From assembly GCA_963457665.1 (NCBI GenBank), contig OY735233.1:28884637-28948636 (forward strand): DNA of 64,000 nucleotides. The letters are read 5' to 3'. Origin of the DNA: Thysanoteuthis rhombus. Taxonomy: Eukaryota > Mollusca > Cephalopoda > Oegopsida > Thysanoteuthidae. Positions 1 to 64,000 of this stretch are shown piece by piece. The notes below the pieces were generated by a model, which worked only from the letters and a program-made list of their open reading frames with translations, had not been told where the DNA came from and made no database searches. The translations under genes were made by a program, and so were the position numbers. Each line of letters starts with the position of its first letter. Position 1 is the first letter of the stretch.

Positions 1-331
1 CAGAACAAGAAAAAAAAAGTCTCTATTGAAAATCTATGACGTTTTATGTACATTTTTAGAGCATTTGTCTGCATTTTTTGTCTCTATTAAAACTACTTTT
101 TTCCAATAAAGTTTAATCTAATGCTAATACCCCTTAGAACACCCGAGACAAAAAAGACTGCATCAAAAATAAAACGAAAAATATGGTCTATCATAGTTGT
201 GAATATATAGAGCAAACGCTGCTTTGTCTGCTTTCTTCCCATCTTGTACCCTCTATTTTTACCTGCAGAGAATGTCAACAATTCTCAGAACCGGGGAAAT
301 TTCATGTTAAAACCAGTTTTCAGATCCTGGG

Positions 332-334
<3 letters not shown>

Positions 335-416
<82 letters not shown>
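335..416. repeat. (GA)n microsatellite
   Basis: About 41 uninterrupted GA dinucleotides. Open frames across it on both strands are artefacts of the repeat. The sequence before it (1-334) holds nothing I recognise. Confidence 0.97.
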
Positions 417-418
<2 letters not shown>

Positions 419-1379
419 TAACTATCACATCGCATTTTGGACGATATTTTACATTTTTATTTTTGATGCGATTACAATTTTGTCTCAAAAATTTCAACAT
501 GGATTAGCTCGAAAACTCAATAGGAAAGAGTTTTTGTGCAGATTCTATTTTTTTTTTCTTGTGTTTATCTCGAGATTAGATCTAAAAGAGGAAAATAACG
601 TAGTGTAAGGTAAAAAAGAAAATATTTATCTTCTTTTTGTCCACTTTATATCGTATCTTTCAATCAGTCCACAACATACATCCGTAGTTTGGTCCTCATA
701 CACCCACATATATATTCATATAATTGAGTAAAGATTCACTACACGAGAACGTTTATGTTTCTGTACTGTCTGGGTTTCTTCAGGCAAATGTTTTAGTTTA
801 TTTAGTCCCTATTTAGGACATTTCAGACTACTACTACTACAAGCAAACCAATGGATAATTACCAATGTGACCATTACCTGGGTTAGCATCATTGAGAAAA
901 AAATACTTGTGCGTTTATATAATTTGACATCATGGACTTCTACACTTCTTCATCCAAAGGAAACTTTAAGGAAGCCATAGAATTTGCAAAAATCTATACT
1001 TACAATAGAGATATAGAATAATCAAACACTGTAGACTGACAGTACTGTTCAACGATCAAAATCAATGGAATAAAGGAGCGACGTCTGCTGTTTTGATGTT
1101 TCTGTAGGTAGTCTAAATTCAGCCAAGATGTCGGACCTAATCGGTTTGTTTATTTTGTATAACTTCACTATTAAATTAGACTTTGAAAATATCGGACTGT
1201 ACCGAGATGACGGCCTACTATTCATTGAAAACAGCAACGCGCAAATATGTGAAAAATTAAAAAAATGCATCATAAAAGAAATGAAAAACTGAACAGAAAG
1301 TTGATATCAAGGCTAATGTAAAAATTCCACATTTTTAGGTGCTAATTTTAATTTGAACAATAACACTCATAAACCACGG
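417..1379. other. No recognised feature
   Basis: AT-rich sequence with stops in all frames at short spacing. I see no exon with convincing splice sites and no transposon motif. It may be the decayed 5' part of the PLE that becomes recognisable from about 1380, but that cannot be shown by eye. Confidence 0.5.
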
Positions 1380-2345
1380 AGAAAAAAATTCTGTAATTAC
1401 ATATACCAACTCAAGTTCTAACCACCCAAAACAAAATCATCAACAAAATACTCACATCAATAGAGACTAAAATAATATACAATTCCTCAAATGAGACAAT
1501 ATTCAACGATGTTAGAAATGAACATGCTAAAGTCCTAAAGAACATCGGTTCTACCGAAACCAGCTTCAAATATAATGAAAAAGTAAAATCAAATAGAGTA
1601 AAACAGCAATAATGAGAAAAGGTGAGTTAAGAAAATCATCTGGTATACAACATTATTCAACCTACAAGTAATAACCATCTTAAGAAAAATATCCATCCGA
1701 TTGATAGAAAAACACACCCCGAGCAACCCACTGAGTAAGATATTTAACAAGAACAAATTTGAAATTAGTTATAGTTGTATGCATAATTTTAACAAATTCA
1801 TGACCAAACTTAATACAGTGATTTGAAATAATACTAATGGAGAAAACATTAATAAACCAGATTGCAATTTTACAAACGAAAACAGATGCCCTTTGCAAAA
1901 TAATTGTCTCAAATCGATTATTGCATTCCAAGCTGAAATATCAACCCAAGAGAAATCCTTACAAGTGAAATATTATGTAGGAATATTGAAAACGTCCTTT
2001 AAACTAAATTTAGCCAACCATATATCACCATTTACAAACGAAAAATATAAGAGCAAAACATCACTGTCGACATATCATTGAAGACAAATTGATAGCAAAC
2101 TCAAGCCTACAGTAAAATAGAAAATATTAGAACAAACACAAACATATGCCAGAATATTGAAACCCCATGTTACCTATGCGTAAATGTGAAAAATGAAATC
2201 TTCACTGTTGCCAATAGAACAAAAAAAACCCAACAAAAACAACAAGAACAACAACAAAAAACCCCAATTATTAATCAGATAAAATGAAGTAGTGTTGAAA
2301 TGCCGGCATCATTTAAAAATTCGATTAACAAACATAATTCAATTA
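1380..2345 (+). mobile_element. Decayed Penelope-like element, family A: end of RT and GIY-YIG region
   Basis: Read in several plus-strand frames, the stretch gives the C-terminal part of a PLE polyprotein broken by many stops and frameshifts. A segment near 1640-1680 corresponds to the family's KRKIIWYNPPFS-like stretch. It is followed by FNKNKFEISYSCMHNF (about 1740-1790), then the Cys-rich linker with CPLQNNCL (about 1888-1910) and YYVGILKTSFKLNLANH, which corresponds to the GIY-YIG endonuclease (Y-x-G ... F-K-x-R-x-x-N-H). LKCRHHLKI near 2295-2320 matches the C-terminal CRH(x)NK region. In family members this protein combines reverse transcriptase with a GIY-YIG nuclease. This copy cannot be functional. 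The family match is from memory. Confidence 0.72.
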
Positions 2346-2744
2346 CCAGCATATAGATATACTAAATTCATTCCCACAGCCACTGTGAAGAACAATCCAA
2401 TTACCATGATAATCCTAGACATGCGAAAACAGACCAAACCTATAATAATTAAATTAACAACTAGGATCATATTAAAAGGGAACCCTAACATTGGGAAATA
2501 GATTTAAGTGAGAATAAAACATTCTCAGAGAATAAACATAAATGTCTTTGTGTAGCGAATCCTTACTCCAATATATTCAAAGCTCTACTCTAAATCAATT
2601 TAATGTTTAATGTTGAATGTATCGAGCACAGTATGGGATAAACCCATCACACATACGATATTGTACTATATTGTATTCCTGATTTATATCATGTATATAT
2701 ATATAAACGAAAAACACACATGCACAATATAAGCGAAGCTGTAT

Positions 2745-2872
2745 GTATATTCTAGAAAGCTGTACAGCTTTAAAAAACTGAACATCTAAAACATTTTCAA
2801 TAGACTTATTGTGTCATTTCAGTCATCCATTTCCCAATGTCTGTCAATGCAATTCATGTAATTTTTTAAAGT
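2745..2872 (+). repeat. Dispersed repeat R1, partial copy
   Basis: The segment reading GTCATTTCAGTCATCCATTT followed by CCAATGTCTGTCAATGCAATTCATGTA is closely matched at 12130-12180 on the plus strand and, reverse-complemented, at about 3780-3850. Family identity is unknown. It lies about 0.4 kb beyond the 3' end of NPF-1. The remainder of 2346-3264 shows nothing else recognisable. Confidence 0.7.
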
Positions 2873-3264
2873 GGTTTCCCCTGTTTTTTCCCCTATACTC
2901 TCTTATAACAGTACAGTGTACAAATTGTCTCTTTTTGTATCATCAGTTGTTTACCATATAACAGTTTCGGGGATTTCAGACCATTTGATGAATATTGTAG
3001 TAGTTGGTGCATTAGTATTAAAAGTGAGTTTAATCATTACTCCCTCTAGAAAGCGTTTTGATACCTCAAAGTTTTGAAATCTGGACAATAGGATGGAATT
3101 TTGGAGAGAATGACTGAAAATCTATATTTCTTGAGAGGAAAAACTGAGGTAAAATGATTTGAGAGAGTGATTGAAAATAAATCGATTAAGTGCCGAAATT
3201 TTTAAACATTCATTTGACACACGGCTGGAAGATATTTTCAAACATAAAATAAAACAAAAACCAA

Positions 3265-3458
3265 TGCTTTAAAATTAATGTATATATTTTATTTAATTGC
3301 ACTGTGTATCGTCGACGATTTAATGCAGAAAATCTCCTTTGTAATCTCATGACGAAAATAATATCTCTTAAATAAACCAGAGTCAATCTGTTGAAAAGAC
3401 TGTATGAAAGGCGAATTTGTTTCTGTTCCTCATTTCGAATGGTACCGGGCTAGCCATC
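3265..3458 (-). other. NPF-1 last exon (3' UTR) with poly(A) signal
   Basis: On the minus strand a pyrimidine tract and acceptor TTTTTTTCCCAG ends at 3459, so the exon would start at 3458. AATAAA occurs at 3293-3288, giving an expected cleavage site near 3265-3275. It would be joined to the donor at 5120|5119 that follows the NPF-1 stop codon. It is entirely non-coding. The exon is inferred from splice and poly(A) consensus only. Confidence 0.55.
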
Positions 3459-3734
3459 CTGGGAAAAAAAGGAAATTAAACATTAATTAAACATTTTGGT
3501 CCAGAAAATTCAAATATTACTTTTTTCATTAAAGTTCGTCATTAGATCATACTCAAAGGCTTTGGATATCCCATGGTATAAGAAAAAAACAAAAAACCAA
3601 AAAAAACAAACTTGGAAGTAATAATTCATACTAGCAGTAATCCGAGGAAGTCTCACGGTTTAAATAAAAACAATCACCAAGCATTGAAGGTAAATTTGAC
3701 AATTGATGCTTTATTCATGATATACATGACCCCG

Positions 3735-3850
3735 ACAAGTAAAGTTCACACATGGTACTATGATATCTAATTCTGTGTAAAACATAAAACCAATTGTAAA
3801 GCTTACATGAATTGCGTTAACAGGTATTTGGAAATGAAAGACTAAAATGA
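3735..3850 (-). repeat. Dispersed repeat R1, inverted copy in NPF-1 intron 3
   Basis: Reverse-complemented, this reads a GTCATTTTAGTC motif, then TTTCCAAATACCTGTTAACG, CAATTCATGTAAG and ACACAGAATTAGATATCATA. The same order of blocks is found at 12130-12240 on the plus strand. Divergence is perhaps 10-20 percent by eye. Confidence 0.72.
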
Positions 3851-4130
3851 CATTGATTTAAGAAATATTTTAAATTTATTCAGTTTTTAAAGCAATAAAG
3901 CTTTCTACACAGACACAGACTCCCCCTCTCTCTGTCTATCTCTCTCACCATGTGAAACTATGAAATGATCAGAAATGACGATCTCAAAGAGCTCAGTGAT
4001 CCATTCCGTTTGTATATCATATTCTCTATGGGAATATGTACCTTAACCCAATATCACTTTCATAGGTGTTAAATTGTGGCAAGAAATCTTTACTCAGTCT
4101 ACAAGCAGGATATTAGATCGATAGACCTTG

Positions 4131-4132
<2 letters not shown>

Positions 4133-4177
<45 letters not shown>

Positions 4178-4196
4178 TTTTGTATATATATATATG

Positions 4197-4250
<54 letters not shown>
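4133..4250. repeat. (TA)n microsatellite, interrupted
   Basis: Two runs of TA dinucleotides separated by a short TG/TTTT-containing interruption near 4171-4198. It lies in intron 3 of NPF-1, so frames across it are not genes. Confidence 0.95.
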
Positions 4251-4256
<6 letters not shown>

Positions 4257-5129
4257 TTAAGAATCATTTCTTAAAAAAAGAAAAAAGTTTTTTCCAAAAA
4301 AATTAATTGATTCATTCAATTATTGTGTTTTCGTTTCTAATACAGTTTTAAATTCAGGCATAGATTAAGGAGTTTAAAATTTTAAATTGAAGCAAACACT
4401 TTCTTTAGTAGTATATACCGATAAAGCTTTAAACGGCATGAAACGTCATGGTGACATCTTTCGAAATTATTCCAAAAACAGTTGAAATCTCAAATAAAGT
4501 AATAACTTCTGGATTAATTTTCTAAAAAAGTCAGTGTTTGAAACTCTACAAACTTAATGTCTGTTTTTGTGACCCGAAACGTTTTTTTTCGAATAAAGGT
4601 GATTTGTAAACAGAATAAAACAATAATTTCATAATTTGCACTGTCTTTCTTCTTCTCTTTCTTCCTACTAAATTACATTTTGACGTTTGTATCTATCAAT
4701 CATTCTCTCTCTCTCTGTCCACTCTCTTCCTCTCTCTCTTTCCGCGTAGACTCCAGCGTAGCAATATGTACAGACGGTAGTTGTTATGTGTAATAATAGT
4801 ATAGATATTTTGATAATATAATGATAATAATGATCCGATAATTTCAGCATTGATTCAATATGAATCCATTTACAAATTCATATTCGCTCGTTACAGCGGA
4901 GGATTGTCGATAATTTGTAAGAGCTTTGAAAAAGATAGTAAGCCCTGTGATAAGTACAAAAAAATGACTTCTGCATATTTATAGTGCTGAGTAGGATGAT
5001 GTTCTCACAAAGCTTACATGTCTATGTGAAGGAGAGAATAAAGAAAAGATATTTGATGTATTTGTGTTGAACTAAGTAAAGGCATTGTCTTATTTTGTGT
5101 AATGCAAAATGATCCTTACCATATATTTT

Positions 5130-5618
5130 CTATGCGTCATCTGCCAGGGTTCTGTAAGAGTTTCTTTGTTTGAGGCTTCGTCCAAACCTGGGAAAAAATT
5201 AGTTCCATGTATTTCAATATCTCATGTTGTGGGTGTATTATTATAACAGAAAACGGATAGCTATTATCACAATCAGTTAACACGGGGAAATGTTGTTGGA
5301 AACTGACTTATATCCCATGATTGGTCCAGTTCTGCCAAACTGGTTTACGACCAATGCTATTTTTGTTCGTTTGCAAGCACCGTTAAATAAAAACAAATGG
5401 CAAGAAAATAGAGACGAATTCGATCATTTTAAAATTTTATTTCCTTTACGTATTACTCACCTAGGTCGGGCAGCGATAGCATAGTAGTCATTTAGGGCTT
5501 TTAAATAGTCTGAGAGTTCCCCAGGAATTTTGGGTGCGGCCAACAGGCTTTCTTGGCAAAAGATTTGTCCTGTGAACATAACGGCAACCAGAAGGATGGC
5601 AAAGACTGATTTTTGCAT
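5130..5618 (-). CDS. NPF-1: neuropeptide F / PYF-type prepropeptide (two coding exons)
   Basis: Predicted 71-residue secreted precursor of an NPY-superfamily neuropeptide, which acts extracellularly on G-protein-coupled NPF receptors (family knowledge). Coding exon 5618-5461 starts with MQKSVFAILLVAVMFTGQIF, a signal peptide probably cut after Cys21. A 33-residue peptide follows: QESLLAAPKIPGELS, then DYLKALNDYYAIAARP, with R-F after the splice. The Arg codon is split AG|G by an intron of about 270 bp (donor 5460-5459 GTGAG, acceptor at 5189-5188 after TTTTTTCCC). Exon 5187-5130 gives F-G-R-S, where Gly supplies the amide, then SLKQRNSYRTLADDA and TAG. The last nine residues, YAIAARPRF, differ from squid PYF (YAIVARPRF-amide) at one position. 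The start Met sits 22 nt into an exon with acceptor TTTATTTGCAG. Gln22 could become pyroglutamate. There is no sign of decay. It is transcribed away from NPF-2 and NPF-3. Confidence 0.92.
5190..5460 (-). other. NPF-1 intron 2 (phase 2, within the R-P-R|F codon)
   Basis: A short intron separates the peptide body from the FGR processing site. The same codon is split in NPF-2 and NPF-3, where the intron is 2525 and 758 bp long. Splitting NPY-family genes at the RxR|F codon is a classic feature of the family (established knowledge). Confidence 0.88.
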
Positions 5619-5812
5619 GGTTGCAGGTGATTAAATTTTCTGCAAATAAAATTCATGTAATTAGACAGAACTTCCTCATGGGGTTTAATCGGCTTGATGA
5701 AATCATATTTCAGATAGGAAATTATATGATGCTTGTAAAAGAAAGCAGTCATTGTAATGGAGATAGCGTAATCCAGGATTCATGACAGGCAGTATGAAAT
5801 TGAATTCAAGTG

Positions 5813-5813
<1 letters not shown>

Positions 5814-5875
<62 letters not shown>
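5814..5875. repeat. (GATA)n / (GA)n compound microsatellite
   Basis: About nine GATA units followed by about twelve GA units. It is located in NPF-1 intron 1, roughly 200 bp upstream of the coding exon. Confidence 0.96.
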
Positions 5876-5879
<4 letters not shown>

Positions 5880-8385
5880 GTACATGGGACTACACAACAA
5901 TTATGTATATATACGTATAGATAGATACAGATTAATTAAACCGATATTTGAGCAGGAGTTTTATGGCATTGCGGCAACAGAAAGATTGTGCTAATCATAG
6001 CGTTAACCATCCAAGGAGGTGGACTGTTTGTAATCTTGAAATCTTTACCGCGACTCAGTGTCTATTCCAAAGTCCAATAGTGAAATGAATAGATTCAAAC
6101 AGGGATAGATAAACAGGGAAGGATAAGGTGTTGATTGATATTGCTAAGAATGGATTGGGATAGATAAGTAGAGGGATAAAAGACCGGGATGTCAGACCGT
6201 TCTCATTGCCTCATGACAGCATTCAATCCACTGTATTAAACATTTATAAGAAACGAGAAAAGTATCATCTCGTAAGAACTCTTTGAAAATCAATTTTTTT
6301 CTCTTAATTACCGTACGTAAATTAATTCCAATCTGCCCGCCTTATTTGACCCAAGTTTCCAGATATGAACGATTGTGAATCGCTACTGATCATTATTGTA
6401 ACTTGCACGCCTTTTTCAATTATAGTGCTTGATTACGTCATAGGCAATTTCCTGTTTCCAGTTAATGAGTTCATAGCAATAAAACGTTTACACATTTTGA
6501 AAAGTATTGGCTGATTCATCTTGCCAATTATTCCTTTAAGTTCGTTTGTCGAAGACTTAGGCGCTTCGAAAAGATTGATCATTTTAACCAATAATCAGTT
6601 CAAGTAGAGAAACAGTCATCATAGTTGAATTCAATGTGTTTTACTGTTTTTAAGCAATTTTGTTGAATATATGTACGGATTGACTATTATTACTTGTTTT
6701 GATTATACTAGTATGTATTTTCTACGAGAGAAAATATGACATTAAGTCAGTTTCATGCAGGGACCCAAACACTTGTGTATGTGTGACCAGTTGCAAAAAG
6801 TTCCCACGCCCACATTTCACTGATAAAGCAGCCACTGGGGACCTACCACCTTGTTAATACAATGTAAAGGTACTGCCTCTGAGATGGATAAACAGGGACC
6901 AAGCACGCTTCATTTATGCCCTGTATCACTGGAAGTTGTGGAAAATTTGCTCAAATCTAAAAGGTGTTCAAGTGAATAAATAATGAAAATTCATTTTCGA
7001 AATAAGCCTTTTGTGGTAAAAAGACATGCAAAATGAAAGAAAAAATTGCCTGATTCGAAAATACCTTTGTGTTTTTGATTTTTGAGAAATTCTCTCACAT
7101 TAACGAAGCAGTTATCGTCAAAATTCTGAAATTGGTTATGACTAGCCATCATGATCAAAAAGTGAACAACTATGGTGTCAAATTTTGAAGTTGTGTAAAA
7201 AAAATTCTATCAAATAATAAATATGGTCAAAATCAATTCTATTTATGACATCACTGCCATTTTCCACTGGAAAACATTTAGAAATATCTATACTCTAGGA
7301 AATCTAGATGTTATTAGTAAACCCACCAGAAGGAGGGCCAAAAGTGTTCGAAAAAGTTTTTTCCCCCCCAAAACCCCAAACATTCTGGAAGGGGTCTAGC
7401 GGAGTACTGATGTCAATTTCTAAGTCCGTAGATAAAACGGAGCGCTGGAATACTCAAACGCATAAACAAACTCATGTACATATAACAAGAGGTTAGAACC
7501 CTTAGCCATCTTTGATGGCTATGGTTGTTCAATTTCAAATATAAAATGACCTATAACTAATGCATGGAAGGAAACTTTTTGAGTTTGTGAATATCAGCAG
7601 TGAAAAATAAATGTTGAAAATCGTGCAGTGAATTTATTCTTCGAAGTTCAGTTTAATTTTCCGCAAACAACAAGCTCTAGAAATACCTCTTACTATTATT
7701 ACAATTAATAGTACTATTACCACTACTATTTCTACTTCATTTTGAAACTCTTTGAAACAGGATACATGTTTAATTAGAAAAATTAGGCTCCTCCTCTCCT
7801 ATATCTTTGTTAAAAAGCTAGCTCTTCCTTTCCCGTTTTTCTCCCTCCTCTTTTTCTTTTATCACGGAGATTTGCGACTATTCAGACTCTTTCATGTTTA
7901 TTTTTTTTCAAATTTTTGTTCTTTGTTTATATTTTCATACATAGAAACAAGTTTCACTAGTTGCTAATTATTGGATATCGCTAAGAAGTCCCTTGCTAAA
8001 AAGTTTGTCACTAATTCTAGGTTGCTAGTAATTGAGCTAACCATATGGACAGATCTGGATATAAAGATGGTGGACGCCTAGTTGAACTTATGTTTCTCGT
8101 TTTTCGTATTTGAATAATGAGTTTCAACCATCTTTAAGAAAACATCGAAGTAGATTCAACGTGGCTCGTGGTGTATTTCTAGTGGCATTAAATTCTATGG
8201 CTTACTGATGCTTTCAAAGAGATAATAATGACTACCGTTCTCACTGCTTGTTAGAATGTTCAGAAAACTGCATTGTTCTTAATGCTGACGGAGAACGTAT
8301 TCACAAATAGTCGACTGTCTTAAACTCAACCTATGCAAAGAATCCGTACAACAACACGGTATTATTAATGATAATAACAACAACG

Positions 8386-8406
8386 ACAACGATAATAATA
8401 ATAATG

Positions 8407-8471
<65 letters not shown>
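8386..8471. repeat. (ATA)n microsatellite
   Basis: A trinucleotide array of AAT/ATA units with slightly irregular edges (AACAACGACAACGATAAT). It yields poly-Ile or poly-Asn frames that are not genes. Confidence 0.96.
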
Positions 8472-8472
<1 letters not shown>

Positions 8473-10532
8473 TTTTTTCCTGTTCTCACGTGGCTATGTT
8501 TGTCAGCGTAACCCAGCAAAAATGGCACAGTTGGCAGTTTATGAGTGATTCACTCACAAAATGCCCCAATTTGGAGAATAAAACAGATCCACGTGATTTT
8601 CAACTGCTGCATTATGTTTTGGGTGGTGGGTTTCAATTTACGATATAACTGTTAAGGTAAACTAGACCTTTATTTTGTATCCATCGGGTATGATGTTGAA
8701 ATAGTACATCGTGACTCTATGAGAGAACGTTTGTTATGATCCCATATTTTATGAAGTTGATCAGCCCATAATCTAATAGCACTCTTTTACGTTTATTTTT
8801 TTCACCTGACCTCATATTCTGATGACAATACCTAAAAAGTAAGGGGAAACTATTCACCCACTTTGGGATAATGCTGAACATTGTATTATATTCATTTGTA
8901 AATAACGAAAACAATAATTCGAAACAAAGGAAGTGACTTGACATTAAACATAATGATCACCGAAGGTGGCTTTCAAGTGAGTGTATTATGAATACATGTA
9001 ATTTGGTAAATAAAAATAACTGATTATTCATGGAAATCATGCTATCTGTTCATGTCTTGTGAGACCGACGTGATAACTTTGAAGTATACATACATATACA
9101 CTGATATATTCTAATCAAGTAAAGACCTAATATTTTAGTGCATAAGAGAGTGAGATAAATAGAGACATAGACAATGCAATGAAAGAGAAAAGAAGAAATT
9201 ACATTATCAGAAGAGAAACACACAGTAACAATTGAATTTCCTTTTCACAACATTAGTTATATCATGTCATTCTTCAATAAGAATGCAAAAAACAAAGAAA
9301 GAAAGTAAACTCAGAGAACCTGAATGAAAATATTGATCAAAATTTGTCACATAAAAGAATATCAGCAAATATGCTCATAGCTGAATAGACCCAATAATAG
9401 TATTAATACGTCAATATCTTGAATACGATTCGATTGTCTTTCGATTATCCAGTTTCATCCTAATTTATAACCAATAGTGCTTCTTGTTGCTTATATTGTC
9501 ATAATCAAAAACTGTATTACCCATTAAATTCAGCATTTCATTGGACCTGGAGAAGACCTTTTTTTTATGACATCAAATTACCGATTGTAAAACGCTCCAA
9601 TTACCATGACAGTTATGAAAAAACAACAAAAAACAAAACAAAAACGACTGCTCTATGAACATCATGTGCATTTGGAAACTGATTCATAGAGTTTCTGATT
9701 CGCATGAACGAACCATTGATGCCAATATAAAGTCTACAATTAATATGTCATACCATTACTGATGCACAGAAATGAAACTTGGATACTATATGATAACTGT
9801 CCAATAACTCCGTACAATTCAGCCAGGGCTATTATGAAGATTAAATAGGTTCATTACACCAGTAAAGAAAAGTGAATGGCAAAAGCAGACGTATAAAGCA
9901 CAGTGTTTATCAGAAGTCTTCTACGATGGTTGTCATTCCTTCGGAATTTACAATGATAGAACTGAAAGAATTTCTGTACGGTGAGCTGGTAGACGTAAAC
10001 TGACCTCTTGGACGTCCCAAGATGTTCTAGAGGGACACACGAAAAATGCTCGGAAATGTGTTTATTCCCTGGGCCAGTGGAAGAGGAAATATAGAGAAAC
10101 CGTTTGGGTTTTGAGGCATGAATATTCATGTAGCAACTTACTTAATGTTAATATAGATGAGTTGCATCCCTTAACATGACAGACAACGAATAAGTGAGTT
10201 CATGTGGCGTATTATTAATCTTATTTTTTGCAACTTTAAATGAAGATAAAAACTAACGATGACTTGTCGACGTCAACGCTTCCATTCATGCAAAAAAAAA
10301 CAAAATGTGTATTTATTAACCATTCTATTCATTTTTAAAATTATAAAGCTGCATTTTGCCACAGTTATTTAATGCATAAGACATATCTAAAAAATTAACG
10401 GAATATTTGTGATCGTGAGCAGATTATCTTCAGAAAATTATACCAATAAAATTTATGATATAATTTGAACAGGTGAAATAATATGAGATGATTAAAAATA
10501 CGAGATGCATTTGAAGAAGTTGTTTCCCTTAC

Positions 10533-10589
10533 CTGGCTGGCTGTATCTTTAAATGAAATGTTTCAAAGAATGGTCTCTCGTTGAATGCT
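10533..10589 (-). other. NPF-1 exon 1 (non-coding 5' UTR)
   Basis: The exon starts about 30 bp below the TATA element and ends at a strong donor, GCCAG|GTAAGGG (GT at 10532-10531). It contains no ATG in good context that opens a long frame. It pairs with the acceptor just above the NPF-1 start codon. The start point is approximate, taken from TATA spacing. Confidence 0.65.
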
Positions 10590-10608
10590 GCCCAAGCGAA
10601 TGCTACAA

Positions 10609-10619
10609 CGATATTTATA
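10609..10619 (-). promoter_or_regulatory. NPF-1 core promoter (TATA element)
   Basis: On the minus strand the sequence is TATAAATATCG. Exactly the same 11-mer stands 93 bp above the NPF-3 exon 1 donor, and TATATATATCG above the NPF-2 donor. The position relative to a short exon with a strong splice donor supports a real core promoter. Confidence 0.7.
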
Positions 10620-10655
10620 CACCAGTTACGCCGATGAGCTGTCAGATACAGCCAT

Positions 10656-10663
10656 CTACGTCA
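10656..10663 (-). promoter_or_regulatory. CRE-like site upstream of NPF-1
   Basis: TGACGTAG on the coding strand is one full half-site plus most of the second half of the CREB/ATF consensus TGACGTCA. It lies about 37 bp upstream of the TATA element. Related ACGTC cores precede the other two NPF promoters. cAMP/CREB control would be typical of neuropeptide genes, but here it is only inferred. Confidence 0.45.
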
Positions 10664-11181
10664 GCTTAAAGGTGATCACAACGTTAAAGAATTGAAAAGT
10701 ATCTCCGAATACCGAGAGAGACGTGTTGGGTTTTCAAGTTCTCTTGTCCCAAGTGTTCAGTGAAAAGAGCGAGTTTTGTTTGACAGTGTCAGTGACCCCA
10801 ATAATGGCTTGTCACAGTCAAGATTTTGTCTTCGACGGTTGCTTATGGCGAAGGAAGTAAAATCTCCAGAGATTGGTTTCTGTGATGAGGTCATCTTAAG
10901 ACATGGGCAAAAATGGCCAATATGTAATTTCAGTTTGTCGTTGATACAGGGATTTCAGCACGTATTCTTAGAAGTTGTAAAACGTGTCAAGATTAATAAC
11001 GAGAATTTGAATATAAAAGGATAGACAATATATTTATGCATGGAGACAAGGGCAAGCACCCACCTCTTTCTCTCCCTATCATTCATGTACGCACCTGTAT
11101 GGATGCGCATGGTAACTGAAATACTAATTTCAAAGAATATTGGTGTGTACTAAGATTAGTAATTATCTAGCTTCGAATCAG

Positions 11182-11184
<3 letters not shown>
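10664..11184. other. No recognised feature upstream of NPF-1
   Basis: Sequence 5' of the NPF-1 promoter. One 82-codon plus-strand frame lies here (10776-11024), with no motif, signal peptide or splice context that I recognise. It could contain enhancer elements of NPF-1, which cannot be judged by eye. Confidence 0.4.

Positions 11185-11222
<38 letters not shown>
11185..11222. repeat. (TA)n microsatellite
   Basis: About 18 TA units. The flanks to 11660 show no recognised feature. Confidence 0.95.
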
Positions 11223-11224
<2 letters not shown>

Positions 11225-11662
11225 GATATATGGCCCGATAGAATGATGATAAATTGTGTGATATTTTATTGAAACCTATTTGAAATCATCTCCCGTTATT
11301 AGACGGTGAATGTACCTGATAGGGTGGACACTTCAACGTAGTGCTGTTTCAACTCCCAAATCCCATTTTGCTTATTCATAGTCTATATCAGCTCTAATTG
11401 TTTCTTTCAACGCAACCATTATGTTATTAAGGAATGGATATATAATCCGACTGAATTATCATAAATTGCATTATATCATATTCAATATATCAAAGCGGCT
11501 ACCCTATCGGCTGCAGGTTCAATTCTTGCAGCAGTCCCAATTTTTCAAAATTGTTTTTCTATTTACGTTGTCTACGCCAAATGATGCATTCACCGTGTAA
11601 TAACAGGAGAGCATTTCAAATGATAGTTTCAATATGATATAACTCACTTTATGATAATACAC

Positions 11663-11671
11663 ACGCACACA

Positions 11672-11704
<33 letters not shown>
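11663..11704. repeat. (CA)n microsatellite
   Basis: About 20 CA units with two early interruptions. The following 11705-11939 shows nothing recognisable. Confidence 0.95.
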
Positions 11705-11707
<3 letters not shown>

Positions 11708-11939
11708 AATGTTTATATAGCTTAGCGCATAAACAATTCCGGTTTTCGACCGTTAATCAGTATATATCGTATTAAGAGCATTCTGAATCTACACATTTTT
11801 GTCAATAAAAAAAATCCATCTATTGTCCTAACAGGGGTCACTGTATTCCTAAAGCATGACTTATCACTCAAATACATTCCTCTGTTTGGATTAAAAATTA
11901 AATTTCTCAATTATATCACCACATTAGTCACATTTCAAC

Positions 11940-12189
11940 CTAGTTGTACTTACTAACAAGAGAACTAACTCACCCAAATATACTGAACCAACTATCCCTG
12001 GGTTGGAATATTATTGAATGTTTAAATGATTTTATGATAAACTTGACAAAGATAATATAAATATGTATATGTGTACAGAAAGTTTTACAGCGCTAATGCT
12101 GAATATATGTTCAAAAGTTCAAAATTAATGTCATTTCAGTCAATTATTTCCAAATATCTGTTAATGCAATTTATGTAAGCCTTTCAGTG

Positions 12190-12221
<32 letters not shown>

Positions 12222-12255
12222 GAATTAGATATTAAGGTACTATGAGTAAATTTTT
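11940..12255 (+). repeat. Dispersed repeat R1, longest copy
   Basis: The left part (TAACAAGAGAACTAACT ... CCAACTATCC ... GGTTGG) matches 30828-30885. The right part (GTCATTTCAGTC ... TTTCCAAATATCTGTTAATG ... ACACAGAATTAGATAT) matches 2810-2870 on the same strand and 3735-3850 inverted. A run of 28 T at 12189-12216 interrupts the right part. The boundaries are estimates, and I could not assign it to a known class. Confidence 0.68.
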
Positions 12256-13040
12256 CTTGTTAGGATCATCATGATTACCATATATTTTGTGGATAAAAAA
12301 AAACAAACGAACATAGCAGTTATTTTAACATAACTCCCGAGCAGTATCGATCAAGTAGCACCCCTTTTAAGCTATTATTTTGATATTTAGCTTTGTTTTA
12401 TTATTTTAGGGTAGTGTCATAATAAGTGCAGTTTGTTATTTCATATTGGCTATTATCATAATGTATTGTTAATTGATATTATTTGATACTACACATCATT
12501 CAATACTTACGGAGATTTCTCTAACGTACTTGACGGCAAGAGACCAATAAATATAAGAACACATGTAATAGTTGTTCGCATCACTTCTGTTCAGGGTTCA
12601 TCCATGTGAAATTTTAAATCCAACTCTATGCAAATCAACTTATGATATCATCTTTTACAGTACAAGTTGGTCAGAAAAAATTCTTCTACTTATTTTTCTA
12701 CCAATATATTCAACTGTAGAATTTGACAAAATACATTAAGATTAGTAAATTTAGACTATATATGTGCTTTTTCGGGATTGCTTTATTTGTAGTGATAGTT
12801 TCAAATTTTAAGATAGAGCATAAATAGATAGATCTTTACAGTTTTGTTGTTACTGATCAGTTTCATGCCATTATGATCAACGGACAACTGTTTTTTTAAT
12901 GTACAACTGAAGTGATGCTTTTGGGGGCTATTTCTTCTCATTTTTATGGTTATTTTTATCCCTCTGTGTGTTGATGTCGTTGAATGAGTCTTTTTTCACA
13001 TAAACACCTCTCACCTCAGACTATCTGACTATTGTCAAAT
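12256..13040. other. No recognised feature
   Basis: AT-rich, stop-dense sequence between R1 and the PLE relic. No motif or exon is supported. Confidence 0.5.
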
Positions 13041-13740
13041 GAAGCAATTTTTAACGACTCAAAAGAAAGACACGAAAAAAAAAAATCCCAAACAGTGGAT
13101 TTCCAACAATATTAACAATCACCACATTAGAAAAAGGAAGGTCATATGGTTTAATTCACGTACAAAAAAAAAATATAGGTAAGCATAATATTTCTGAGTC
13201 TGACCAATAAACATTTCTCACAGACAAACTACACAAACTATTTAACAGAAATACAGTAAATGTTTATTTGTGTTGCATAGAAAATATACCAGAAATCATG
13301 AAAACAACCAAACAAATCACAAAAATACCATCAACAACCACATGTAACTGCAGATAAAAATCTACATGCCCATTAAAAGGAAGTTGCCCCCATTCAATGT
13401 CATATACCAAATCCAAACGAAACATAGAAAATACAAATATATGAATAACAGACGGAGCTTTTAGATAAATCAATTATCATTCACGAACATAAAATACGAC
13501 ACAATTTTACACTACGAAATACGTATGGTGAGTAAAACAACGAAAACAAAAACACCACAAATAACATGGAAAGCTGAAGATCTGCACTAACTTATAACAA
13601 CATTTCAAAAAGATGTATCCTTTGTCTAGAAGAAAGAAAAGCAATGATAAATTTCTCCAACCTAAAATTACTCTTAAACGAAAGATGCCGTCATGAAAAT
13701 AAATTCTGATTACGTAATATGCCATAAGAACACGATTCTA
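13041..13740 (+). mobile_element. Decayed Penelope-like element, family A, second copy
   Basis: Plus-strand frames give RKRKVIWFN (about 13130-13155), the Cys-rich linker TCNC ... CPLKGSC (about 13340-13390), a GIY-YIG-like stretch with ITDGAF (about 13445-13465), then CILCLEERKAMI (about 13615-13650) and ERCRHENKF (about 13680-13706), the usual C-terminal order of this PLE family. Many stops and frameshifts interrupt it. The same blocks in the same order occur at 1640-2320, so these are two copies of one family. The open frames on the opposite strand here are shadows of its strong A/C bias. Confidence 0.75.
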
Positions 13741-14160
13741 ACGATTAAAAATAAACAAACGACATAAAATAAAAAATCTGAACCTAAAAAAACATAAACA
13801 AACAAAACAACCTAAACCCAACAAGGCTAACAGATTAATAACTAAATAAATGAATGAATTACAAACTTTCCCAAAAAACAAAGAAATAATACAAACACAT
13901 CCCACATAAATACACGCAACCAAAATTCACAATTAATTTTTAAGAAACCTAAAAAAATGAATATGAAACAGCAAAAAATAGACTAGAACAACACAATGCA
14001 ATATCAAACGGTTATAAATGAAAACACTAAGATCCTCCACATGAAACAGTTCGAAAAATGAATGTAATTCAAAATTCTTTCTTTTTTTATTCATGGATTC
14101 ATTCTCTCCATAAACGCCATATAAAACAAGCAAAAACATACTAATAAATCATTCTCCACC
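13741..14160 (+). other. A/C-rich tract after PLE copy
   Basis: About 400 bp in which the plus strand is very poor in G (runs such as AACAAACAAAACAACC). It directly follows the PLE C-terminus, so it may be the element's 3' non-coding tail. The minus-strand frames (13923-13738, 14139-13933) arise from this skew and look like hydrophobic low-complexity peptides. Confidence 0.45.
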
Positions 14161-14344
14161 CCTGAACTAGATTTAAAACATCCGAATACAAACTAATAGT
14201 AAATGTTTCTTCTGTATTAAAGAGTTTGTAATTTTGATAAGGTTCCCATACTTATTTTACCACTTGAATTAATATATACTTGAGTGTTAAACAAACACAA
14301 TATAAATTGCACATACAAGTAACCATATATGCATTTATCAGCAA

Positions 14345-14476
14345 TGACAACAACAACAACAACAGCAACAACAACAACAACAACAACAACAGCAACAACA
14401 ACAACAACAACAACAGCAACAACAACAACAATAATAATAATAATAATGATGATGATGATAATAATGATAATAATAT
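14345..14476. repeat. (CAA)n / (ATA)n / (GAT)n compound microsatellite
   Basis: CAA repeats with CAG interruptions pass into AAT, GAT and AAT units. All the long frames overlapping it (poly-Asn, poly-Thr, poly-Ile/Val) are repeat artefacts. From 14477 to 15079 no feature is recognised. Confidence 0.96.
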
Positions 14477-15079
14477 CTCTCCTCCTCTCTGAAACCAAAA
14501 CGAAAGGGACCTTCAGCCCCATACGGAGGTAATATAGCGGGTTGACCAGACCAATAAGGAATACGTTCTAAATTTTTTTATAAATGAATTCCACATCGAA
14601 TTTAAACTTTCAAAATGTGGGGGAAAAATAAAACACAAACAGCTACTTGGAGATTTGATAATAAAGCAAGGATCTTATCCTGTTTTTGAGTTATATTAAT
14701 AGCTTCAATATTGTAATTTGCACATGTGTGTAGCGGGTACGGGACATAGCTATACGTCAAAACTTAATGACACGTGACTGTTAGTAATATATGGGAGACA
14801 ATGTCCTCCCACTATCCTCACAACGCTACACACACTTACATCTTATATCACTAAAATGTATTACCACAGGTGTTAAGGGTCGGTGGAGCTTTATAGTTAT
14901 TCGGGTTGAAATCAGTTTTAACCAATCCACCTGGGACTAGTTCTACCTTACAGTACCAAAAACCAAATTTGGCAGTAGAACCAAATATGATTATTACCAA
15001 ATAATAGAGCACAAATTCAAAATTTGTGCGTCATAACCGCCAGATATTCCATTGATGGTCCCCAGGTGGGAGGACCCGG

Positions 15080-16300
15080 TCGCCCCCCCCCCGGCAATTG
15101 CTGGTCAAAACAAGAGAAAATGGAGCAATGATAACAACAAATTAGTTTTGTTCTGCTATCTTAAAGGCAAACCACCAGATAAGCCTCACGGAGAACAAAT
15201 GATCACATTTTGGAGGAAAACCATCAAGTATCAAGTCAGCAACTGACTGACCAACTGAGACAAATCCTGCAAAATGAACGAAAGAATATATAAAGAGGAA
15301 TACTCTGACACAATGATAAAGACGGGGAGGTCTACATGCAAAACAGAAGAGGAAAAGACCTTGATACAAACCTCAAAAGAAACAATCCAAGGAGAGAAAT
15401 GGCCATTGCCATCCCTTAAAGACGGGAAAAAGTAGAAGACTCAACTGAACATGTAAATTGCTTTTTACAACATATTGGAACTAAAAACATGACAGTGCAC
15501 AACAATCTCATCTATGCTCGTGCAAAAATAGGAGCAGACATTTTGCTGACACAAAAAGTCACCCCTTAAAAATGAGAGCAAAGGAAAATTGCATCGAAAA
15601 TGATATTAGAAAGATAGATCACAGAGAGATGAAGAATTATAGAAAAATGCATTGCACATGAACAGGCCTGGTACAGGATGAGACAAAAAGGGTTTACCCG
15701 CTGCAGTGGAAATGATATTCGATAGAAATCTAACCAAAGAAGCAAGACTAAAGAGATATAGATAAAGTATTGTCGAATACACACAGAACCGCGATTTCTA
15801 AAACAACAAAACACAAATTTACCAAGAATGGAGGAATAACATAAAACCAAATGCTTCGGTGGCATAGAACTTCTTGAAAGACATATGGGGATGCTAAAAA
15901 TGACGTTGTGTCTACAGAATGATTCGATAGTATCAAAAAACAAACTCCCAAGACTTAGATAAGGGAGAACAAATTGTATTGAATAAAACCACACCGAAAA
16001 ACACCTTCTGAAAAAGTAACCAACTGGAAGGGGATCCACAGATATTGGTTTAAGAAATTCACCATACCTTATGACAGACTGATCCACCTAGGCTGGATGA
16101 CCAAAAGCAGAACGACCCTTACCCATCAAGACGAAAAGGAATCAGGCAAGAACCCATAGAACAGAGGACTCTTACCAGAAAAAACAGAAAGGATGACAAT
16201 GACAGAAAGAATCGAGCTACCAGACAAAAAAGAATCAAAACATTAACCACACAGGTTAACATAATAACAAAAATATTACGGATCAAGGTGAATTGCATAA
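15080..16300 (+). mobile_element. Decayed non-LTR retrotransposon (second LINE family), 5' half of ORF
   Basis: The frame from about 15100 gives KRKWSNDNNKLVLFCYLKG, then QLTDQLRQILQNE, as in the N-terminal region of a widespread animal retrotransposon ORF (K/R-x-W-x-x-x-x-N-x-x-L-x-x-C-Y ... L-x-x-Q-x-R-x-I). Near 16010-16140 it reads VTNWKGIHRYWFKKFT and WMTKSRTTLTHQDEKESG, matching the start of the RT domain (normally T-N-W-K-x-P-G-P-D-G ... W-M-T-x-G-x-T-x-L). The stops and lost PGPDG show a dead copy. The minus-strand frame 16087-15566 is a shadow. The C-terminal half of the same family appears at 36.0-37.3 kb. The class is recognised from memory and its clade is not certain. Confidence 0.62.
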
Positions 16301-16348
16301 ATTTGACCAATTAAACACTGACCTGAAAAAGGCTCATCCAGCAACCTC

Positions 16349-16350
<2 letters not shown>

Positions 16351-16392
<42 letters not shown>
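16351..16392. repeat. (CA)n microsatellite
   Basis: About 21 CA units just past the LINE relic. 16393-16768 contains no recognised feature. Confidence 0.96.
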
Positions 16393-16394
<2 letters not shown>

Positions 16395-16767
16395 GGAAGG
16401 TAGCAATAAAAACGACCTTAAAGCGAGAAAAAAAACTGATACAAACAACACTCCAGTAGTATATAAAGACAAAATGAAAAGAACAAAGACAAAACGTTGA
16501 TCGCAACGGCATGAAATTGATCAGTTACAAGTTTAAATATCTATCCTTCTATCTATATACACGTGTATATCTTATTGGACAGAAGTTTGGGGCAGGGATA
16601 TTACAATCGAGTAATACAGAGCTGGATGAATGAATATAGCATTGAAGTACATGAGTACAATTGAATTTCCTATCTTTCCATTTATTGATTTATTTGCTCA
16701 TCTGTTCAGCTTTGTTTATCAATTTCAAAGTCTGTGAAGTTGATGTATAAAGGAGAGGTATGCTCCA

Positions 16768-16768
<1 letters not shown>

Positions 16769-16818
<50 letters not shown>
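16769..16818. repeat. (GA)n microsatellite
   Basis: About 25 GA units directly at the apparent 5' edge of the RTE element. Confidence 0.96.
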
Positions 16819-16821
<3 letters not shown>

Positions 16822-19650
16822 TGACTACCCAAATACTACACCAAGAGAGCATCCGTTCCTGCTGGGTCAACGGCGCCAAGAGACTCAGCCACACCACTTA
16901 CTCTGGGTAGGGGTGATGTGCTCAGATAGTGACTACCCAAACCCTTCACCAAGAAAACACGTGTTCTTACTGAGTCATCAGTCCAACAGCGACCATTTAA
17001 ACATAGCTCCAAGACTGTCACTAAAAGGACAACATTATACACAGGCACCTACAACGTCAGAACACTGTCAACTGACATGCACCTGACCAATCTAAAAAGT
17101 GAAATAAAAAATGTCAAGTGGGACATCACAGGCATTAGCGAGGTAAAAAAAAACCGGAGAAAAACTAATCGAGCTGAGAAGCCATCTTCTTCACAGCTAC
17201 GGAAAAGAGAAAGTAAAACTAAGTGGAATAGGCTTTCTCATCAATAAGGACCTCAAAGCCGTCTCTGACCGAATAGTTAGCGTCACCACACAACTTTCTC
17301 AGAGATACAAACTCGGAATAATCCAAGTCTACACTCCCACTTCGCAATCAAACCGAGAGGAAATTGACAACTTTCATGATGACTTGAACTCCCTACTCCA
17401 AGAAACCTGAAAACACTTCAATGTCATCATGGGAGACTTCAACGCACAGGTAGGACAAGGAAATGAAAATTGCGTCGGCAAATTTGGATACAAAGTACGG
17501 AACGAGAGATGAGAAGATCTTGTAAACTTTGCAACTTTTAACGGATTCAAAATCATGAACATCATCTTCAAGAAGGGGCCCTATGGGAAATGGATTTGGA
17601 AGAGCCCCAATCACGAAACAAAAAACGAAATAGACTACACCCCAACGGACAAAAATGATATCATCAAGGACATCCAAGTCCTAAATCAAGTCAATGTAGG
17701 CAGCGAACACAGAATGGTACGATGTAAAATGCAAGTGAACACCAACAAAGAACGCAGGAAAATGTTCCTGACAAAACTGCAACCTAGAAACATACTAAAA
17801 AAGCACGCTGGATCTTTCAATTCAAACCAATGAGCACACAACCCATGATTAAAATTTCAGATGAAACCAGAAATCTCATGGAAAAACGCAGAAACCTCAA
17901 GCCACCGAAAACGACAAGAGAGAAAATTGAAGAGACTAAACTTAATAAATTAATCAAGAAAAAAATGAAGGGATGACAGAAGAAGATACACGACGGCGGG
18001 TCGGGGCTTCAAAGCTATAAACAAAGGCCTCAACTCAGAACAAAAGCAAATAATATTATTATCATTATTCGTCCAAACAAGGATTACAAAACAATGAACC
18101 GGATACGCAAGACGTGGGCAATCAACTCAAGGACTTCCCACATGTAACCAAGAGGGAGGTGAAACTAGCCATTAATCAGACGAAAAAAAGGAACAGCCCT
18201 TGGACCCACCAACATCATCATTGGCCTACTCTGAAAAGCGGGTAAAATCATCACTAGGAAACTGGCCATCCTTTTCAACTTGTATCTAAAACACAGTAAA
18301 GTCCCAGATGACTGGGACATTGCTATCATAATGCTTTTATATAAAAAAGGAAATCCGAAAGACCTCAACAACTACAGGCCTATAAGCCTACTCAACTGCG
18401 TATACAAACTTTTCACGAAGATTATCACTAACTAAATCACAAAAACACGTGATTGAAACCAACCACGAGAGCAAGCTGGCTTTAGAAGAAGCTACTCGAC
18501 CATGGACCACCTGCATTCGATAAATCAGCCGAAAAAAAAGCAGCAGAATATAAACTACCACTCACTATAGCATTTATCGACTTCAAAAAAGCATTCGACT
18601 CAGTAGAAAATCCCTAAGGTCATGGAAGCCATCACTCAACAAAGTGTAGATCGAGTATATGTCGAAATGCTGTAACATATATACAATCACTGCAGCTCCT
18701 TTATCAGGCTACATAAAGATTTGGACCCCTTTCAGCTCTAGAAAGGAGTAAGACAAGGTGATACCAGGTCACCCAAACTCTTCACAGCCTGCCTCAAGAT
18801 GATCTTCAGAAGACTAGACTGGGAAAGTAAAGGAATTAGAATAGATGGCGAGTATCTGAGCAACCTCAGATTTGCAGACGACCTTGACCTTTTCCGCAGA
18901 GAACCTACATGACCCCTGACTAATGATAGATGAACTAAATGAAGAGAACAAGAAAGTCGGCCTACACATGAACTTCAGCAAGACAAAGATCATGTGCAAC
19001 AACCACATCATAGATAAAAAGACTAAGATCAAAATCGAGGACACAGAACTGGAGGAAGTAGACCACTACATCTACCTAGGACAACGAATCTCTATGAGAC
19101 CCTCAGAAGAAGAAATCAAGCGAAGAGTCACACTAAAATGGCAAGCCTTTGGCAGAACAAGCCCAACCTTCAAAAATAAGAAGATACCATTAATCCTAAA
19201 AGAAGGGTGTATAACCAATGCATCATCCCGATAGTCACTTATGGGGTTAAAACATGGAACCTAACAAAGAGACAGATCTGCAAATTGAGAACCAAGCAAC
19301 GCGCACATGAAAGAATTATGCTGGGCCTCACATGGAAAGACCACAAGACAGCACAGTACACCCAGGAAAAGACAAGAGTCAGAAACATCATAGAATCCAT
19401 TAAAAACTCAAATGGCAGTGGGCTAGCCATGTAGCAAGAATGGCAGACAACCAATGGACATTGCGACTCCCGATATGAATCCCCCGAGATCACATGCAGA
19501 ACTGCAGCCGGCAGAATATTAGATGGAGGGATGAGCTAGACAGATTCAGAAAGTACTGGCTCCGCGACGCCCATGATAGAAAAGTGTGGCGAATCCTGGG
19601 GAAGGTCCGTGTCCAATGACGGACGTTGAAAGACTGATGATGATGATGAT
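16819..19650 (+). mobile_element. RTE-type LINE, near full-length but inactivated
   Basis: The longest copy of this LINE, about 2.8 kb. A possible 5' UTR (16819-17020) contains the phrase GTGACTACCCAAA twice. Next come an APE-type endonuclease domain with TYNVRTLS (about 17050), MGDFNAQVGQG (about 17430) and SEHRMVRCKM (about 17700). The RT domain has [19 protein letters not shown] (about 18340-18390), FIDFKKAFDS (about 18575), GVRQGDTRSPKLF (about 18745) and the catalytic FADDLDLF (about 18870). The C-terminus has IPIVTYGVKTWNL (about 19225) and RDELDRFRKYWL. At least six stops and several frameshifts inactivate it. The 3' end runs GACGGACGTTGAAAGACT and then (GAT)n, the short-repeat tail typical of RTE elements. 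Confidence 0.88.
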
Positions 19651-19714
19651 GATATGTTATTTGAAAAAATCATCGAAATTTGCAGTGAATGGAATGTGCT
19701 ACGAATACGCAACG

Positions 19715-20690
19715 TAACTTAATCATACTTGTTGCATTCTAATAAACATCTGTTTGTACGTATCTTGGTCATGACATTTTTTGTTCGTCCAGTGTTGTAG
19801 GCATCTTCTTCTTTCTGTTTTGTGTTTGGATGCTTAAACTGCATTGTGGAGTTGGCCTCATGATATACTAATTTTCCATTTGACTCTTCATCTATAATGA
19901 TCAATGGATGGTCTCCGTTTCACGTGCTGTAATAGCGCTTATACATTTCTCTGGTGAGGCCAGAGTATGAAAGTATCGTCGACATATATCAGCCAGGTGA
20001 ATTATTTTAACGTTGCAGTCTGTAGCGCCTTTTACTTGAAATACTCCATATAAACGTTTGTTATTATCGGAGAAAGAGCTGATCCAATGGCCATCTCCTC
20101 ATCCTGTCGATATATTTCGGAAACTAATAGGGAGTGTGTCGTTTTGACACAAACGGCAAGCATCTCCATTTAATCATCAATGGAGATGTTGGTTCGAGTG
20201 TTGCGTCTGATTCCTATTTCACCCTGACCATTGACATGACCTCATTTGTGGGGAGTTTGGTGAAGAACGCTCGATTGGAGAGTTTTTAATTATTTCAACG
20301 AAATGAGTTTCGCACTTGCCTGTTGACTAAGAATCGGATCAGTGGTTAGCAAGCCAAATCTTGGCAACTGACAATGGGCCTTTGGAAAATACCTTATTTA
20401 TGAATTTAGGGGACGCCATATTGATGTGGAAACTTACTGTAGGTTTTATTCAGCTGTCTATGTCTTGTTGTTGACCTAACCTCATTCTTTTTAAAGATCT
20501 TTGACGACCTCCTTTCAGTGTTTAGTGTCAGGTCTCTCCTCAGCTTACAGCAGCTGCCAATTCCGATTGGATTTATCAGTTTTTGTTGATAATCTGATTT
20601 GTCCATGATAACATGACTTTGCCTTCGTCTGCCGATAGTATCTCGCAGTTCATAAATTTGACCTCTGAGGTAGAATTAGTTTGCAGTCAT
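19715..20690 (-). mobile_element. Decayed Penelope-like element, family B: reverse transcriptase region
   Basis: On the minus strand the frames give LSADEGKVM (expected ILPADKG) near 20640, MDKSDYQQKLINPIG (20606-20560), then IKNSPIERS near 20280. MEMLAVCVKTTHSLLVSEIY is near 20180, then MAIGSALSPIITNVYMEYF (expected MAMGSPLSPVIANLYME) and finally YVDDTFILWPHQ near 19970, the YxDD catalytic box. This is the PLE reverse transcriptase core read through multiple stops. It lies directly downstream of, and opposite to, the RTE copy. The family matches the copies at 44.7 and 60.9 kb (same YVDDTF-LWPH box). Confidence 0.82.
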
Positions 20691-21119
20691 CATGATCTGT
20701 ATTGAAGTCAAGCTTTTACATACTTAGTATGTGGGAGTATATTGTGTTGAAAGAGCTAGGATAAGTGAGGCTAAACTTTAAAGTAATTACAATTTTTAAT
20801 TAAAATAGATTTTTTTAGCTTGACTTGAATAGCTAACAACTTTAACTCTCCTGTTTGGTTCGTAAAATATTGTACAACCACCGAAAAGGTTTTCAGACAA
20901 AAATTATAAGAAACAACAATTCCATAATGGCACCCAAATGGCTAAGCACTGATGCTGTATACATAGAAAACCTGTCAAATAAAGGGTTACTTTTTTGTGT
21001 ATCAGAATATTTCAGTAGCAGTTACTTTTTCATGTCATATGTTAATTGTGTTGTGTAAGAAAAAATATGTTAAAAAATGTTTAATTACCCTGGGCAACGC
21101 CAGGCATCTTTGTTTAATC
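20691..21119. other. No recognised feature
   Basis: AT-rich sequence ending in TACCCTGGGCAACGCCAGGCA (about 21087-21107), a short GC-rich palindromic phrase resembling transposon-associated repeats common in invertebrate genomes. Nothing else is supported. Confidence 0.4.
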
Positions 21120-22220
21120 TAACATAACAGTGCGTTCCAAATCATTATGGAAAATGATTGTATTCTAGTAAATTTAGTTTCATGTAAGATATAGACAATC
21201 ATTTTGACTTAGACGTTGGCAACACTGACCTGCACCAACGTAGCAAAGGCGAAGATGTAGTAAACGAGTCGTAAAAGTAATTAATCACGAGCTGAGAAGA
21301 ATTCTATTATCACACAGGTACGATCGAACAGTGAAGAAATACATTGAAGATCCTGGTGCAACGCGTAGAACCAGATGAGTGCAAGTGCAGATGATAACAT
21401 AAGAGACGTCTCGAACTGAGCGTATTGTCTTGAAATAACAGCTTTCTGAGCAGGGAAAAAAACTATATCCGAGGAGGTTAGTCGAGGTCACGTGTCTAAA
21501 TCATTTTTTGCCGAATTCTTCGTCCTGTTGAACAAAGTGAACCCCAGACACTGGGGGAAACATCTGGAATGAGCTACAAAAGTATTTGAAAATTGATTTC
21601 AATGTTGTTCTTTTTACTGACAAGTGACGAGCTGCCCTTGATTGACCAGATGAGTGGAGTGTTGGCGGTCTTGGAAAGTGTCCTGTATGACTAATCACAA
21701 GGAGTTATTATTTCGGTTGGAATTGTAGGAGATAAGTTGTTTCGACCTTGGCGTGTATCAAATACTGTAAAAATAAGTTGCCGGGTTTATATTAAACTTT
21801 TAAAAGACGATTCTCACGACCTACGTACGAAACTTACCTTCTTGCCAGACAGCGCTCTTTCGTATAGTGTGTACGGTTCGGTCGACTAACTGACTAAAAT
21901 AGGTTTCAGAAATTGTAGATTAAGGGACAGGCCGCTGTTTTCTCCAGATCACAACCCAATTGAGAGTGGGCGTCAGTTTGCTATCAAAGAAGATTTATGA
22001 CAATCCTTCTAAAAAGTGCAGGAGTTAATTCAAATTTTCTCAAAATCAATAGAAATCGTCTAATATCTTTGATTCACAGCAAGGATCGTATTTCGAAGTA
22101 AATTCGTGTGGGATTTTTTTTTTCTCAAAATTGAATACTGTTAATTTATAGGCTTCAGCATTTTATGTATTTGAGTTTTTATAACTTAATCAATTCCAAC
22201 TGTGCGCTATTCAATGAATC
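21120..22220 (+). mobile_element. Decayed Tc1-like DNA transposon
   Basis: Plus-strand frames carry pieces in the order expected of a Tc1 transposase: SEQGKKLYPRRLVEVTCLN (21440-21500), VVLFTDK near 21605 (expected FTDE/D of the catalytic triad), DEWSVGGLGKCPV (21650-21690), GDKLFRPWRVSNTVK-like sequence (21730-21770), YLLARQRSFV near 21835, SRSQPN*E near 21950 (expected SPDLNPIE of the DDE domain), and a C-terminal RLISLIHSKDRI (about 22055). The left edge reads CAGTGCGTTCCAAATCATTA (21129), a plausible inverted-repeat start. The right repeat is not clear. It has many stops. Confidence 0.7.
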
Positions 22221-22689
22221 AATTTTTTAATGGCTGTTTTTTACCCATTCTTAATAATTAGACACGATGAAAATTGAGGAATTTCAAAAACCTACCCCGT
22301 ATTTTCCACCTCCAATACATTCAAGTTCAATATTTGTTGTCATTGTATAATTATGCCGAACGGATATCAAAATTCTGTTACTGTAGTGGAATTTAGAAGG
22401 GTAAAATGTATTTGCATTATAATTTGACGTTCTACAATATGCTGATTGTAACTGATATAAGCGATCAAATTAAAAAACTTTCAAAATTCTGTAGTTGTAC
22501 ATTAGTCAAAATGTTGGTCTCATAGGCTATAGAGAATAAACTCCATCGGGTCTTATCAATTTTTCAAGTATTGGTTTTTGATTATTCACTCGGGCTTTCA
22601 ATTTTAGTGCAATTTTCTGGCTGCTCTCCCGCCCTCATGCATCTGCATGCAGGAAAACATTTATTTCGTTTTCATTAGGAGATCATTGG
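22221..22689. other. No recognised feature
   Basis: AT-rich DNA between the Tc1 relic and an RTE fragment. No motif found. Confidence 0.5.
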
Positions 22690-23150
22690 TGCTCAAAATA
22701 TAGTGGCACACCAGATGCAATTCAGAAGAAAGGAATTAGAACAGTATCCACAAATGCAATTTCGAAAGTTACCCTAAGTTACCTGAAACATTGAGCATAA
22801 CCAAAAGATTGACCCATAAACTCAGAACCATGCAACTTGCACAAGAGAAAATCATGCTCAACACAACATAGAGATACCATAAGGCAGCACAATATATGAG
22901 GAAAAATAGCCCGAGATATAGAATCCATAAGAAAACCCAAATGGCAATGGGCTGTTCATGTTGCAAGAATGGTAGACAACTGTTGGACATCACGACTCAC
23001 TTGCAAAGCTGGGGCTGACAAAATATAAGATAACATCACGAGCCAGACAAGTTCAGAAAGTACTGGCTCCGTGGAACACGATCAAAAGGTCTGGCGAAGT
23101 TTGGGAACAATGAACGCTAAAATGCTGCTGCTGCTGATTTTAGTTAATAC
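22690..23150 (+). mobile_element. RTE-type LINE, 3' fragment
   Basis: The nucleotide sequence parallels 19190-19640 of the long copy: TTGACCCATAAACTCAGAAC, CAAATGGCAATGGGCTG, GTTGCAAGAATGGTAGACAA, CAGAAAGTACTGGCTCCGTG, and a tail of GCT units near 23125 in place of GAT. It is truncated at its 5' end, as is common for LINE copies. After it, 23151-23575 shows nothing recognised. Confidence 0.8.
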
Positions 23151-23575
23151 GTTTCATCTGCAAATGTCTTGCATCAATTGGTAAAAAGGTTCCAAAACAT
23201 CAGTGAATGTTCACGAATCTTTTTAATTTCACATATATAAAGACTAGCCCCCGACCTTTATTATTATTATCGATTTCACACACATCAAAGTATTCACGAA
23301 GTCAGAAAAACGATTCTCTACGATTAATTGAGAACGTGCCTACTGTATAATATCAACGCCGGATCAACCAGGTGTTCGAGGAAGGTATTATAAGTTGTAC
23401 AACAGAATATGGGTTCCAGTGTGAAGAATTCAAGATAATACTGGCGATTATCGGTTGAAGTTGGATCAGAAAAATGCGCTAGAAAGATGGAAGCCACTGT
23501 TGAAAGCTGAAAGACAGCAATGCAATTACATCAACCACTCGGTTTGTATGCGCGTATGTAGATCCATATTTCTCT

Positions 23576-23637
23576 GTGTGTGTGTGTGTGTATGTGTGTG
23601 TGTATGTTTGTGTGCATGTTTGTGTGTGTGTGTGTGT
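23576..23637. repeat. (TG)n microsatellite, interrupted
   Basis: TG units with TATG, TTTG and CATG interruptions. The frames across it are not genes. Confidence 0.95.
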
Positions 23638-24106
23638 TATTGTCTATTGTTTTACTTTTAGCCTGACAATCAAAGACTTGAAATGTTATGATTTGTGACA
23701 AGCAGCTCAGCACCAGGCAAATTATAAAGATGGCTGTCATAAATGAATAGAATTCTTTTTTGTTGTCATTTTTCACTTGATTACCTCAATTTGATTTTCG
23801 TGATTATTGCCTACCTTATGACCACATCATTAGAATGCGCCAATATCACTTGAAATCAAAGTTAGAGATATAATTTGAAACATTACTATTCGTGGATTTT
23901 ATCATCAATTAAAAAAAAACAAACACAAAAACATTGAGACAACGCAGTAATGTCGTTTTTTGCACTGATTACACTTTGAGTTTTGTAAAGTGGAATTAAA
24001 AGCTGTGATTGTTTATTTCACACTCGCAGTGATCATTCCTCTCTTAGATATACGTATCAGCTATAGAAAACAGTCGTATTGTACTTATAGCTTAGCCATT
24101 CATTTA

Positions 24107-24262
24107 ACTCTAACCCTAACCCTAATCCTAAACCCTAACACTAACCCTAACCCTAAACCCTAACCCTAAACCCTAACACTAACCCTAACCCTAACCTTAA
24201 CCCTAACCCTAACCCTAAATCCTAACCCTAACCCTAACCTTGACCCTAACCCTAACCCTAAA
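24107..24262. repeat. Interstitial telomeric repeat (CCCTAA)n
   Basis: About 156 bp of CCCTAA units, the complement of the animal telomere repeat TTAGGG, with CCCTAAA, CACTAAC, CCTTAAC and CTTGAC variants. It lies about 1 kb upstream of the NPF-2 promoter. The degeneracy argues for an old internal tract, not a chromosome end. Confidence 0.95.
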
Positions 24263-25225
24263 ATTCATCTTCATCATTAAAGATAATGCTGATTAATGAT
24301 TTTAAGCGAATATTCATTATTCTGGTCTGCTGTCAACGTGTTTCTTTTTGTTTCTCAGATTCTTGCTTGACTTGTTTTGTCCCGTCAAACCATCGTTTAT
24401 TCATTTTGCTTTCAAAAAGAAGTGAAAATTGAAAGTTTTCTCGGATCTTTTTTTCTAATTTCAATATTTTTTTTTTACTTTCATGCATCACTTGCTCACT
24501 GCTTGACAATGCTTCCCTAATGCCATGAACTCTGTTTCTTTGACTAATGAAAACCGAGTAAAATTCTTTTTTCTAAGAGAGTTTCATATTAATACGTATC
24601 ATGGTGTAATCTCTTCCCTGTGTATACACGTACAATGTGTTTGCATGTGTCTGTAAATCTTCCATTTTGCCACACGATCTTTTTCTATTTTTCAGGCTGT
24701 ATATTCCTGGCGAAGTGCACATGACCTTTGTGACTAAGGTTAAGTGCTTCAAAAATATGACAGCTTCGTGCACGTGTGTCCGTCAGAATAAACTCACAGT
24801 TCTATTTTTGGTCGATGCAAAAAAAAAAAAAATGATAAATAAGTGACATGTTTCTGACCTTTTCGAATAAGACATATCTATACGAGAAATATCAGAAAGA
24901 GACACACACACACACACAAACTCATGTATTTTTAACTGGAATATGCACACATACACTCACACATGTATATCTAATTGAAATAAACACTCAAACACACATA
25001 ATTTACCCTTTACACCTACAATAGGGAGAACACAGTATTTTAACGCTATACGATCAACCATCAGTTCCTATTAAACATTTCTCCACTCACTGAGAGAGTA
25101 TGATTTTGATCCTAATCGCCTCTGTCTTTAATTGTACTTGTTATGTTTATTGCCCAATCCCGATAAATAACAAACAGTTTTAAAATTTCTTTGTATGACT
25201 GGAATGTTAATGACTTGAGCTTGTT
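24263..25225. other. No recognised feature upstream of NPF-2
   Basis: AT-rich DNA with short CA and A runs (24816-24831, 24901-24918). No gene or transposon motif. It may contain distal NPF-2 control elements. Confidence 0.45.
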
Positions 25226-25233
25226 CTACGTCG
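25226..25233 (+). promoter_or_regulatory. CRE-like site upstream of NPF-2
   Basis: CTACGTCG (reverse complement CGACGTAG) shares the seven bases GACGTAG with the NPF-1 site. It lies about 27 bp upstream of the putative TATA element. Confidence 0.35.
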
Positions 25234-25259
25234 TTGGAAAACCACTTCCGGTCGATGAA

Positions 25260-25270
25260 TATATATATCG
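25260..25270 (+). promoter_or_regulatory. NPF-2 core promoter (TATA element)
   Basis: TATATATATCG differs at one base from the TATAAATATCG of NPF-1 and NPF-3. It stands 62 bp upstream of a strong splice donor, the same spacing order as in the sister genes. A chance AT run remains possible. Confidence 0.5.
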
Positions 25271-25289
25271 AAGATTTGACGTTGGATAT

Positions 25290-25332
25290 GTTACTATTTC
25301 CACACTGAATTGAACATCCGTCATATTCCCAG
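25290..25332 (+). other. NPF-2 exon 1 (non-coding 5' UTR), predicted
   Basis: It begins about 30 bp after the TATA element and ends at TCCCAG|GTAAGCA (GT at 25333). It would join the acceptor TTCTCATCTAG at 27551, just before the NPF-2 start codon. The start is approximate. Confidence 0.5.
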
Positions 25333-27551
25333 GTAAGCACAAGATATTGGTACGATGGATCTCTATCGATTTCTCTTATTGTCTAGTGCAACTATTATCA
25401 CTTTTTTTTCCAATTAATTTGTCGTCTCAGGAAGCATTTGATAATTTCTGTCATCATTAGAAGGATTCTTATGTTTTTTTAGAAATCAAATCCTCGTATT
25501 TATAATCATTTACTTAGTAACTGATCGCTCTCACTGTAGACCAAGTGATATCAAATTTCATTTATACCTCGGTGCTCTCTTAAGTAAACTAACTTTGTCA
25601 TGTTGTGTATATAAACAAAGTTTATTACGAACATCATAACTCTTCCGTATTATTGTATCATTAACTAGTTGCATAACTCTTGGCATTTCTATCTTTCCTA
25701 TGTCCTTTTCGTTTGAGCCTTACCCTTTGAAGTTTAATAACTGATACGCTGGATAAATAATTACGTTGAAGACGGTCAATTCTCTGAACTGAAGTTATCG
25801 AGCAAGGTCCTGCAATTGATGCTTTAATTTGACACACTTATAATATCTGTTTTTTTTTGTTGGAAATGATTATCAAGACTTTTTAATTGGAATTGATGAT
25901 TTGTAAGCTCTTTTCGTTAAAATTTCAGAAAGAAAGTAAACTGAGAAGTGAGTTTATCTACTTCCATTCTGTGACGTATTAACCGTCTTCTTTGCATAGG
26001 TCTTTGAGCTTTGTTCTTCCTACTTGGTCGCTCTTATTACACTTACACTGCAACTATTTTTATTTTACATTCAATAAGATTCTTGTAATTTCTATATCAC
26101 AGTTTATTCGGTTTTTACCGATTGGCACTGTTAAAAAGTTGCTCTCTGTCTAATTATAATCTAATAATGTCTAATAATGCCACACAGCAACATGTGAAAA
26201 ATTCTTATAAACCGAAAAATCGAAACAATTACAGCTTTCAAAGGTCATTTTATAAAAAATGCTCATTTCATTATTCACTTATAAATTTGAGATATTTCAA
26301 ACTCAATTTCTAAAATTTTAAATCCGTGGCTTTTAGCCAGGAGTACACCCTTCACCTAGAGGGTGTGAGTAATTTCACGAAAGGTGCGAGCCTGCAGAAA
26401 AGTAAGAATTATTTTGAGAGGTCAATTAATAGTGTTTGCATAATATTGTGATTAATAAAATAAGATAAAATTTATTTTTCCCTACAGATTTGTATTACTC
26501 ACTTCAAACTGACCGATTGTTTGGAGATGTGAGGGAGTGTGGATGCAAAGTCCCACTACTAAAGTGGTTGTGGTCATAAGAAGCTAAGAACCAAAGCCAA
26601 TTTCATTCATGTGGAAATTATTGGCTTGTTCTCACTTGTCTTTCCCAAACTATATTCATGAAGAAAACATGAATCAGGCCCGGCCCAACACTTCATGGGG
26701 CCTTGAGAAGAATTCAATTTTGGATCACCCATCACCCCAGCACTACACTATCTATTGACTCTTAGGGACTTTCTGGTCACCAGGGGCCCCAAGCAGCCGC
26801 TCGGTTCGGTTCTGATATGAAGTATACATAGAATCTGGCTTTAGAGATGACAATTCTTCCTTGAATGATCATGCTAATGTTTCTCTTTGATAATTCATAC
26901 TCTCAGGATCTTTAGCTTATAGCAGAGAATGTTAAAATCAAATTTCACAATCTTAACCATTTCTCTCTCTCTCTCTCTCTCACATACACATGCAAGCACA
27001 TAATGTTACTTAAAGTAAACCTACTCTACATGAGAGAGAAGATACTATACCTGGCATTCATGCTTCTTGAACTACATCAGATAAAGAAAAAGCCATGCCA
27101 AGGAAACGATACTTGACTTGTCCCCAGGAAATCAGTAGTTTTTGAAGTACTCCGGAATTTTTATGAAACAAGTAGTATTGTGAATATATATTATTTATTA
27201 ATTGATCTCAACCTATTTCAGTCGATATTAAACTACTTTCTGTCTCTATGTTTGATTGTCAAACACTTTTTTGATCATATATTTGATTTCTATCCATCTA
27301 TCTATCCATCTATCTATCTATCTACTCAATGACTGATGTACTCACGTATTTCTTCTCGAATCTTTTACTAAGATCAAAGTGTGGTCAGTGATCACACCCA
27401 GATTAAAGCCACGTGAATGCATTCATCTCTCTTTCTTTGTGCTCTTTCCTCTTTCATTCCTGCTCTTCCATTTTTTTTTTGTTCACCTCGTTCTCACTCA
27501 TATTCTTGATTGTACCACATATAGTTTTCAATTCTTTCTCTTCTCATCTAG
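25333..27551 (+). other. NPF-2 intron 1
   Basis: A 2.2 kb intron in the 5' UTR. It includes a short CT run (26961-26981), an ATCT run (27294-27322) and a GGCCCGGCCC...GGGGCC-containing patch near 26676-26800 that looks like a repeat relic. I recognise no coding exon in it. Confidence 0.5.
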
Positions 27552-27572
27552 TTCTTCTTCAAAATTGCCGGA

Positions 27573-30304
27573 ATGCAGAAAAATCTGATTACACTTTTGC
27601 TGATAGTGCTTCTAGCTGTGTGTTATGTTCATTGTGGAGAAGAGAAACTGGCGACTCCAAAAATCCCAGAGGAAATCAAAGATTACTTGAAAGCCCTCAA
27701 TGATTACTATGCTATAGTTGGTCGACCCAGGTGAGTTTAACATGTAAATTTTCATGCTGCCAATGCAGCTGCTTGGAGGCAAATATCATTCTGGATATGT
27801 TATCAGCGATTTCACTCTTCTCTTCACAGTATTTTCAATAATTTGTTCTTCATTCTTCTTCCTTTTTTTTCTTTTCATCCAAAAGATCATTTATATTTTC
27901 AAGTTTTATTCCTCTCCCTTCTTTTTCTTACCTTCTTTCTCCTTTTTTAGTTATTTCATTCATTTTCATACCTTATTATTTTCCTTTGGGTTTCTGGTTT
28001 TTTTAAAAAATTTTCTCATTCTTTTCAGTATACACACGTTCTTCCCATTTTTTTAAAACTCTGTTTTATCAATTTTTTCAATTTGTTTTTCATCTTTTGT
28101 TTTTGTATTCTTCCTTCACTTATTGTTCATTCATTCCTTATGTTCCGTCCTGTTTTACATTGTTAATCATTCTTTTAGTTTTCTTTTTCGTATTGTTTGT
28201 ATATTTTTGCTATTTTCATTTTCTTCATTTTGCTTTCCCTTTTTCATTATTTAGCATTATTCAATTTTCTTTCAATTGTTTAGAATACCATACCCTTTGA
28301 ATTGTCAAAGGTACCCAAGAATTTTATAAAAACCTCTATTCCATTAAGGACGCAGAAAAATGAACAGGAAGCACAAGCTGGGAGTATTCAATTCAAGAAA
28401 TTTCCATTAGATACTCTTCAGGAAGTGAAACAAGCCATCAAACACACAAAGAAAGGAAAGCCTCTCTGAACTTGATAACATCACCATCATCTATTCAAAG
28501 AAACTCTAAAAGTTATCAATAGGAGACAAACTATTCTTTTCAACTTATGCCTCAGACAAAGTAACGTTCCAGAAGAGTGGAACACTACAATTATAATGCT
28601 ATTATACAAAAAAGGGAACCCGAAAGACCTTAACAACTACAGGCTAATAGGTCTACTCCTTTGCATCTACAAACTCTTCACCGAAGTGGTCAACAACCTA
28701 ATCACCAAAATTCCAGATAAAAACCAACCACCAGAATAAGAGCTACTCAACCATCAATCATCTCCATTCAGTAAAACAGCTAAGAATGTAGAATACAACT
28801 AGCTGTAACATTTGTTGACTTCAGTTCAGTGGAAATCCCCGAAGACATTGTCGTTATAATACTACAAGGTGTACACATCGTAAATGTCGAAATACTGCAA
28901 CATTTGCCGACTCAAAAGCTCCTTCATTTGGCTATTTAAAGACTTTATACTAGAAAAAGGAATGAGCCAAGATGATGCCAGCTCACCCAAACTCTTCCCA
29001 GCCTGCCTTGAGATGATCTTCCGAAACCTAAAATGGGAACACAAGAGAATCAGGAATAATAGCGAATAGGCAAATAACCTCAGATTCGCAGATGATATCG
29101 CCTTAGCTTCTCACGGTCTTAAAATGATATTTGATTGACTAAATGAAGCAAGCAAGAAAGTTGGCCTCCAAAACAAAACAAATGTCATGTACAACAAACA
29201 TGTTTGAGATAAAGACCCAACAATCAAAATATAAGATGCAGAGCTGAAAATCCCATCAAGAAAACCCCATTAGCCCTAAAAAGAAGGGTATACAGCCAAT
29301 GCATCCTCTTGATAGCCACTTATGAAGCTGAAACATGAAACCTAACAAAAAGATTGACCTACAAACTGAGAACCATGCAACGTGCACATGTGAGAACTGT
29401 GCTTAACTCATTAATTATTCATGCTTAATCTCATGGAGAGTTCATAAAACAGCACAGTATATCAGATTAAAGATAGGTGTCTGCAATATCATAGAAACTG
29501 GTAGAAAACTCAAATGGCAATGGGTTGGACATATTGCAATAATGTCAGACAACCGCTGGATATCACGTGGATCCCCAGAAATTGTGGCTGACAGAAAGTA
29601 AGATGGCGTTGCAAGCTAAACAACTGTAAAAAGTGCTGTCTCTGCGATGCCAATGATAGAGAGATATGGTGAATCTTGGGAAAGATCTATGTCCTACGAC
29701 GGCCGCTGAAACGCTGCTGCTGATGAAAATTTTGTATTACTTGAAAAAAAATCAATACTCATTTTGTCATATTTAATCTAATTTAACTGCGTTTATTTAT
29801 TTCTATTTTTTGTTTTTGTTTTTTGTACATTTTTCTGATGCTTTTTTTTTCTTCTTCTGTATTAATTGGTTTATAACGCAAAAACTTTATTTCAGTTACC
29901 TTCTGGCTATGATGTAACACCTGCCAATATCGTAGTAACCGACATGTAAAGTCATTAAAGTCATACAAAAATGTTCACATCGGAAAAGACGTAGAAATTT
30001 TATGTTCTATTAACCCCCTTAAGCATTATGTTTGACATTTCACTCTATTTTCCCTTTCCCACTTTTCCCACTATTCTGGAAACATAAATAAAAATGTATG
30101 GAGATGTGTGTCTGTGTGTGCGTTTATTATCAGGAAACACACCCACCCACACACACACCCATATATATATATATATATATATATATGATTGAATATATAA
30201 AAAAAAAACGAATTGATATTTGATATTTGTAAGAACGCTATTCCGATTATTCTAGGTTTGGCCGCAGTATCAGCCAGTGGTCTTCGTTCGGATATCAAAG
30301 ATAG
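27573..30304 (+). CDS. NPF-2: neuropeptide F / PYF-type prepropeptide (two coding exons)
   Basis: Predicted 68-residue secreted neuropeptide precursor. Coding exon 27573-27730 starts MQKNLITLLLIVLLAVCYVH, a clear signal peptide with likely cleavage after Cys21. It continues GEEKLATPKIPEEIK and DYLKALNDYYAIVGRP. The Arg codon is split AG|G by a 2525-bp intron (donor CCCAG|GTGAGT, acceptor TTCTAG|GTTTG at 30254-30255). Exon 30256-30304 gives F-G-R-SISQWSSFGYQR and TAG. The mature peptide would have 33 residues with C-terminus YAIVGRPRF-amide, one residue from squid PYF. The coding exon has the same length as in NPF-1 (158 nt) and shares P-K-I-P and DYLKALNDYYAI with it. The peptide probably signals through NPF receptors, by family. 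A 1.4 kb RTE copy sits in intron 2. No decay is seen. A donor ACG|GTAAG at 30322 follows 17 nt after the stop. Confidence 0.92.
27740..28300 (+). other. Pyrimidine-rich stretch in NPF-2 intron 2
   Basis: Roughly 27820-28280 is strongly T plus C biased (runs such as TTCTTCTTCCTTTTTTTTC). It lies immediately downstream of the coding exon and upstream of the RTE insertion. It gives spurious Phe/Ser-rich frames of up to 100 codons. It might be simple-sequence drift or an ancient poly-pyrimidine repeat. Confidence 0.6.
28330..29722 (+). mobile_element. RTE-type LINE, decayed copy within NPF-2 intron 2
   Basis: Parallels 18100-19640 of the long copy, with large internal deletions: [19 protein letters not shown] (about 28595-28650), a degenerate AGFRRSYSTM site, GMSQDDASSPKLFPACLEMI (28962-29030), FADDIA (about 29088), then CNKH..., and the C-terminal KWQWVGHIA stretch (29511-29537). 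It ends GCTGCTGCTGATGA (29714-29727). The donor and acceptor of the host intron are intact. It is inserted in the same sense as NPF-2. Confidence 0.85.
30160..30186. repeat. (TA)n microsatellite
   Basis: About 13 TA units, 70 bp upstream of the NPF-2 second coding exon. Confidence 0.93.
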
Positions 30305-30321
30305 AATATGAAACATTCACG
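30305..30321 (+). other. NPF-2 post-stop exon end and donor of intron 3
   Basis: The 17 nt after TAG end at CACG|GTAAGA. NPF-1 has the equivalent donor 9 nt after its stop, and NPF-3 has it just before its stop, so the intron position is shared by the three genes. The distance is far below the usual nonsense-decay threshold. Confidence 0.6.
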
Positions 30322-30817
30322 GTAAGATGGGTTCACGATTTCATATTTTTGAAATTTTACTCATGATATGAATTAATCACTTGGGTCTTTAAACTCTTCA
30401 CAATCGGTCATGTTCGTGAAAAACTGTACAACACTCAAGCTCATGGCAACCATTTTTCTACTAAGTTTGAGTCATATGAGTCGTGAGCACAGAGAATTTT
30501 GCTTGTGAAACGTTTTTTCACTCTGGTAAATAAGCTTTTCATTTCGACCAACGAGTGCTTAGTTAATGTGTGGTTGTTGTCTATGTCTATGAAGTCTATG
30601 TTTATGTGAAGTCACAAAGATGATATGTGTTTGGGGCTTGTTGGTACATTTGAAGGGGGGCTAATTGGTACGCTGTGCAACTGAGGTGAAGGAAAAACAA
30701 AAAAAAAAACGATTTCTTGAAATCTTTCTTTTTACTCAAATACATTTCTATCACCGTAAATACTTACATCTGGTTGGAAATTTTTTATTTCTCACTTATG
30801 ATAATATACTTATCATA

Positions 30818-30925
30818 TATGTACCGACTAGCAAGAGAACTAACTTGCTCAATCAGAATTAACCAACTATCCTATAGGTTGGCACACTCTTTTCCGAATT
30901 TTTAATTGATAATATTATAAACTTG
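30818..30925 (+). repeat. Dispersed repeat R1, left part
   Basis: CTAGCAAGAGAACTAACT, then CCAACTATCC ... GGTTGG and ATAAACTTGG, parallel 11950-12055 block by block. It lies downstream of the NPF-2 coding exons, probably inside its last intron. Confidence 0.65.
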
Positions 30926-31173
30926 GGTAGTGTTTTAGACCTGAACTCCCATCTAAGGGAAGTCTCTCATTCATAGTGACCTTTGGTCATATTTGCGTTT
31001 TTTTTAATTAATTTCCTAGTACGTTATAGTCATCTAAGTGAAAAATGTACAAACTAGCCCCGGTTTACAATCTGTAGTCTTCTGAGGGCTGACAGTTCTG
31101 GCTTTTTTTTGTATTACGCTATATAACCTCTCTCCCATTGACCGTAAAATGGTAGTTTTGGTGTCTATACCTA

Positions 31174-31230
31174 GGTTTTCATGTATGAATGACTGAATAA
31201 AGATGAAATAAACTTGACTTGAATATATAT
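31174..31230 (+). other. Possible NPF-2 last exon with poly(A) signals
   Basis: An acceptor-like CTATACCTAG at 31165-31174 is followed by two AATAAA motifs (31196-31201 and 31207-31212). This would give NPF-2 the same non-coding terminal exon arrangement as NPF-1. The polypyrimidine tract is poor, so the exon is tentative. Confidence 0.3.
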
Positions 31231-31319
31231 TGTATGTTAATCCACACTAATGAGTCAATATCAAATTTATTAACGCAAATCAGGTCTTTAAAAAATATGT
31301 GCCAGTATTGGGAATTGAA

Positions 31320-32590
31320 ACTACTCATAACATTTGCATTCACCAAAACGCGTCCTCTTTGTCCCCCCTGCAATTGCACTGAGAGCAGGTTCTTGTGCAC
31401 TTCGCATCCAAGGGGAAACATCCTGAGTGAGGGACAGGGTGGTCCAAATGGGAAGCAGCTTGTCATCCTCTTCATTCCAGCCATCATTATTGGGGTCATT
31501 AACAGGCATCATGCACGTCAAAGCCTTATTCGTTGAGGGAATTCTCTCCTCATCTCTTGTCTTCAGTGATAACAACTTACATTTGCACGAGATTAACATG
31601 GTCGATCTCATTTGACTCAGAAACAGACTTAGATGCCATTTCCCTCAGCCTTGACGATGTTTTGAAATGGAGTGTCCGTGATAGCTGCAAATACCTAAAT
31701 GAGAAATGACTCCTTGTTCATCAAATTGCATCAATATCGTTTATCCTTAGACCTTTGAAGGAGACGGTCTGTCCAATCTAGTGAATAATGCATGTTGTTG
31801 CGATAGTGGTCAGGGAGATTATTATGGTTGCTTCTCAAGCTTTGAAGGGAATCCAGATTTCTGCAACCGAATTCTGAATCTTGATGTGATGAAAATCACA
31901 TCTGTGCCTCCAGTACGCAACAATTTTTGAGGGCACGGAGGAGATGCACTAAGGTAGGGATTTTAGCTTTCTTGTGGTCGTATTGATCCATTGATGAACT
32001 GTTTCCAACATTGTTGACTTGATTACTCACTATGATGTCGACATCTTCGTCATTTGGGGACTGACCTTTTTTTATCTTCTGTGACAGGAATAGGACTAAT
32101 TCCTTCTCGTTGTCAACATTCGCCAGAGATATTATCCCGATGTCCAGGGATTTTAGATAAAACAGATACACATTATTGGGTGCCTGTTCCCAATAAGCCC
32201 CCTGTGCCCTCTTTGATTGACAGAGCACGATACTGGCCCCAAATAATGTCTACTCTTGTCGACTAACTGTATGACAGAATACGTCTTCGAGATGTAAATT
32301 AAAGGTCTTTCCTCGGACAGCTGTACTAGGGAGTGAGTATTCAAGTACTCCATCGTCAATGAAGTCATAAACATCAGGAGCAACTAATTCCTTGTTGACG
32401 GAAATGATGCTACTGGTACTGACTTCTATGATGTATTGCAACATGTCTAACAGTACATGAGTTGATCGACCTCCAAATGACAATACCAGTGGATCTGCAG
32501 AAGATTCACGACGAAAGAACTCTTCCAAATCCACTAATTGGTACCGAAAATAAAAACTTTGTATCGATTTAAAATGAAACGAAAACATTG
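31320..32590 (-). pseudogene. Decayed copy of an unnamed multi-copy metazoan protein family
   Basis: Minus-strand fragments from several frames fall into one order: a start segment DLEEFFRRESSADPLVLSF (about 32530), TLVDIIWGQYRALSIKEGT (32260-32200), NVDNEKELVLFLSQKIKKG (32127-32070), DQYDHKKAKIPTLVHLL (31990-31940, expected DHEEADTR-hHL), then after a gap DGWNEEDDKLLPIWTTL (31490-31435, expected WGW...L-x-P-x-W-T-T-L), and a Cys-cluster remnant CEVHKNLLSVQLQGGQRGR (about 31410-31355). I know this as a recurrent repeat-like protein family in mollusc and cnidarian genomes, without a named function. Stops and frameshifts show that the copy is dead. It sits in the NPF-2/NPF-3 interval. Confidence 0.6.
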
Positions 32591-34204
32591 CACATGCAGC
32601 CCCTACAATAAGTCAAAATATAAACATAAACAGTTGGAAGTAGGGAAATGTTATCATGCTGTCATCATGTTAGTTTAGGATGGATGAAATGGTTCATCTC
32701 GAGATATTCATGTATCTGCTCTGCACTTGTCATTCTGGTAACACATTCTTCCGTGGACTTTTTCTTTGTACCTCCTTTTTTTGTACAAATTACCTCCAAA
32801 GTAGATTGGAAAAATTGCAAGAATTTTAACTCAAACTAATTAAGTGTTCATAGTTTCTATTAATATGATTTCTTGTTAAATCACCTATGCCCTTTGTTAC
32901 TTTTATCAGAGATTTAAGCAAGAAACACTCTTCATGTCCTGCCAGACAATATCACAACATTGTAATATTTGTTGTTATATCTGTCAACAGGACGGAACAG
33001 GACCACTGGCAATAGGACATATTACACTTCTGTGCTGCTTTAAATGTGTGTTCCTGTGCCATTAGGATTGAGAATTTTCGAATTTTCTGTACAAATATGG
33101 CAGGATTTTGAACTGGCTAAAGTATGATTGAATTGTTTTCATTAAAAATGTATCTGTTTTTTGTCAAATATTTTCTAATTATTCATAATTTTTTGTCGAT
33201 AATCGTGTTTTTGTTCATGAATATGTATTCTTTATGTGAAAGATTTTATGTTTTGAGGGGATAGAAACTCACTTTGTCAGGATTCCAATACTGGCTGTTA
33301 GTGTCAAAACCAAACAAAATGCTTTATATATACGGACTGAAACACTGGCTTAAAAAACATAAACGAAGACAAAAATGAAAACAAAATCAACAAACAAGGA
33401 ACCAACACATAACAAAAAAACAAAAAACAGAAATGATTTTACGATGATAGATATTTGGGAGATATGTTTCATAATCAAACGCAGAGTGCTTGAAGAAATT
33501 TCTCTAGTTATGTCACTCGATAGATTTTTCTGACAGTAGGCACGCCCCATGGTGTAATTTACGACATATTCTCGGCCAACTGAGACCGAGTACGTATATT
33601 TTAATAAATCTCAAAGTACTTCTCTTATTTTTCGAAAAATCTTTGTACTCAGGTTTTACGAAGTTATTCTATTTACAATATAAATGTAATTTAAAACTGA
33701 GCATTAGTTTCGGTCCATAGTTTTCAAAACAAAGACAGAGAGAAACGCTGTGTCACGATTCGTTTGGTCATATTCATTTATTAATGGAGGGGAGAAAGGA
33801 ACACAATAAGAAAGAATGGAAGGAAGGAACGAAGAATGGAAAGGAGGAAGGAGGAAGAAAGTAAAGGAGACAAACAGTGTTAAGATAGAGAAAAATAGAT
33901 CTAATATATTTTGAAAAAAAATTGAATAACTTTAGATCTTTAGTGTTAGAGTTGGGGGTTGGGGTTGGGATTAGAACACAAAGTAGGGAAGGTTATTCAC
34001 TCCGATCGTCAAGTTTCATAACCTTGCTTACTGGATGTTAGAAATGACACAGAAATGGTTACAATTCAGGTTGAATTTATTCAAGATAATAACAACATAA
34101 TTTACGTATTTACTTCTGTTTTCCCTTTTATTAATTATCTCATCTCTTTTTATTTGATGGTTCACAAATAAAAGAGAAGTAACATTTTGAACTCTCCCTC
34201 GACA
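32591..34204. other. No recognised feature
   Basis: AT-rich DNA with an A/C-rich patch (33350-33430) and a GA/GGAA-rich patch (33785-33870). No exon or transposon motif is supported. Confidence 0.5.
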
Positions 34205-34400
34205 GAGTTTTTTTTTGGGGGGGGGAGTTCAATTTACAATGTAAGTTTATGCTAAATTGGTCCCCTCAGTTTTTATCCTACAATGTTCATGCTTCTTTTT
34301 CGAAAATGCAGACTTTCCTTCACTGATAACTGCCCAAATTAATTCATTGATCATTCATTTAAAAAATGAATCTTCCGCTTTGCGTTTGGATACACAACTA
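34205..34400 (+). repeat. Dispersed repeat R2, partial copy
   Basis: GAGTTCAATTTACAATGTAA, then TTTATGCTAAATTGG, CAGACTTTCCTTCACTGA and ACTGCCCAA, closely follow 55661-55770. The boundaries are approximate and the family is unknown. Confidence 0.72.
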
Positions 34401-34451
34401 TTGTGTATTTATATGGGATAATTTTTCTCTTTCTATGGAACTTATCAAATA

Positions 34452-35560
34452 TTAGGTGGCGTAAAATGTCGGTTCAGTTCATAAACTAAAACTGGAATAC
34501 TTTTTTAACATTTGCTTTAGAGAACAACATATTGTTTTTGTTCAACTATAACATTAACTTCATTGCACAATATATTACCGTCTTGTCCAACTGTTTTCGG
34601 CAATCTTTCAGGTAACTTCATAATTCCATCCTAAAGGCTTTAAAAGTTTTTATCAGCAGAGAACCGCACAGGTTGCTTTTTGCAGCCTTCCAGGGAATTG
34701 ATATGCTTTTTGCCAATTCTGTATAAGGTTGATAAAATTCGTAATTCGAAGGTGCAATATCTGGTAAAAAGTGTGGATGAGCGAAGAATGGGTAATTCTC
34801 AGCGAAGCTTTAACAAATGTTGTCTAATCTCCAAAGGAACATAGCATCTAGCAGTATCCTGATCATATGTTACGCCCTTTCTGATTCTGATTACTAATCT
34901 CGACACTTTTCACCGATTGTTGACTCCAGTTGATTTAAATAGGGGCAGCACTTGTTCAATACAATTATTTGCTTCCCCCAAAAGAACTCATCGTTGATGT
35001 CTTCTTGCAAGCGTCACCTTACATGTATGACCCCCACATTAAAACTGACCTTGTGTCACATATCACATTCTTCAGATATGGACGGACTTTTAATCTCTTG
35101 AATTCCACTTTGTTATAGCTTCTCACCACCTGTCACGATTTGATTAAAAAAAAAGGACCATTCCAGTTCGATCCAGTAGGTTTTTTCACTTAATTATGAG
35201 CATCGACTGCTCTACTCGGTCGTAGAGCATCATTCAGCGAGAAATATCCTGCACAAACCTTAGCAAACAACTTTTGACTCGTTTGATTGATAACAGTACC
35301 TTCTCCATTAACAGAACAAAGCTTTTTGCATTCGAGACGCAATTTTACTTGATTTGTGGAATATGTTGCTTACTCTCTTTCACATTCAAACAAGAAACAA
35401 AAATGTGGCAACTTTGACAAATAAAAAAAGCTTCACGCTGATAAAAACATCACTCTATAACAAGAAGTGACTTTTTTGATCGAAGTCTATTGAAACTAAA
35501 AGCTCGTAATGCTATCTAGCGATAAGACAGAAGTAACTTTTTGGCCAAACCAAATGAAGA
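34452..35560 (-). mobile_element. Decayed mariner-type DNA transposon
   Basis: On the minus strand the left end TTTGGTTTGGCCAAAAAGTT (from about 35558) is followed by the helix-turn-helix region LECKKLCSVNGEGTVINQT and LFAKVCAGYFSLNDALRPSR (35345-35220), in which mariners have W-F-x-x-F-R-x-G-D-x-x-L-x-D-x-x-R-x-G-R. Late in the element HPHFLPDIAPSNYEFYQ (about 34790-34740) matches the mariner signature HPPYSPDLAPSDYHLF. The other end reads TTAGGTGGCGTAAAATGTCG (from 34454), a mariner-like terminus next to a TA. The size of about 1.1 kb fits the family. It has many stops and frameshifts. Confidence 0.75.
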
Positions 35561-35894
35561 ATTTATCGATCCGAATCATTGGACAGTGCTATGTCATTCC
35601 ATACCAATTGTCTCTGGCTACTTTTTTACTTTATAATATCTGACGAACAGTATTTACCATTTTGCTAAACCGAGTAGAGTATATTATCATCATGGCTATA
35701 AATATTGTCTTTTTACTATACGTTTCCTCCATCATTGATGTGAACGAGGGAAACGGACGAAAGTACATTTTAGTAGTAGCAAAAGTATTAGTAGTGATGA
35801 AGTCTGCAGTGTTACTTATCATTATCATCAATATTTATTTTTTATTCAAATGAACCAAACACAAAAATATGAGAGATTGATCTGCCATTGTCAC

Positions 35895-36090
35895 GCCAGT
35901 TGCTTTGTGCTCACCGCTGGAGACTGAGTAACAGCAAGTCTCGTCGAGTTTCCAGCTCTTCTCTCCACACTCTAAAAAGTCCACAGCATTTTTACGGTGT
36001 ACAATTTCACACTAGTTACCCGGTGGAAAGTTGAGTGACAGTAAGTCTCCTCAGATCTCTATCCTTCCTCACCAATCACAGAAGTGCTAT
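35895..36090. repeat. Imperfect tandem duplication, unit about 115 bp
   Basis: GCTGGAGACTGAGTAACAGC...AAGTCTCGTCGAG (from about 35918) is echoed by GGTGGAAAGTTGAGTGACAG...TAAGTCTCCTCAG (from about 36020). It abuts the 3' side of the LINE relic on the minus strand, so it may be that element's 3' UTR repeat. Confidence 0.55.
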
Positions 36091-37290
36091 GGTTTGAACT
36101 GCCTCCATTCTCTTGGCCGTTGGTCATTGCTAACTGCTGGGGATCGTACATCTCATATTTTGAGTACTCTTCTCAGTATTTGTGGAGTCCCCAGTAGTGA
36201 TGTGGTCTGCACAGTCCCAATCCCCCTCTTATCTCGTTTTCAGTATCTTTGTTACGATTTCAAGTGCACCTACTATTATTGGTACTACTCTGACATTCAT
36301 GTCCACACCTTCTTCAGTTCCCTTGTTAGGTCCCTGGTACTTTCCTAGCTTTTCACTTTCATTCTTATTTACTCTGTGATTCGCTGACACAGCCACGTCT
36401 ATTATTTAGTAGGTTCTTCTTTTCTTTACCACAATAACCAGGTCCAGTCTCCTCACTTGGATGGGTGGTCAGTTTGGATGTAAAGCTCCTAGTGTAGTTT
36501 ATGACTTTTTACAGAGTTGTTTCCAGTGTATGCTGATACCATTTGTCCGCATGGTTGAATCCCATTCGTTTTCTCAGTTCCCATTCTATCACTCTTGCTA
36601 CCCTTTTGTGTCTGTTTTTATACTCTTTTTGCGCTACTAAATTATGTTTATTGAATATGTGGTTTATTGTTTCATTCCTATCTTCACATTGGTGGCATTT
36701 GCTGTTTGCTTGGGTTCTGTCGATTTTCGCCTTGATATAGCTAGCATTTGTTTTGGGTTGCCATGATTTGCGATTATGTTTCTCTCCTCTGGTTACCTTT
36801 GCGTAACCATGTCAATGATCTCACGTCTGTGACAATCTGTATCCCTGTTTCGAATTTTCTGTACAGTTTTTTTAAATTCTCATTTTTCTTTCCTTGTTTG
36901 CTGTGCTGCTCCCTCGTGTGTAACTTTTTTGTCGTTGTTCGTTACACTGCCACGGACGCTCTTTAGTATGTCTTCAATATTCATTTTTCTAATTCTGTTT
37001 TTGCTTTTTAGACACATTCTTTTATGCTGATAAGTCTTCTATCGCTTTCTTTCCTCTTTACGAAAGGTATCTTTGTCATTTCTAGGATGTAAGATCTTGT
37101 GTAGTGTCATAAGCTTCTTTGTTCGCCTGTCCATTGATTTGAGTTCTTCCTTTGTCCATCTAAAGAATAGTCCTGTGTCTCTTACTACCGATACTGCCCA
37201 TGTGTTCGTTCCTTTTATCAGATTCCTGTTATTTAGTTTGGACTCCAATATTTTCTTTATCGTTGTAAAATGTTCTCTTCTTTATTTCAT
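36000..37290 (-). mobile_element. Decayed non-LTR retrotransposon (second LINE family), 3' half of ORF
   Basis: Minus-strand frames give KLNNRNLIKGTNTWAVSVVR (37240-37180), WTKEELKSMDRRTKKLMTLH then KILHPRNDKDTF (37165-37070), a zinc-binding remnant SKCHQCEDRNETINHIF (about 36705-36655), then EYKNRHKRVARVIEWELRK (36625-36570), FNHADKWYQH (36560-36530), and a degraded C-terminal SIVGAL-like segment. This order is the C-terminal half of the same retrotransposon family as 15.1-16.3 kb. The plus-strand frames here, rich in Phe and Ser, are shadows. The ORF is broken by several stops. Confidence 0.7.
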
Positions 37291-37539
37291 TTTCATTTCT
37301 TCCGGTCGTATCGTGTCACATTCGAGAACCCCAAACATTTATATTGGTATTGTTGTTGTTACTATCAATATTATTATTATAATTATCATTATTACATGTT
37401 ATATTATTGACTCAAAAGCTATCTTTGCCGGCCATTAAGCTCAATGCCAAGTCACTTCTCTCGGATCAAATTGATGTAAAAATTATTTTCAAACAAATAA
37501 ATGATTTATTTACAAATAAATAAACACATAAATAACGGA

Positions 37540-38010
37540 GACTAACCTCAGATAGAAAGAAAAATTCCCTTGATTTCTACTTCCTGAAAGTGAAGAAAAA
37601 TGAATACCTGAAAAGGAAACAGATTACCCTCTTTAACCCCAAAAGTTAAAAATAAAGTTTACCTTCACTTTCGATCCCTAAAAGAGAAAGGTGTTTCCCT
37701 CAATTTTGACTACGCAAAGGAGGAAAAAGAAATATTTTGACCACTAGTTCCACCTTCTCTTCAGACTGCTAAAAATAGTAATATTCATTTTTGACCATTG
37801 AAAAGTAAAAAAATAGCCCCCTCCCTGTTTTCACCTCCAAGACGAAGAACGCCCCCTACTTCCCACTCTAATGTTAAAAAAAATGAGATCAGAATAAGAC
37901 GCCAGGTGAAAAACACCTGAGAATGAGGTAAAGTAATAATTCCCCCCCCAAAAGTGTGATCAGAACAAAATATTTTGCATGATTGTGTCATAAATTTCTC
38001 CCATTAAAAT
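37540..38010 (-). repeat. Degenerate minisatellite M1, copy 1
   Basis: Repeated phrases of the form TTACCTTCACTTTCGATCCC and CCTAAAAGAG..., at roughly 40-55 bp spacing. The same phrase occurs at 39.7-40.4 kb, and its reverse complement (ACTTTTAGGGGTCGAAATC) fills 46.04-47.33 kb. Divergence between units is high. Confidence 0.65.
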
Positions 38011-39659
38011 AGAATGCTCCATTTTGACATCATATCGATTGAACGCAAAATGTGGGTGTAGTTCCGCTTTATAATTCTTTTGTAAATTGAAGCCCACTCC
38101 TAGAACATAATGTAAGAGTTGAAAGCATCTGGATTTGTTTCATTCTCCGGGCATAGGTTAGGGCCTTTGGAGAGTGTACACGTCAAGAAAAAAACTTTGC
38201 TTACCTTGCTCTGTTTTTGTTGGGTCACGGTTACTTAAACAAATACATGTTGACTGTCTAATTTTCGAGTATGGCCATTACATAATGTTACTCCAAAGAA
38301 TCAGTCAACTATACCAAGGACCGATGTGGCTTTTTAAGCCAGCTAGGGATTTAAAGTTTCTGGCACAAAATTATCACACATGAGAATTGAAGGAACGGAT
38401 TCCTGCTGCAGAATTTCCATCCACCCTAGCTCCCTTTCTACCCTCCTGCTGACTTGCATTCTTTTCCACAGATTGTAGTTATTTGATAATTCACCTGTTG
38501 TCTGTTTTCATATATTCATAGACTTTTCATTCCAGCTTTCTTGAGGTAGACACTCTCATACATATAATAAGTTAATTCGTGGCGGTTACCTTTGTGAGCA
38601 GGAAGTTCAAAGTCAAATCCTCTCCTGAAATTTCTCTTCAGTTTTTATACATACATAAAACAATACAGAGAGAAACATGTTTTCATTATATCAATTATTT
38701 AAATGAAAAGGAGAAACGAGGGGCGTACAGTAGTAAAAGCTGTAATTTTTAAAAATGTTTTTTTGTAATCAAAATTAATCATAGAGAAAAATGGCAACAA
38801 TTGATCAATATTGTCGCTTTGATATTCAATCATTTTTGCAACACTTTTACAAAGTCATGATATTCATATATTTTCTCACTTTCTTTCAGTTTCACCCGAT
38901 GGCTACATCAACTTTTTGAGAGACTTTATTCCCATGTCTACGAAGATAAAGTCTGATGTCCTAGTCATTAATATTGCCATTAATCCCTAGTCTGCTGATC
39001 CGAATCGAATTAATCTTTTGTCAAGCTTAGAAAGGCTCCCGAATGACTTATCATGTATCGCACTCATATGTCCAATCCTTCCTTTATTTTTCACATTAAT
39101 TTTCTTTCTTGAATATTCCAGATTGTGCTGGGGAAGTTGTCAAAAACAGACATGTTAGGGCGACGTAATCACTTTATTCGTGTTTAGACAATAATTTTAA
39201 GACTCTCCCCTTTACTGATCTATAATGCAATGATAAAGTTCCTCTAAAGGATGATCCATACATCTCATCACGTCATACTGTTTCCCAGTAGGCAATTTTA
39301 CAAATAGTTTTAACACAAAGTCATTGAGATTTACTCAGTCCAACTGTGGTGACCTAGTCTATATTGTTGCCTGTTAAATGAAAAATTCTAATTGTTGCAT
39401 TGATGGATATAAAATGTTAAAAAACTTGAATGTCAAAGAAAACAGGGCGGATACATGTTCACAAATACCACCAATTGCTTCACAAAGATCCAAGCTGAAG
39501 GACCCGTAAGATATCTAAGGAGTAAAAAAATGTGAAAAATTTCCCTTTCATTCAAGGCTTGTGATGTAGGAGCCCGAGGTCTTGGCTCCTTGAGGGTCCC
39601 TTCCAACATTTAGTGAGAGATTTTATTACATAACGTTCGTAGAAATGCAATAATTGAAC
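38011..39659. other. No recognised feature
   Basis: No motif, exon or transposon signature is seen. A 69-codon plus-strand frame (38174-38383) has no recognisable domain. Confidence 0.45.
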
Positions 39660-40400
39660 TACTTTGTATAAAGTCTTTACCCCCTCCAATTGAGGATCTG
39701 GAGGCATTTTAAAATTAATCTCTTCTTCAGCTACGCACCCTCCTTAGCTTTTGACTTTTTATTGGGGAAAATTTACCCTTCACTTTTGATCCCTTCCTGA
39801 TTAGGAAAACTCCAGGGAGGGAGATATTACTTTGTACATACAGAGATTATTAACCATATAGAATGAAGACGGAAGTATATTTTGGCGAAAAGTGAGGTTC
39901 CACTTTGGTATTATAGTCACATGGTAAATAAACAACCAGTTAAAACTATAAAAATTCATGTATAGATGGTTGAAGTACCCGTCTACGCCAGGTGGAATAT
40001 TTAACAAGTAAGAAGGGACTAACATCTTCAAACGTTTTGAAAAGTTTCCCTTAAATTGTTGACCCTTTATTTGAGAAAAAACTTCTCTTCACTTCTGACG
40101 CCTTAAAGATGAACGATTTTCCTTACTTCACATCTGACTCCTTAAAGGAGAAAAAGCAGTTTACCTTCACTTTTGACCCTAGCAGGAAGGTAAGTCTGTC
40201 TCCATTTTTGATGTGGAGGATATACTATTGACTCCGTAAAGGGTAAAAAAGCACTTTTTACTTTTGACCCCTTAAAAACGCCTCTCTTCATTTTTGACTT
40301 CTTAAGAGGGAAGACGTCTCGCTTCGATGTTGACCCATTACATGGCGGAATATGTTTCCCTTCAGTTTTGACCCCTTAAAGGATACCCCCAACACACTTT
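39660..40400 (-). repeat. Degenerate minisatellite M1, copy 2
   Basis: Units such as TTCACTTTTGACCCCTTAAA and CTCTTCACTTCTGACGCCTTAAAG recur from about 40040 to 40390, with looser units before. The orientation is the same as 37.5-38.0 kb and opposite to 46.0-47.3 kb. A non-repetitive piece (39830-40020) is inserted. Confidence 0.68.
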
Positions 40401-41935
40401 ACGCCTCTTCAAGAATTGTGTATTAATATGAAATAAGAAGGTATGTATATTGAACAGAAAGTAAAGTTCCATTTGGACATTATAGTAATATTGTAAGTAG
40501 AACACTCTTCTAAAATCCTTTAACTGTTTTTCCTCAAAACCTCTCTTTTCAAATCTTCCTCCTATGTCCATTAGGAATGCATTCCAACGGACATTTTATA
40601 ACATGACAGACAGACATACAGAGAAACACACTTTGTGGCATCTCACTTTTATATATACAGATTTTTTTTATAGAGTATTTAATCAGAACAGAAAATGTCA
40701 CTTAGTTCTTTAATGCATTAGAATATTTTGTGGCCTCGAAATATCACTAATATTTGGGATTTAGTTGAAACAATAAAGTCCAGTTGGGCGCTGTGCAACA
40801 TTTCACATTTCTGCGTAATCAAATTCTAATCCAAAAAGAACTTTTTCGTCGGTACAAAACGAAAGAAAAATATCTGTAGGTCTGAAAGTGTTAGTTCTAT
40901 TGACATTATTTTCCCCTTCTTAACCTCACTGATACTTCAATCTATATCTCTTTTTTTTCATATAATTCAATTCATCCGTGTATAGATTTCATTATATGAC
41001 TCGACGTTAAGATATCATGACAGACATGGTCAGCGAAAAGTGACACACGTAAATCTCTATTTTTACTCAATCTATTAGAGTAATCATCTTTTCTTTCCCT
41101 TGCTAACCGGTTCAAACTCATATCTTATTTCTTATTGAATGGTCTCAATTATATTTCTCCAACCTTGCGTTCTGCTTTCATGTCACTAGATTTATTTTCG
41201 TACATATAAGAAGAACATTGCACTCAGAATCATAAGTCATAGTACACACTTATAATCCAAATTTGTTTATCCGTTATTTCACAGCAGCTTTTAGAATTTT
41301 TCTCTGTTATAATGTTGTTTATTGTCAAACTAATCCCTTTATTTCTTCGTACTTTTTTATAATTACAGAATCATCTAGTCCCTCAGCGCTGCCCAGAGAG
41401 ATTCTTTTGTATTACAAAACTAACATATATCTGAAAGAAAATGATTGAAAAGTGTCACTAAATAATCATTGTAAAGGTAAAATAAAGATCGTATAACATT
41501 TCTCAAAATGTATTTGTTTTCTCATTCAATGAATGCTTCTAGAATTCGGTAAAAATGAATAGGCAACATGACAATTTTGATCTCTTAGTTTTGAAACATT
41601 TAGGGCGACAGGAAGTATTTGTACGATGTAGAACAGAGGCTCATCCACCGAAGAAATGACAAATATGATCTAGCTTCATTGGGGGTTCACTATGTTACTC
41701 ATTCATGGAAATGTTGGACGAGTAAGTGTTGTTAATTTTATTTATACATACTCCTTATGTATATCCAGAAGTAGTTTTCGTTTGAAATAGTAAACCACCT
41801 TCCACTGACCAAGTCAAAATATAACAAAAGATATTGTTTTTTTATAAAAAAAAGCCAGACATATGTTTACATTTGCATGTGCGTGTGTGTGTAAGAATAT
41901 GTTTATGAAGCTCTATGGTACATGATACCAATAAA
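40401..41935. other. No recognised gene; transposon-tail-like patch at 40585-40670
   Basis: ACATGACAGACAGACATACA ... TTTTATATATACAGATTT (about 40598-40664) resembles the 3' tails of short interspersed elements frequent in invertebrates. The rest shows no recognisable motif. Confidence 0.4.
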
Positions 41936-42415
41936 GACTGAAGCTTTATGGTGAACGGTTCCAATAAAGACTGAAGCTTTATGGTGAACGGTTCCAATAA
42001 AGACTGAAGCTTTATGGTAAACGGTTCCAATAGAGACTGAAGCTTTATGGTGAACAGTTCCAATAAAGACTGAAGCTTTATGGTGATCAGTTCCAGTAAA
42101 GACTGAAGCTTTATGATAAATAGTTCCAATAAAGACTGAAGCTTTATGGTGAACGATTCCAATAAAGACTGAAGCTTTATGGTGAACGGTTCCAATAAAG
42201 ACTGAAGCTTTATGGTAAACGGTTCCAATAGAGACTGAAGCTTTATGGTGAACAGTTCCAATAAAGACTGAAGCTTTATGGTGATCAGTTCCAGTAAAGA
42301 CTGAAGCTTTATGATAAATAGTTCCAATAAAGACTGAAGCTTTATGGTAAACAGTTCTAATAAAGACTGAAGCTTTATGGTGAATGGTTCTAATAAAGAC
42401 TGAAGCTTTGCTATT
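41936..42415. repeat. 33-bp tandem repeat, about 14.5 copies, with higher-order structure
   Basis: The unit is GACTGAAGCTTTATGGTGAA followed by CGGTTCCAATAAA, 33 bp long. Because 33 is a multiple of three, the minus strand stays open (42429-41842) and encodes 11-residue units LQSLLEPFTIK. Unit variants recur in the same order (F-I-I-K, L-I-T-I-K, L-F-T-I-K, P-F-T-I-K, P-F-T-I-K), giving a six-unit (198 bp) higher-order period. That suggests a block duplication. There is no start context, signal peptide or flanking exon, so I do not treat the frame as a gene. Confidence 0.93.
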
Positions 42416-42559
42416 TCATATGCTCTCATATTATGCTCAGTCTATGATGATGATATCCATGCAATTCTGGTTGCTCTAACAATTATTGCAAGGGTATCTT
42501 CTCCGAAATTCAAGCGTATGCACACATTACAGACACATAAACAGACAGATAAATGAACG

Positions 42560-42562
42560 TAC

Positions 42563-42597
<35 letters not shown>

Positions 42598-42598
42598 C
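42560..42598. repeat. (ATCT)n microsatellite
   Basis: About ten ATCT units. 42600-43980 contains no recognised feature. Confidence 0.96.
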
Positions 42599-43982
42599 TC
42601 TCTTTCTGAAGGAAATTTCATAATTTACTCTCTCTGAAGGAAAAAAAATCAGTGTTGAATTCATTATGAACAATTTCTCATGACAATACATACATTTTCC
42701 CAGAAGCAACCTGCTACAGACATATAAGGCTTCGCAGAAAAACAAAAACAAAATTAAAAAAAAGAAAAAAAAAAGAAGAGAAGATGCATACAGAAGGTGA
42801 AGTGATGGACGAAATTCTTTTGTACTCATCGGCGAATATCGGAGTATTTCAATAACAAAGGCAAACCGCGGATTTTATTTTACGCACATTTCATTTCTAA
42901 TTATCTATCTGAATTCGAAATGAGGAGACGCTGCTAAGAACGCTGTGCATTTCGTTGTCCATGAACACCCACTTGCCTCCCCTGTGAAGAGGTTTTCCTG
43001 GGGGATTTACTTTCACGATTATATTATAAATTCTGTCAGCCTTTAGTTCAAAGAAAAATATTGAAAACGTTGTATCTCTATCTATAATTTTTCATAATAC
43101 ATTACGAGGATTCGTATACTTTCTGTTTGTTTTTGCCTGGAAAGTAAAACTGCATTCATCTCCAACAGAAAATGTTCATTCAAGATATGCATAAATTAAT
43201 TTGAACAGGGTCGTGCAGAACCGAGAGTAGGCCCAGGCTAGATGGGGGAATGCTCCACTATTTCAAACTGATCATTAAGTATTTTTGTAATTAGTTCTAT
43301 GTACATATGATTTATGTATTGGTTTTATATATACATGTACATGTAGAGTATATGATATACTATACTTACAAGTATATTACGATGACATAAATGTATTTTG
43401 AACGTTGGTTCAGCAATTTGTTGAGGATGCAAGGCGTTCTTAACGGTTTGTTTAGAAAGTGCATTTCTCGGAGAAATATTTCTCAGTAAAAGAGGCTAAG
43501 GTCACCATCGTAATAAAGACTTGTTTGGAGAAAAAATTAAATGATCATCTGAGAATAGAAATAATCTGATGTTCGTACCGTCTTTTGAATAGTAAACGTG
43601 TATATTCAGATACTGTTTTAATAATACTCTAGTTTAATATAACAGTAGAAAAACATAAAAGAGAAATACAGGCAAGACGGAAATGTTCAGCACAATGGTA
43701 AGTGCATCGCTACGCTGAAGCAGCTACAATATTTAATTGTATACAAAAAATGTCAAATGGAAGATATATGTACGTAAGTTGCAGAACAAAAATGATAGAA
43801 CATATTTTGAGGCAATGTTGAAAGTGATAAAGCTCGTCTAAAAAGGTATTCTAAAAGTAGAGATGAACATTAAAATGTTAGAAAATGTTCATAAAGAAAT
43901 TACATTCAAAGCAAGGATATCTCACATCTACGTTATGCGTATACGGAATAGCACGTGGTGAGATCGTCTTCAGTCTCGAATT

Positions 43983-43990
43983 TATATAAA
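43983..43990 (+). promoter_or_regulatory. Orphan TATA element
   Basis: TATATAAA stands 51 bp upstream of an ATG that opens a signal-peptide-like frame. The local DNA is more GC-rich than its surroundings (AACGCGTGGACG), which is unusual here. Confidence 0.4.
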
Positions 43991-44040
43991 ACGCGTGGAC
44001 GTTGTGTCGAGCAGAAACGCTCAAAAATATTTCGACCATA

Positions 44041-44080
44041 ATGAATTTGATTCTATTTCTTTGTAATTTTATTTTGCTTG
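44041..44080 (+). CDS. Candidate first coding exon of an unidentified secreted protein
   Basis: ATG at 44041 opens MNLILFLCNFILL, a hydrophobic stretch like the start of a signal peptide. It runs straight into a splice donor, CTTG|GTGAGAG (GT at 44081), phase 1. The upstream context ATATTTCGACCATA-ATG gives A at -3. A TATA element at 43983-43990 would place transcription start near 44013. No following exon could be identified before the PLE at 44680 or beyond, so this may be a real gene whose later exons are too short or diverged to see by eye, or a chance arrangement. It lies between NPF-2 and NPF-3 but does not resemble the NPF precursors, where the whole signal peptide is in exon 2. Confidence 0.3.
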
Positions 44081-44679
44081 GTGAGAGGGTAATTTGAAAG
44101 CTGGCTAATTATAACCTCATGAAAAAACTCATCTACATTTGTGTACACTATAAATTTCATATTGCAAAATGCAGAGGAAATTATATAAAATCGTTTAATT
44201 TTAGGTAATATCGGACACAGTAAATGTACAACGAATAATTCACATAAAACAACAAGACATTCATTAATAAAATGTATGACACAGGAAAAGCGTTTGTAAA
44301 AGTCTGTCTATTAGTGGCGAGAAGTAACCTTTTGCCTTTAGGCATGCGCGTGTATGACTATTCCTATACGCGCACAACAGTAGAAGGAGAAAACAGAACG
44401 CTAAGCTAAAACATTAGTGAAGGGTATAGACAGTTGAATAGCGAGGTTAAAACCAACGAGAATTAGCCACTTGATACAATATTGCTGATGTTTGAGAAAT
44501 TTTAATTCTTTTCAAGTGTTTATCCCGGGGGTGTTTTTTGCAACTATGAAAATTTTGCATTATTTTTACCTATGTAAATCGCATTATCTTACATTTTTGT
44601 TTTTTTTTGTTGAGGAGGCTTACTGATTATTCATGTTTTGATAAAAAATGTTCCTATTTCTATAATTATTCGGACTATC

Positions 44680-45130
44680 CTCATCTTGGTTGTTTTTCAT
44701 ACAACCTTTCGGCCGTTGTACTCTACGGCCTTCATCAGGTTTCATCTGGTAGGGTGAGGAAGTAACGAATCGAACCCTTTATTTAACTGACGGGGGGTAA
44801 ATTGTCCGCACCCCCTATTAGCATTAATAGAATTATTATTGTCTCACATTGGATTGAACCTACAACCATCAGATTACTTGCAGTAATTTTGTCTGATTCT
44901 ATAACCACTGCGCTATGTGTCCATGTGGAGAATCAGTGCTAATTTTTGGGAGCCTTAAAACCTCAGGTGACAGTTTTTGGTATCTGATGTTTCTGTTTTC
45001 TGTCTTTCATTATTAGAGGTTACCATATGGTATCCATTTCAATGCTAGGATTACTGAGGCAGTTTTTCTTACCTAGCATATGGGCTGACTCTTTCAATTT
45101 TTGAATCTTCCAATGTTCTTCCTGATCAAA
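44680..45130 (-). mobile_element. Penelope-like element, family B: C-terminus, 3' UTR and terminal region
   Basis: On the minus strand the end of the ORF reads FDQEEHWKIQKLKESAHM, then LGKKNCLSNPSIEMDTIW (45130-45020), nearly the same as the copy ending at 61779. The 3' UTR follows, containing a tRNA-like module (44925-44848). Next comes a structured terminal region (44760-44680) with CTGATGA, a GGCCG/CGGCC stem, GAAA and the hairpin GGTTGT...ACAACC. It is a truncated copy. Confidence 0.85.
44848..44925 (-). ncRNA. tRNA-like module inside PLE 3' UTR (copy 1)
   Basis: On the minus strand TAGCGCAGTGGTTA resembles the Pol III A box and GGTTCAATCC the B box (GGTTCRANNCC), about 45 bp apart as in tRNAs. 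It cannot fold as a full tRNA by eye. The same module is at the same position in the PLE copy at 61.85 kb, so it belongs to the element. Confidence 0.55.
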
Positions 45131-45142
45131 TATTTCAACTTT

Positions 45143-45262
45143 GGCCCATATGCTAGGCAAGAAAAACTGCCTCAGTAATCCTAGCATTGAAATGGCTGAA
45201 ACGTTGTATGAAAAAGAACCAAGATTAGGATAGTCCGAATAATAATAGATATAATAATAATA
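45143..45262 (+). mobile_element. Penelope-like element fragment in inverted orientation
   Basis: The plus strand repeats the last PLE codons (GCCCATATGCTAGGCAAG...CAGTAATCCTAGCATTGAAA) and then jumps to the terminal motif TGAAACGTTGTATGAAAA and GGATAGTCCGAATAATAATA. Facing the minus-strand copy at 45086-45030 it forms an inverted repeat with about 55 bp between arms. Confidence 0.82.
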
Positions 45263-45499
45263 CCTCATCTCAAAAATTCTGAGATATACTAAATTAGTTC
45301 CGTCTCCGTTTGAAGCAAACATTAACTGATGTTCACTGAAAAAAGAAACAGTTGAAACGGTTACATTTAATGCGTTTTTTTAGTCTTTCAAAACGAAAAT
45401 ATCGAAATAACTGTAATCAATACCGTCATATCCGGATAGATTTTCATTAAATTAGATACATTAGTTCATACAAGCAATATACCCGGGCTCTTGACTTTG

Positions 45500-45620
45500 A
45501 TTAAATCATTAGGAACTGTCAACCAAAACTGTCACCAAAACTATTGCTAAAACTGCCAATATAGGTTTCTTCAGTTTTCAAGTTGACTTTGCTGGCTATG
45601 TATGCATCATGCATACAGGC
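45500..45620 (+). repeat. Dispersed repeat R2, left part
   Basis: AACTGCCAATATAGGTTTCT, TCAGTTTTCAAGTTGACTTT and GCTGGCTATGTATGCAT match 55510-55570 with about 80 percent identity by eye. Nothing is recognised in 45625-46035. Confidence 0.65.
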
Positions 45621-46039
45621 TGCACAAACCATTATTCATAATTTGCCAAAAGTCCGCTTGTCTGTCTCTCTTTGCCCACCACTAAAACTACTCAACATAA
45701 ACCCATTGAATTTTCTTTGGATATGGATTTGATACTCGGTGAGTGTTTTTAGCAATATCATCTTCAAATATGCTTTTAGGGGGGTTTAATTCCAATTCAT
45801 CAATGTTAAAAAATTATCTCCTCCTATTTGATGACGTGATACAAGAATAAATATTTTTTCTCAAATCTTTTCTCGGAAATCAAAACGTGGATTGCGTTCT
45901 TTATCGAAAAAGAAGCAAAAACATTCCAGCATATCACTATGTTCATTGGATACATAGATACCTTGAGTATTGTAGTTTCAATGCAGTGTATTTGAGGTAT
46001 ATTTTTCAAAAAGTTTGGGCATCGGAAGTTACGTCAATT

Positions 46040-47330
46040 ACACGGGGAGAACTTTTTATGTTTCACTTTTGGGGCCCCGAATCGAGTCAGAACTTTCATT
46101 TCTCACTTTTAGAGGTCAAAATGAATAAGGAACTTTCATTTTTCACTCTCAAGGGTCAGAATCTAGGAGAAATATCGTTTTCTTTTTCTGGGGGTCGAAA
46201 TTGGTGGGGGGGGGGATTTTTTTATCTTTTCCAGTTTTTTCTTTCGAGAGGGGATTTTTCCACTTCTAGGGGTCAAAATCGAGGGATATCTTTTTTCTTT
46301 TAGGGGTCGAAATCCAAAAGAATTTTTTTTTTACTTTATGGATCGAAACAGAGAAGTTTTTTTTTTACTTCAAGGTTTGACCAATTGACAATAGAGATTT
46401 TTTTTAAATTTCAGGGGTCAAAATTAAAGGGGGAGAGTTTTTCTCCATTTTATGGGATCGAAACCCAAGGGATTTTTTTCACATAGAGGGGTTAGTATGA
46501 TGGCAAGATTTTTTTCATTTTTGGGGTTCAAGATCGAGTGGAATATTTCTTTTCCATTTTAGGGGGCAAAATCGGGGCATTATTTTTATTTTACTCCGAG
46601 GGATAAAAAACTGAGGGGTAGTTTTTCCACTCTGAAGGGATGAAATTGAACAGATTATTTTTTTTCCACTTTTAGGGGTCGAAATCTAAGGGAATAATCT
46701 CCCTTACTTTTAGGATTGACCTTATCCATAACTGGGGGTTATTTTTCCCACTATCAGGAGTCGAAATCCAAGGGAATTCTTTTTCTACGTTAGGGTTCGG
46801 AATCGAGGGGATTACTCTTTTCACTTTCAAAGGTCGAAATAGTTCTTCCACTTTCATGGGGGCAAAACCAAGGGGAACTTCCATTATTTACTCATGGGGG
46901 ACAAAATAGAAGGATTATTTTTTTTTATATTTAGGGGTCTAAATAGAAGGGCAATTCATTTTTACTTTCAGGGATTTTTTTTGTTTACGAGGGAGAAAAT
47001 TTTATTCCAAGTATAGGGGTCGAAATCCTAGGGATTCTTTTTACTTAAAAAAACAAAAAACAAAAAAACAAAACAGAAACTCTGCCGCACTTTCGATTAT
47101 GACACATGAGTGTGGAGGGACTTTTTTTTCAGTTTAGAGGGTAAAAATCCAAGGCAAGAATCCCATCCCATTTGGGGGCCAAAAATCGAATGGGAACTTT
47201 CATTTTTTACTCTTGGGTGTCAAAATCGAATGGGAATAATTTTTTCCACTCTTAGATGTCAAATTCTTAGGGTAATTTTTTTCACCTTTAGGAGTCGAAA
47301 TCCAAGTGATTTATTTTTCTACTTTTTCAC
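46040..47330 (+). repeat. Degenerate minisatellite M1, copy 3 (long array)
   Basis: About 1.3 kb of diverged units with the core CACTTTTAGGGGTCGAAATC followed by AAGGGAATTTTTT, at spacing of roughly 45-60 bp. Examples begin near 46110, 46260, 46300, 46410, 46670, 46750, 46835, 47015 and 47280. The frames across it (45887-46303, 47110-47397) are repeat artefacts. Confidence 0.82.
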
Positions 47331-50300
47331 ACCCGGCCATTATATCTTTACACTGCCCCCCCCCTGTTTTAGGAAACTAGACCAACTTTTTTTCTAATAT
47401 TAATGTGTTCTTTAACTTTACCCTTTTTTCCATATTAGCTGAAATCCTTTTGTTAATTAGCACCCAGTCTTTTCAACATTCACCACCATTTTTTCTATCA
47501 GTGTAAAGAGTGTTATTGAATAAATTTCATAAACAAATTGAATTAAACGCTATCTGATTCCCGTTTATCTATATTTTCAATCTCCTTTTTTGGACAGCAA
47601 TTTATTCTGCCCATTAAGCTTGGTATTTACTTTGGTGATTATAAATAGTAACATTTCTTTAAAGTTGTTTCCTGAATTGCATTTATTCGTAAATGCATAA
47701 AGAAATTTTTGATTTTGACTTATGAAATACGAAGCCACACCAACTGCGAAATGAATAGATTCATCAGTCAGATACTATTTTCTTTCAAAAGTAAGCAATA
47801 AAATACTGAGCACAAATCACGAATAAGATAAGTTATTTAACTTTGGTACAGATGAACACTTTCTAGAGGAATTTATCAAAGATTTCATCCCAATCTTAGG
47901 GAAAAAAGTAAAAACCAACATTTATGATCTCTTTTACCGTCGTTCAAGGTTAAAATGAGGAGCTATTCTAACCTTTTTTCTGAGATTTCTAATACTTAGT
48001 CTTTACGTATAATCAACTTGCAGTCTAAACTCAGAATTATGATTATACGTATAAGTTTTCGTCCATTGTTATTTCATATAGTCAGTTTTTGGAACATGAA
48101 TGCATATATGTTGAAATAGGATAATTTCTACAAATAAATAGAAATAACACAGATTCTTCTGAAGTGGTAAAGTTTAGAAAAATGAAGGCATCACAAGCAT
48201 TGCTCTGGTTCACAAACAGAGGTAAGTTTTAACTTTTTGAACGAAAGGAATTCTGTTAAAAAAGTACTTAACACTTACCAGCAGCAACGTAGTGCTTTTA
48301 AAAACTGCAATATTGCATAGTACTGATATTTGCAAGGTATTCGTTTTTTCAAAACATCGTGCATTCTCCAGAATTTTGAAACAAAAATAGCAAAATCAAT
48401 AGTTCCACTACCAGGTTGAGCTTTTAGAAAAATCCATAAAAGTTGAAAAGATGCAAAAAAGCTGAAATTTGGTAACTTATGGAAGGTGAACTGTCAAATG
48501 CTGGGAGAATAACCAGCATGTAAAATCGTCACATTCAGCAAAGAAAAGGTAAGTTTCGTTGTGATTTTCAAATTCTAGCAGATTACCCTGTCCAGGCCAT
48601 CCATAAGGAAGGAAAGGAAATTTGTCAGTGAATGAGGCCCTCACAGAAGACCAAAATGGCTTGTTAAAAGAGTATGAAAAGCCAGAGAGGTAAAGGAAGA
48701 ATAGTACCCATTACTATGACGAGTTATTAATGAGTACCGTAAGTAAAAAAAAAAAAAAAGTGGAAAACCAGAAGAAACACTGAATAGGACTAAAGCAGTG
48801 CAATTTATTTGTTTGAACCAGAGCTATCTTCACTTTTTGAATGTTTATACTTGTATGGAGATCGTCCGTTGCAGATGGATTGCACGATATCTATATGGCT
48901 GACTGACTGAATGGTTCTATGTGTCGTATCGGGTTATTCTCTTTGGAATGTAGCAGCTGGTTAAATAAATGAATTGGAATGTATTTAGTGATACTATATT
49001 GGAATAATTTTGGTGATTGTAAAAAACTGAGAAGTGTAGCTTCTAGAATCAACAATAAGAAATATTTGTTCATTTTGCTAATGATACATTAGTGATGCAG
49101 CAATCTGCTTGACATTAAGAGTAATAGAAAGGCATCAGAAACATTATTGTCATGAATAATAGCTCTTCAGCGCAAAGTCGGAACGTGTTAGGAGGTCGGT
49201 CGTATTGTGCGTTTAAATGACAGAAATAAATCTGTAGCTGTCTGCCCAGTGTTACTCCTGTGAAGTTTGCTGTCGCTACCATGGTGTGCGTCAATATTTA
49301 TGGACCCAGAGTGGATGCCAAACAGACGTCAAGAAATTGTTCACGGCACTATCTGATTAGCTGGAAAATATTCATGGTATTTTCTTCTTTTGCTACTGGA
49401 GATTTTATCCTCTTGCTTTGTAAAAACTACTTTTGTGATTTGACTCTCGGTCTTCAGAGACTGAAGATGGTCCCTACAAATGTAAGCAATGGTGACTAAT
49501 TGGCACCTGTAAAATAGATTCAGGAAGTAATATAAGGTAAAAACTTGATTCAAAATATCAAATTCATGTATCATTTCTCACATTTTAATCACAATACTGT
49601 CAGAAATGAGAAAGATTCTTAGGTAAAAACTTTTCAGGTTAGTAACATATTCGGTATTGGGGTATCACTTTTATACCCCTTCAATTTCTATTACTTGCAT
49701 AACTAGTGTTCTTTTATACGCGTTCTTCTTTTATTGCTTACACAACTGGTGTTCTGCTGATATGGGTTAGTAGGTGCCATAAGTGTCGATACAGTTTTAT
49801 AATTCATCCTCGATAGTACATGCAATCGATAACTTGCAATAGATTATCTTGTAATGAATTGCGGTACCTATTTTGACGTGAATACACAGGCTACTTTTCG
49901 GAGTTAATGGGTTAATAAGTAAGAGAGAAGAGCTGCAAAAAAATCCATGCTCATCTCACGAATTCTACCACTCAAATAAACCGATAGGCGCCCAGTCAGT
50001 CAAGTGTATATCTATTTATTTTACACTTTTGCTTTTCTTTTTTCTCACATCTTTGTGTACGTGCAATTTCTCCCATAGATGAGTAGATATACGATTTTTT
50101 TCGATTGAAAGTTAACTTTTTTCTACCAGGCATTAATTATAATCAAACTCTACAGCATTGAAACTCTCCTGCCAGGCATATTTTGTCCTTGGGATTCAAT
50201 CATATATATTTTGGGCTACGTAGTTTCAATGCAGTAGAGTTTGGTAATAAATTTTACTTGATAATAACTGTTTTGAATGTTTAACGTTCCACTAGAAATA

Positions 50301-50480
50301 CTAAAATATTGCTATATTAAGTCTGTGAGGAGAAAAAAGGTGCTAAGGCTGTCCTTATTTATGGATGATACTGTATTTCTTGACTCCTGTCTTTTCGTGT
50401 CATTCCTCTCAGGCATATCTAATAAAAATACACAGAAACTAACGTAGGCAAATAGAATAATATATACATAAACAAACATA
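47331..50480. other. No recognised feature
   Basis: About 3.1 kb of AT-rich DNA. A short frame at 49260-49400 has a faint similarity to the V-N-x-Y-G-P ... G-D-F motif of LINE endonucleases (MVCVNIYGP ... TGDF), which is too weak to call. An ATG with a good donor at 48183-48225 is discussed among the rejected items. Confidence 0.4.
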
Positions 50481-50484
50481 TAAT

Positions 50485-50486
<2 letters not shown>

Positions 50487-50523
<37 letters not shown>

Positions 50524-50572
50524 ACACACACACACATATATATATATATTTATATATATCATAATATAGATA

Positions 50573-50622
<50 letters not shown>

Positions 50623-50640
50623 ATATATAGTATAATGTAT
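50487..50640. repeat. (CA)n / (TA)n compound microsatellite
   Basis: CA runs interrupted by TACA, then TA runs with short unique pieces between. It produces spurious Val/Cys and Tyr/Ile frames on the minus strand. Confidence 0.95.
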
Positions 50641-50705
50641 ACATATACATATTGAAAAATGGATCTACCATGAGACAGGTGTCAGGTATTTTCTCTCTCT
50701 AATGT

Positions 50706-50708
<3 letters not shown>

Positions 50709-50798
<90 letters not shown>
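50709..50798. repeat. (TA)n microsatellite
   Basis: About 45 TA units. 50800-51175 shows no recognised feature other than being the upstream flank of NPF-3. Confidence 0.96.
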
Positions 50799-50800
<2 letters not shown>

Positions 50801-51175
50801 TAGAGATTGTGAGTGGAAAAGAGAATTTACCTCCGGGGGTGTTTTGTTTGAAATGTCAAATTTTCCTATATAAGAATTAATAGCAGTGCGAAGTGAAAAT
50901 GATTTCCTCTCTTCTAAATTTGACAGAAAGTGATAAGCGAAATGTGTGTCCCTTGAGATGTTTTCCGTGCCAGAGTTCGACAAGGATTATTCATTTACTA
51001 ACCCATTCTTTGGAGACCGAAAGTACTTTTATGTATTTTGTTTTCACTTGACCAAACCGTTGCCGCATGCAGAAAATACATGCAACCAAATTCAAATAGC
51101 CACCATTTTGTCTTGTGTATAAAAATGTAAATCTCATTACAATTGGTTTATCTGGACAATGGCTTCGGGATTGCA

Positions 51176-51183
51176 CGACGTCA
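51176..51183 (+). promoter_or_regulatory. CRE-like site upstream of NPF-3
   Basis: CGACGTCA differs at one base from the CREB/ATF site TGACGTCA. It lies about 77 bp upstream of the TATA element. Confidence 0.45.
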
Positions 51184-51259
51184 AATTACACCTACCTACA
51201 GACAATTGATTTAAAAATAAACACATGTCTTTGGCAGCTGACAATAAACGTTAGAGACT

Positions 51260-51270
51260 TATAAATATCG
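51260..51270 (+). promoter_or_regulatory. NPF-3 core promoter (TATA element)
   Basis: TATAAATATCG is identical over 11 bases to the NPF-1 promoter element, and likewise stands just above a short exon with a strong donor. Confidence 0.7.
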
Positions 51271-51289
51271 GTAAGTCATCGTCGAGAGG

Positions 51290-51352
51290 TGTTACTCCAA
51301 GAGAAACCATTCCTTTGAGACCTACCAGAAGATTCCAGTCCTGAAGAGACAG
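51290..51352 (+). other. NPF-3 exon 1 (non-coding 5' UTR)
   Basis: From about 30 bp past the TATA element to GAGACAG|GTAAGTG (GT at 51353). It would join the acceptor at 54990-54991, 19 nt before the NPF-3 start codon. It contains no ATG. Confidence 0.65.
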
Positions 51353-54300
51353 GTAAGTGAAGTTCCACGTTCTGTTGCTAAGAAAACAAGTATACTTCTA
51401 CCAAACTTTTTAATTTCTCTATTTCTCATTTAATTCTTTTTGTAAAATTTGTGCTTTAAGACGCTACAAATTTTGATACTTGATAATGGAATTTTGTCTC
51501 AAATATTATGTTCTACAATCTATCCCAGAATGACAATCTAATATTACAAATAAAATATCACAGAGAAATTTAGAATTATTTGGGACCTAAATCTCCCTCA
51601 ATATATTTCATCAGTAATAAATTATATTGATTACTTGAGATTATACTGTGTATCTCTGTAGTTTAGGGAAATTGAATCGATTATACAAAAATTTAAGAAA
51701 CAAGAACCATTAATTTAACGATGTATCCTCGATCTATACGTCCATATATGTGATTTCTGATTTCAAAGGGATTCTAAACAACGCAGTAGTAGCATTACTA
51801 GTTGTTCTAGTAGTTGCAGAAGGAGGGAAAGAATATGGGGATGGTTCATCCGAAATTCTGGCAACTAATGACACGATTAATAAGTTGAAATTAAAGTCAG
51901 TGTACCATTTTTATCGATATTTTCTTCTGAGGTCTTAGTGTATCGTTATCTTATTTGATAAGTGGACTTAAAATAAGTTTGTATATCATTTTCATCTACA
52001 AAATTATATCGAAATAGAAATGTTTAACCGGTTTTAGCAGTATTTTCAGACTGCTTTATCTATTACGAACGACACTTGGCAACATTGTAAAAAATCAAAT
52101 GCTTGGTACAATATCTATTGATCTGAACAGATTTAATGTCACACCTTTTTATGACCCCAAACCTTTTATGTCATGATCGCAGCAGGTAAATAAAACACCC
52201 CCTTCCTCTCTCTGTTGTTCATCGTAACTGGGACGGACTGACCAAAAAAGGCCTAGCGTGTCGACACATCTAAAAATCATAATTTTCAGACATTCATTCA
52301 TCTATGTCTGATAAGCTCCTGTGAGGAAAAGCCACTGTTTTTCATGTTTAAGAACTACATGAGAGATAAATATATTCTTTAAGAAAAAATGTCGTTCATT
52401 TGCTTTGCTGTTATTTTCGACTTGACTTTTTCAATTCAAGAGTTACCTTTTGCACAATCGTCTCCCACTGGTAAAAAACAATCAGCGTTGTCAATGGCTA
52501 AACATGGATCGTGGCAAATATATTCCAACTTTGTAGAGAGTCTACTTTGGACCTTATATGTTGTTAATGAATTAAATTGATAAATATTTCCATCTCAACT
52601 AAATCAGCATTGAATCTCGAGGTGATTGAGTAATTGAGTCAATGAAAGCATATCATGTATACAATTAGTAGGTGAGAAAAGCCTATTAAATATGTGAATC
52701 TGTATACATTTTGTAGATGTGTAAAAATCTTCGCTACTTGCCAAAGTATTTGAAACATGAAATGTAATGTGATTCTACACACCGTGATTCAATTCTGGAT
52801 TATCACCACGAATCATATCTAGTATCGGTTGTCCATGGCTGCATTTCTCAAATACACTGAAAGGGACATTCTCTTGCATCCGGTTATTAACTTTATAGTA
52901 CAAGAATTTTGACCAGACGTTCAAAAACCAAAATTGAAGAACTTATTTGTTTGGGGTTTCTTGATTTTATGCTTTATACATTCTTTCGATGTAGAACTTC
53001 TTCTATTTGTCACCTTGTGACATCAAAATGACATAAAAAACGCCGAGTTTAACGGTAACCTTACTATTAATCTCGGCGTTTGTTACCAGATTAGCCTTGT
53101 GCATTTCCAAATCAATATTCGACGAACATTCAGCATCCACAGTTGTTCTTCGATCTTGGTATCGGTCAGAAATATAACCAGAAGATCTCGGTCATCACGC
53201 ACTTTTGATCAATATTTACATTCATTAGACCCAGAAAAACGTTCTCATTGTATAGGCTCTAGATATTATAATCGAAATTCACTTAGCTTAGCATTTGGTG
53301 CACAGTAAGGATCAAAATCATTGCACAGAAGAAATATCCCATTCTACTAGATTGCTAACAATTACTCTCCAGACAGACCACTGTTTTGGCATTATTGTAT
53401 TTGTGTAGAGGAAAATTTAGACTACAGTAGTAGCGGTGATGATGATGGAATCATACGTGATATTCATTTTTTAATACGTTTTTGTCTGAGAAGTTATCAC
53501 TCTATCATGAAAATTTTCAGCTTTTGCAAATTAGTCTTGTGTTCTGTAGAATATCACCATGAAATTTAACATTGCGTTTCATGTTATAGAGGGCACAAGA
53601 ACTTGTCTTAGTGCAGTGCAAGCTATTGTCTTTGTATTCTTCATAATAGATAGCGTGTCAAAGTTGTTCCAATACGATCGGTGAGTCATAAACTATGCAG
53701 TGAAATATAAACTATCACAGTTACACACGTAAATACTTCAATAATGATAAAAAACGGTTTTATTTTACAAAGAAATTATGAATTTTTCTTCTTAATCTAC
53801 TTCTTTGTCTATGCACTAAATTCAGTGGTGAATATTAATCATATCGATCAAACATAATACAATGAGAGTAATATACACAGATGAGATAAACATTCAGCTA
53901 ATAACTAGGAGGCAGGCCTTGGCCTTATTGATTCATCCTCGTATTGTACTGTATTATTTGCTCTTATAGTTCCAGTACTCTCGTAAAAATGAATACTGAT
54001 GAGCAGTTCCTGCTCAATATATCAGGTATTTACGTAGCATCAAAGCAATCTCAGCAATCACTTGTCGAATAGTGTGTTCAGGGAAACCTTATAATCACAT
54101 TGTTCATGCTCATATTTCATGTTTTCAATAAAAAATCCGATTACAGACGACCTGGCAATTTTACAGTCATTTCTAAGTACTAAGTTTCCTCACTGACAGG
54201 ATATCAATATATCCACAAATTTCAACGTTACCAAGTTCTTTATGGTTTATCATTGCTGGGAACTTTTAGATCATTTCTAGCAAAGTTACCAGATGTAGTG

Positions 54301-54991
54301 AATGAGCCATTATTTTTTCCGTGTTAGTTGCGTCGTCTGCTAAGTGTCTTCTGAATTATTATGATGTTATAATCAAAAGTTATATTTGAAATCAAATTCT
54401 TTACTTTGTTATACTACCGCAAACAAGTCGTAGGTTATTTCATATAGTTTTCGGACTTTTTTGGTTTTTCATCATTTTTGTTCACCACAATGTTTTGACC
54501 AATATACTGTTAACTTTTCTGAAAAAAAAAAACAACAACAAAATGTCAAAATTGTACTTAAAACAGCAGAGATGAAAAAATTATGTCTAGAATAGTTAAA
54601 ATACTTGATCAGGACATGAGGAAACAACAACAGTGAGGGTTACGTAGGTTTAGTCAAGCCAGATATTATTGCTTTTCGTGTATATAAACAGTCTCCCAGA
54701 ACAGAAATCACAGATTGTTTATATTAAATTTTATATATTTATTTTTTCTTCTTCATAAGATTGTAGAATTTATTTTCCAAAAATCTCTAAAAGAAAGAAG
54801 AATTAATACACCAAAAACTTCCCTAATCATTTTGAATAACAGTAAAGCATATTTTTAAGCGTGGTTTGAAACAGTTTATCGCTGAAAGATCTTTCTGTTT
54901 ATTGCAGTAATTATTTCACACTTACAATTTTATAATAGATGTTGTCTGGAAAAATGAACGACAAAATTCTCCATTTTTTGTGTAATTGCAG
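51353..54991 (+). other. NPF-3 intron 1
   Basis: A 3.6 kb 5' UTR intron. It is AT-rich with several short frames (51750-51938, 52389-52580, 53099-53308) that lack splice context or recognisable motifs. No transposon motif is seen by eye. Confidence 0.55.
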
Positions 54992-55010
54992 CTATCAAAA
55001 TCTAAGCACC

Positions 55011-55269
55011 ATGCTGAATCCAATGCTGACCATCTTTTTTATCACTGTCATGTTAGCTGCGAATGTTTCTGGACAGAATGGATTGTTGGCTCCACCAAAC
55101 CGGCCTGGCGATTTGAAAAATCCAGGGGTTCTCAACAATTACTTAAAAGCCCTTAATGAATACCAAGATGCTCTTAGTCGTCCAAGGTAATCACTACTTG
55201 CTATACTATCTATGAGGCAGTCTGTAGCTTTATTGATCCGTTCTCTCATTATACAGCATTAATTGCTCT

Positions 55270-55311
<42 letters not shown>

Positions 55312-57205
55312 ACAGTTTTTTTCCAAATTTATTCCTGATTATTCGATTGATACGTTCTTGAGATATTTCTCCATCTTGCTGATGATATGTGGGTCATTCC
55401 CTATGAAACAGCCGTGAATGAATTCCCCCGATAAGTGTTTTCATTTTCTATGAAAATTTTCACCATACCTATCTATCTATCTATCTATGTGCATTAGAAA
55501 CCGTTAACTAAAATAGCCAATATTGGCCTCTTGAGTTTTTAAGTTGGTCTGGCTGGCTATATATTCATTCAGGCCGCGCCAATGAAGATAGAGGGATGAA
55601 AATTTACACATTTTCTCCTTTTTGTTTTGTTTAACCTTCCATAAATAGGTGTACAGTGTGGAGTTCAATTTGCAATGTGAGTTTATGCTAAATTGGCCTT
55701 TTAGTTTGTTTCCAGCAGTGTTCAACCCTTTTTTAAAATTCAGACATTTTAGTGATCACTGCCCAACAAGAGGCAAGAAGTAACTCATTTATCATCATTT
55801 TTTCGAATTTTGCATTTGATCATCCCCAGCACTGCATACAGCCAAAGATGTTGGTCACATGACGGTTTCTACTGACTGACTGACCAAACATGTTTCCGTT
55901 ATCATTCGAAGGATTTTAATCTTTATGTCTGATTCATATTTCAGGTTTGGCCGAAGTCTCAACAAAAGACTTTCATTCAATGAATTTTCTAACAATCTTC
56001 CAGAACAAATCGGTAAGATATAACTCTATTTCCTGACAAATATTTACGTACACACCACGTGTTCTATTCCATTCTATCTTAATTCTTTTTTTCTTTCAAA
56101 CATATGGTGCTTTCCTCTTTTGGGTTCCGAGGTGACTTTTAAAACGTATTATGCTTTGCAGGTTTTACTGCAGTTCATGAGGTGTGTTGCATCACTGTTT
56201 GAGACACTTTTCTGGTCTTTTATAGGGAAGTAAGGTTGATTCTTCAGCGGGTTAAACGCAAAAAGTTCCACGGAAAGTCTCATATTGCCAAACGCTTATC
56301 CGACATGAATATAACTCTTTTAGTGTCTGCAACCATTAATTGAGCGATAAACAAGAAGCAAGTTTTGAGAGTTTCTTTTCTGAGTCAGTGGTATTGTCAA
56401 AGACCAAGGGGCAGTGAACTATGGGTTGTATTGGATAGGCAGACACATAAATTAATTAACAAAATAGGCATGGGTGTACATGCATATAAATATGTAGAGT
56501 TTTTGTTTTATTTTATCCGTTTTTTTCCTTTTCTCTCGCTTCGAAACACGTCTGATGTTCCTGTTTATCAGAGTGCAAATGTTGTTAGTCTACAAATAGT
56601 TATTTTGATTACAAAACTTTTTTTCTCACTGACCAACATGTCAAATCTTCCTGGCTGTTAGATTTCAATCAAGAACAGAATTCTGATGAGGTGTTCACGT
56701 ACCACTGAAAAGGAAATCACAGATGGAAAGGGGGTACTGAGGGGAGAACTGCTGATAAGGGATAGACCTCTGAAATATAAACTGCAGATGAGACGGGTCC
56801 ACTGAAAGGGAAATTTGGATCACAGTTAGGAACAATTTTAATCTATAAGCCCAGGCCCTTGAACGCTCATGACGTTGATTAACATTAATCAGGAGAATTG
56901 ATTAAAAAAATATGTATATCTGCTCTTTGATACAAAAAAAAAGGAAAATATCATTGAAAGGGAAACCGAGGAAATTGATTAAAAATACTAAATGACGTCA
57001 ATTAACTGGGGACAATTGATTAAGAAAAAGAATAAATGACACACAAAGTGAGTTTCAGGGATAGATATTGGACACATCTAAAAACGTTTGTAATCAAGGC
57101 TGCCTTTGGTAAATAAGCCACATAGAAACAATTTATATATATGATTACAAGAATCATTGTTTGATTATGTTTGCAGTACACCCACATAGATGTGTTTTAT
57201 CTCAA

Positions 57206-57283
<78 letters not shown>

Positions 57284-57397
57284 TTGTGTTGGGTATATTC
57301 TACCGATCAAATAAAGGTCTAGATTTAATTTTGTACGAGTGAGTGCGTCTGTGAAATCCGTATATTTTAGTGTACAGTCTCTCTCTCTCTCACTCAC

Positions 57398-57435
<38 letters not shown>

Positions 57436-58044
57436 ACACAATCACATATTTTTATGTATGTACGTAGTGGTCACACACAATATCTCATTAGTTATTAAAG
57501 CATACTTTTATATGGTTTTACTTGTGTGTTCGTTTCTATATGCTCCATGAATATGATTTTACTCTAGGATGTTTTATTCAAATGTTTTAGTCAAACTCTG
57601 AATAAGTTTCAGGACTATAGACCAACTTCTTCCCTTTTCACAGCTCTCCAAAGATCATAATATTTTGGGGGTAACGAAGATTCAAAGTTTTTCATCAATC
57701 TCATATGCTGCTATAGGTATGAATAGAGTATAGCAATGTACATAAATATGAATGAATTGAAAAATGAGAAGCTGACAAAGAATAATGAAATCTAATAATG
57801 TTCGTCAACTTTCATGCTTGGGCATGACTTTCTATAATAATGATGTTGGCATATTATTCAAGTTCTTTATTTCCTCGATATACTTTATGTCTATGTAGAA
57901 ATTTTACATGATAGCAAAAGTAATCACTTCGGTTTCTGATTTAAGCTTAGACATTTCGAGAACATTTTTCTCTGTTGATTTTCATGACGTGTCAAAATGG
58001 TGTTTGCCTTTCTATTGATATCTGATTTTTTTCTTTCAGACTAA
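55011..58044 (+). CDS. NPF-3: long-form neuropeptide F prepropeptide (three coding exons)
   Basis: Predicted 82-residue secreted precursor. Exon 55011-55186 encodes the signal peptide MLNPMLTIFFITVMLAANVS (cleavage probably after Gly21), then QNGLLAPPNRPGDLKNPG and VLNNYLKALNEYQDALSRP. The Arg codon is split AG|G. Exon 55945-56012 continues F-G-R-SLNKRLSFNEFSNNLPEQI, and exon 58040-58044 supplies one Asp and TAA. The predicted peptide has 39 residues, ends DALSRPRF-amide, and carries the APPNRP proline-rich N-terminus and L-x-x-Y-L-x-A-L-N-E-Y helix typical of invertebrate NPF. Acceptors are TTTGTGTAATTGCAG, TCATATTTCAG and TTTTTTCTTTCAG, and donors AAG|GTAATC and TCG|GTAAGA. The second dibasic, NKR, would release a C-terminal flanking peptide. 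An ATG upstream at 54939 lies in intron 1, so the start at 55011 is preferred. There is no decay, and it is probably the orthologue of other molluscan NPFs. Confidence 0.93.
55271..55311. repeat. (CTAT)n microsatellite
   Basis: About ten units in NPF-3 intron 2. A shorter tract of the same unit is at 55467-55488. Confidence 0.95.
55500..55840 (+). repeat. Dispersed repeat R2, longest copy, in NPF-3 intron 2
   Basis: The left block (AATAGCCAATATTGGCCTCT ... GCTGGCTATATATTCAT) matches 45510-45610. The right block (GAGTTCAATTTGCAATGTGA ... TTTATGCTAAATTGG ... ACTGCCCAA) matches 34226-34340. The two blocks are one repeat here and are found separately elsewhere. Confidence 0.72.
57207..57281. repeat. 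(CA)n / (TA)n compound microsatellite
   Basis: About 17 CA units followed by about 20 TA units. Confidence 0.96.
57378..57433. repeat. (CT)n microsatellite
   Basis: CT units with ACTCA and TAT interruptions. Confidence 0.94.
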
Positions 58045-58200
58045 TTGAACATCAAGAGAAAATGACAGTCAAGAAAATCCCAAACACTAGGAAAACGAAA
58101 AGCCTCGTGCCCAGCGACATTTTTTCTGAAACGCTTTAATTCATCCGAATGTTTAACTTTTATTCAACTCATTAGAAAAAATAAATAAGATTACCTTCAC
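58045..58200 (+). other. NPF-3 3' UTR with poly(A) signal
   Basis: The sequence after the stop is unique and ends with AATAAATAAG at about 58180-58189. Cleavage is expected near 58200. This is almost exactly where the opposite-strand open frame below ends. Confidence 0.6.
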
Positions 58201-58581
58201 TTATTGTAGTTTTGTTATTGTCCTTTGTATTGTATACTGCTCATATTTGAAATTTATATTTGGAAGTGACTTACTAAACACTTGATTCCGCACTGCTGCA
58301 AGCAAGACCGGAGGTAAGCCGGATTTCTCTGCCAGCATGTTGCTTTCAAGAATATGGGTGTCTTCCCAAAATCCTAGTTGACAGTACACACCTAGTGTCA
58401 TTATATAAATAAAGAGTATTCTATCAAATGGTGAATATAGCCTTTCTATTAAAGCACTGAGTTCAATTAACAGAGAGCGACAAAGCTGATAACCGTTCGT
58501 CTCCTCTATCTGATGTAATGCATTCCTTACCAACAATCGTGTAGCGGTGAGTCCTGGAAGACACTCGCCGTAGGAGGAGAA
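58201..58581 (-). CDS. Unidentified exon-like open frame, convergent with NPF-3
   Basis: An open frame of about 126 codons between stops. An acceptor-like TGTCTTCCAG lies inside it at about 58555, so a terminal exon could start near 58554 with LTATRLLVRNALHQIEE, then LCRSLLIELSALIERLYSPF and GVYCQLGFWEDTHILESNML, ending in TAA at 58201. There is no early Met, so it would need upstream exons at higher coordinates, or it is a relic. The residue composition looks like a real alpha-helical protein, not a shadow of repeats, but I do not recognise a family. If real, it is tail-to-tail with NPF-3 and the 3' ends nearly touch. Confidence 0.4.
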   Translation of the reverse strand, partial: FSSYGECLPGLTATRLLVRNALHQIEETNGYQLCRSLLIELSALIERLYSPFDRILFIYIMTLGVYCQLGFWEDTHILESNMLAEKSGLPPVLLAAVRNQVFSKSLPNINFKYEQYTIQRTITKLQ

Positions 58582-58619
58582 CTATTCTTCACTAGCACTG
58601 GGAAAACCATCTTCATAAA

Positions 58620-58735
58620 ATTTCATTGAAATCCATTCGGAGCTTTTGGAGATATTGTGTGGACAAATAAACAATCATCGGTGGATATATGTACCTTTCC
58701 CAACTCCATTAGCAGGGGTAAATAAATCATGTTCA
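58620..58735 (+). repeat. Transposon-tail-like patch
   Basis: AATTTCATTGAAATCCATTC then GGAGATATTGTGTGGACAAA strongly resembles a phrase (T-T-G-A-A-A-T-C-C-G-T-T-C ... G-G-A-G-A-T-A-T) seen in transposon tails across invertebrates. It is too short to classify. Confidence 0.45.
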
Positions 58736-58739
58736 ATTA

Positions 58740-60755
58740 AAAAAATAAATGCAATTTCATCATAAATAAGTCCATGTTGAAATACCACACGTATCCATGC
58801 ACCAGACGGAGACGGTGATTGAAAGTAGGTCAGAAGCAAAATATCTGAGTGCAGTTAAATGCATACATAGATATAATATAGATAATGGTTCGGAAAGAAA
58901 AGAATACTGAATGACGAGAGCAAACTGAAACCTGCAAAATCTTTCCACGTATGTTTGAGGCCAAGAAAATAATCAAAGTAATATATCTTTAATCATAAAT
59001 AGGCGTGACTCAGGTTTTGAGTTGTGGAATTAATTGACTTTCTATTCATTTACTCCACATCCTATTGAGTATACAGTTGTTGTCAAGAGAACTCCACTTT
59101 GGATTAACATGATTAATAAATTGTGATATTCAGATCCATGTCAGCCTGTAAGTTTAGAATTTTCAAAATTTCAAAATCTTCCTATCCTATTAGCAGCATT
59201 TATATTATTGCGCTGGTATAACTTTCGATATTCTATTTGTTAACCTAAATTTCACCTGGGCTGATTGAATAAAAATACAAGAGAAATTTATTATTAACAT
59301 ATACTTTATCTAACAACATTCTTATCCTTTTTGTTCTTCTATCTTCTGTCATCTATCAGGCAACTTTATAATTCTAATCCAGAACTTTTTTCATTTTTCT
59401 GGGTGAAGAACTTCTCTTGGTGCATTTTGCAGGCTTCCGGGTAATTGGATTTTTCTCATTGAGAGAATCATGTAAAGACCACTGTATAGCTAATGAATGG
59501 AAACTCCTAAGCCAATCGGTTAGGCTTTTTGTCTTGTGATTATGGAAACATGCCAAACCTTATCCGGGTGGAATTTTACACCATCTTGCATTGTGGGACT
59601 TGTTGAAATTTTGTATTATTAACAGTTTGAAAAGAAAACTTGGAGAAGATTTTGGCCTTCAGTAGATAAGCAGCGGAAATTTCACTAAGATCCAATAAAT
59701 AGTTGATATTTTGTAATTAAAAAATCTAAGCGTGTTTCCACGTTGACGATTTCGCAAATTTTCTGATGAAAAGTTACTACAACAGTAGACACCTTGTCCG
59801 CTTTTTCAATTTTAGCCAAAATCAATGTGTATTTTAAAAATATCTTCGATTCGACTAAGTGTACACACATAATTCATTCTTAGATTTTTCTTCAATGAAG
59901 ATTCTGATAATAAAATCAAATTTCATACCATTAATTTTTTTTTCAAGATCTTGATCTAATCCCTATAAGTATTGCTCGCAATAACAGCAAGTTTTTTTTC
60001 AGAGCATTTCCCAGCCTATGAAAAACGTACACAAACAATTTGTCATTGTTCCGACAAAGAAAACGGCCCAAAACACCTGAGCCTTAGTCTACGAAAAATC
60101 CACAAAACAGACAACGATGCATTTTTAGATAGGCACTGACAGAGGCTTAGACATCTTAGCTGATTTCGGTGACATAAATAGCAGCAGATTCCACGTTGTT
60201 GTCAAATATTTAGTTTTCATCGCACTTCAAAATCTTTTTGAAATCGAAACAGTCACACATTGAAGAGAATAACTTGAGCAAGATGATGGAAATGATTTTC
60301 AACGAGTGATTTGAATTTTTTGAATATGTAAGCTATCTCCAGCGTTGAATGGTGTTGATTGTTCTCGGATAATATCTTTATTTGATTGCTACCAATGACA
60401 GCTCAATCATTGTTTTGCGTGAAATCTTCAGCTAAAAACTGCACAGACCTCTTTTGATACATTCGACCATTAACGGTACTTTCTTTTAAAATTGTACAGA
60501 ACTTTCTTACGCTTGAATTGCATTTTCACCTTTCTGAAAGAAAAAAAAAGAAGCATGATATGCTGAAAATGTCGCATATTTTCTCCGTCTTCAAATATAC
60601 TGGTTCATGGTGTGATCACATTTACCAAGACTAACCGTCCGAAATTGCTTTACAGTTGGTGTTCAAAGATGTTAACTATTTTTAAAGGAAGAATCAACTT
60701 TAATATAAGGACACATCCATGTAGCACACATTAACACGAGGTAACTCTCTGAATT
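58740..60755. other. No recognised feature
   Basis: About 2 kb of AT-rich DNA with T and A runs. A stretch at 60000-60250 has moderately long interrupted frames (for example RGLDILADFGDI) that might be an old transposon, but no family is recognised. Confidence 0.4.
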
Positions 60756-60870
60756 TTTGAGATGAGGTATTATTATTATCTCTATTATTGTTCGGACTAT
60801 CCTCATCTTGGTTGTTTTCCATACAACGTTTCGGCCAGGCATCATCTGGTAAGTGAGGGGGAAGTAACGA
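60756..60870 (-). mobile_element. Penelope-like element, family B: terminal region, inverted
   Basis: The minus strand reads CCAGATGATGCCTGGCCGAAACG then TTGTATGGAAAACAACC and GATAGTCCGAACAATAATAG, a diverged version of the terminal region at 44.68-44.76 kb. It stands head-to-head with the plus-strand ORF that starts at 60880, with a few bases between. Such inverted partial ends are typical of PLE insertions. Confidence 0.75.
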
Positions 60871-60879
60871 ACCTACGAT

Positions 60880-61990
60880 ACGATGGCTGCGATACGTAGA
60901 TGATACCTTCGTACTATGGCCACATTCGAAAGACCCACAGTTACTACTCGACCACATGAACTCAATCAGAACTCCAATACAGTTCACAATGGGGAAAAAG
61001 AGATTGACAATAAATTAACCTCCCTGGATGTATTGGTAACAAGATCGGAACAAGGTTTCAATACATTCGTGTATCGTAAGCCAACATTCACTGGTCAATA
61101 TCTCAAGTTCGCCTCTAACCATCCGTTCAGCGTTAAGAAAGGGATCGTCCGATGCTTACAGCACTGAGCAAAGCTGATAAGTAGTGACACTGACACATAC
61201 CTCCGTGAGATGCGTACCATAAGCGAGAGTCTTCAGAACAAAGGTTACCCCAAAGGTATAACTGTCTTAACTAGAGAAAGGAGAGCGACGGAAGAGGAGG
61301 ATGTCTGTCTCCACTACCTTAAGAATGTGTCTGAGAAGATCCAGAAGATCTGCGCCCCATATAATATCTAGGCAGTATTCAGGAGTAGATCAATGCTACG
61401 CAGCCACCTCTCCCACACCAAACCACCCACTGAGTTATCGAACACCAAGAACTGTGTATACTCAATACTGTGCAGCTGTGGTCATGAATACACAGGAGGA
61501 ACATGTCGCCCCTTGAAGGTCCGGGTGGAAGAACATCGAAAAGCGGTGAGCAAAGGTGAAACCAACAAATCGGGTATAGCTGATCACGTATGGAGGAAAA
61601 AAGGAGACCACCTGCCCCTGTTGAACGAGGCTGATATAATTGATCGGGAAGAACACTGGAAGTTTCAAAAATTGAAAGAGTCGGCCCATATGCTGGGCAA
61701 GAAAAACTGCCTCAGTAATCCTAGCATTGAAATGGATACCATATGGGAACCTCTAATAATAAAAGACAGAAAACAGTAACATCAAATACCAAAAACTGCC
61801 ACATAAGGTTTAAGGCTCCTAAAAAATTAGCACCGGTTGTCCACACGGACACATGGCGTAGTGGTTAGACTTGGACAGAATTACTGCAAGTAATCTAATG
61901 GTTCTATCAATCCCAGTGTGAGATAATGATAATCCGAAAAGACTACTACTGCTAAGAAGGGAGTGCGGTCAATTTACCCCCGTCTGTTAA
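60880..61990 (+). mobile_element. Penelope-like element, family B: RT end, GIY-YIG endonuclease and 3' UTR
   Basis: It begins at the catalytic box, WLRYVDDTFVLWPHS (60885-60930, crossing a frameshift), then LTSLDVLVTRSEQGFNTFVY (expected L-x-F-L-D-x-x-x-x-R). It continues through YLKFASNHPFSVKKGIVRCL, SLQNKGYP and HYLKNVSEKI. The nuclease domain 61450-61600 reads CVYSILCSCGHEYTGGTCRP then LKVRVEEHRKAV, the GIY-YIG pattern with C-x-C, Y-x-G-x-T-x-R and E-H. The ORF ends DTIWEPLIIKDRKQ at 61779. Only a few stops and frameshifts are present, so it is the youngest-looking PLE here. It is 5'-truncated. Confidence 0.9.
61851..61915 (+). ncRNA. tRNA-like module inside PLE 3' UTR (copy 2)
   Basis: TGGCGTAGTGGTTAGACT matches the Pol III A box (TGGCNNAGTGG), and GGTTCTATCAATCC is a B box with a small insertion, 36 bp downstream. 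It holds the same position relative to the PLE stop codon as the module at 44.85-44.93 kb. Confidence 0.55.
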
Positions 61991-62569
61991 ATACTAGGTG
62001 ACTCGTAATGTAATTCATAAAGATGCTTATTGGAGTGCTCCATGATATATACATACACATGTGAACATGTTAGAATGTACATGAAATATATATATATATC
62101 AGCCAGATACATAAAGCAGGTAACCAAGAACGAACTTGCTAATAATAAAGATGAATAGGTACTCTTTATTGCATTTGATATTGAATCGAAGATTATACTT
62201 ACATTTGTTACCGTCTCCTTTATAGACTGCTCGTTGATGGAAAGGGCTATATTTTTTATTGTTATATAAAATTACATTCGTGATACAATGTAACAACCCA
62301 TCAACAAAAATACATTTCTGATCATAGTATGTATGCTTTCAGATACTATAATTTCAGGTTTTGATAATGATAATGACAAAACATCTAATTTTTAATAAAA
62401 TCCAATGAATGGCTTACACATAGGATTTTTTATAAAAATTGATCGAATAGCTTTTTGTTCAATGTTATGGATCAAGTGACTTTTGGTGGAGAGATCAGGT
62501 AACGATAACATTTCAACGATCTTCTCAGCATTCTCACCAATTTCCAATTTGAAAAAACATCCATGGGAA
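61991..62569. other. No recognised feature
   Basis: AT-rich flank of the PLE with a short TA run near 62088. Nothing else is supported. Confidence 0.5.
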
Positions 62570-62800
62570 CAGGCTGGCTTTAGAAGAGGCTACTCGACCA
62601 TTGCCTATCTCTGTTCGGTAAATTAATTGAAAAGGAAACCAGAAAAATATAAAATGCCACCCACTGTAGCATTTGTCGACTTTGAGAAAGCCTCTGATTC
62701 ACTATCATTGATGGTATCATGCAAGTCGTCGACTCCATTTACGTAAAAATATTCCAACATATCTATCGACACATCAGCGCAACATACAGGAAAAAAAGGT
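62570..62800 (+). mobile_element. RTE-type LINE, internal RT fragment
   Basis: AACAGGCTGGCTTTAGAAGA, GGCTACTCGACCATTGCC and GCATTTGTCGACTTTGAGAA parallel 18470-18590 of the long copy (protein EQAGFRRGYSTI ... VAFVDFEKASDS). Neither end of the element is present. 62801-63092 has no recognised feature. Confidence 0.82.
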
Positions 62801-63092
62801 CAGATATATTGTAAAAGCCCGTTAAAAAACTCAATAGTAGACATACTTGCAAAATGACCAGCCAATGACGAATATTTTTTCGTAAAGTATTGGGTAACAT
62901 AAGTTTGTTCGGTGTAATGAGTAAAAATAAAAGATAATTATTTCAACGCTCATTTTATTGTAATAACATGTTGGTTTGTTCCATCATTTTCTGACTTCTT
63001 TCGGGGAACTTCCAGAATGTAATTATCAGGTGAGTATATTCGTATAACCATACGAGAATCTGATACAGTACAGCAATAAACCTGTTCTGTTT

Positions 63093-63150
<58 letters not shown>
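63093..63150. repeat. (CAT)n, the 3' tail of the adjacent RTE copy
   Basis: About 19 CAT/ATC units. It equals the (GAT)n tail of the RTE element read from the other strand, so it belongs to that insertion. Confidence 0.95.
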
Positions 63151-64000
63151 GTCTTTCAACGTCCGTCGTTGGACATAGACCTTCCCCAGGATTCGCCACA
63201 CTTCTCTATCATGGACGTCGCAGAGCCAGTACTTTTTGAATTTGTCTAGCTCGTCTCTCCATCTAATATTCTGCCGGTTGCGCATCTGATCTCGGGGGAT
63301 CCACGTCGTGAGTCGCGATGTCCATCGGTTATCTGCTATCCGTGCAACATGGCCAGCCCACTGCCCACTTTATTTGAGTTTTTTAATGGATTCTATGATG
63401 TTTCTGACTCTTGTCTTCTCCCAGATGTATTTTGCTGTCTTGTGGTCTCTCCATGTGACGCTTAGTATAATTTTCTCATGTGCACGTTGCATAGTTCTCA
63501 ATTTGTGGATCTGTCTCTCGGTTAAATTCCATGTTTCAGCTCCATAAGTGAGTATTGGGAGGATGCATTGGTTATACACCCTTCTTTATAGGATTAATGG
63601 GATCTTCTAATTTTTGAAAGTTGAGCTTGCTCTGCTAAAGGCTTGCAACCCTAGTGTGATTCTTCACTTGATTTCTTCTTTTTTGGGGGTCTCATGGAGA
63701 TTCGTTGTCCTAAGTAGATGTAGTGATCGTCTTTCTCCAGTTCTGTATCTTCGATTCTGATCTCTGTGATTTTATCTCCTATATGGTTGTTGCACATGAT
63801 CTTTGTCTTGCTGAAGTTCATGTGTAGGCTGATTTTCTTGTTCTCTTCGTTTAGTTCATCTATCATTAGTTGGAGGTCGTGCAGCTTCTCTGCAAAAAAG
63901 GGCAATGTCGTCTGCAAATCTGAGGTTGCTCGCTGTCTATTCTAATCCCTTTACTTTCCCCGTCTAGTCTTCTGAAGATCATCTCGAGGCAGGCTGTCAA
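63151..64000 (-). mobile_element. RTE-type LINE, 3' part, least decayed copy, continues beyond window
   Basis: On the minus strand it begins at 64000 inside the RT domain: LTACLEMIFRRLDGESKGI, then the FADDIALFFAE-type box with frameshifts (about 63915-63880), LMIDELNEENKKISLHMNFS with KTKIMCNNHIG (63865-63780), RISMRPPKK, MYNQCILPILTYGAETWNLT, and RQIHKLRTMQRAHEKIILSV (63579-63445). It ends with GTCCAACGACGGACGTTGAA-AGACT (63170-63150) and the trinucleotide tail. It is more intact than the other copies, and its 5' end lies outside the window. Confidence 0.88.

Follow-up and report, generated by a model that had tools for sequence, protein, structure and literature searches.

Results

NPF genes in the window

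The window, a stretch of 64,000 nucleotides from the squid Thysanoteuthis rhombus, carries three genes of the neuropeptide F (NPF) family, of which the features are as follows.

3265..3458, minus strand: NPF-1 putative 3' untranslated exon, acceptor TTTTTCCCAG|GATGG, AATAAA near 3290 (sequence only; lower end from the earlier reading)
5130..5187, minus strand: NPF-1 coding exon 2, (R)FGRSLKQRNSYRTLADDA-stop (sequence)
5461..5618, minus strand: NPF-1 coding exon 1, 158 nt, putative signal peptide, then mature peptide as far as ...YAIAARPR (sequence; spliced protein PF00159 36.0 bits)
27573..27730, plus strand: NPF-2 coding exon 1, 158 nt, to ...YAIVGRPR (sequence; spliced protein PF00159 46.1 bits)
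30256..30304, plus strand: NPF-2 coding exon 2, (R)FGRSISQWSSFGYQR-stop (sequence)
55011..55186, plus strand: NPF-3 coding exon 1, 176 nt, divergent end ...YQDALSRPRF (sequence; PF00159 33.5 bits, for the form lacking the last splice)
55945..56012, plus strand: NPF-3 coding exon 2, (R)FGRSLNKRLSFNEFSNNLPEQI, donor ATCG|GTAAG (sequence)
58040..58200, plus strand: NPF-3 putative last exon, acceptor TTTCAG|ACTAA, to ...EQID-stop, AATAAA at about 58180 (sequence only; upper end from the earlier reading)

The preliminary description had claimed three complete NPF/PYF genes, NPF-1 being on the minus strand and the other two on the plus strand, and an intron in an Arg codon. All three were found on these strands with intact frames, and a phase-2 intron (AG|G) interrupts the second Arg codon of RPRF in each of them. 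With the scores listed above, 3/3 precursors exceeded the curated cut-off of 28.7 bits for the Pfam family PF00159 (Hormone_3). The intact frames, the standard splice sites and the Pfam match confirm that these are real NPF genes. If the splice at ATCG|GTAAG is not used, the NPF-3 frame runs on to a stop at 56023. Past the stop codon of exon 2, a donor-like ATG|GTAAGG was observed in NPF-1 and a likely donor at 30321|30322 in NPF-2.

Rfam at gathering thresholds gave no match within the window. Pfam search of nine other open reading frames, picked by eye from 26, gave one match above the cut-off, a Colipase-like one that sits on a 33-bp tandem repeat translated from the minus strand and was taken as spurious.

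A cluster of six genes

Search of the whole 2.73-Gb genome with protein queries and the Pfam model revealed six NPF loci, all inside 113 kb. Numbered G1 to G6, they include NPF-1 (G2), NPF-2 (G3) and NPF-3 (G4), while G1 lies beyond the left edge of the window and G5 and G6 beyond the right edge. The cluster of three that had been proposed is a genuine paralogue cluster of mixed orientation, but its count is six, and the window cuts the array at both ends. All six loci were recovered by the G5 query and again by the G6 query, five by the G4 query (G3 being missed), and four by the PF00159 model at E<=0.001; for G1, G3, G5 and G6, exon 1 by itself was already above the PF00159 cut-off. The sole off-cluster match in the protein searches had an E value of 7.97 (G6 query).

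Frames are intact with GT-AG splice sites in 6/6 genes, and the phase-2 intron (AG|G or AG|A) lies inside the second Arg of RPRF in every one, a position reported to be conserved among bilaterian NPF/NPY genes (PMC8536682). Every precursor carries RPRFGR (RxRF, then Gly and a basic residue), an amidation site of Gly-Arg-Ser, and, by inspection, a hydrophobic N-terminal start of about 21 residues. A helix-plus-RPR pattern, composed after the genes had been seen, matched six times in the 164-kb region around the cluster vs twice in total in 30 order-1 Markov shuffles of the same DNA, and chance motifs were rejected on this ground.

Two classes of gene were distinguished. The long class (n=3, NPF-3 and G6 among them) has an exon-1 coding length of 176 nt and a predicted peptide of 39 residues, and the short class (n=3; NPF-1, NPF-2 and G5) has 158 nt and 33 residues, without exception in either class. 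An 18-nt deletion in the proline arm is common to all three short genes; the arm is complete in the three long peptides and six residues shorter in the three short ones. In AlphaFold models, a long and a short peptide each show a single helix of 18 residues. The long G6 model gave four matches to PDB at E<=10, two of them labelled PP or NPY, and none at E<=0.001, the best being 7x9c_P (TM 0.72, E 2.5, not significant); the short G5 model gave a single match, neither of the NPY family nor significant.

Sequence divergence within the cluster

Codon differences were counted over all 15 gene pairs. In the helix and C-terminal part, 72, 58 and 202 differences were found at codon positions 1, 2 and 3 among 360 codon comparisons. 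The corresponding numbers were 190, 86 and 201 among 330 comparisons for the signal peptides, and 109, 77 and 110 among 189 for the C-terminal flanks. For all nine of the 15 pairs with estimable dS, dN was lower than dS. Since two pairs involving NPF-3 have a modest dS (0.62 and 1.00), not every copy is demonstrably ancient by this measure. The maximum-likelihood tree of 13 peptides joined the short genes as one group with support of 46/0 and separated G2 to G5 from the rest with 76/80, leaving the duplication order unsettled. The shared deletion suggests a single origin of the short class, most simply by one event.

An assembly artefact, by uncollapsed haplotypes or a misjoin, was considered as an alternative, the cluster being known from one assembly. 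Sequence divergence, self-matches and N content all speak against this, and we give it hardly any credence. Core third positions differ in the 202 of 360 comparisons given above, blastn self-matches linking gene neighbourhoods (164 kb, E<=1e-3) are exons or one non-coding repeat, and the window and ten flanking pieces contain zero N. As the core third positions have diverged and only exons or a dispersed repeat match between neighbourhoods, the genes are not haplotypes, and haplotype duplication was rejected. Copies of this non-coding repeat, about 160 bp long and 75% alike, lie within the introns of NPF-3 and G6 and downstream of exon 2 in G1, all in one orientation relative to their genes. 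A role as shared control element was rejected after genome search, as 40/40 of those scored among 5445 candidates match and lie on many contigs, indicating a dispersed repeat.

Alternatively, the extra copies could be redundant, decaying or silent duplicates, as might be suspected from the strong divergence of signal peptides and C-terminal flanks and from the frameshifted NPF exon copies of abalone (PMC8536682, figure legend). The six intact frames with GT-AG sites, however, and a core in which third positions are far more changed than first and second ones, make this reading very unlikely. In addition, tblastn with the six precursors detected no clear decayed copy in 164 kb: among 51 matches, four were outside the modelled genes, with E values of 0.015 to 0.54, the best one overlapping NPF-1 exon 2.

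Gene G5 and the source of PYF

The squid peptide PYF is YAIVARPRFamide from the brain of Loligo vulgaris (Smart et al. 1992, cited through PMC6389622 and PMC4208409). A 2019 review leaves two options for it, that it arises artefactually during extraction or comes from a precursor not yet known (PMC6389622). G5, a short sister located 10.4 kb past the window (C38:28959074-28959972), ends YAIVARPRF-GR; its nine residues are identical to Loligo PYF letter for letter and are followed by the Gly-Arg amidation site. Among the six cluster genes this combination is found only in G5, and NPF-1, NPF-2, NPF-3, G1 and G6 are without it. NPF-1 (YAIAARPRF) and NPF-2 (YAIVGRPRF) each differ from PYF by one residue and were rejected as PYF itself. 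Their closeness to PYF, pointed out in the preliminary description, is true but no evidence alone, since ordinary mollusc NPFs are equally close: the published Lymnaea, Lottia, Crassostrea, Idiosepius and Haliotis sequences, as cited, all end YAIVGRPRF, to which the NPF-2 end is identical. The origin of PYF from a dedicated paralogue, proposed on the same occasion, is plausible, but the deciding gene is G5 outside the window, not NPF-1 or NPF-2. Because the G5 match is exact and Gly occupies the Ala position of PYF in the six long mollusc NPFs of one review's table, the source of PYF is most likely the G5 paralogue and not a long NPF. The nine identical residues may reflect orthology between the Loligo PYF gene and G5. 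By text search, no paper was found for YAIAARPRF, for the G1 string REYMKALNEYYAIV or for the G5 string YLKALNEYYAIVARPRF, and YAIVARPRF was found only as Loligo PYF; subscription papers outside the search, such as the Sepia officinalis neuropeptidome, may hold a prior description.

In G5, no basic residue directly precedes YAIVARPRF, so that release of free PYF would take a cut at Tyr-Tyr, like that in locust, unless PYF is a fragment produced by extraction. Judged from the precursor, conventional processing of G5 would not yield the nonapeptide on its own. To regard the short genes as PYF nonapeptide genes was thus an overstatement: the predicted product is of 33 residues, with the PYF part after Tyr-Tyr and no basic residue directly ahead of it. 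PYF might instead be only what is left of canonical long NPF after loss of its N-terminal part, by degradation, as an extraction artefact or by a Tyr-Tyr cut, in which case the cluster is irrelevant to PYF. In locust, YSQVARPRFamide is reported to be such a truncation product, the long NPF from which it derives ending ...DRYYSQVARPRF (PMC3061863); extraction artefact is one of the review's two options, and Tyr-Tyr stands at the equivalent position in 5/6 squid precursors. Truncation, however, cannot turn Gly into Ala, and YAIVGRPRF is the reading of the canonical gene here as well as of the five published NPFs above. This makes truncation of long NPF improbable; truncation of G5 would belong to the explanation by G5.

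Discussion

Idiosepius NPF (PMC4208409 Table 5) is contained letter for letter in G6. Molluscan NPF (Idiosepius, Lottia, Lymnaea, Aplysia, Helix, Crassostrea and Haliotis) is likewise one amidated peptide ending RxRF, with a proline arm and a helix segment, and Haliotis NPF is reported to have the same phase-2 intron in the second Arg. In contrast to these, the squid has six genes, three of them short by six arm residues, and an NPF-3 ending SRPRF; Aplysia NPF is described with a GKR amidation site, unlike the Gly-Arg-Ser of the squid. The frequent description of molluscs with a single NPF, to which the preliminary description had referred, meets with exceptions in print. For oyster, two additional NPY-like sequences are mentioned in a personal communication (cited in PMC4208409), and in abalone two NPF genes stand in tandem on one scaffold, within 45.9 kb, with frameshifted exon copies alongside (PMC8536682). 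The abalone pair shares the intron position but encodes an identical precursor, whereas the squid cluster encodes six different peptides. The NPF-3 ending, compared by itself, agrees with that of Platynereis NPY-4, an NPF-like precursor ending SRPRFamide, of which the product activates a receptor from the clade that is sister to the FMRFamide type-1 receptors (PMC8557429).

We propose, with a probability of roughly 80%, that this decapodiform cephalopod carries an old array of six NPF genes, including a short arm-deleted class, and that G5 is the most likely source of PYF. If expressed, each gene would give a secreted prepropeptide with signal peptide, proline-containing arm, helix, RPRF, and Gly-Arg for cleavage and C-terminal amidation. 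G6 would give canonical squid NPF, and duplication would have produced a diverged branch of NPF-3, with full arm and SRPRF end, and the short class, in which the six proline-arm residues were lost. The 33-residue amidated peptide of G5 might be trimmed at Tyr-Tyr to PYF, or PYF might be a fragment of that peptide. In the short peptides the helix is probably retained, as is the RPRFamide end that binds the receptor. Since much of the arm that would fold back on the helix is gone, their expected target would be a receptor subtype different from the NPF receptor that requires the arm. For abalone NPF, fragments of the N-terminal 18, C-terminal 21 and C-terminal 9 residues are reported to be inactive on Hdh-NPFR (PMC8536682). 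More tentatively, and as a view that we would not yet favour, the arm-deleted paralogues including PYF could form a separate decapodiform NPF subsystem with its own non-canonical receptors, predating the oceanic/coastal squid split of about 100 million years ago.

The NPF repertoire of this squid exceeds those described, in the sources cited, for other molluscs: one gene, two in tandem (abalone), or NPF and two NPY-like sequences (oyster). The presence of an intact-frame gene with the exact PYF sequence, beside a canonical NPF gene unable to yield PYF, makes the source of PYF directly testable, and the six genes together provide a natural deletion series for the role of the proline arm.

Six neuropeptide F genes in one cluster

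The three neuropeptide F (NPF) precursors of the preliminary description were read directly from the window, each at its reported position and in its reported orientation, and 3/3 exceeded the cut-off of the Pfam Hormone_3 model. An intron in an Arg codon had been noted. In all three genes the coding of RPRF breaks off in exon 1 with AG and resumes in exon 2 with G TTY GG, and the intron therefore interrupts the second Arg of RPRF between codon bases 2 and 3, a position reported as conserved among bilaterian NPF/NPY genes (PMC8536682). The outer limits proposed earlier, 3265 and 58200, match plausible, putative last exons with AATAAA.

Searched with the Pfam model, the genome (2,731,506,558 bases, with the window at C38:28884637-28948636) yielded matches to four exons, three of them outside the window. 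Protein queries with G5 and with G6 each recovered 6/6 NPF loci, and that with G4 recovered 5/6, missing G3. All NPF loci found lay on contig C38, the sole further match being on C46 at E 7.97 (G6 query), in searches that score the best candidates only and that a very diverged NPF copy could escape. Six gene models were built from the window plus 100 kb of flank.

NPF loci in order along C38 (G1, G5 and G6 from coding start to stop)
C38:28856737-28855819, minus strand: G1, long class, ending ...YAIVGRPRF
in the window, minus strand: G2 (NPF-1), short class, ending ...YAIAARPRF
in the window, plus strand: G3 (NPF-2), short class, ending ...YAIVGRPRF
55011-58200 of the window, plus strand: G4 (NPF-3), long class, ending ...YQDALSRPRF
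C38:28959074-28959972, plus strand: G5, short class, ending ...YAIVARPRF
C38:28968642-28963980, minus strand: G6, long class, ending ...YAIVGRPRF

From first to last, these loci span 112.8 kb (coding start to stop). The three genes first reported are real, and their number was too low, as the cluster extends past the window on both sides. The presence of six NPF genes in one cluster is thus a real finding, larger than first described. The family is known; the variant described here comprises the six-gene array, its shortened subclass and a gene encoding exactly PYF, the squid brain nonapeptide YAIVARPRFamide.

Long and short classes

The first coding exon has 176 nt in the long genes (G1, G4, G6) and 158 nt in the short ones (G2, G3, G5). 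In the alignment, the 18 nt by which the classes differ form a single gap of six residues within the proline arm, and one deletion would be the simplest account of the short class. The predicted mature peptides are of 39 (long) and 33 (short) residues, with the end of the signal peptide taken by eye after residue 21. A single origin of the short class was not resolved by a tree of 13 peptides, in which the short genes were grouped at 46/0, and G2 to G5 were set against the rest at 76/80. Tyr-Tyr is absent from NPF-3 and present in the other five genes.

AlphaFold, run with the six paralogues as alignment, predicted one 18-residue helix for both G6 (long; pLDDT 79.3, pTM 0.48) and G5 (short; pLDDT 77.2, pTM 0.39). 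Against solved structures, the G6 model gave four matches at E up to 10, none significant. Pancreatic polypeptide bound to a receptor ranked first (TM 0.72, E 2.5) and NPY, also bound to a receptor, ranked fourth; the two others were chains of a KRas-bound miniprotein. The single match of the G5 model lay outside the NPY family. In a sequence comparison, a neuropeptide F of solved structure matched G6 at E 4.8e-5. These results are compatible with the short class having lost the arm that folds back, and are no proof of it.

In abalone, fragments made up of the last 9 or the last 21 residues of NPF are reported not to activate the NPF receptor (PMC8536682), so a short-armed peptide may be inactive at that receptor or may need another one. 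The end of NPF-3, SRPRF, is like that of Platynereis NPY-4, which acts on an FMRFamide type-1-related receptor (PMC8557429), and this likeness offers a lead to the receptor of NPF-3.

Age and constraint of the copies

In the helix and C-terminal part (24 codons, 15 gene pairs), 72 first-, 58 second- and 202 third-position differences were counted, each in 360 comparisons. Corresponding values were 190, 86 and 201 of 330 for the signal peptides, and 109, 77 and 110 of 189 for the C-terminal flanks. By the NG86 method, dS was 0.62 to 1.96 in 9 of the 15 pairs and undefined in six, with dN of 0.06 to 0.38 in the nine; the lowest dS values, 0.62 and 1.00, were those of NPF-3 with NPF-2 and with NPF-1. 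Self-matches between the gene neighbourhoods (within 1 kb of the genes) were limited to exons or to one non-coding stretch common to G1, G4 and G6. This stretch, which occurs within the introns of NPF-3 (55729-55889 of the window) and G6 as well as downstream of G1, is a dispersed repeat: the genome-wide search had 5445 initial candidates, the best 40 of them were scored, and 40/40 match. The window and ten flanking pieces (single assembly) contain zero N. By the core codon differences, dS and the neighbourhood self-matches, the genes do not look like haplotypes or fresh copies. Because core differences are rich in third positions, dS and dN are as given and self-matches are so confined, the six copies look old, with the peptide apparently under purifying selection.

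Other repeats and reading frames were observed in the window. About 25 copies of TAACCC at 24105-24261 form a telomere-like array that is internal to its contig of 46.7 Mb. A minisatellite at 41906-42409 (33 bp x 15 copies) is open for 195 codons on the minus strand; a Colipase-like Pfam match to this repeat looks spurious. An ORF at 61393-61779 weakly resembles GIY-YIG (E 0.0016, short of the cut-off) and is perhaps a retroelement relic. Downstream of NPF-2, ORFs at 31321-32588 on the minus strand appear protein-like by eye, and 0/3 tried reached the Pfam cut-off.

A candidate gene for PYF

The genome also encodes a neuropeptide of another kind, CFWTTCPIG (C6:27327457-27327482), followed by GKR and placed after a signal-like start. 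CFWTTCPIG is listed as Sepia sepiatocin, octopressin of octopus being CFWTSCPIG (PMC7181382). No neurophysin part was recognisable in the 54-codon frame and N is present at the locus, and the placement of the host among decapodiforms that the likeness to sepiatocin suggests therefore rests on the nonapeptide.

The one-residue match of the short genes to Loligo PYF, YAIVARPRFa (PMC4208409 Table 5), had been taken as an argument for dedicated PYF genes. YAIVGRPRF ends the NPF of Lymnaea, Idiosepius, Lottia and Crassostrea, the Aplysia and Helix ends are YSIMGRPRF and YAIMGRTRF, and Gly occupies the Ala position of PYF in 6/6 long mollusc NPFs tabulated (PMC4208409 Table 5). The YAIVGRPRF of ordinary mollusc NPF is equally close to PYF, so a one-residue match cannot set the short genes apart from such NPF. 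The canonical gene of this genome, G6, which contains the tabulated Idiosepius paradoxus NPF exactly (PMC4208409 Table 5), likewise has Gly at this position.

G5 is identical to PYF over 9/9 residues, followed by Gly-Arg. A 2019 review left two readings of PYF, an artefact of extraction or a peptide cut from a precursor not yet known (PMC6389622). As judged from its sequence, G5 is a strong candidate for this precursor. The proposal that PYF comes from a dedicated paralogue is supported to this extent, and NPF-1 (YAIAARPRF) and NPF-2 (YAIVGRPRF) are not that gene. The residue immediately before YAIVARPRF in G5 is not basic, and release of the free nonapeptide would therefore require a cut between two tyrosines. 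A precedent is known in locust, where YSQVARPRFamide comes from a long NPF ending DRYYSQVARPRF (PMC3061863). The oegopsid/Loligo split is dated to ~100 million years ago (PMC13076209); if the genome is that of an oegopsid and Loligo PYF comes from the same gene, this gene would predate that split.
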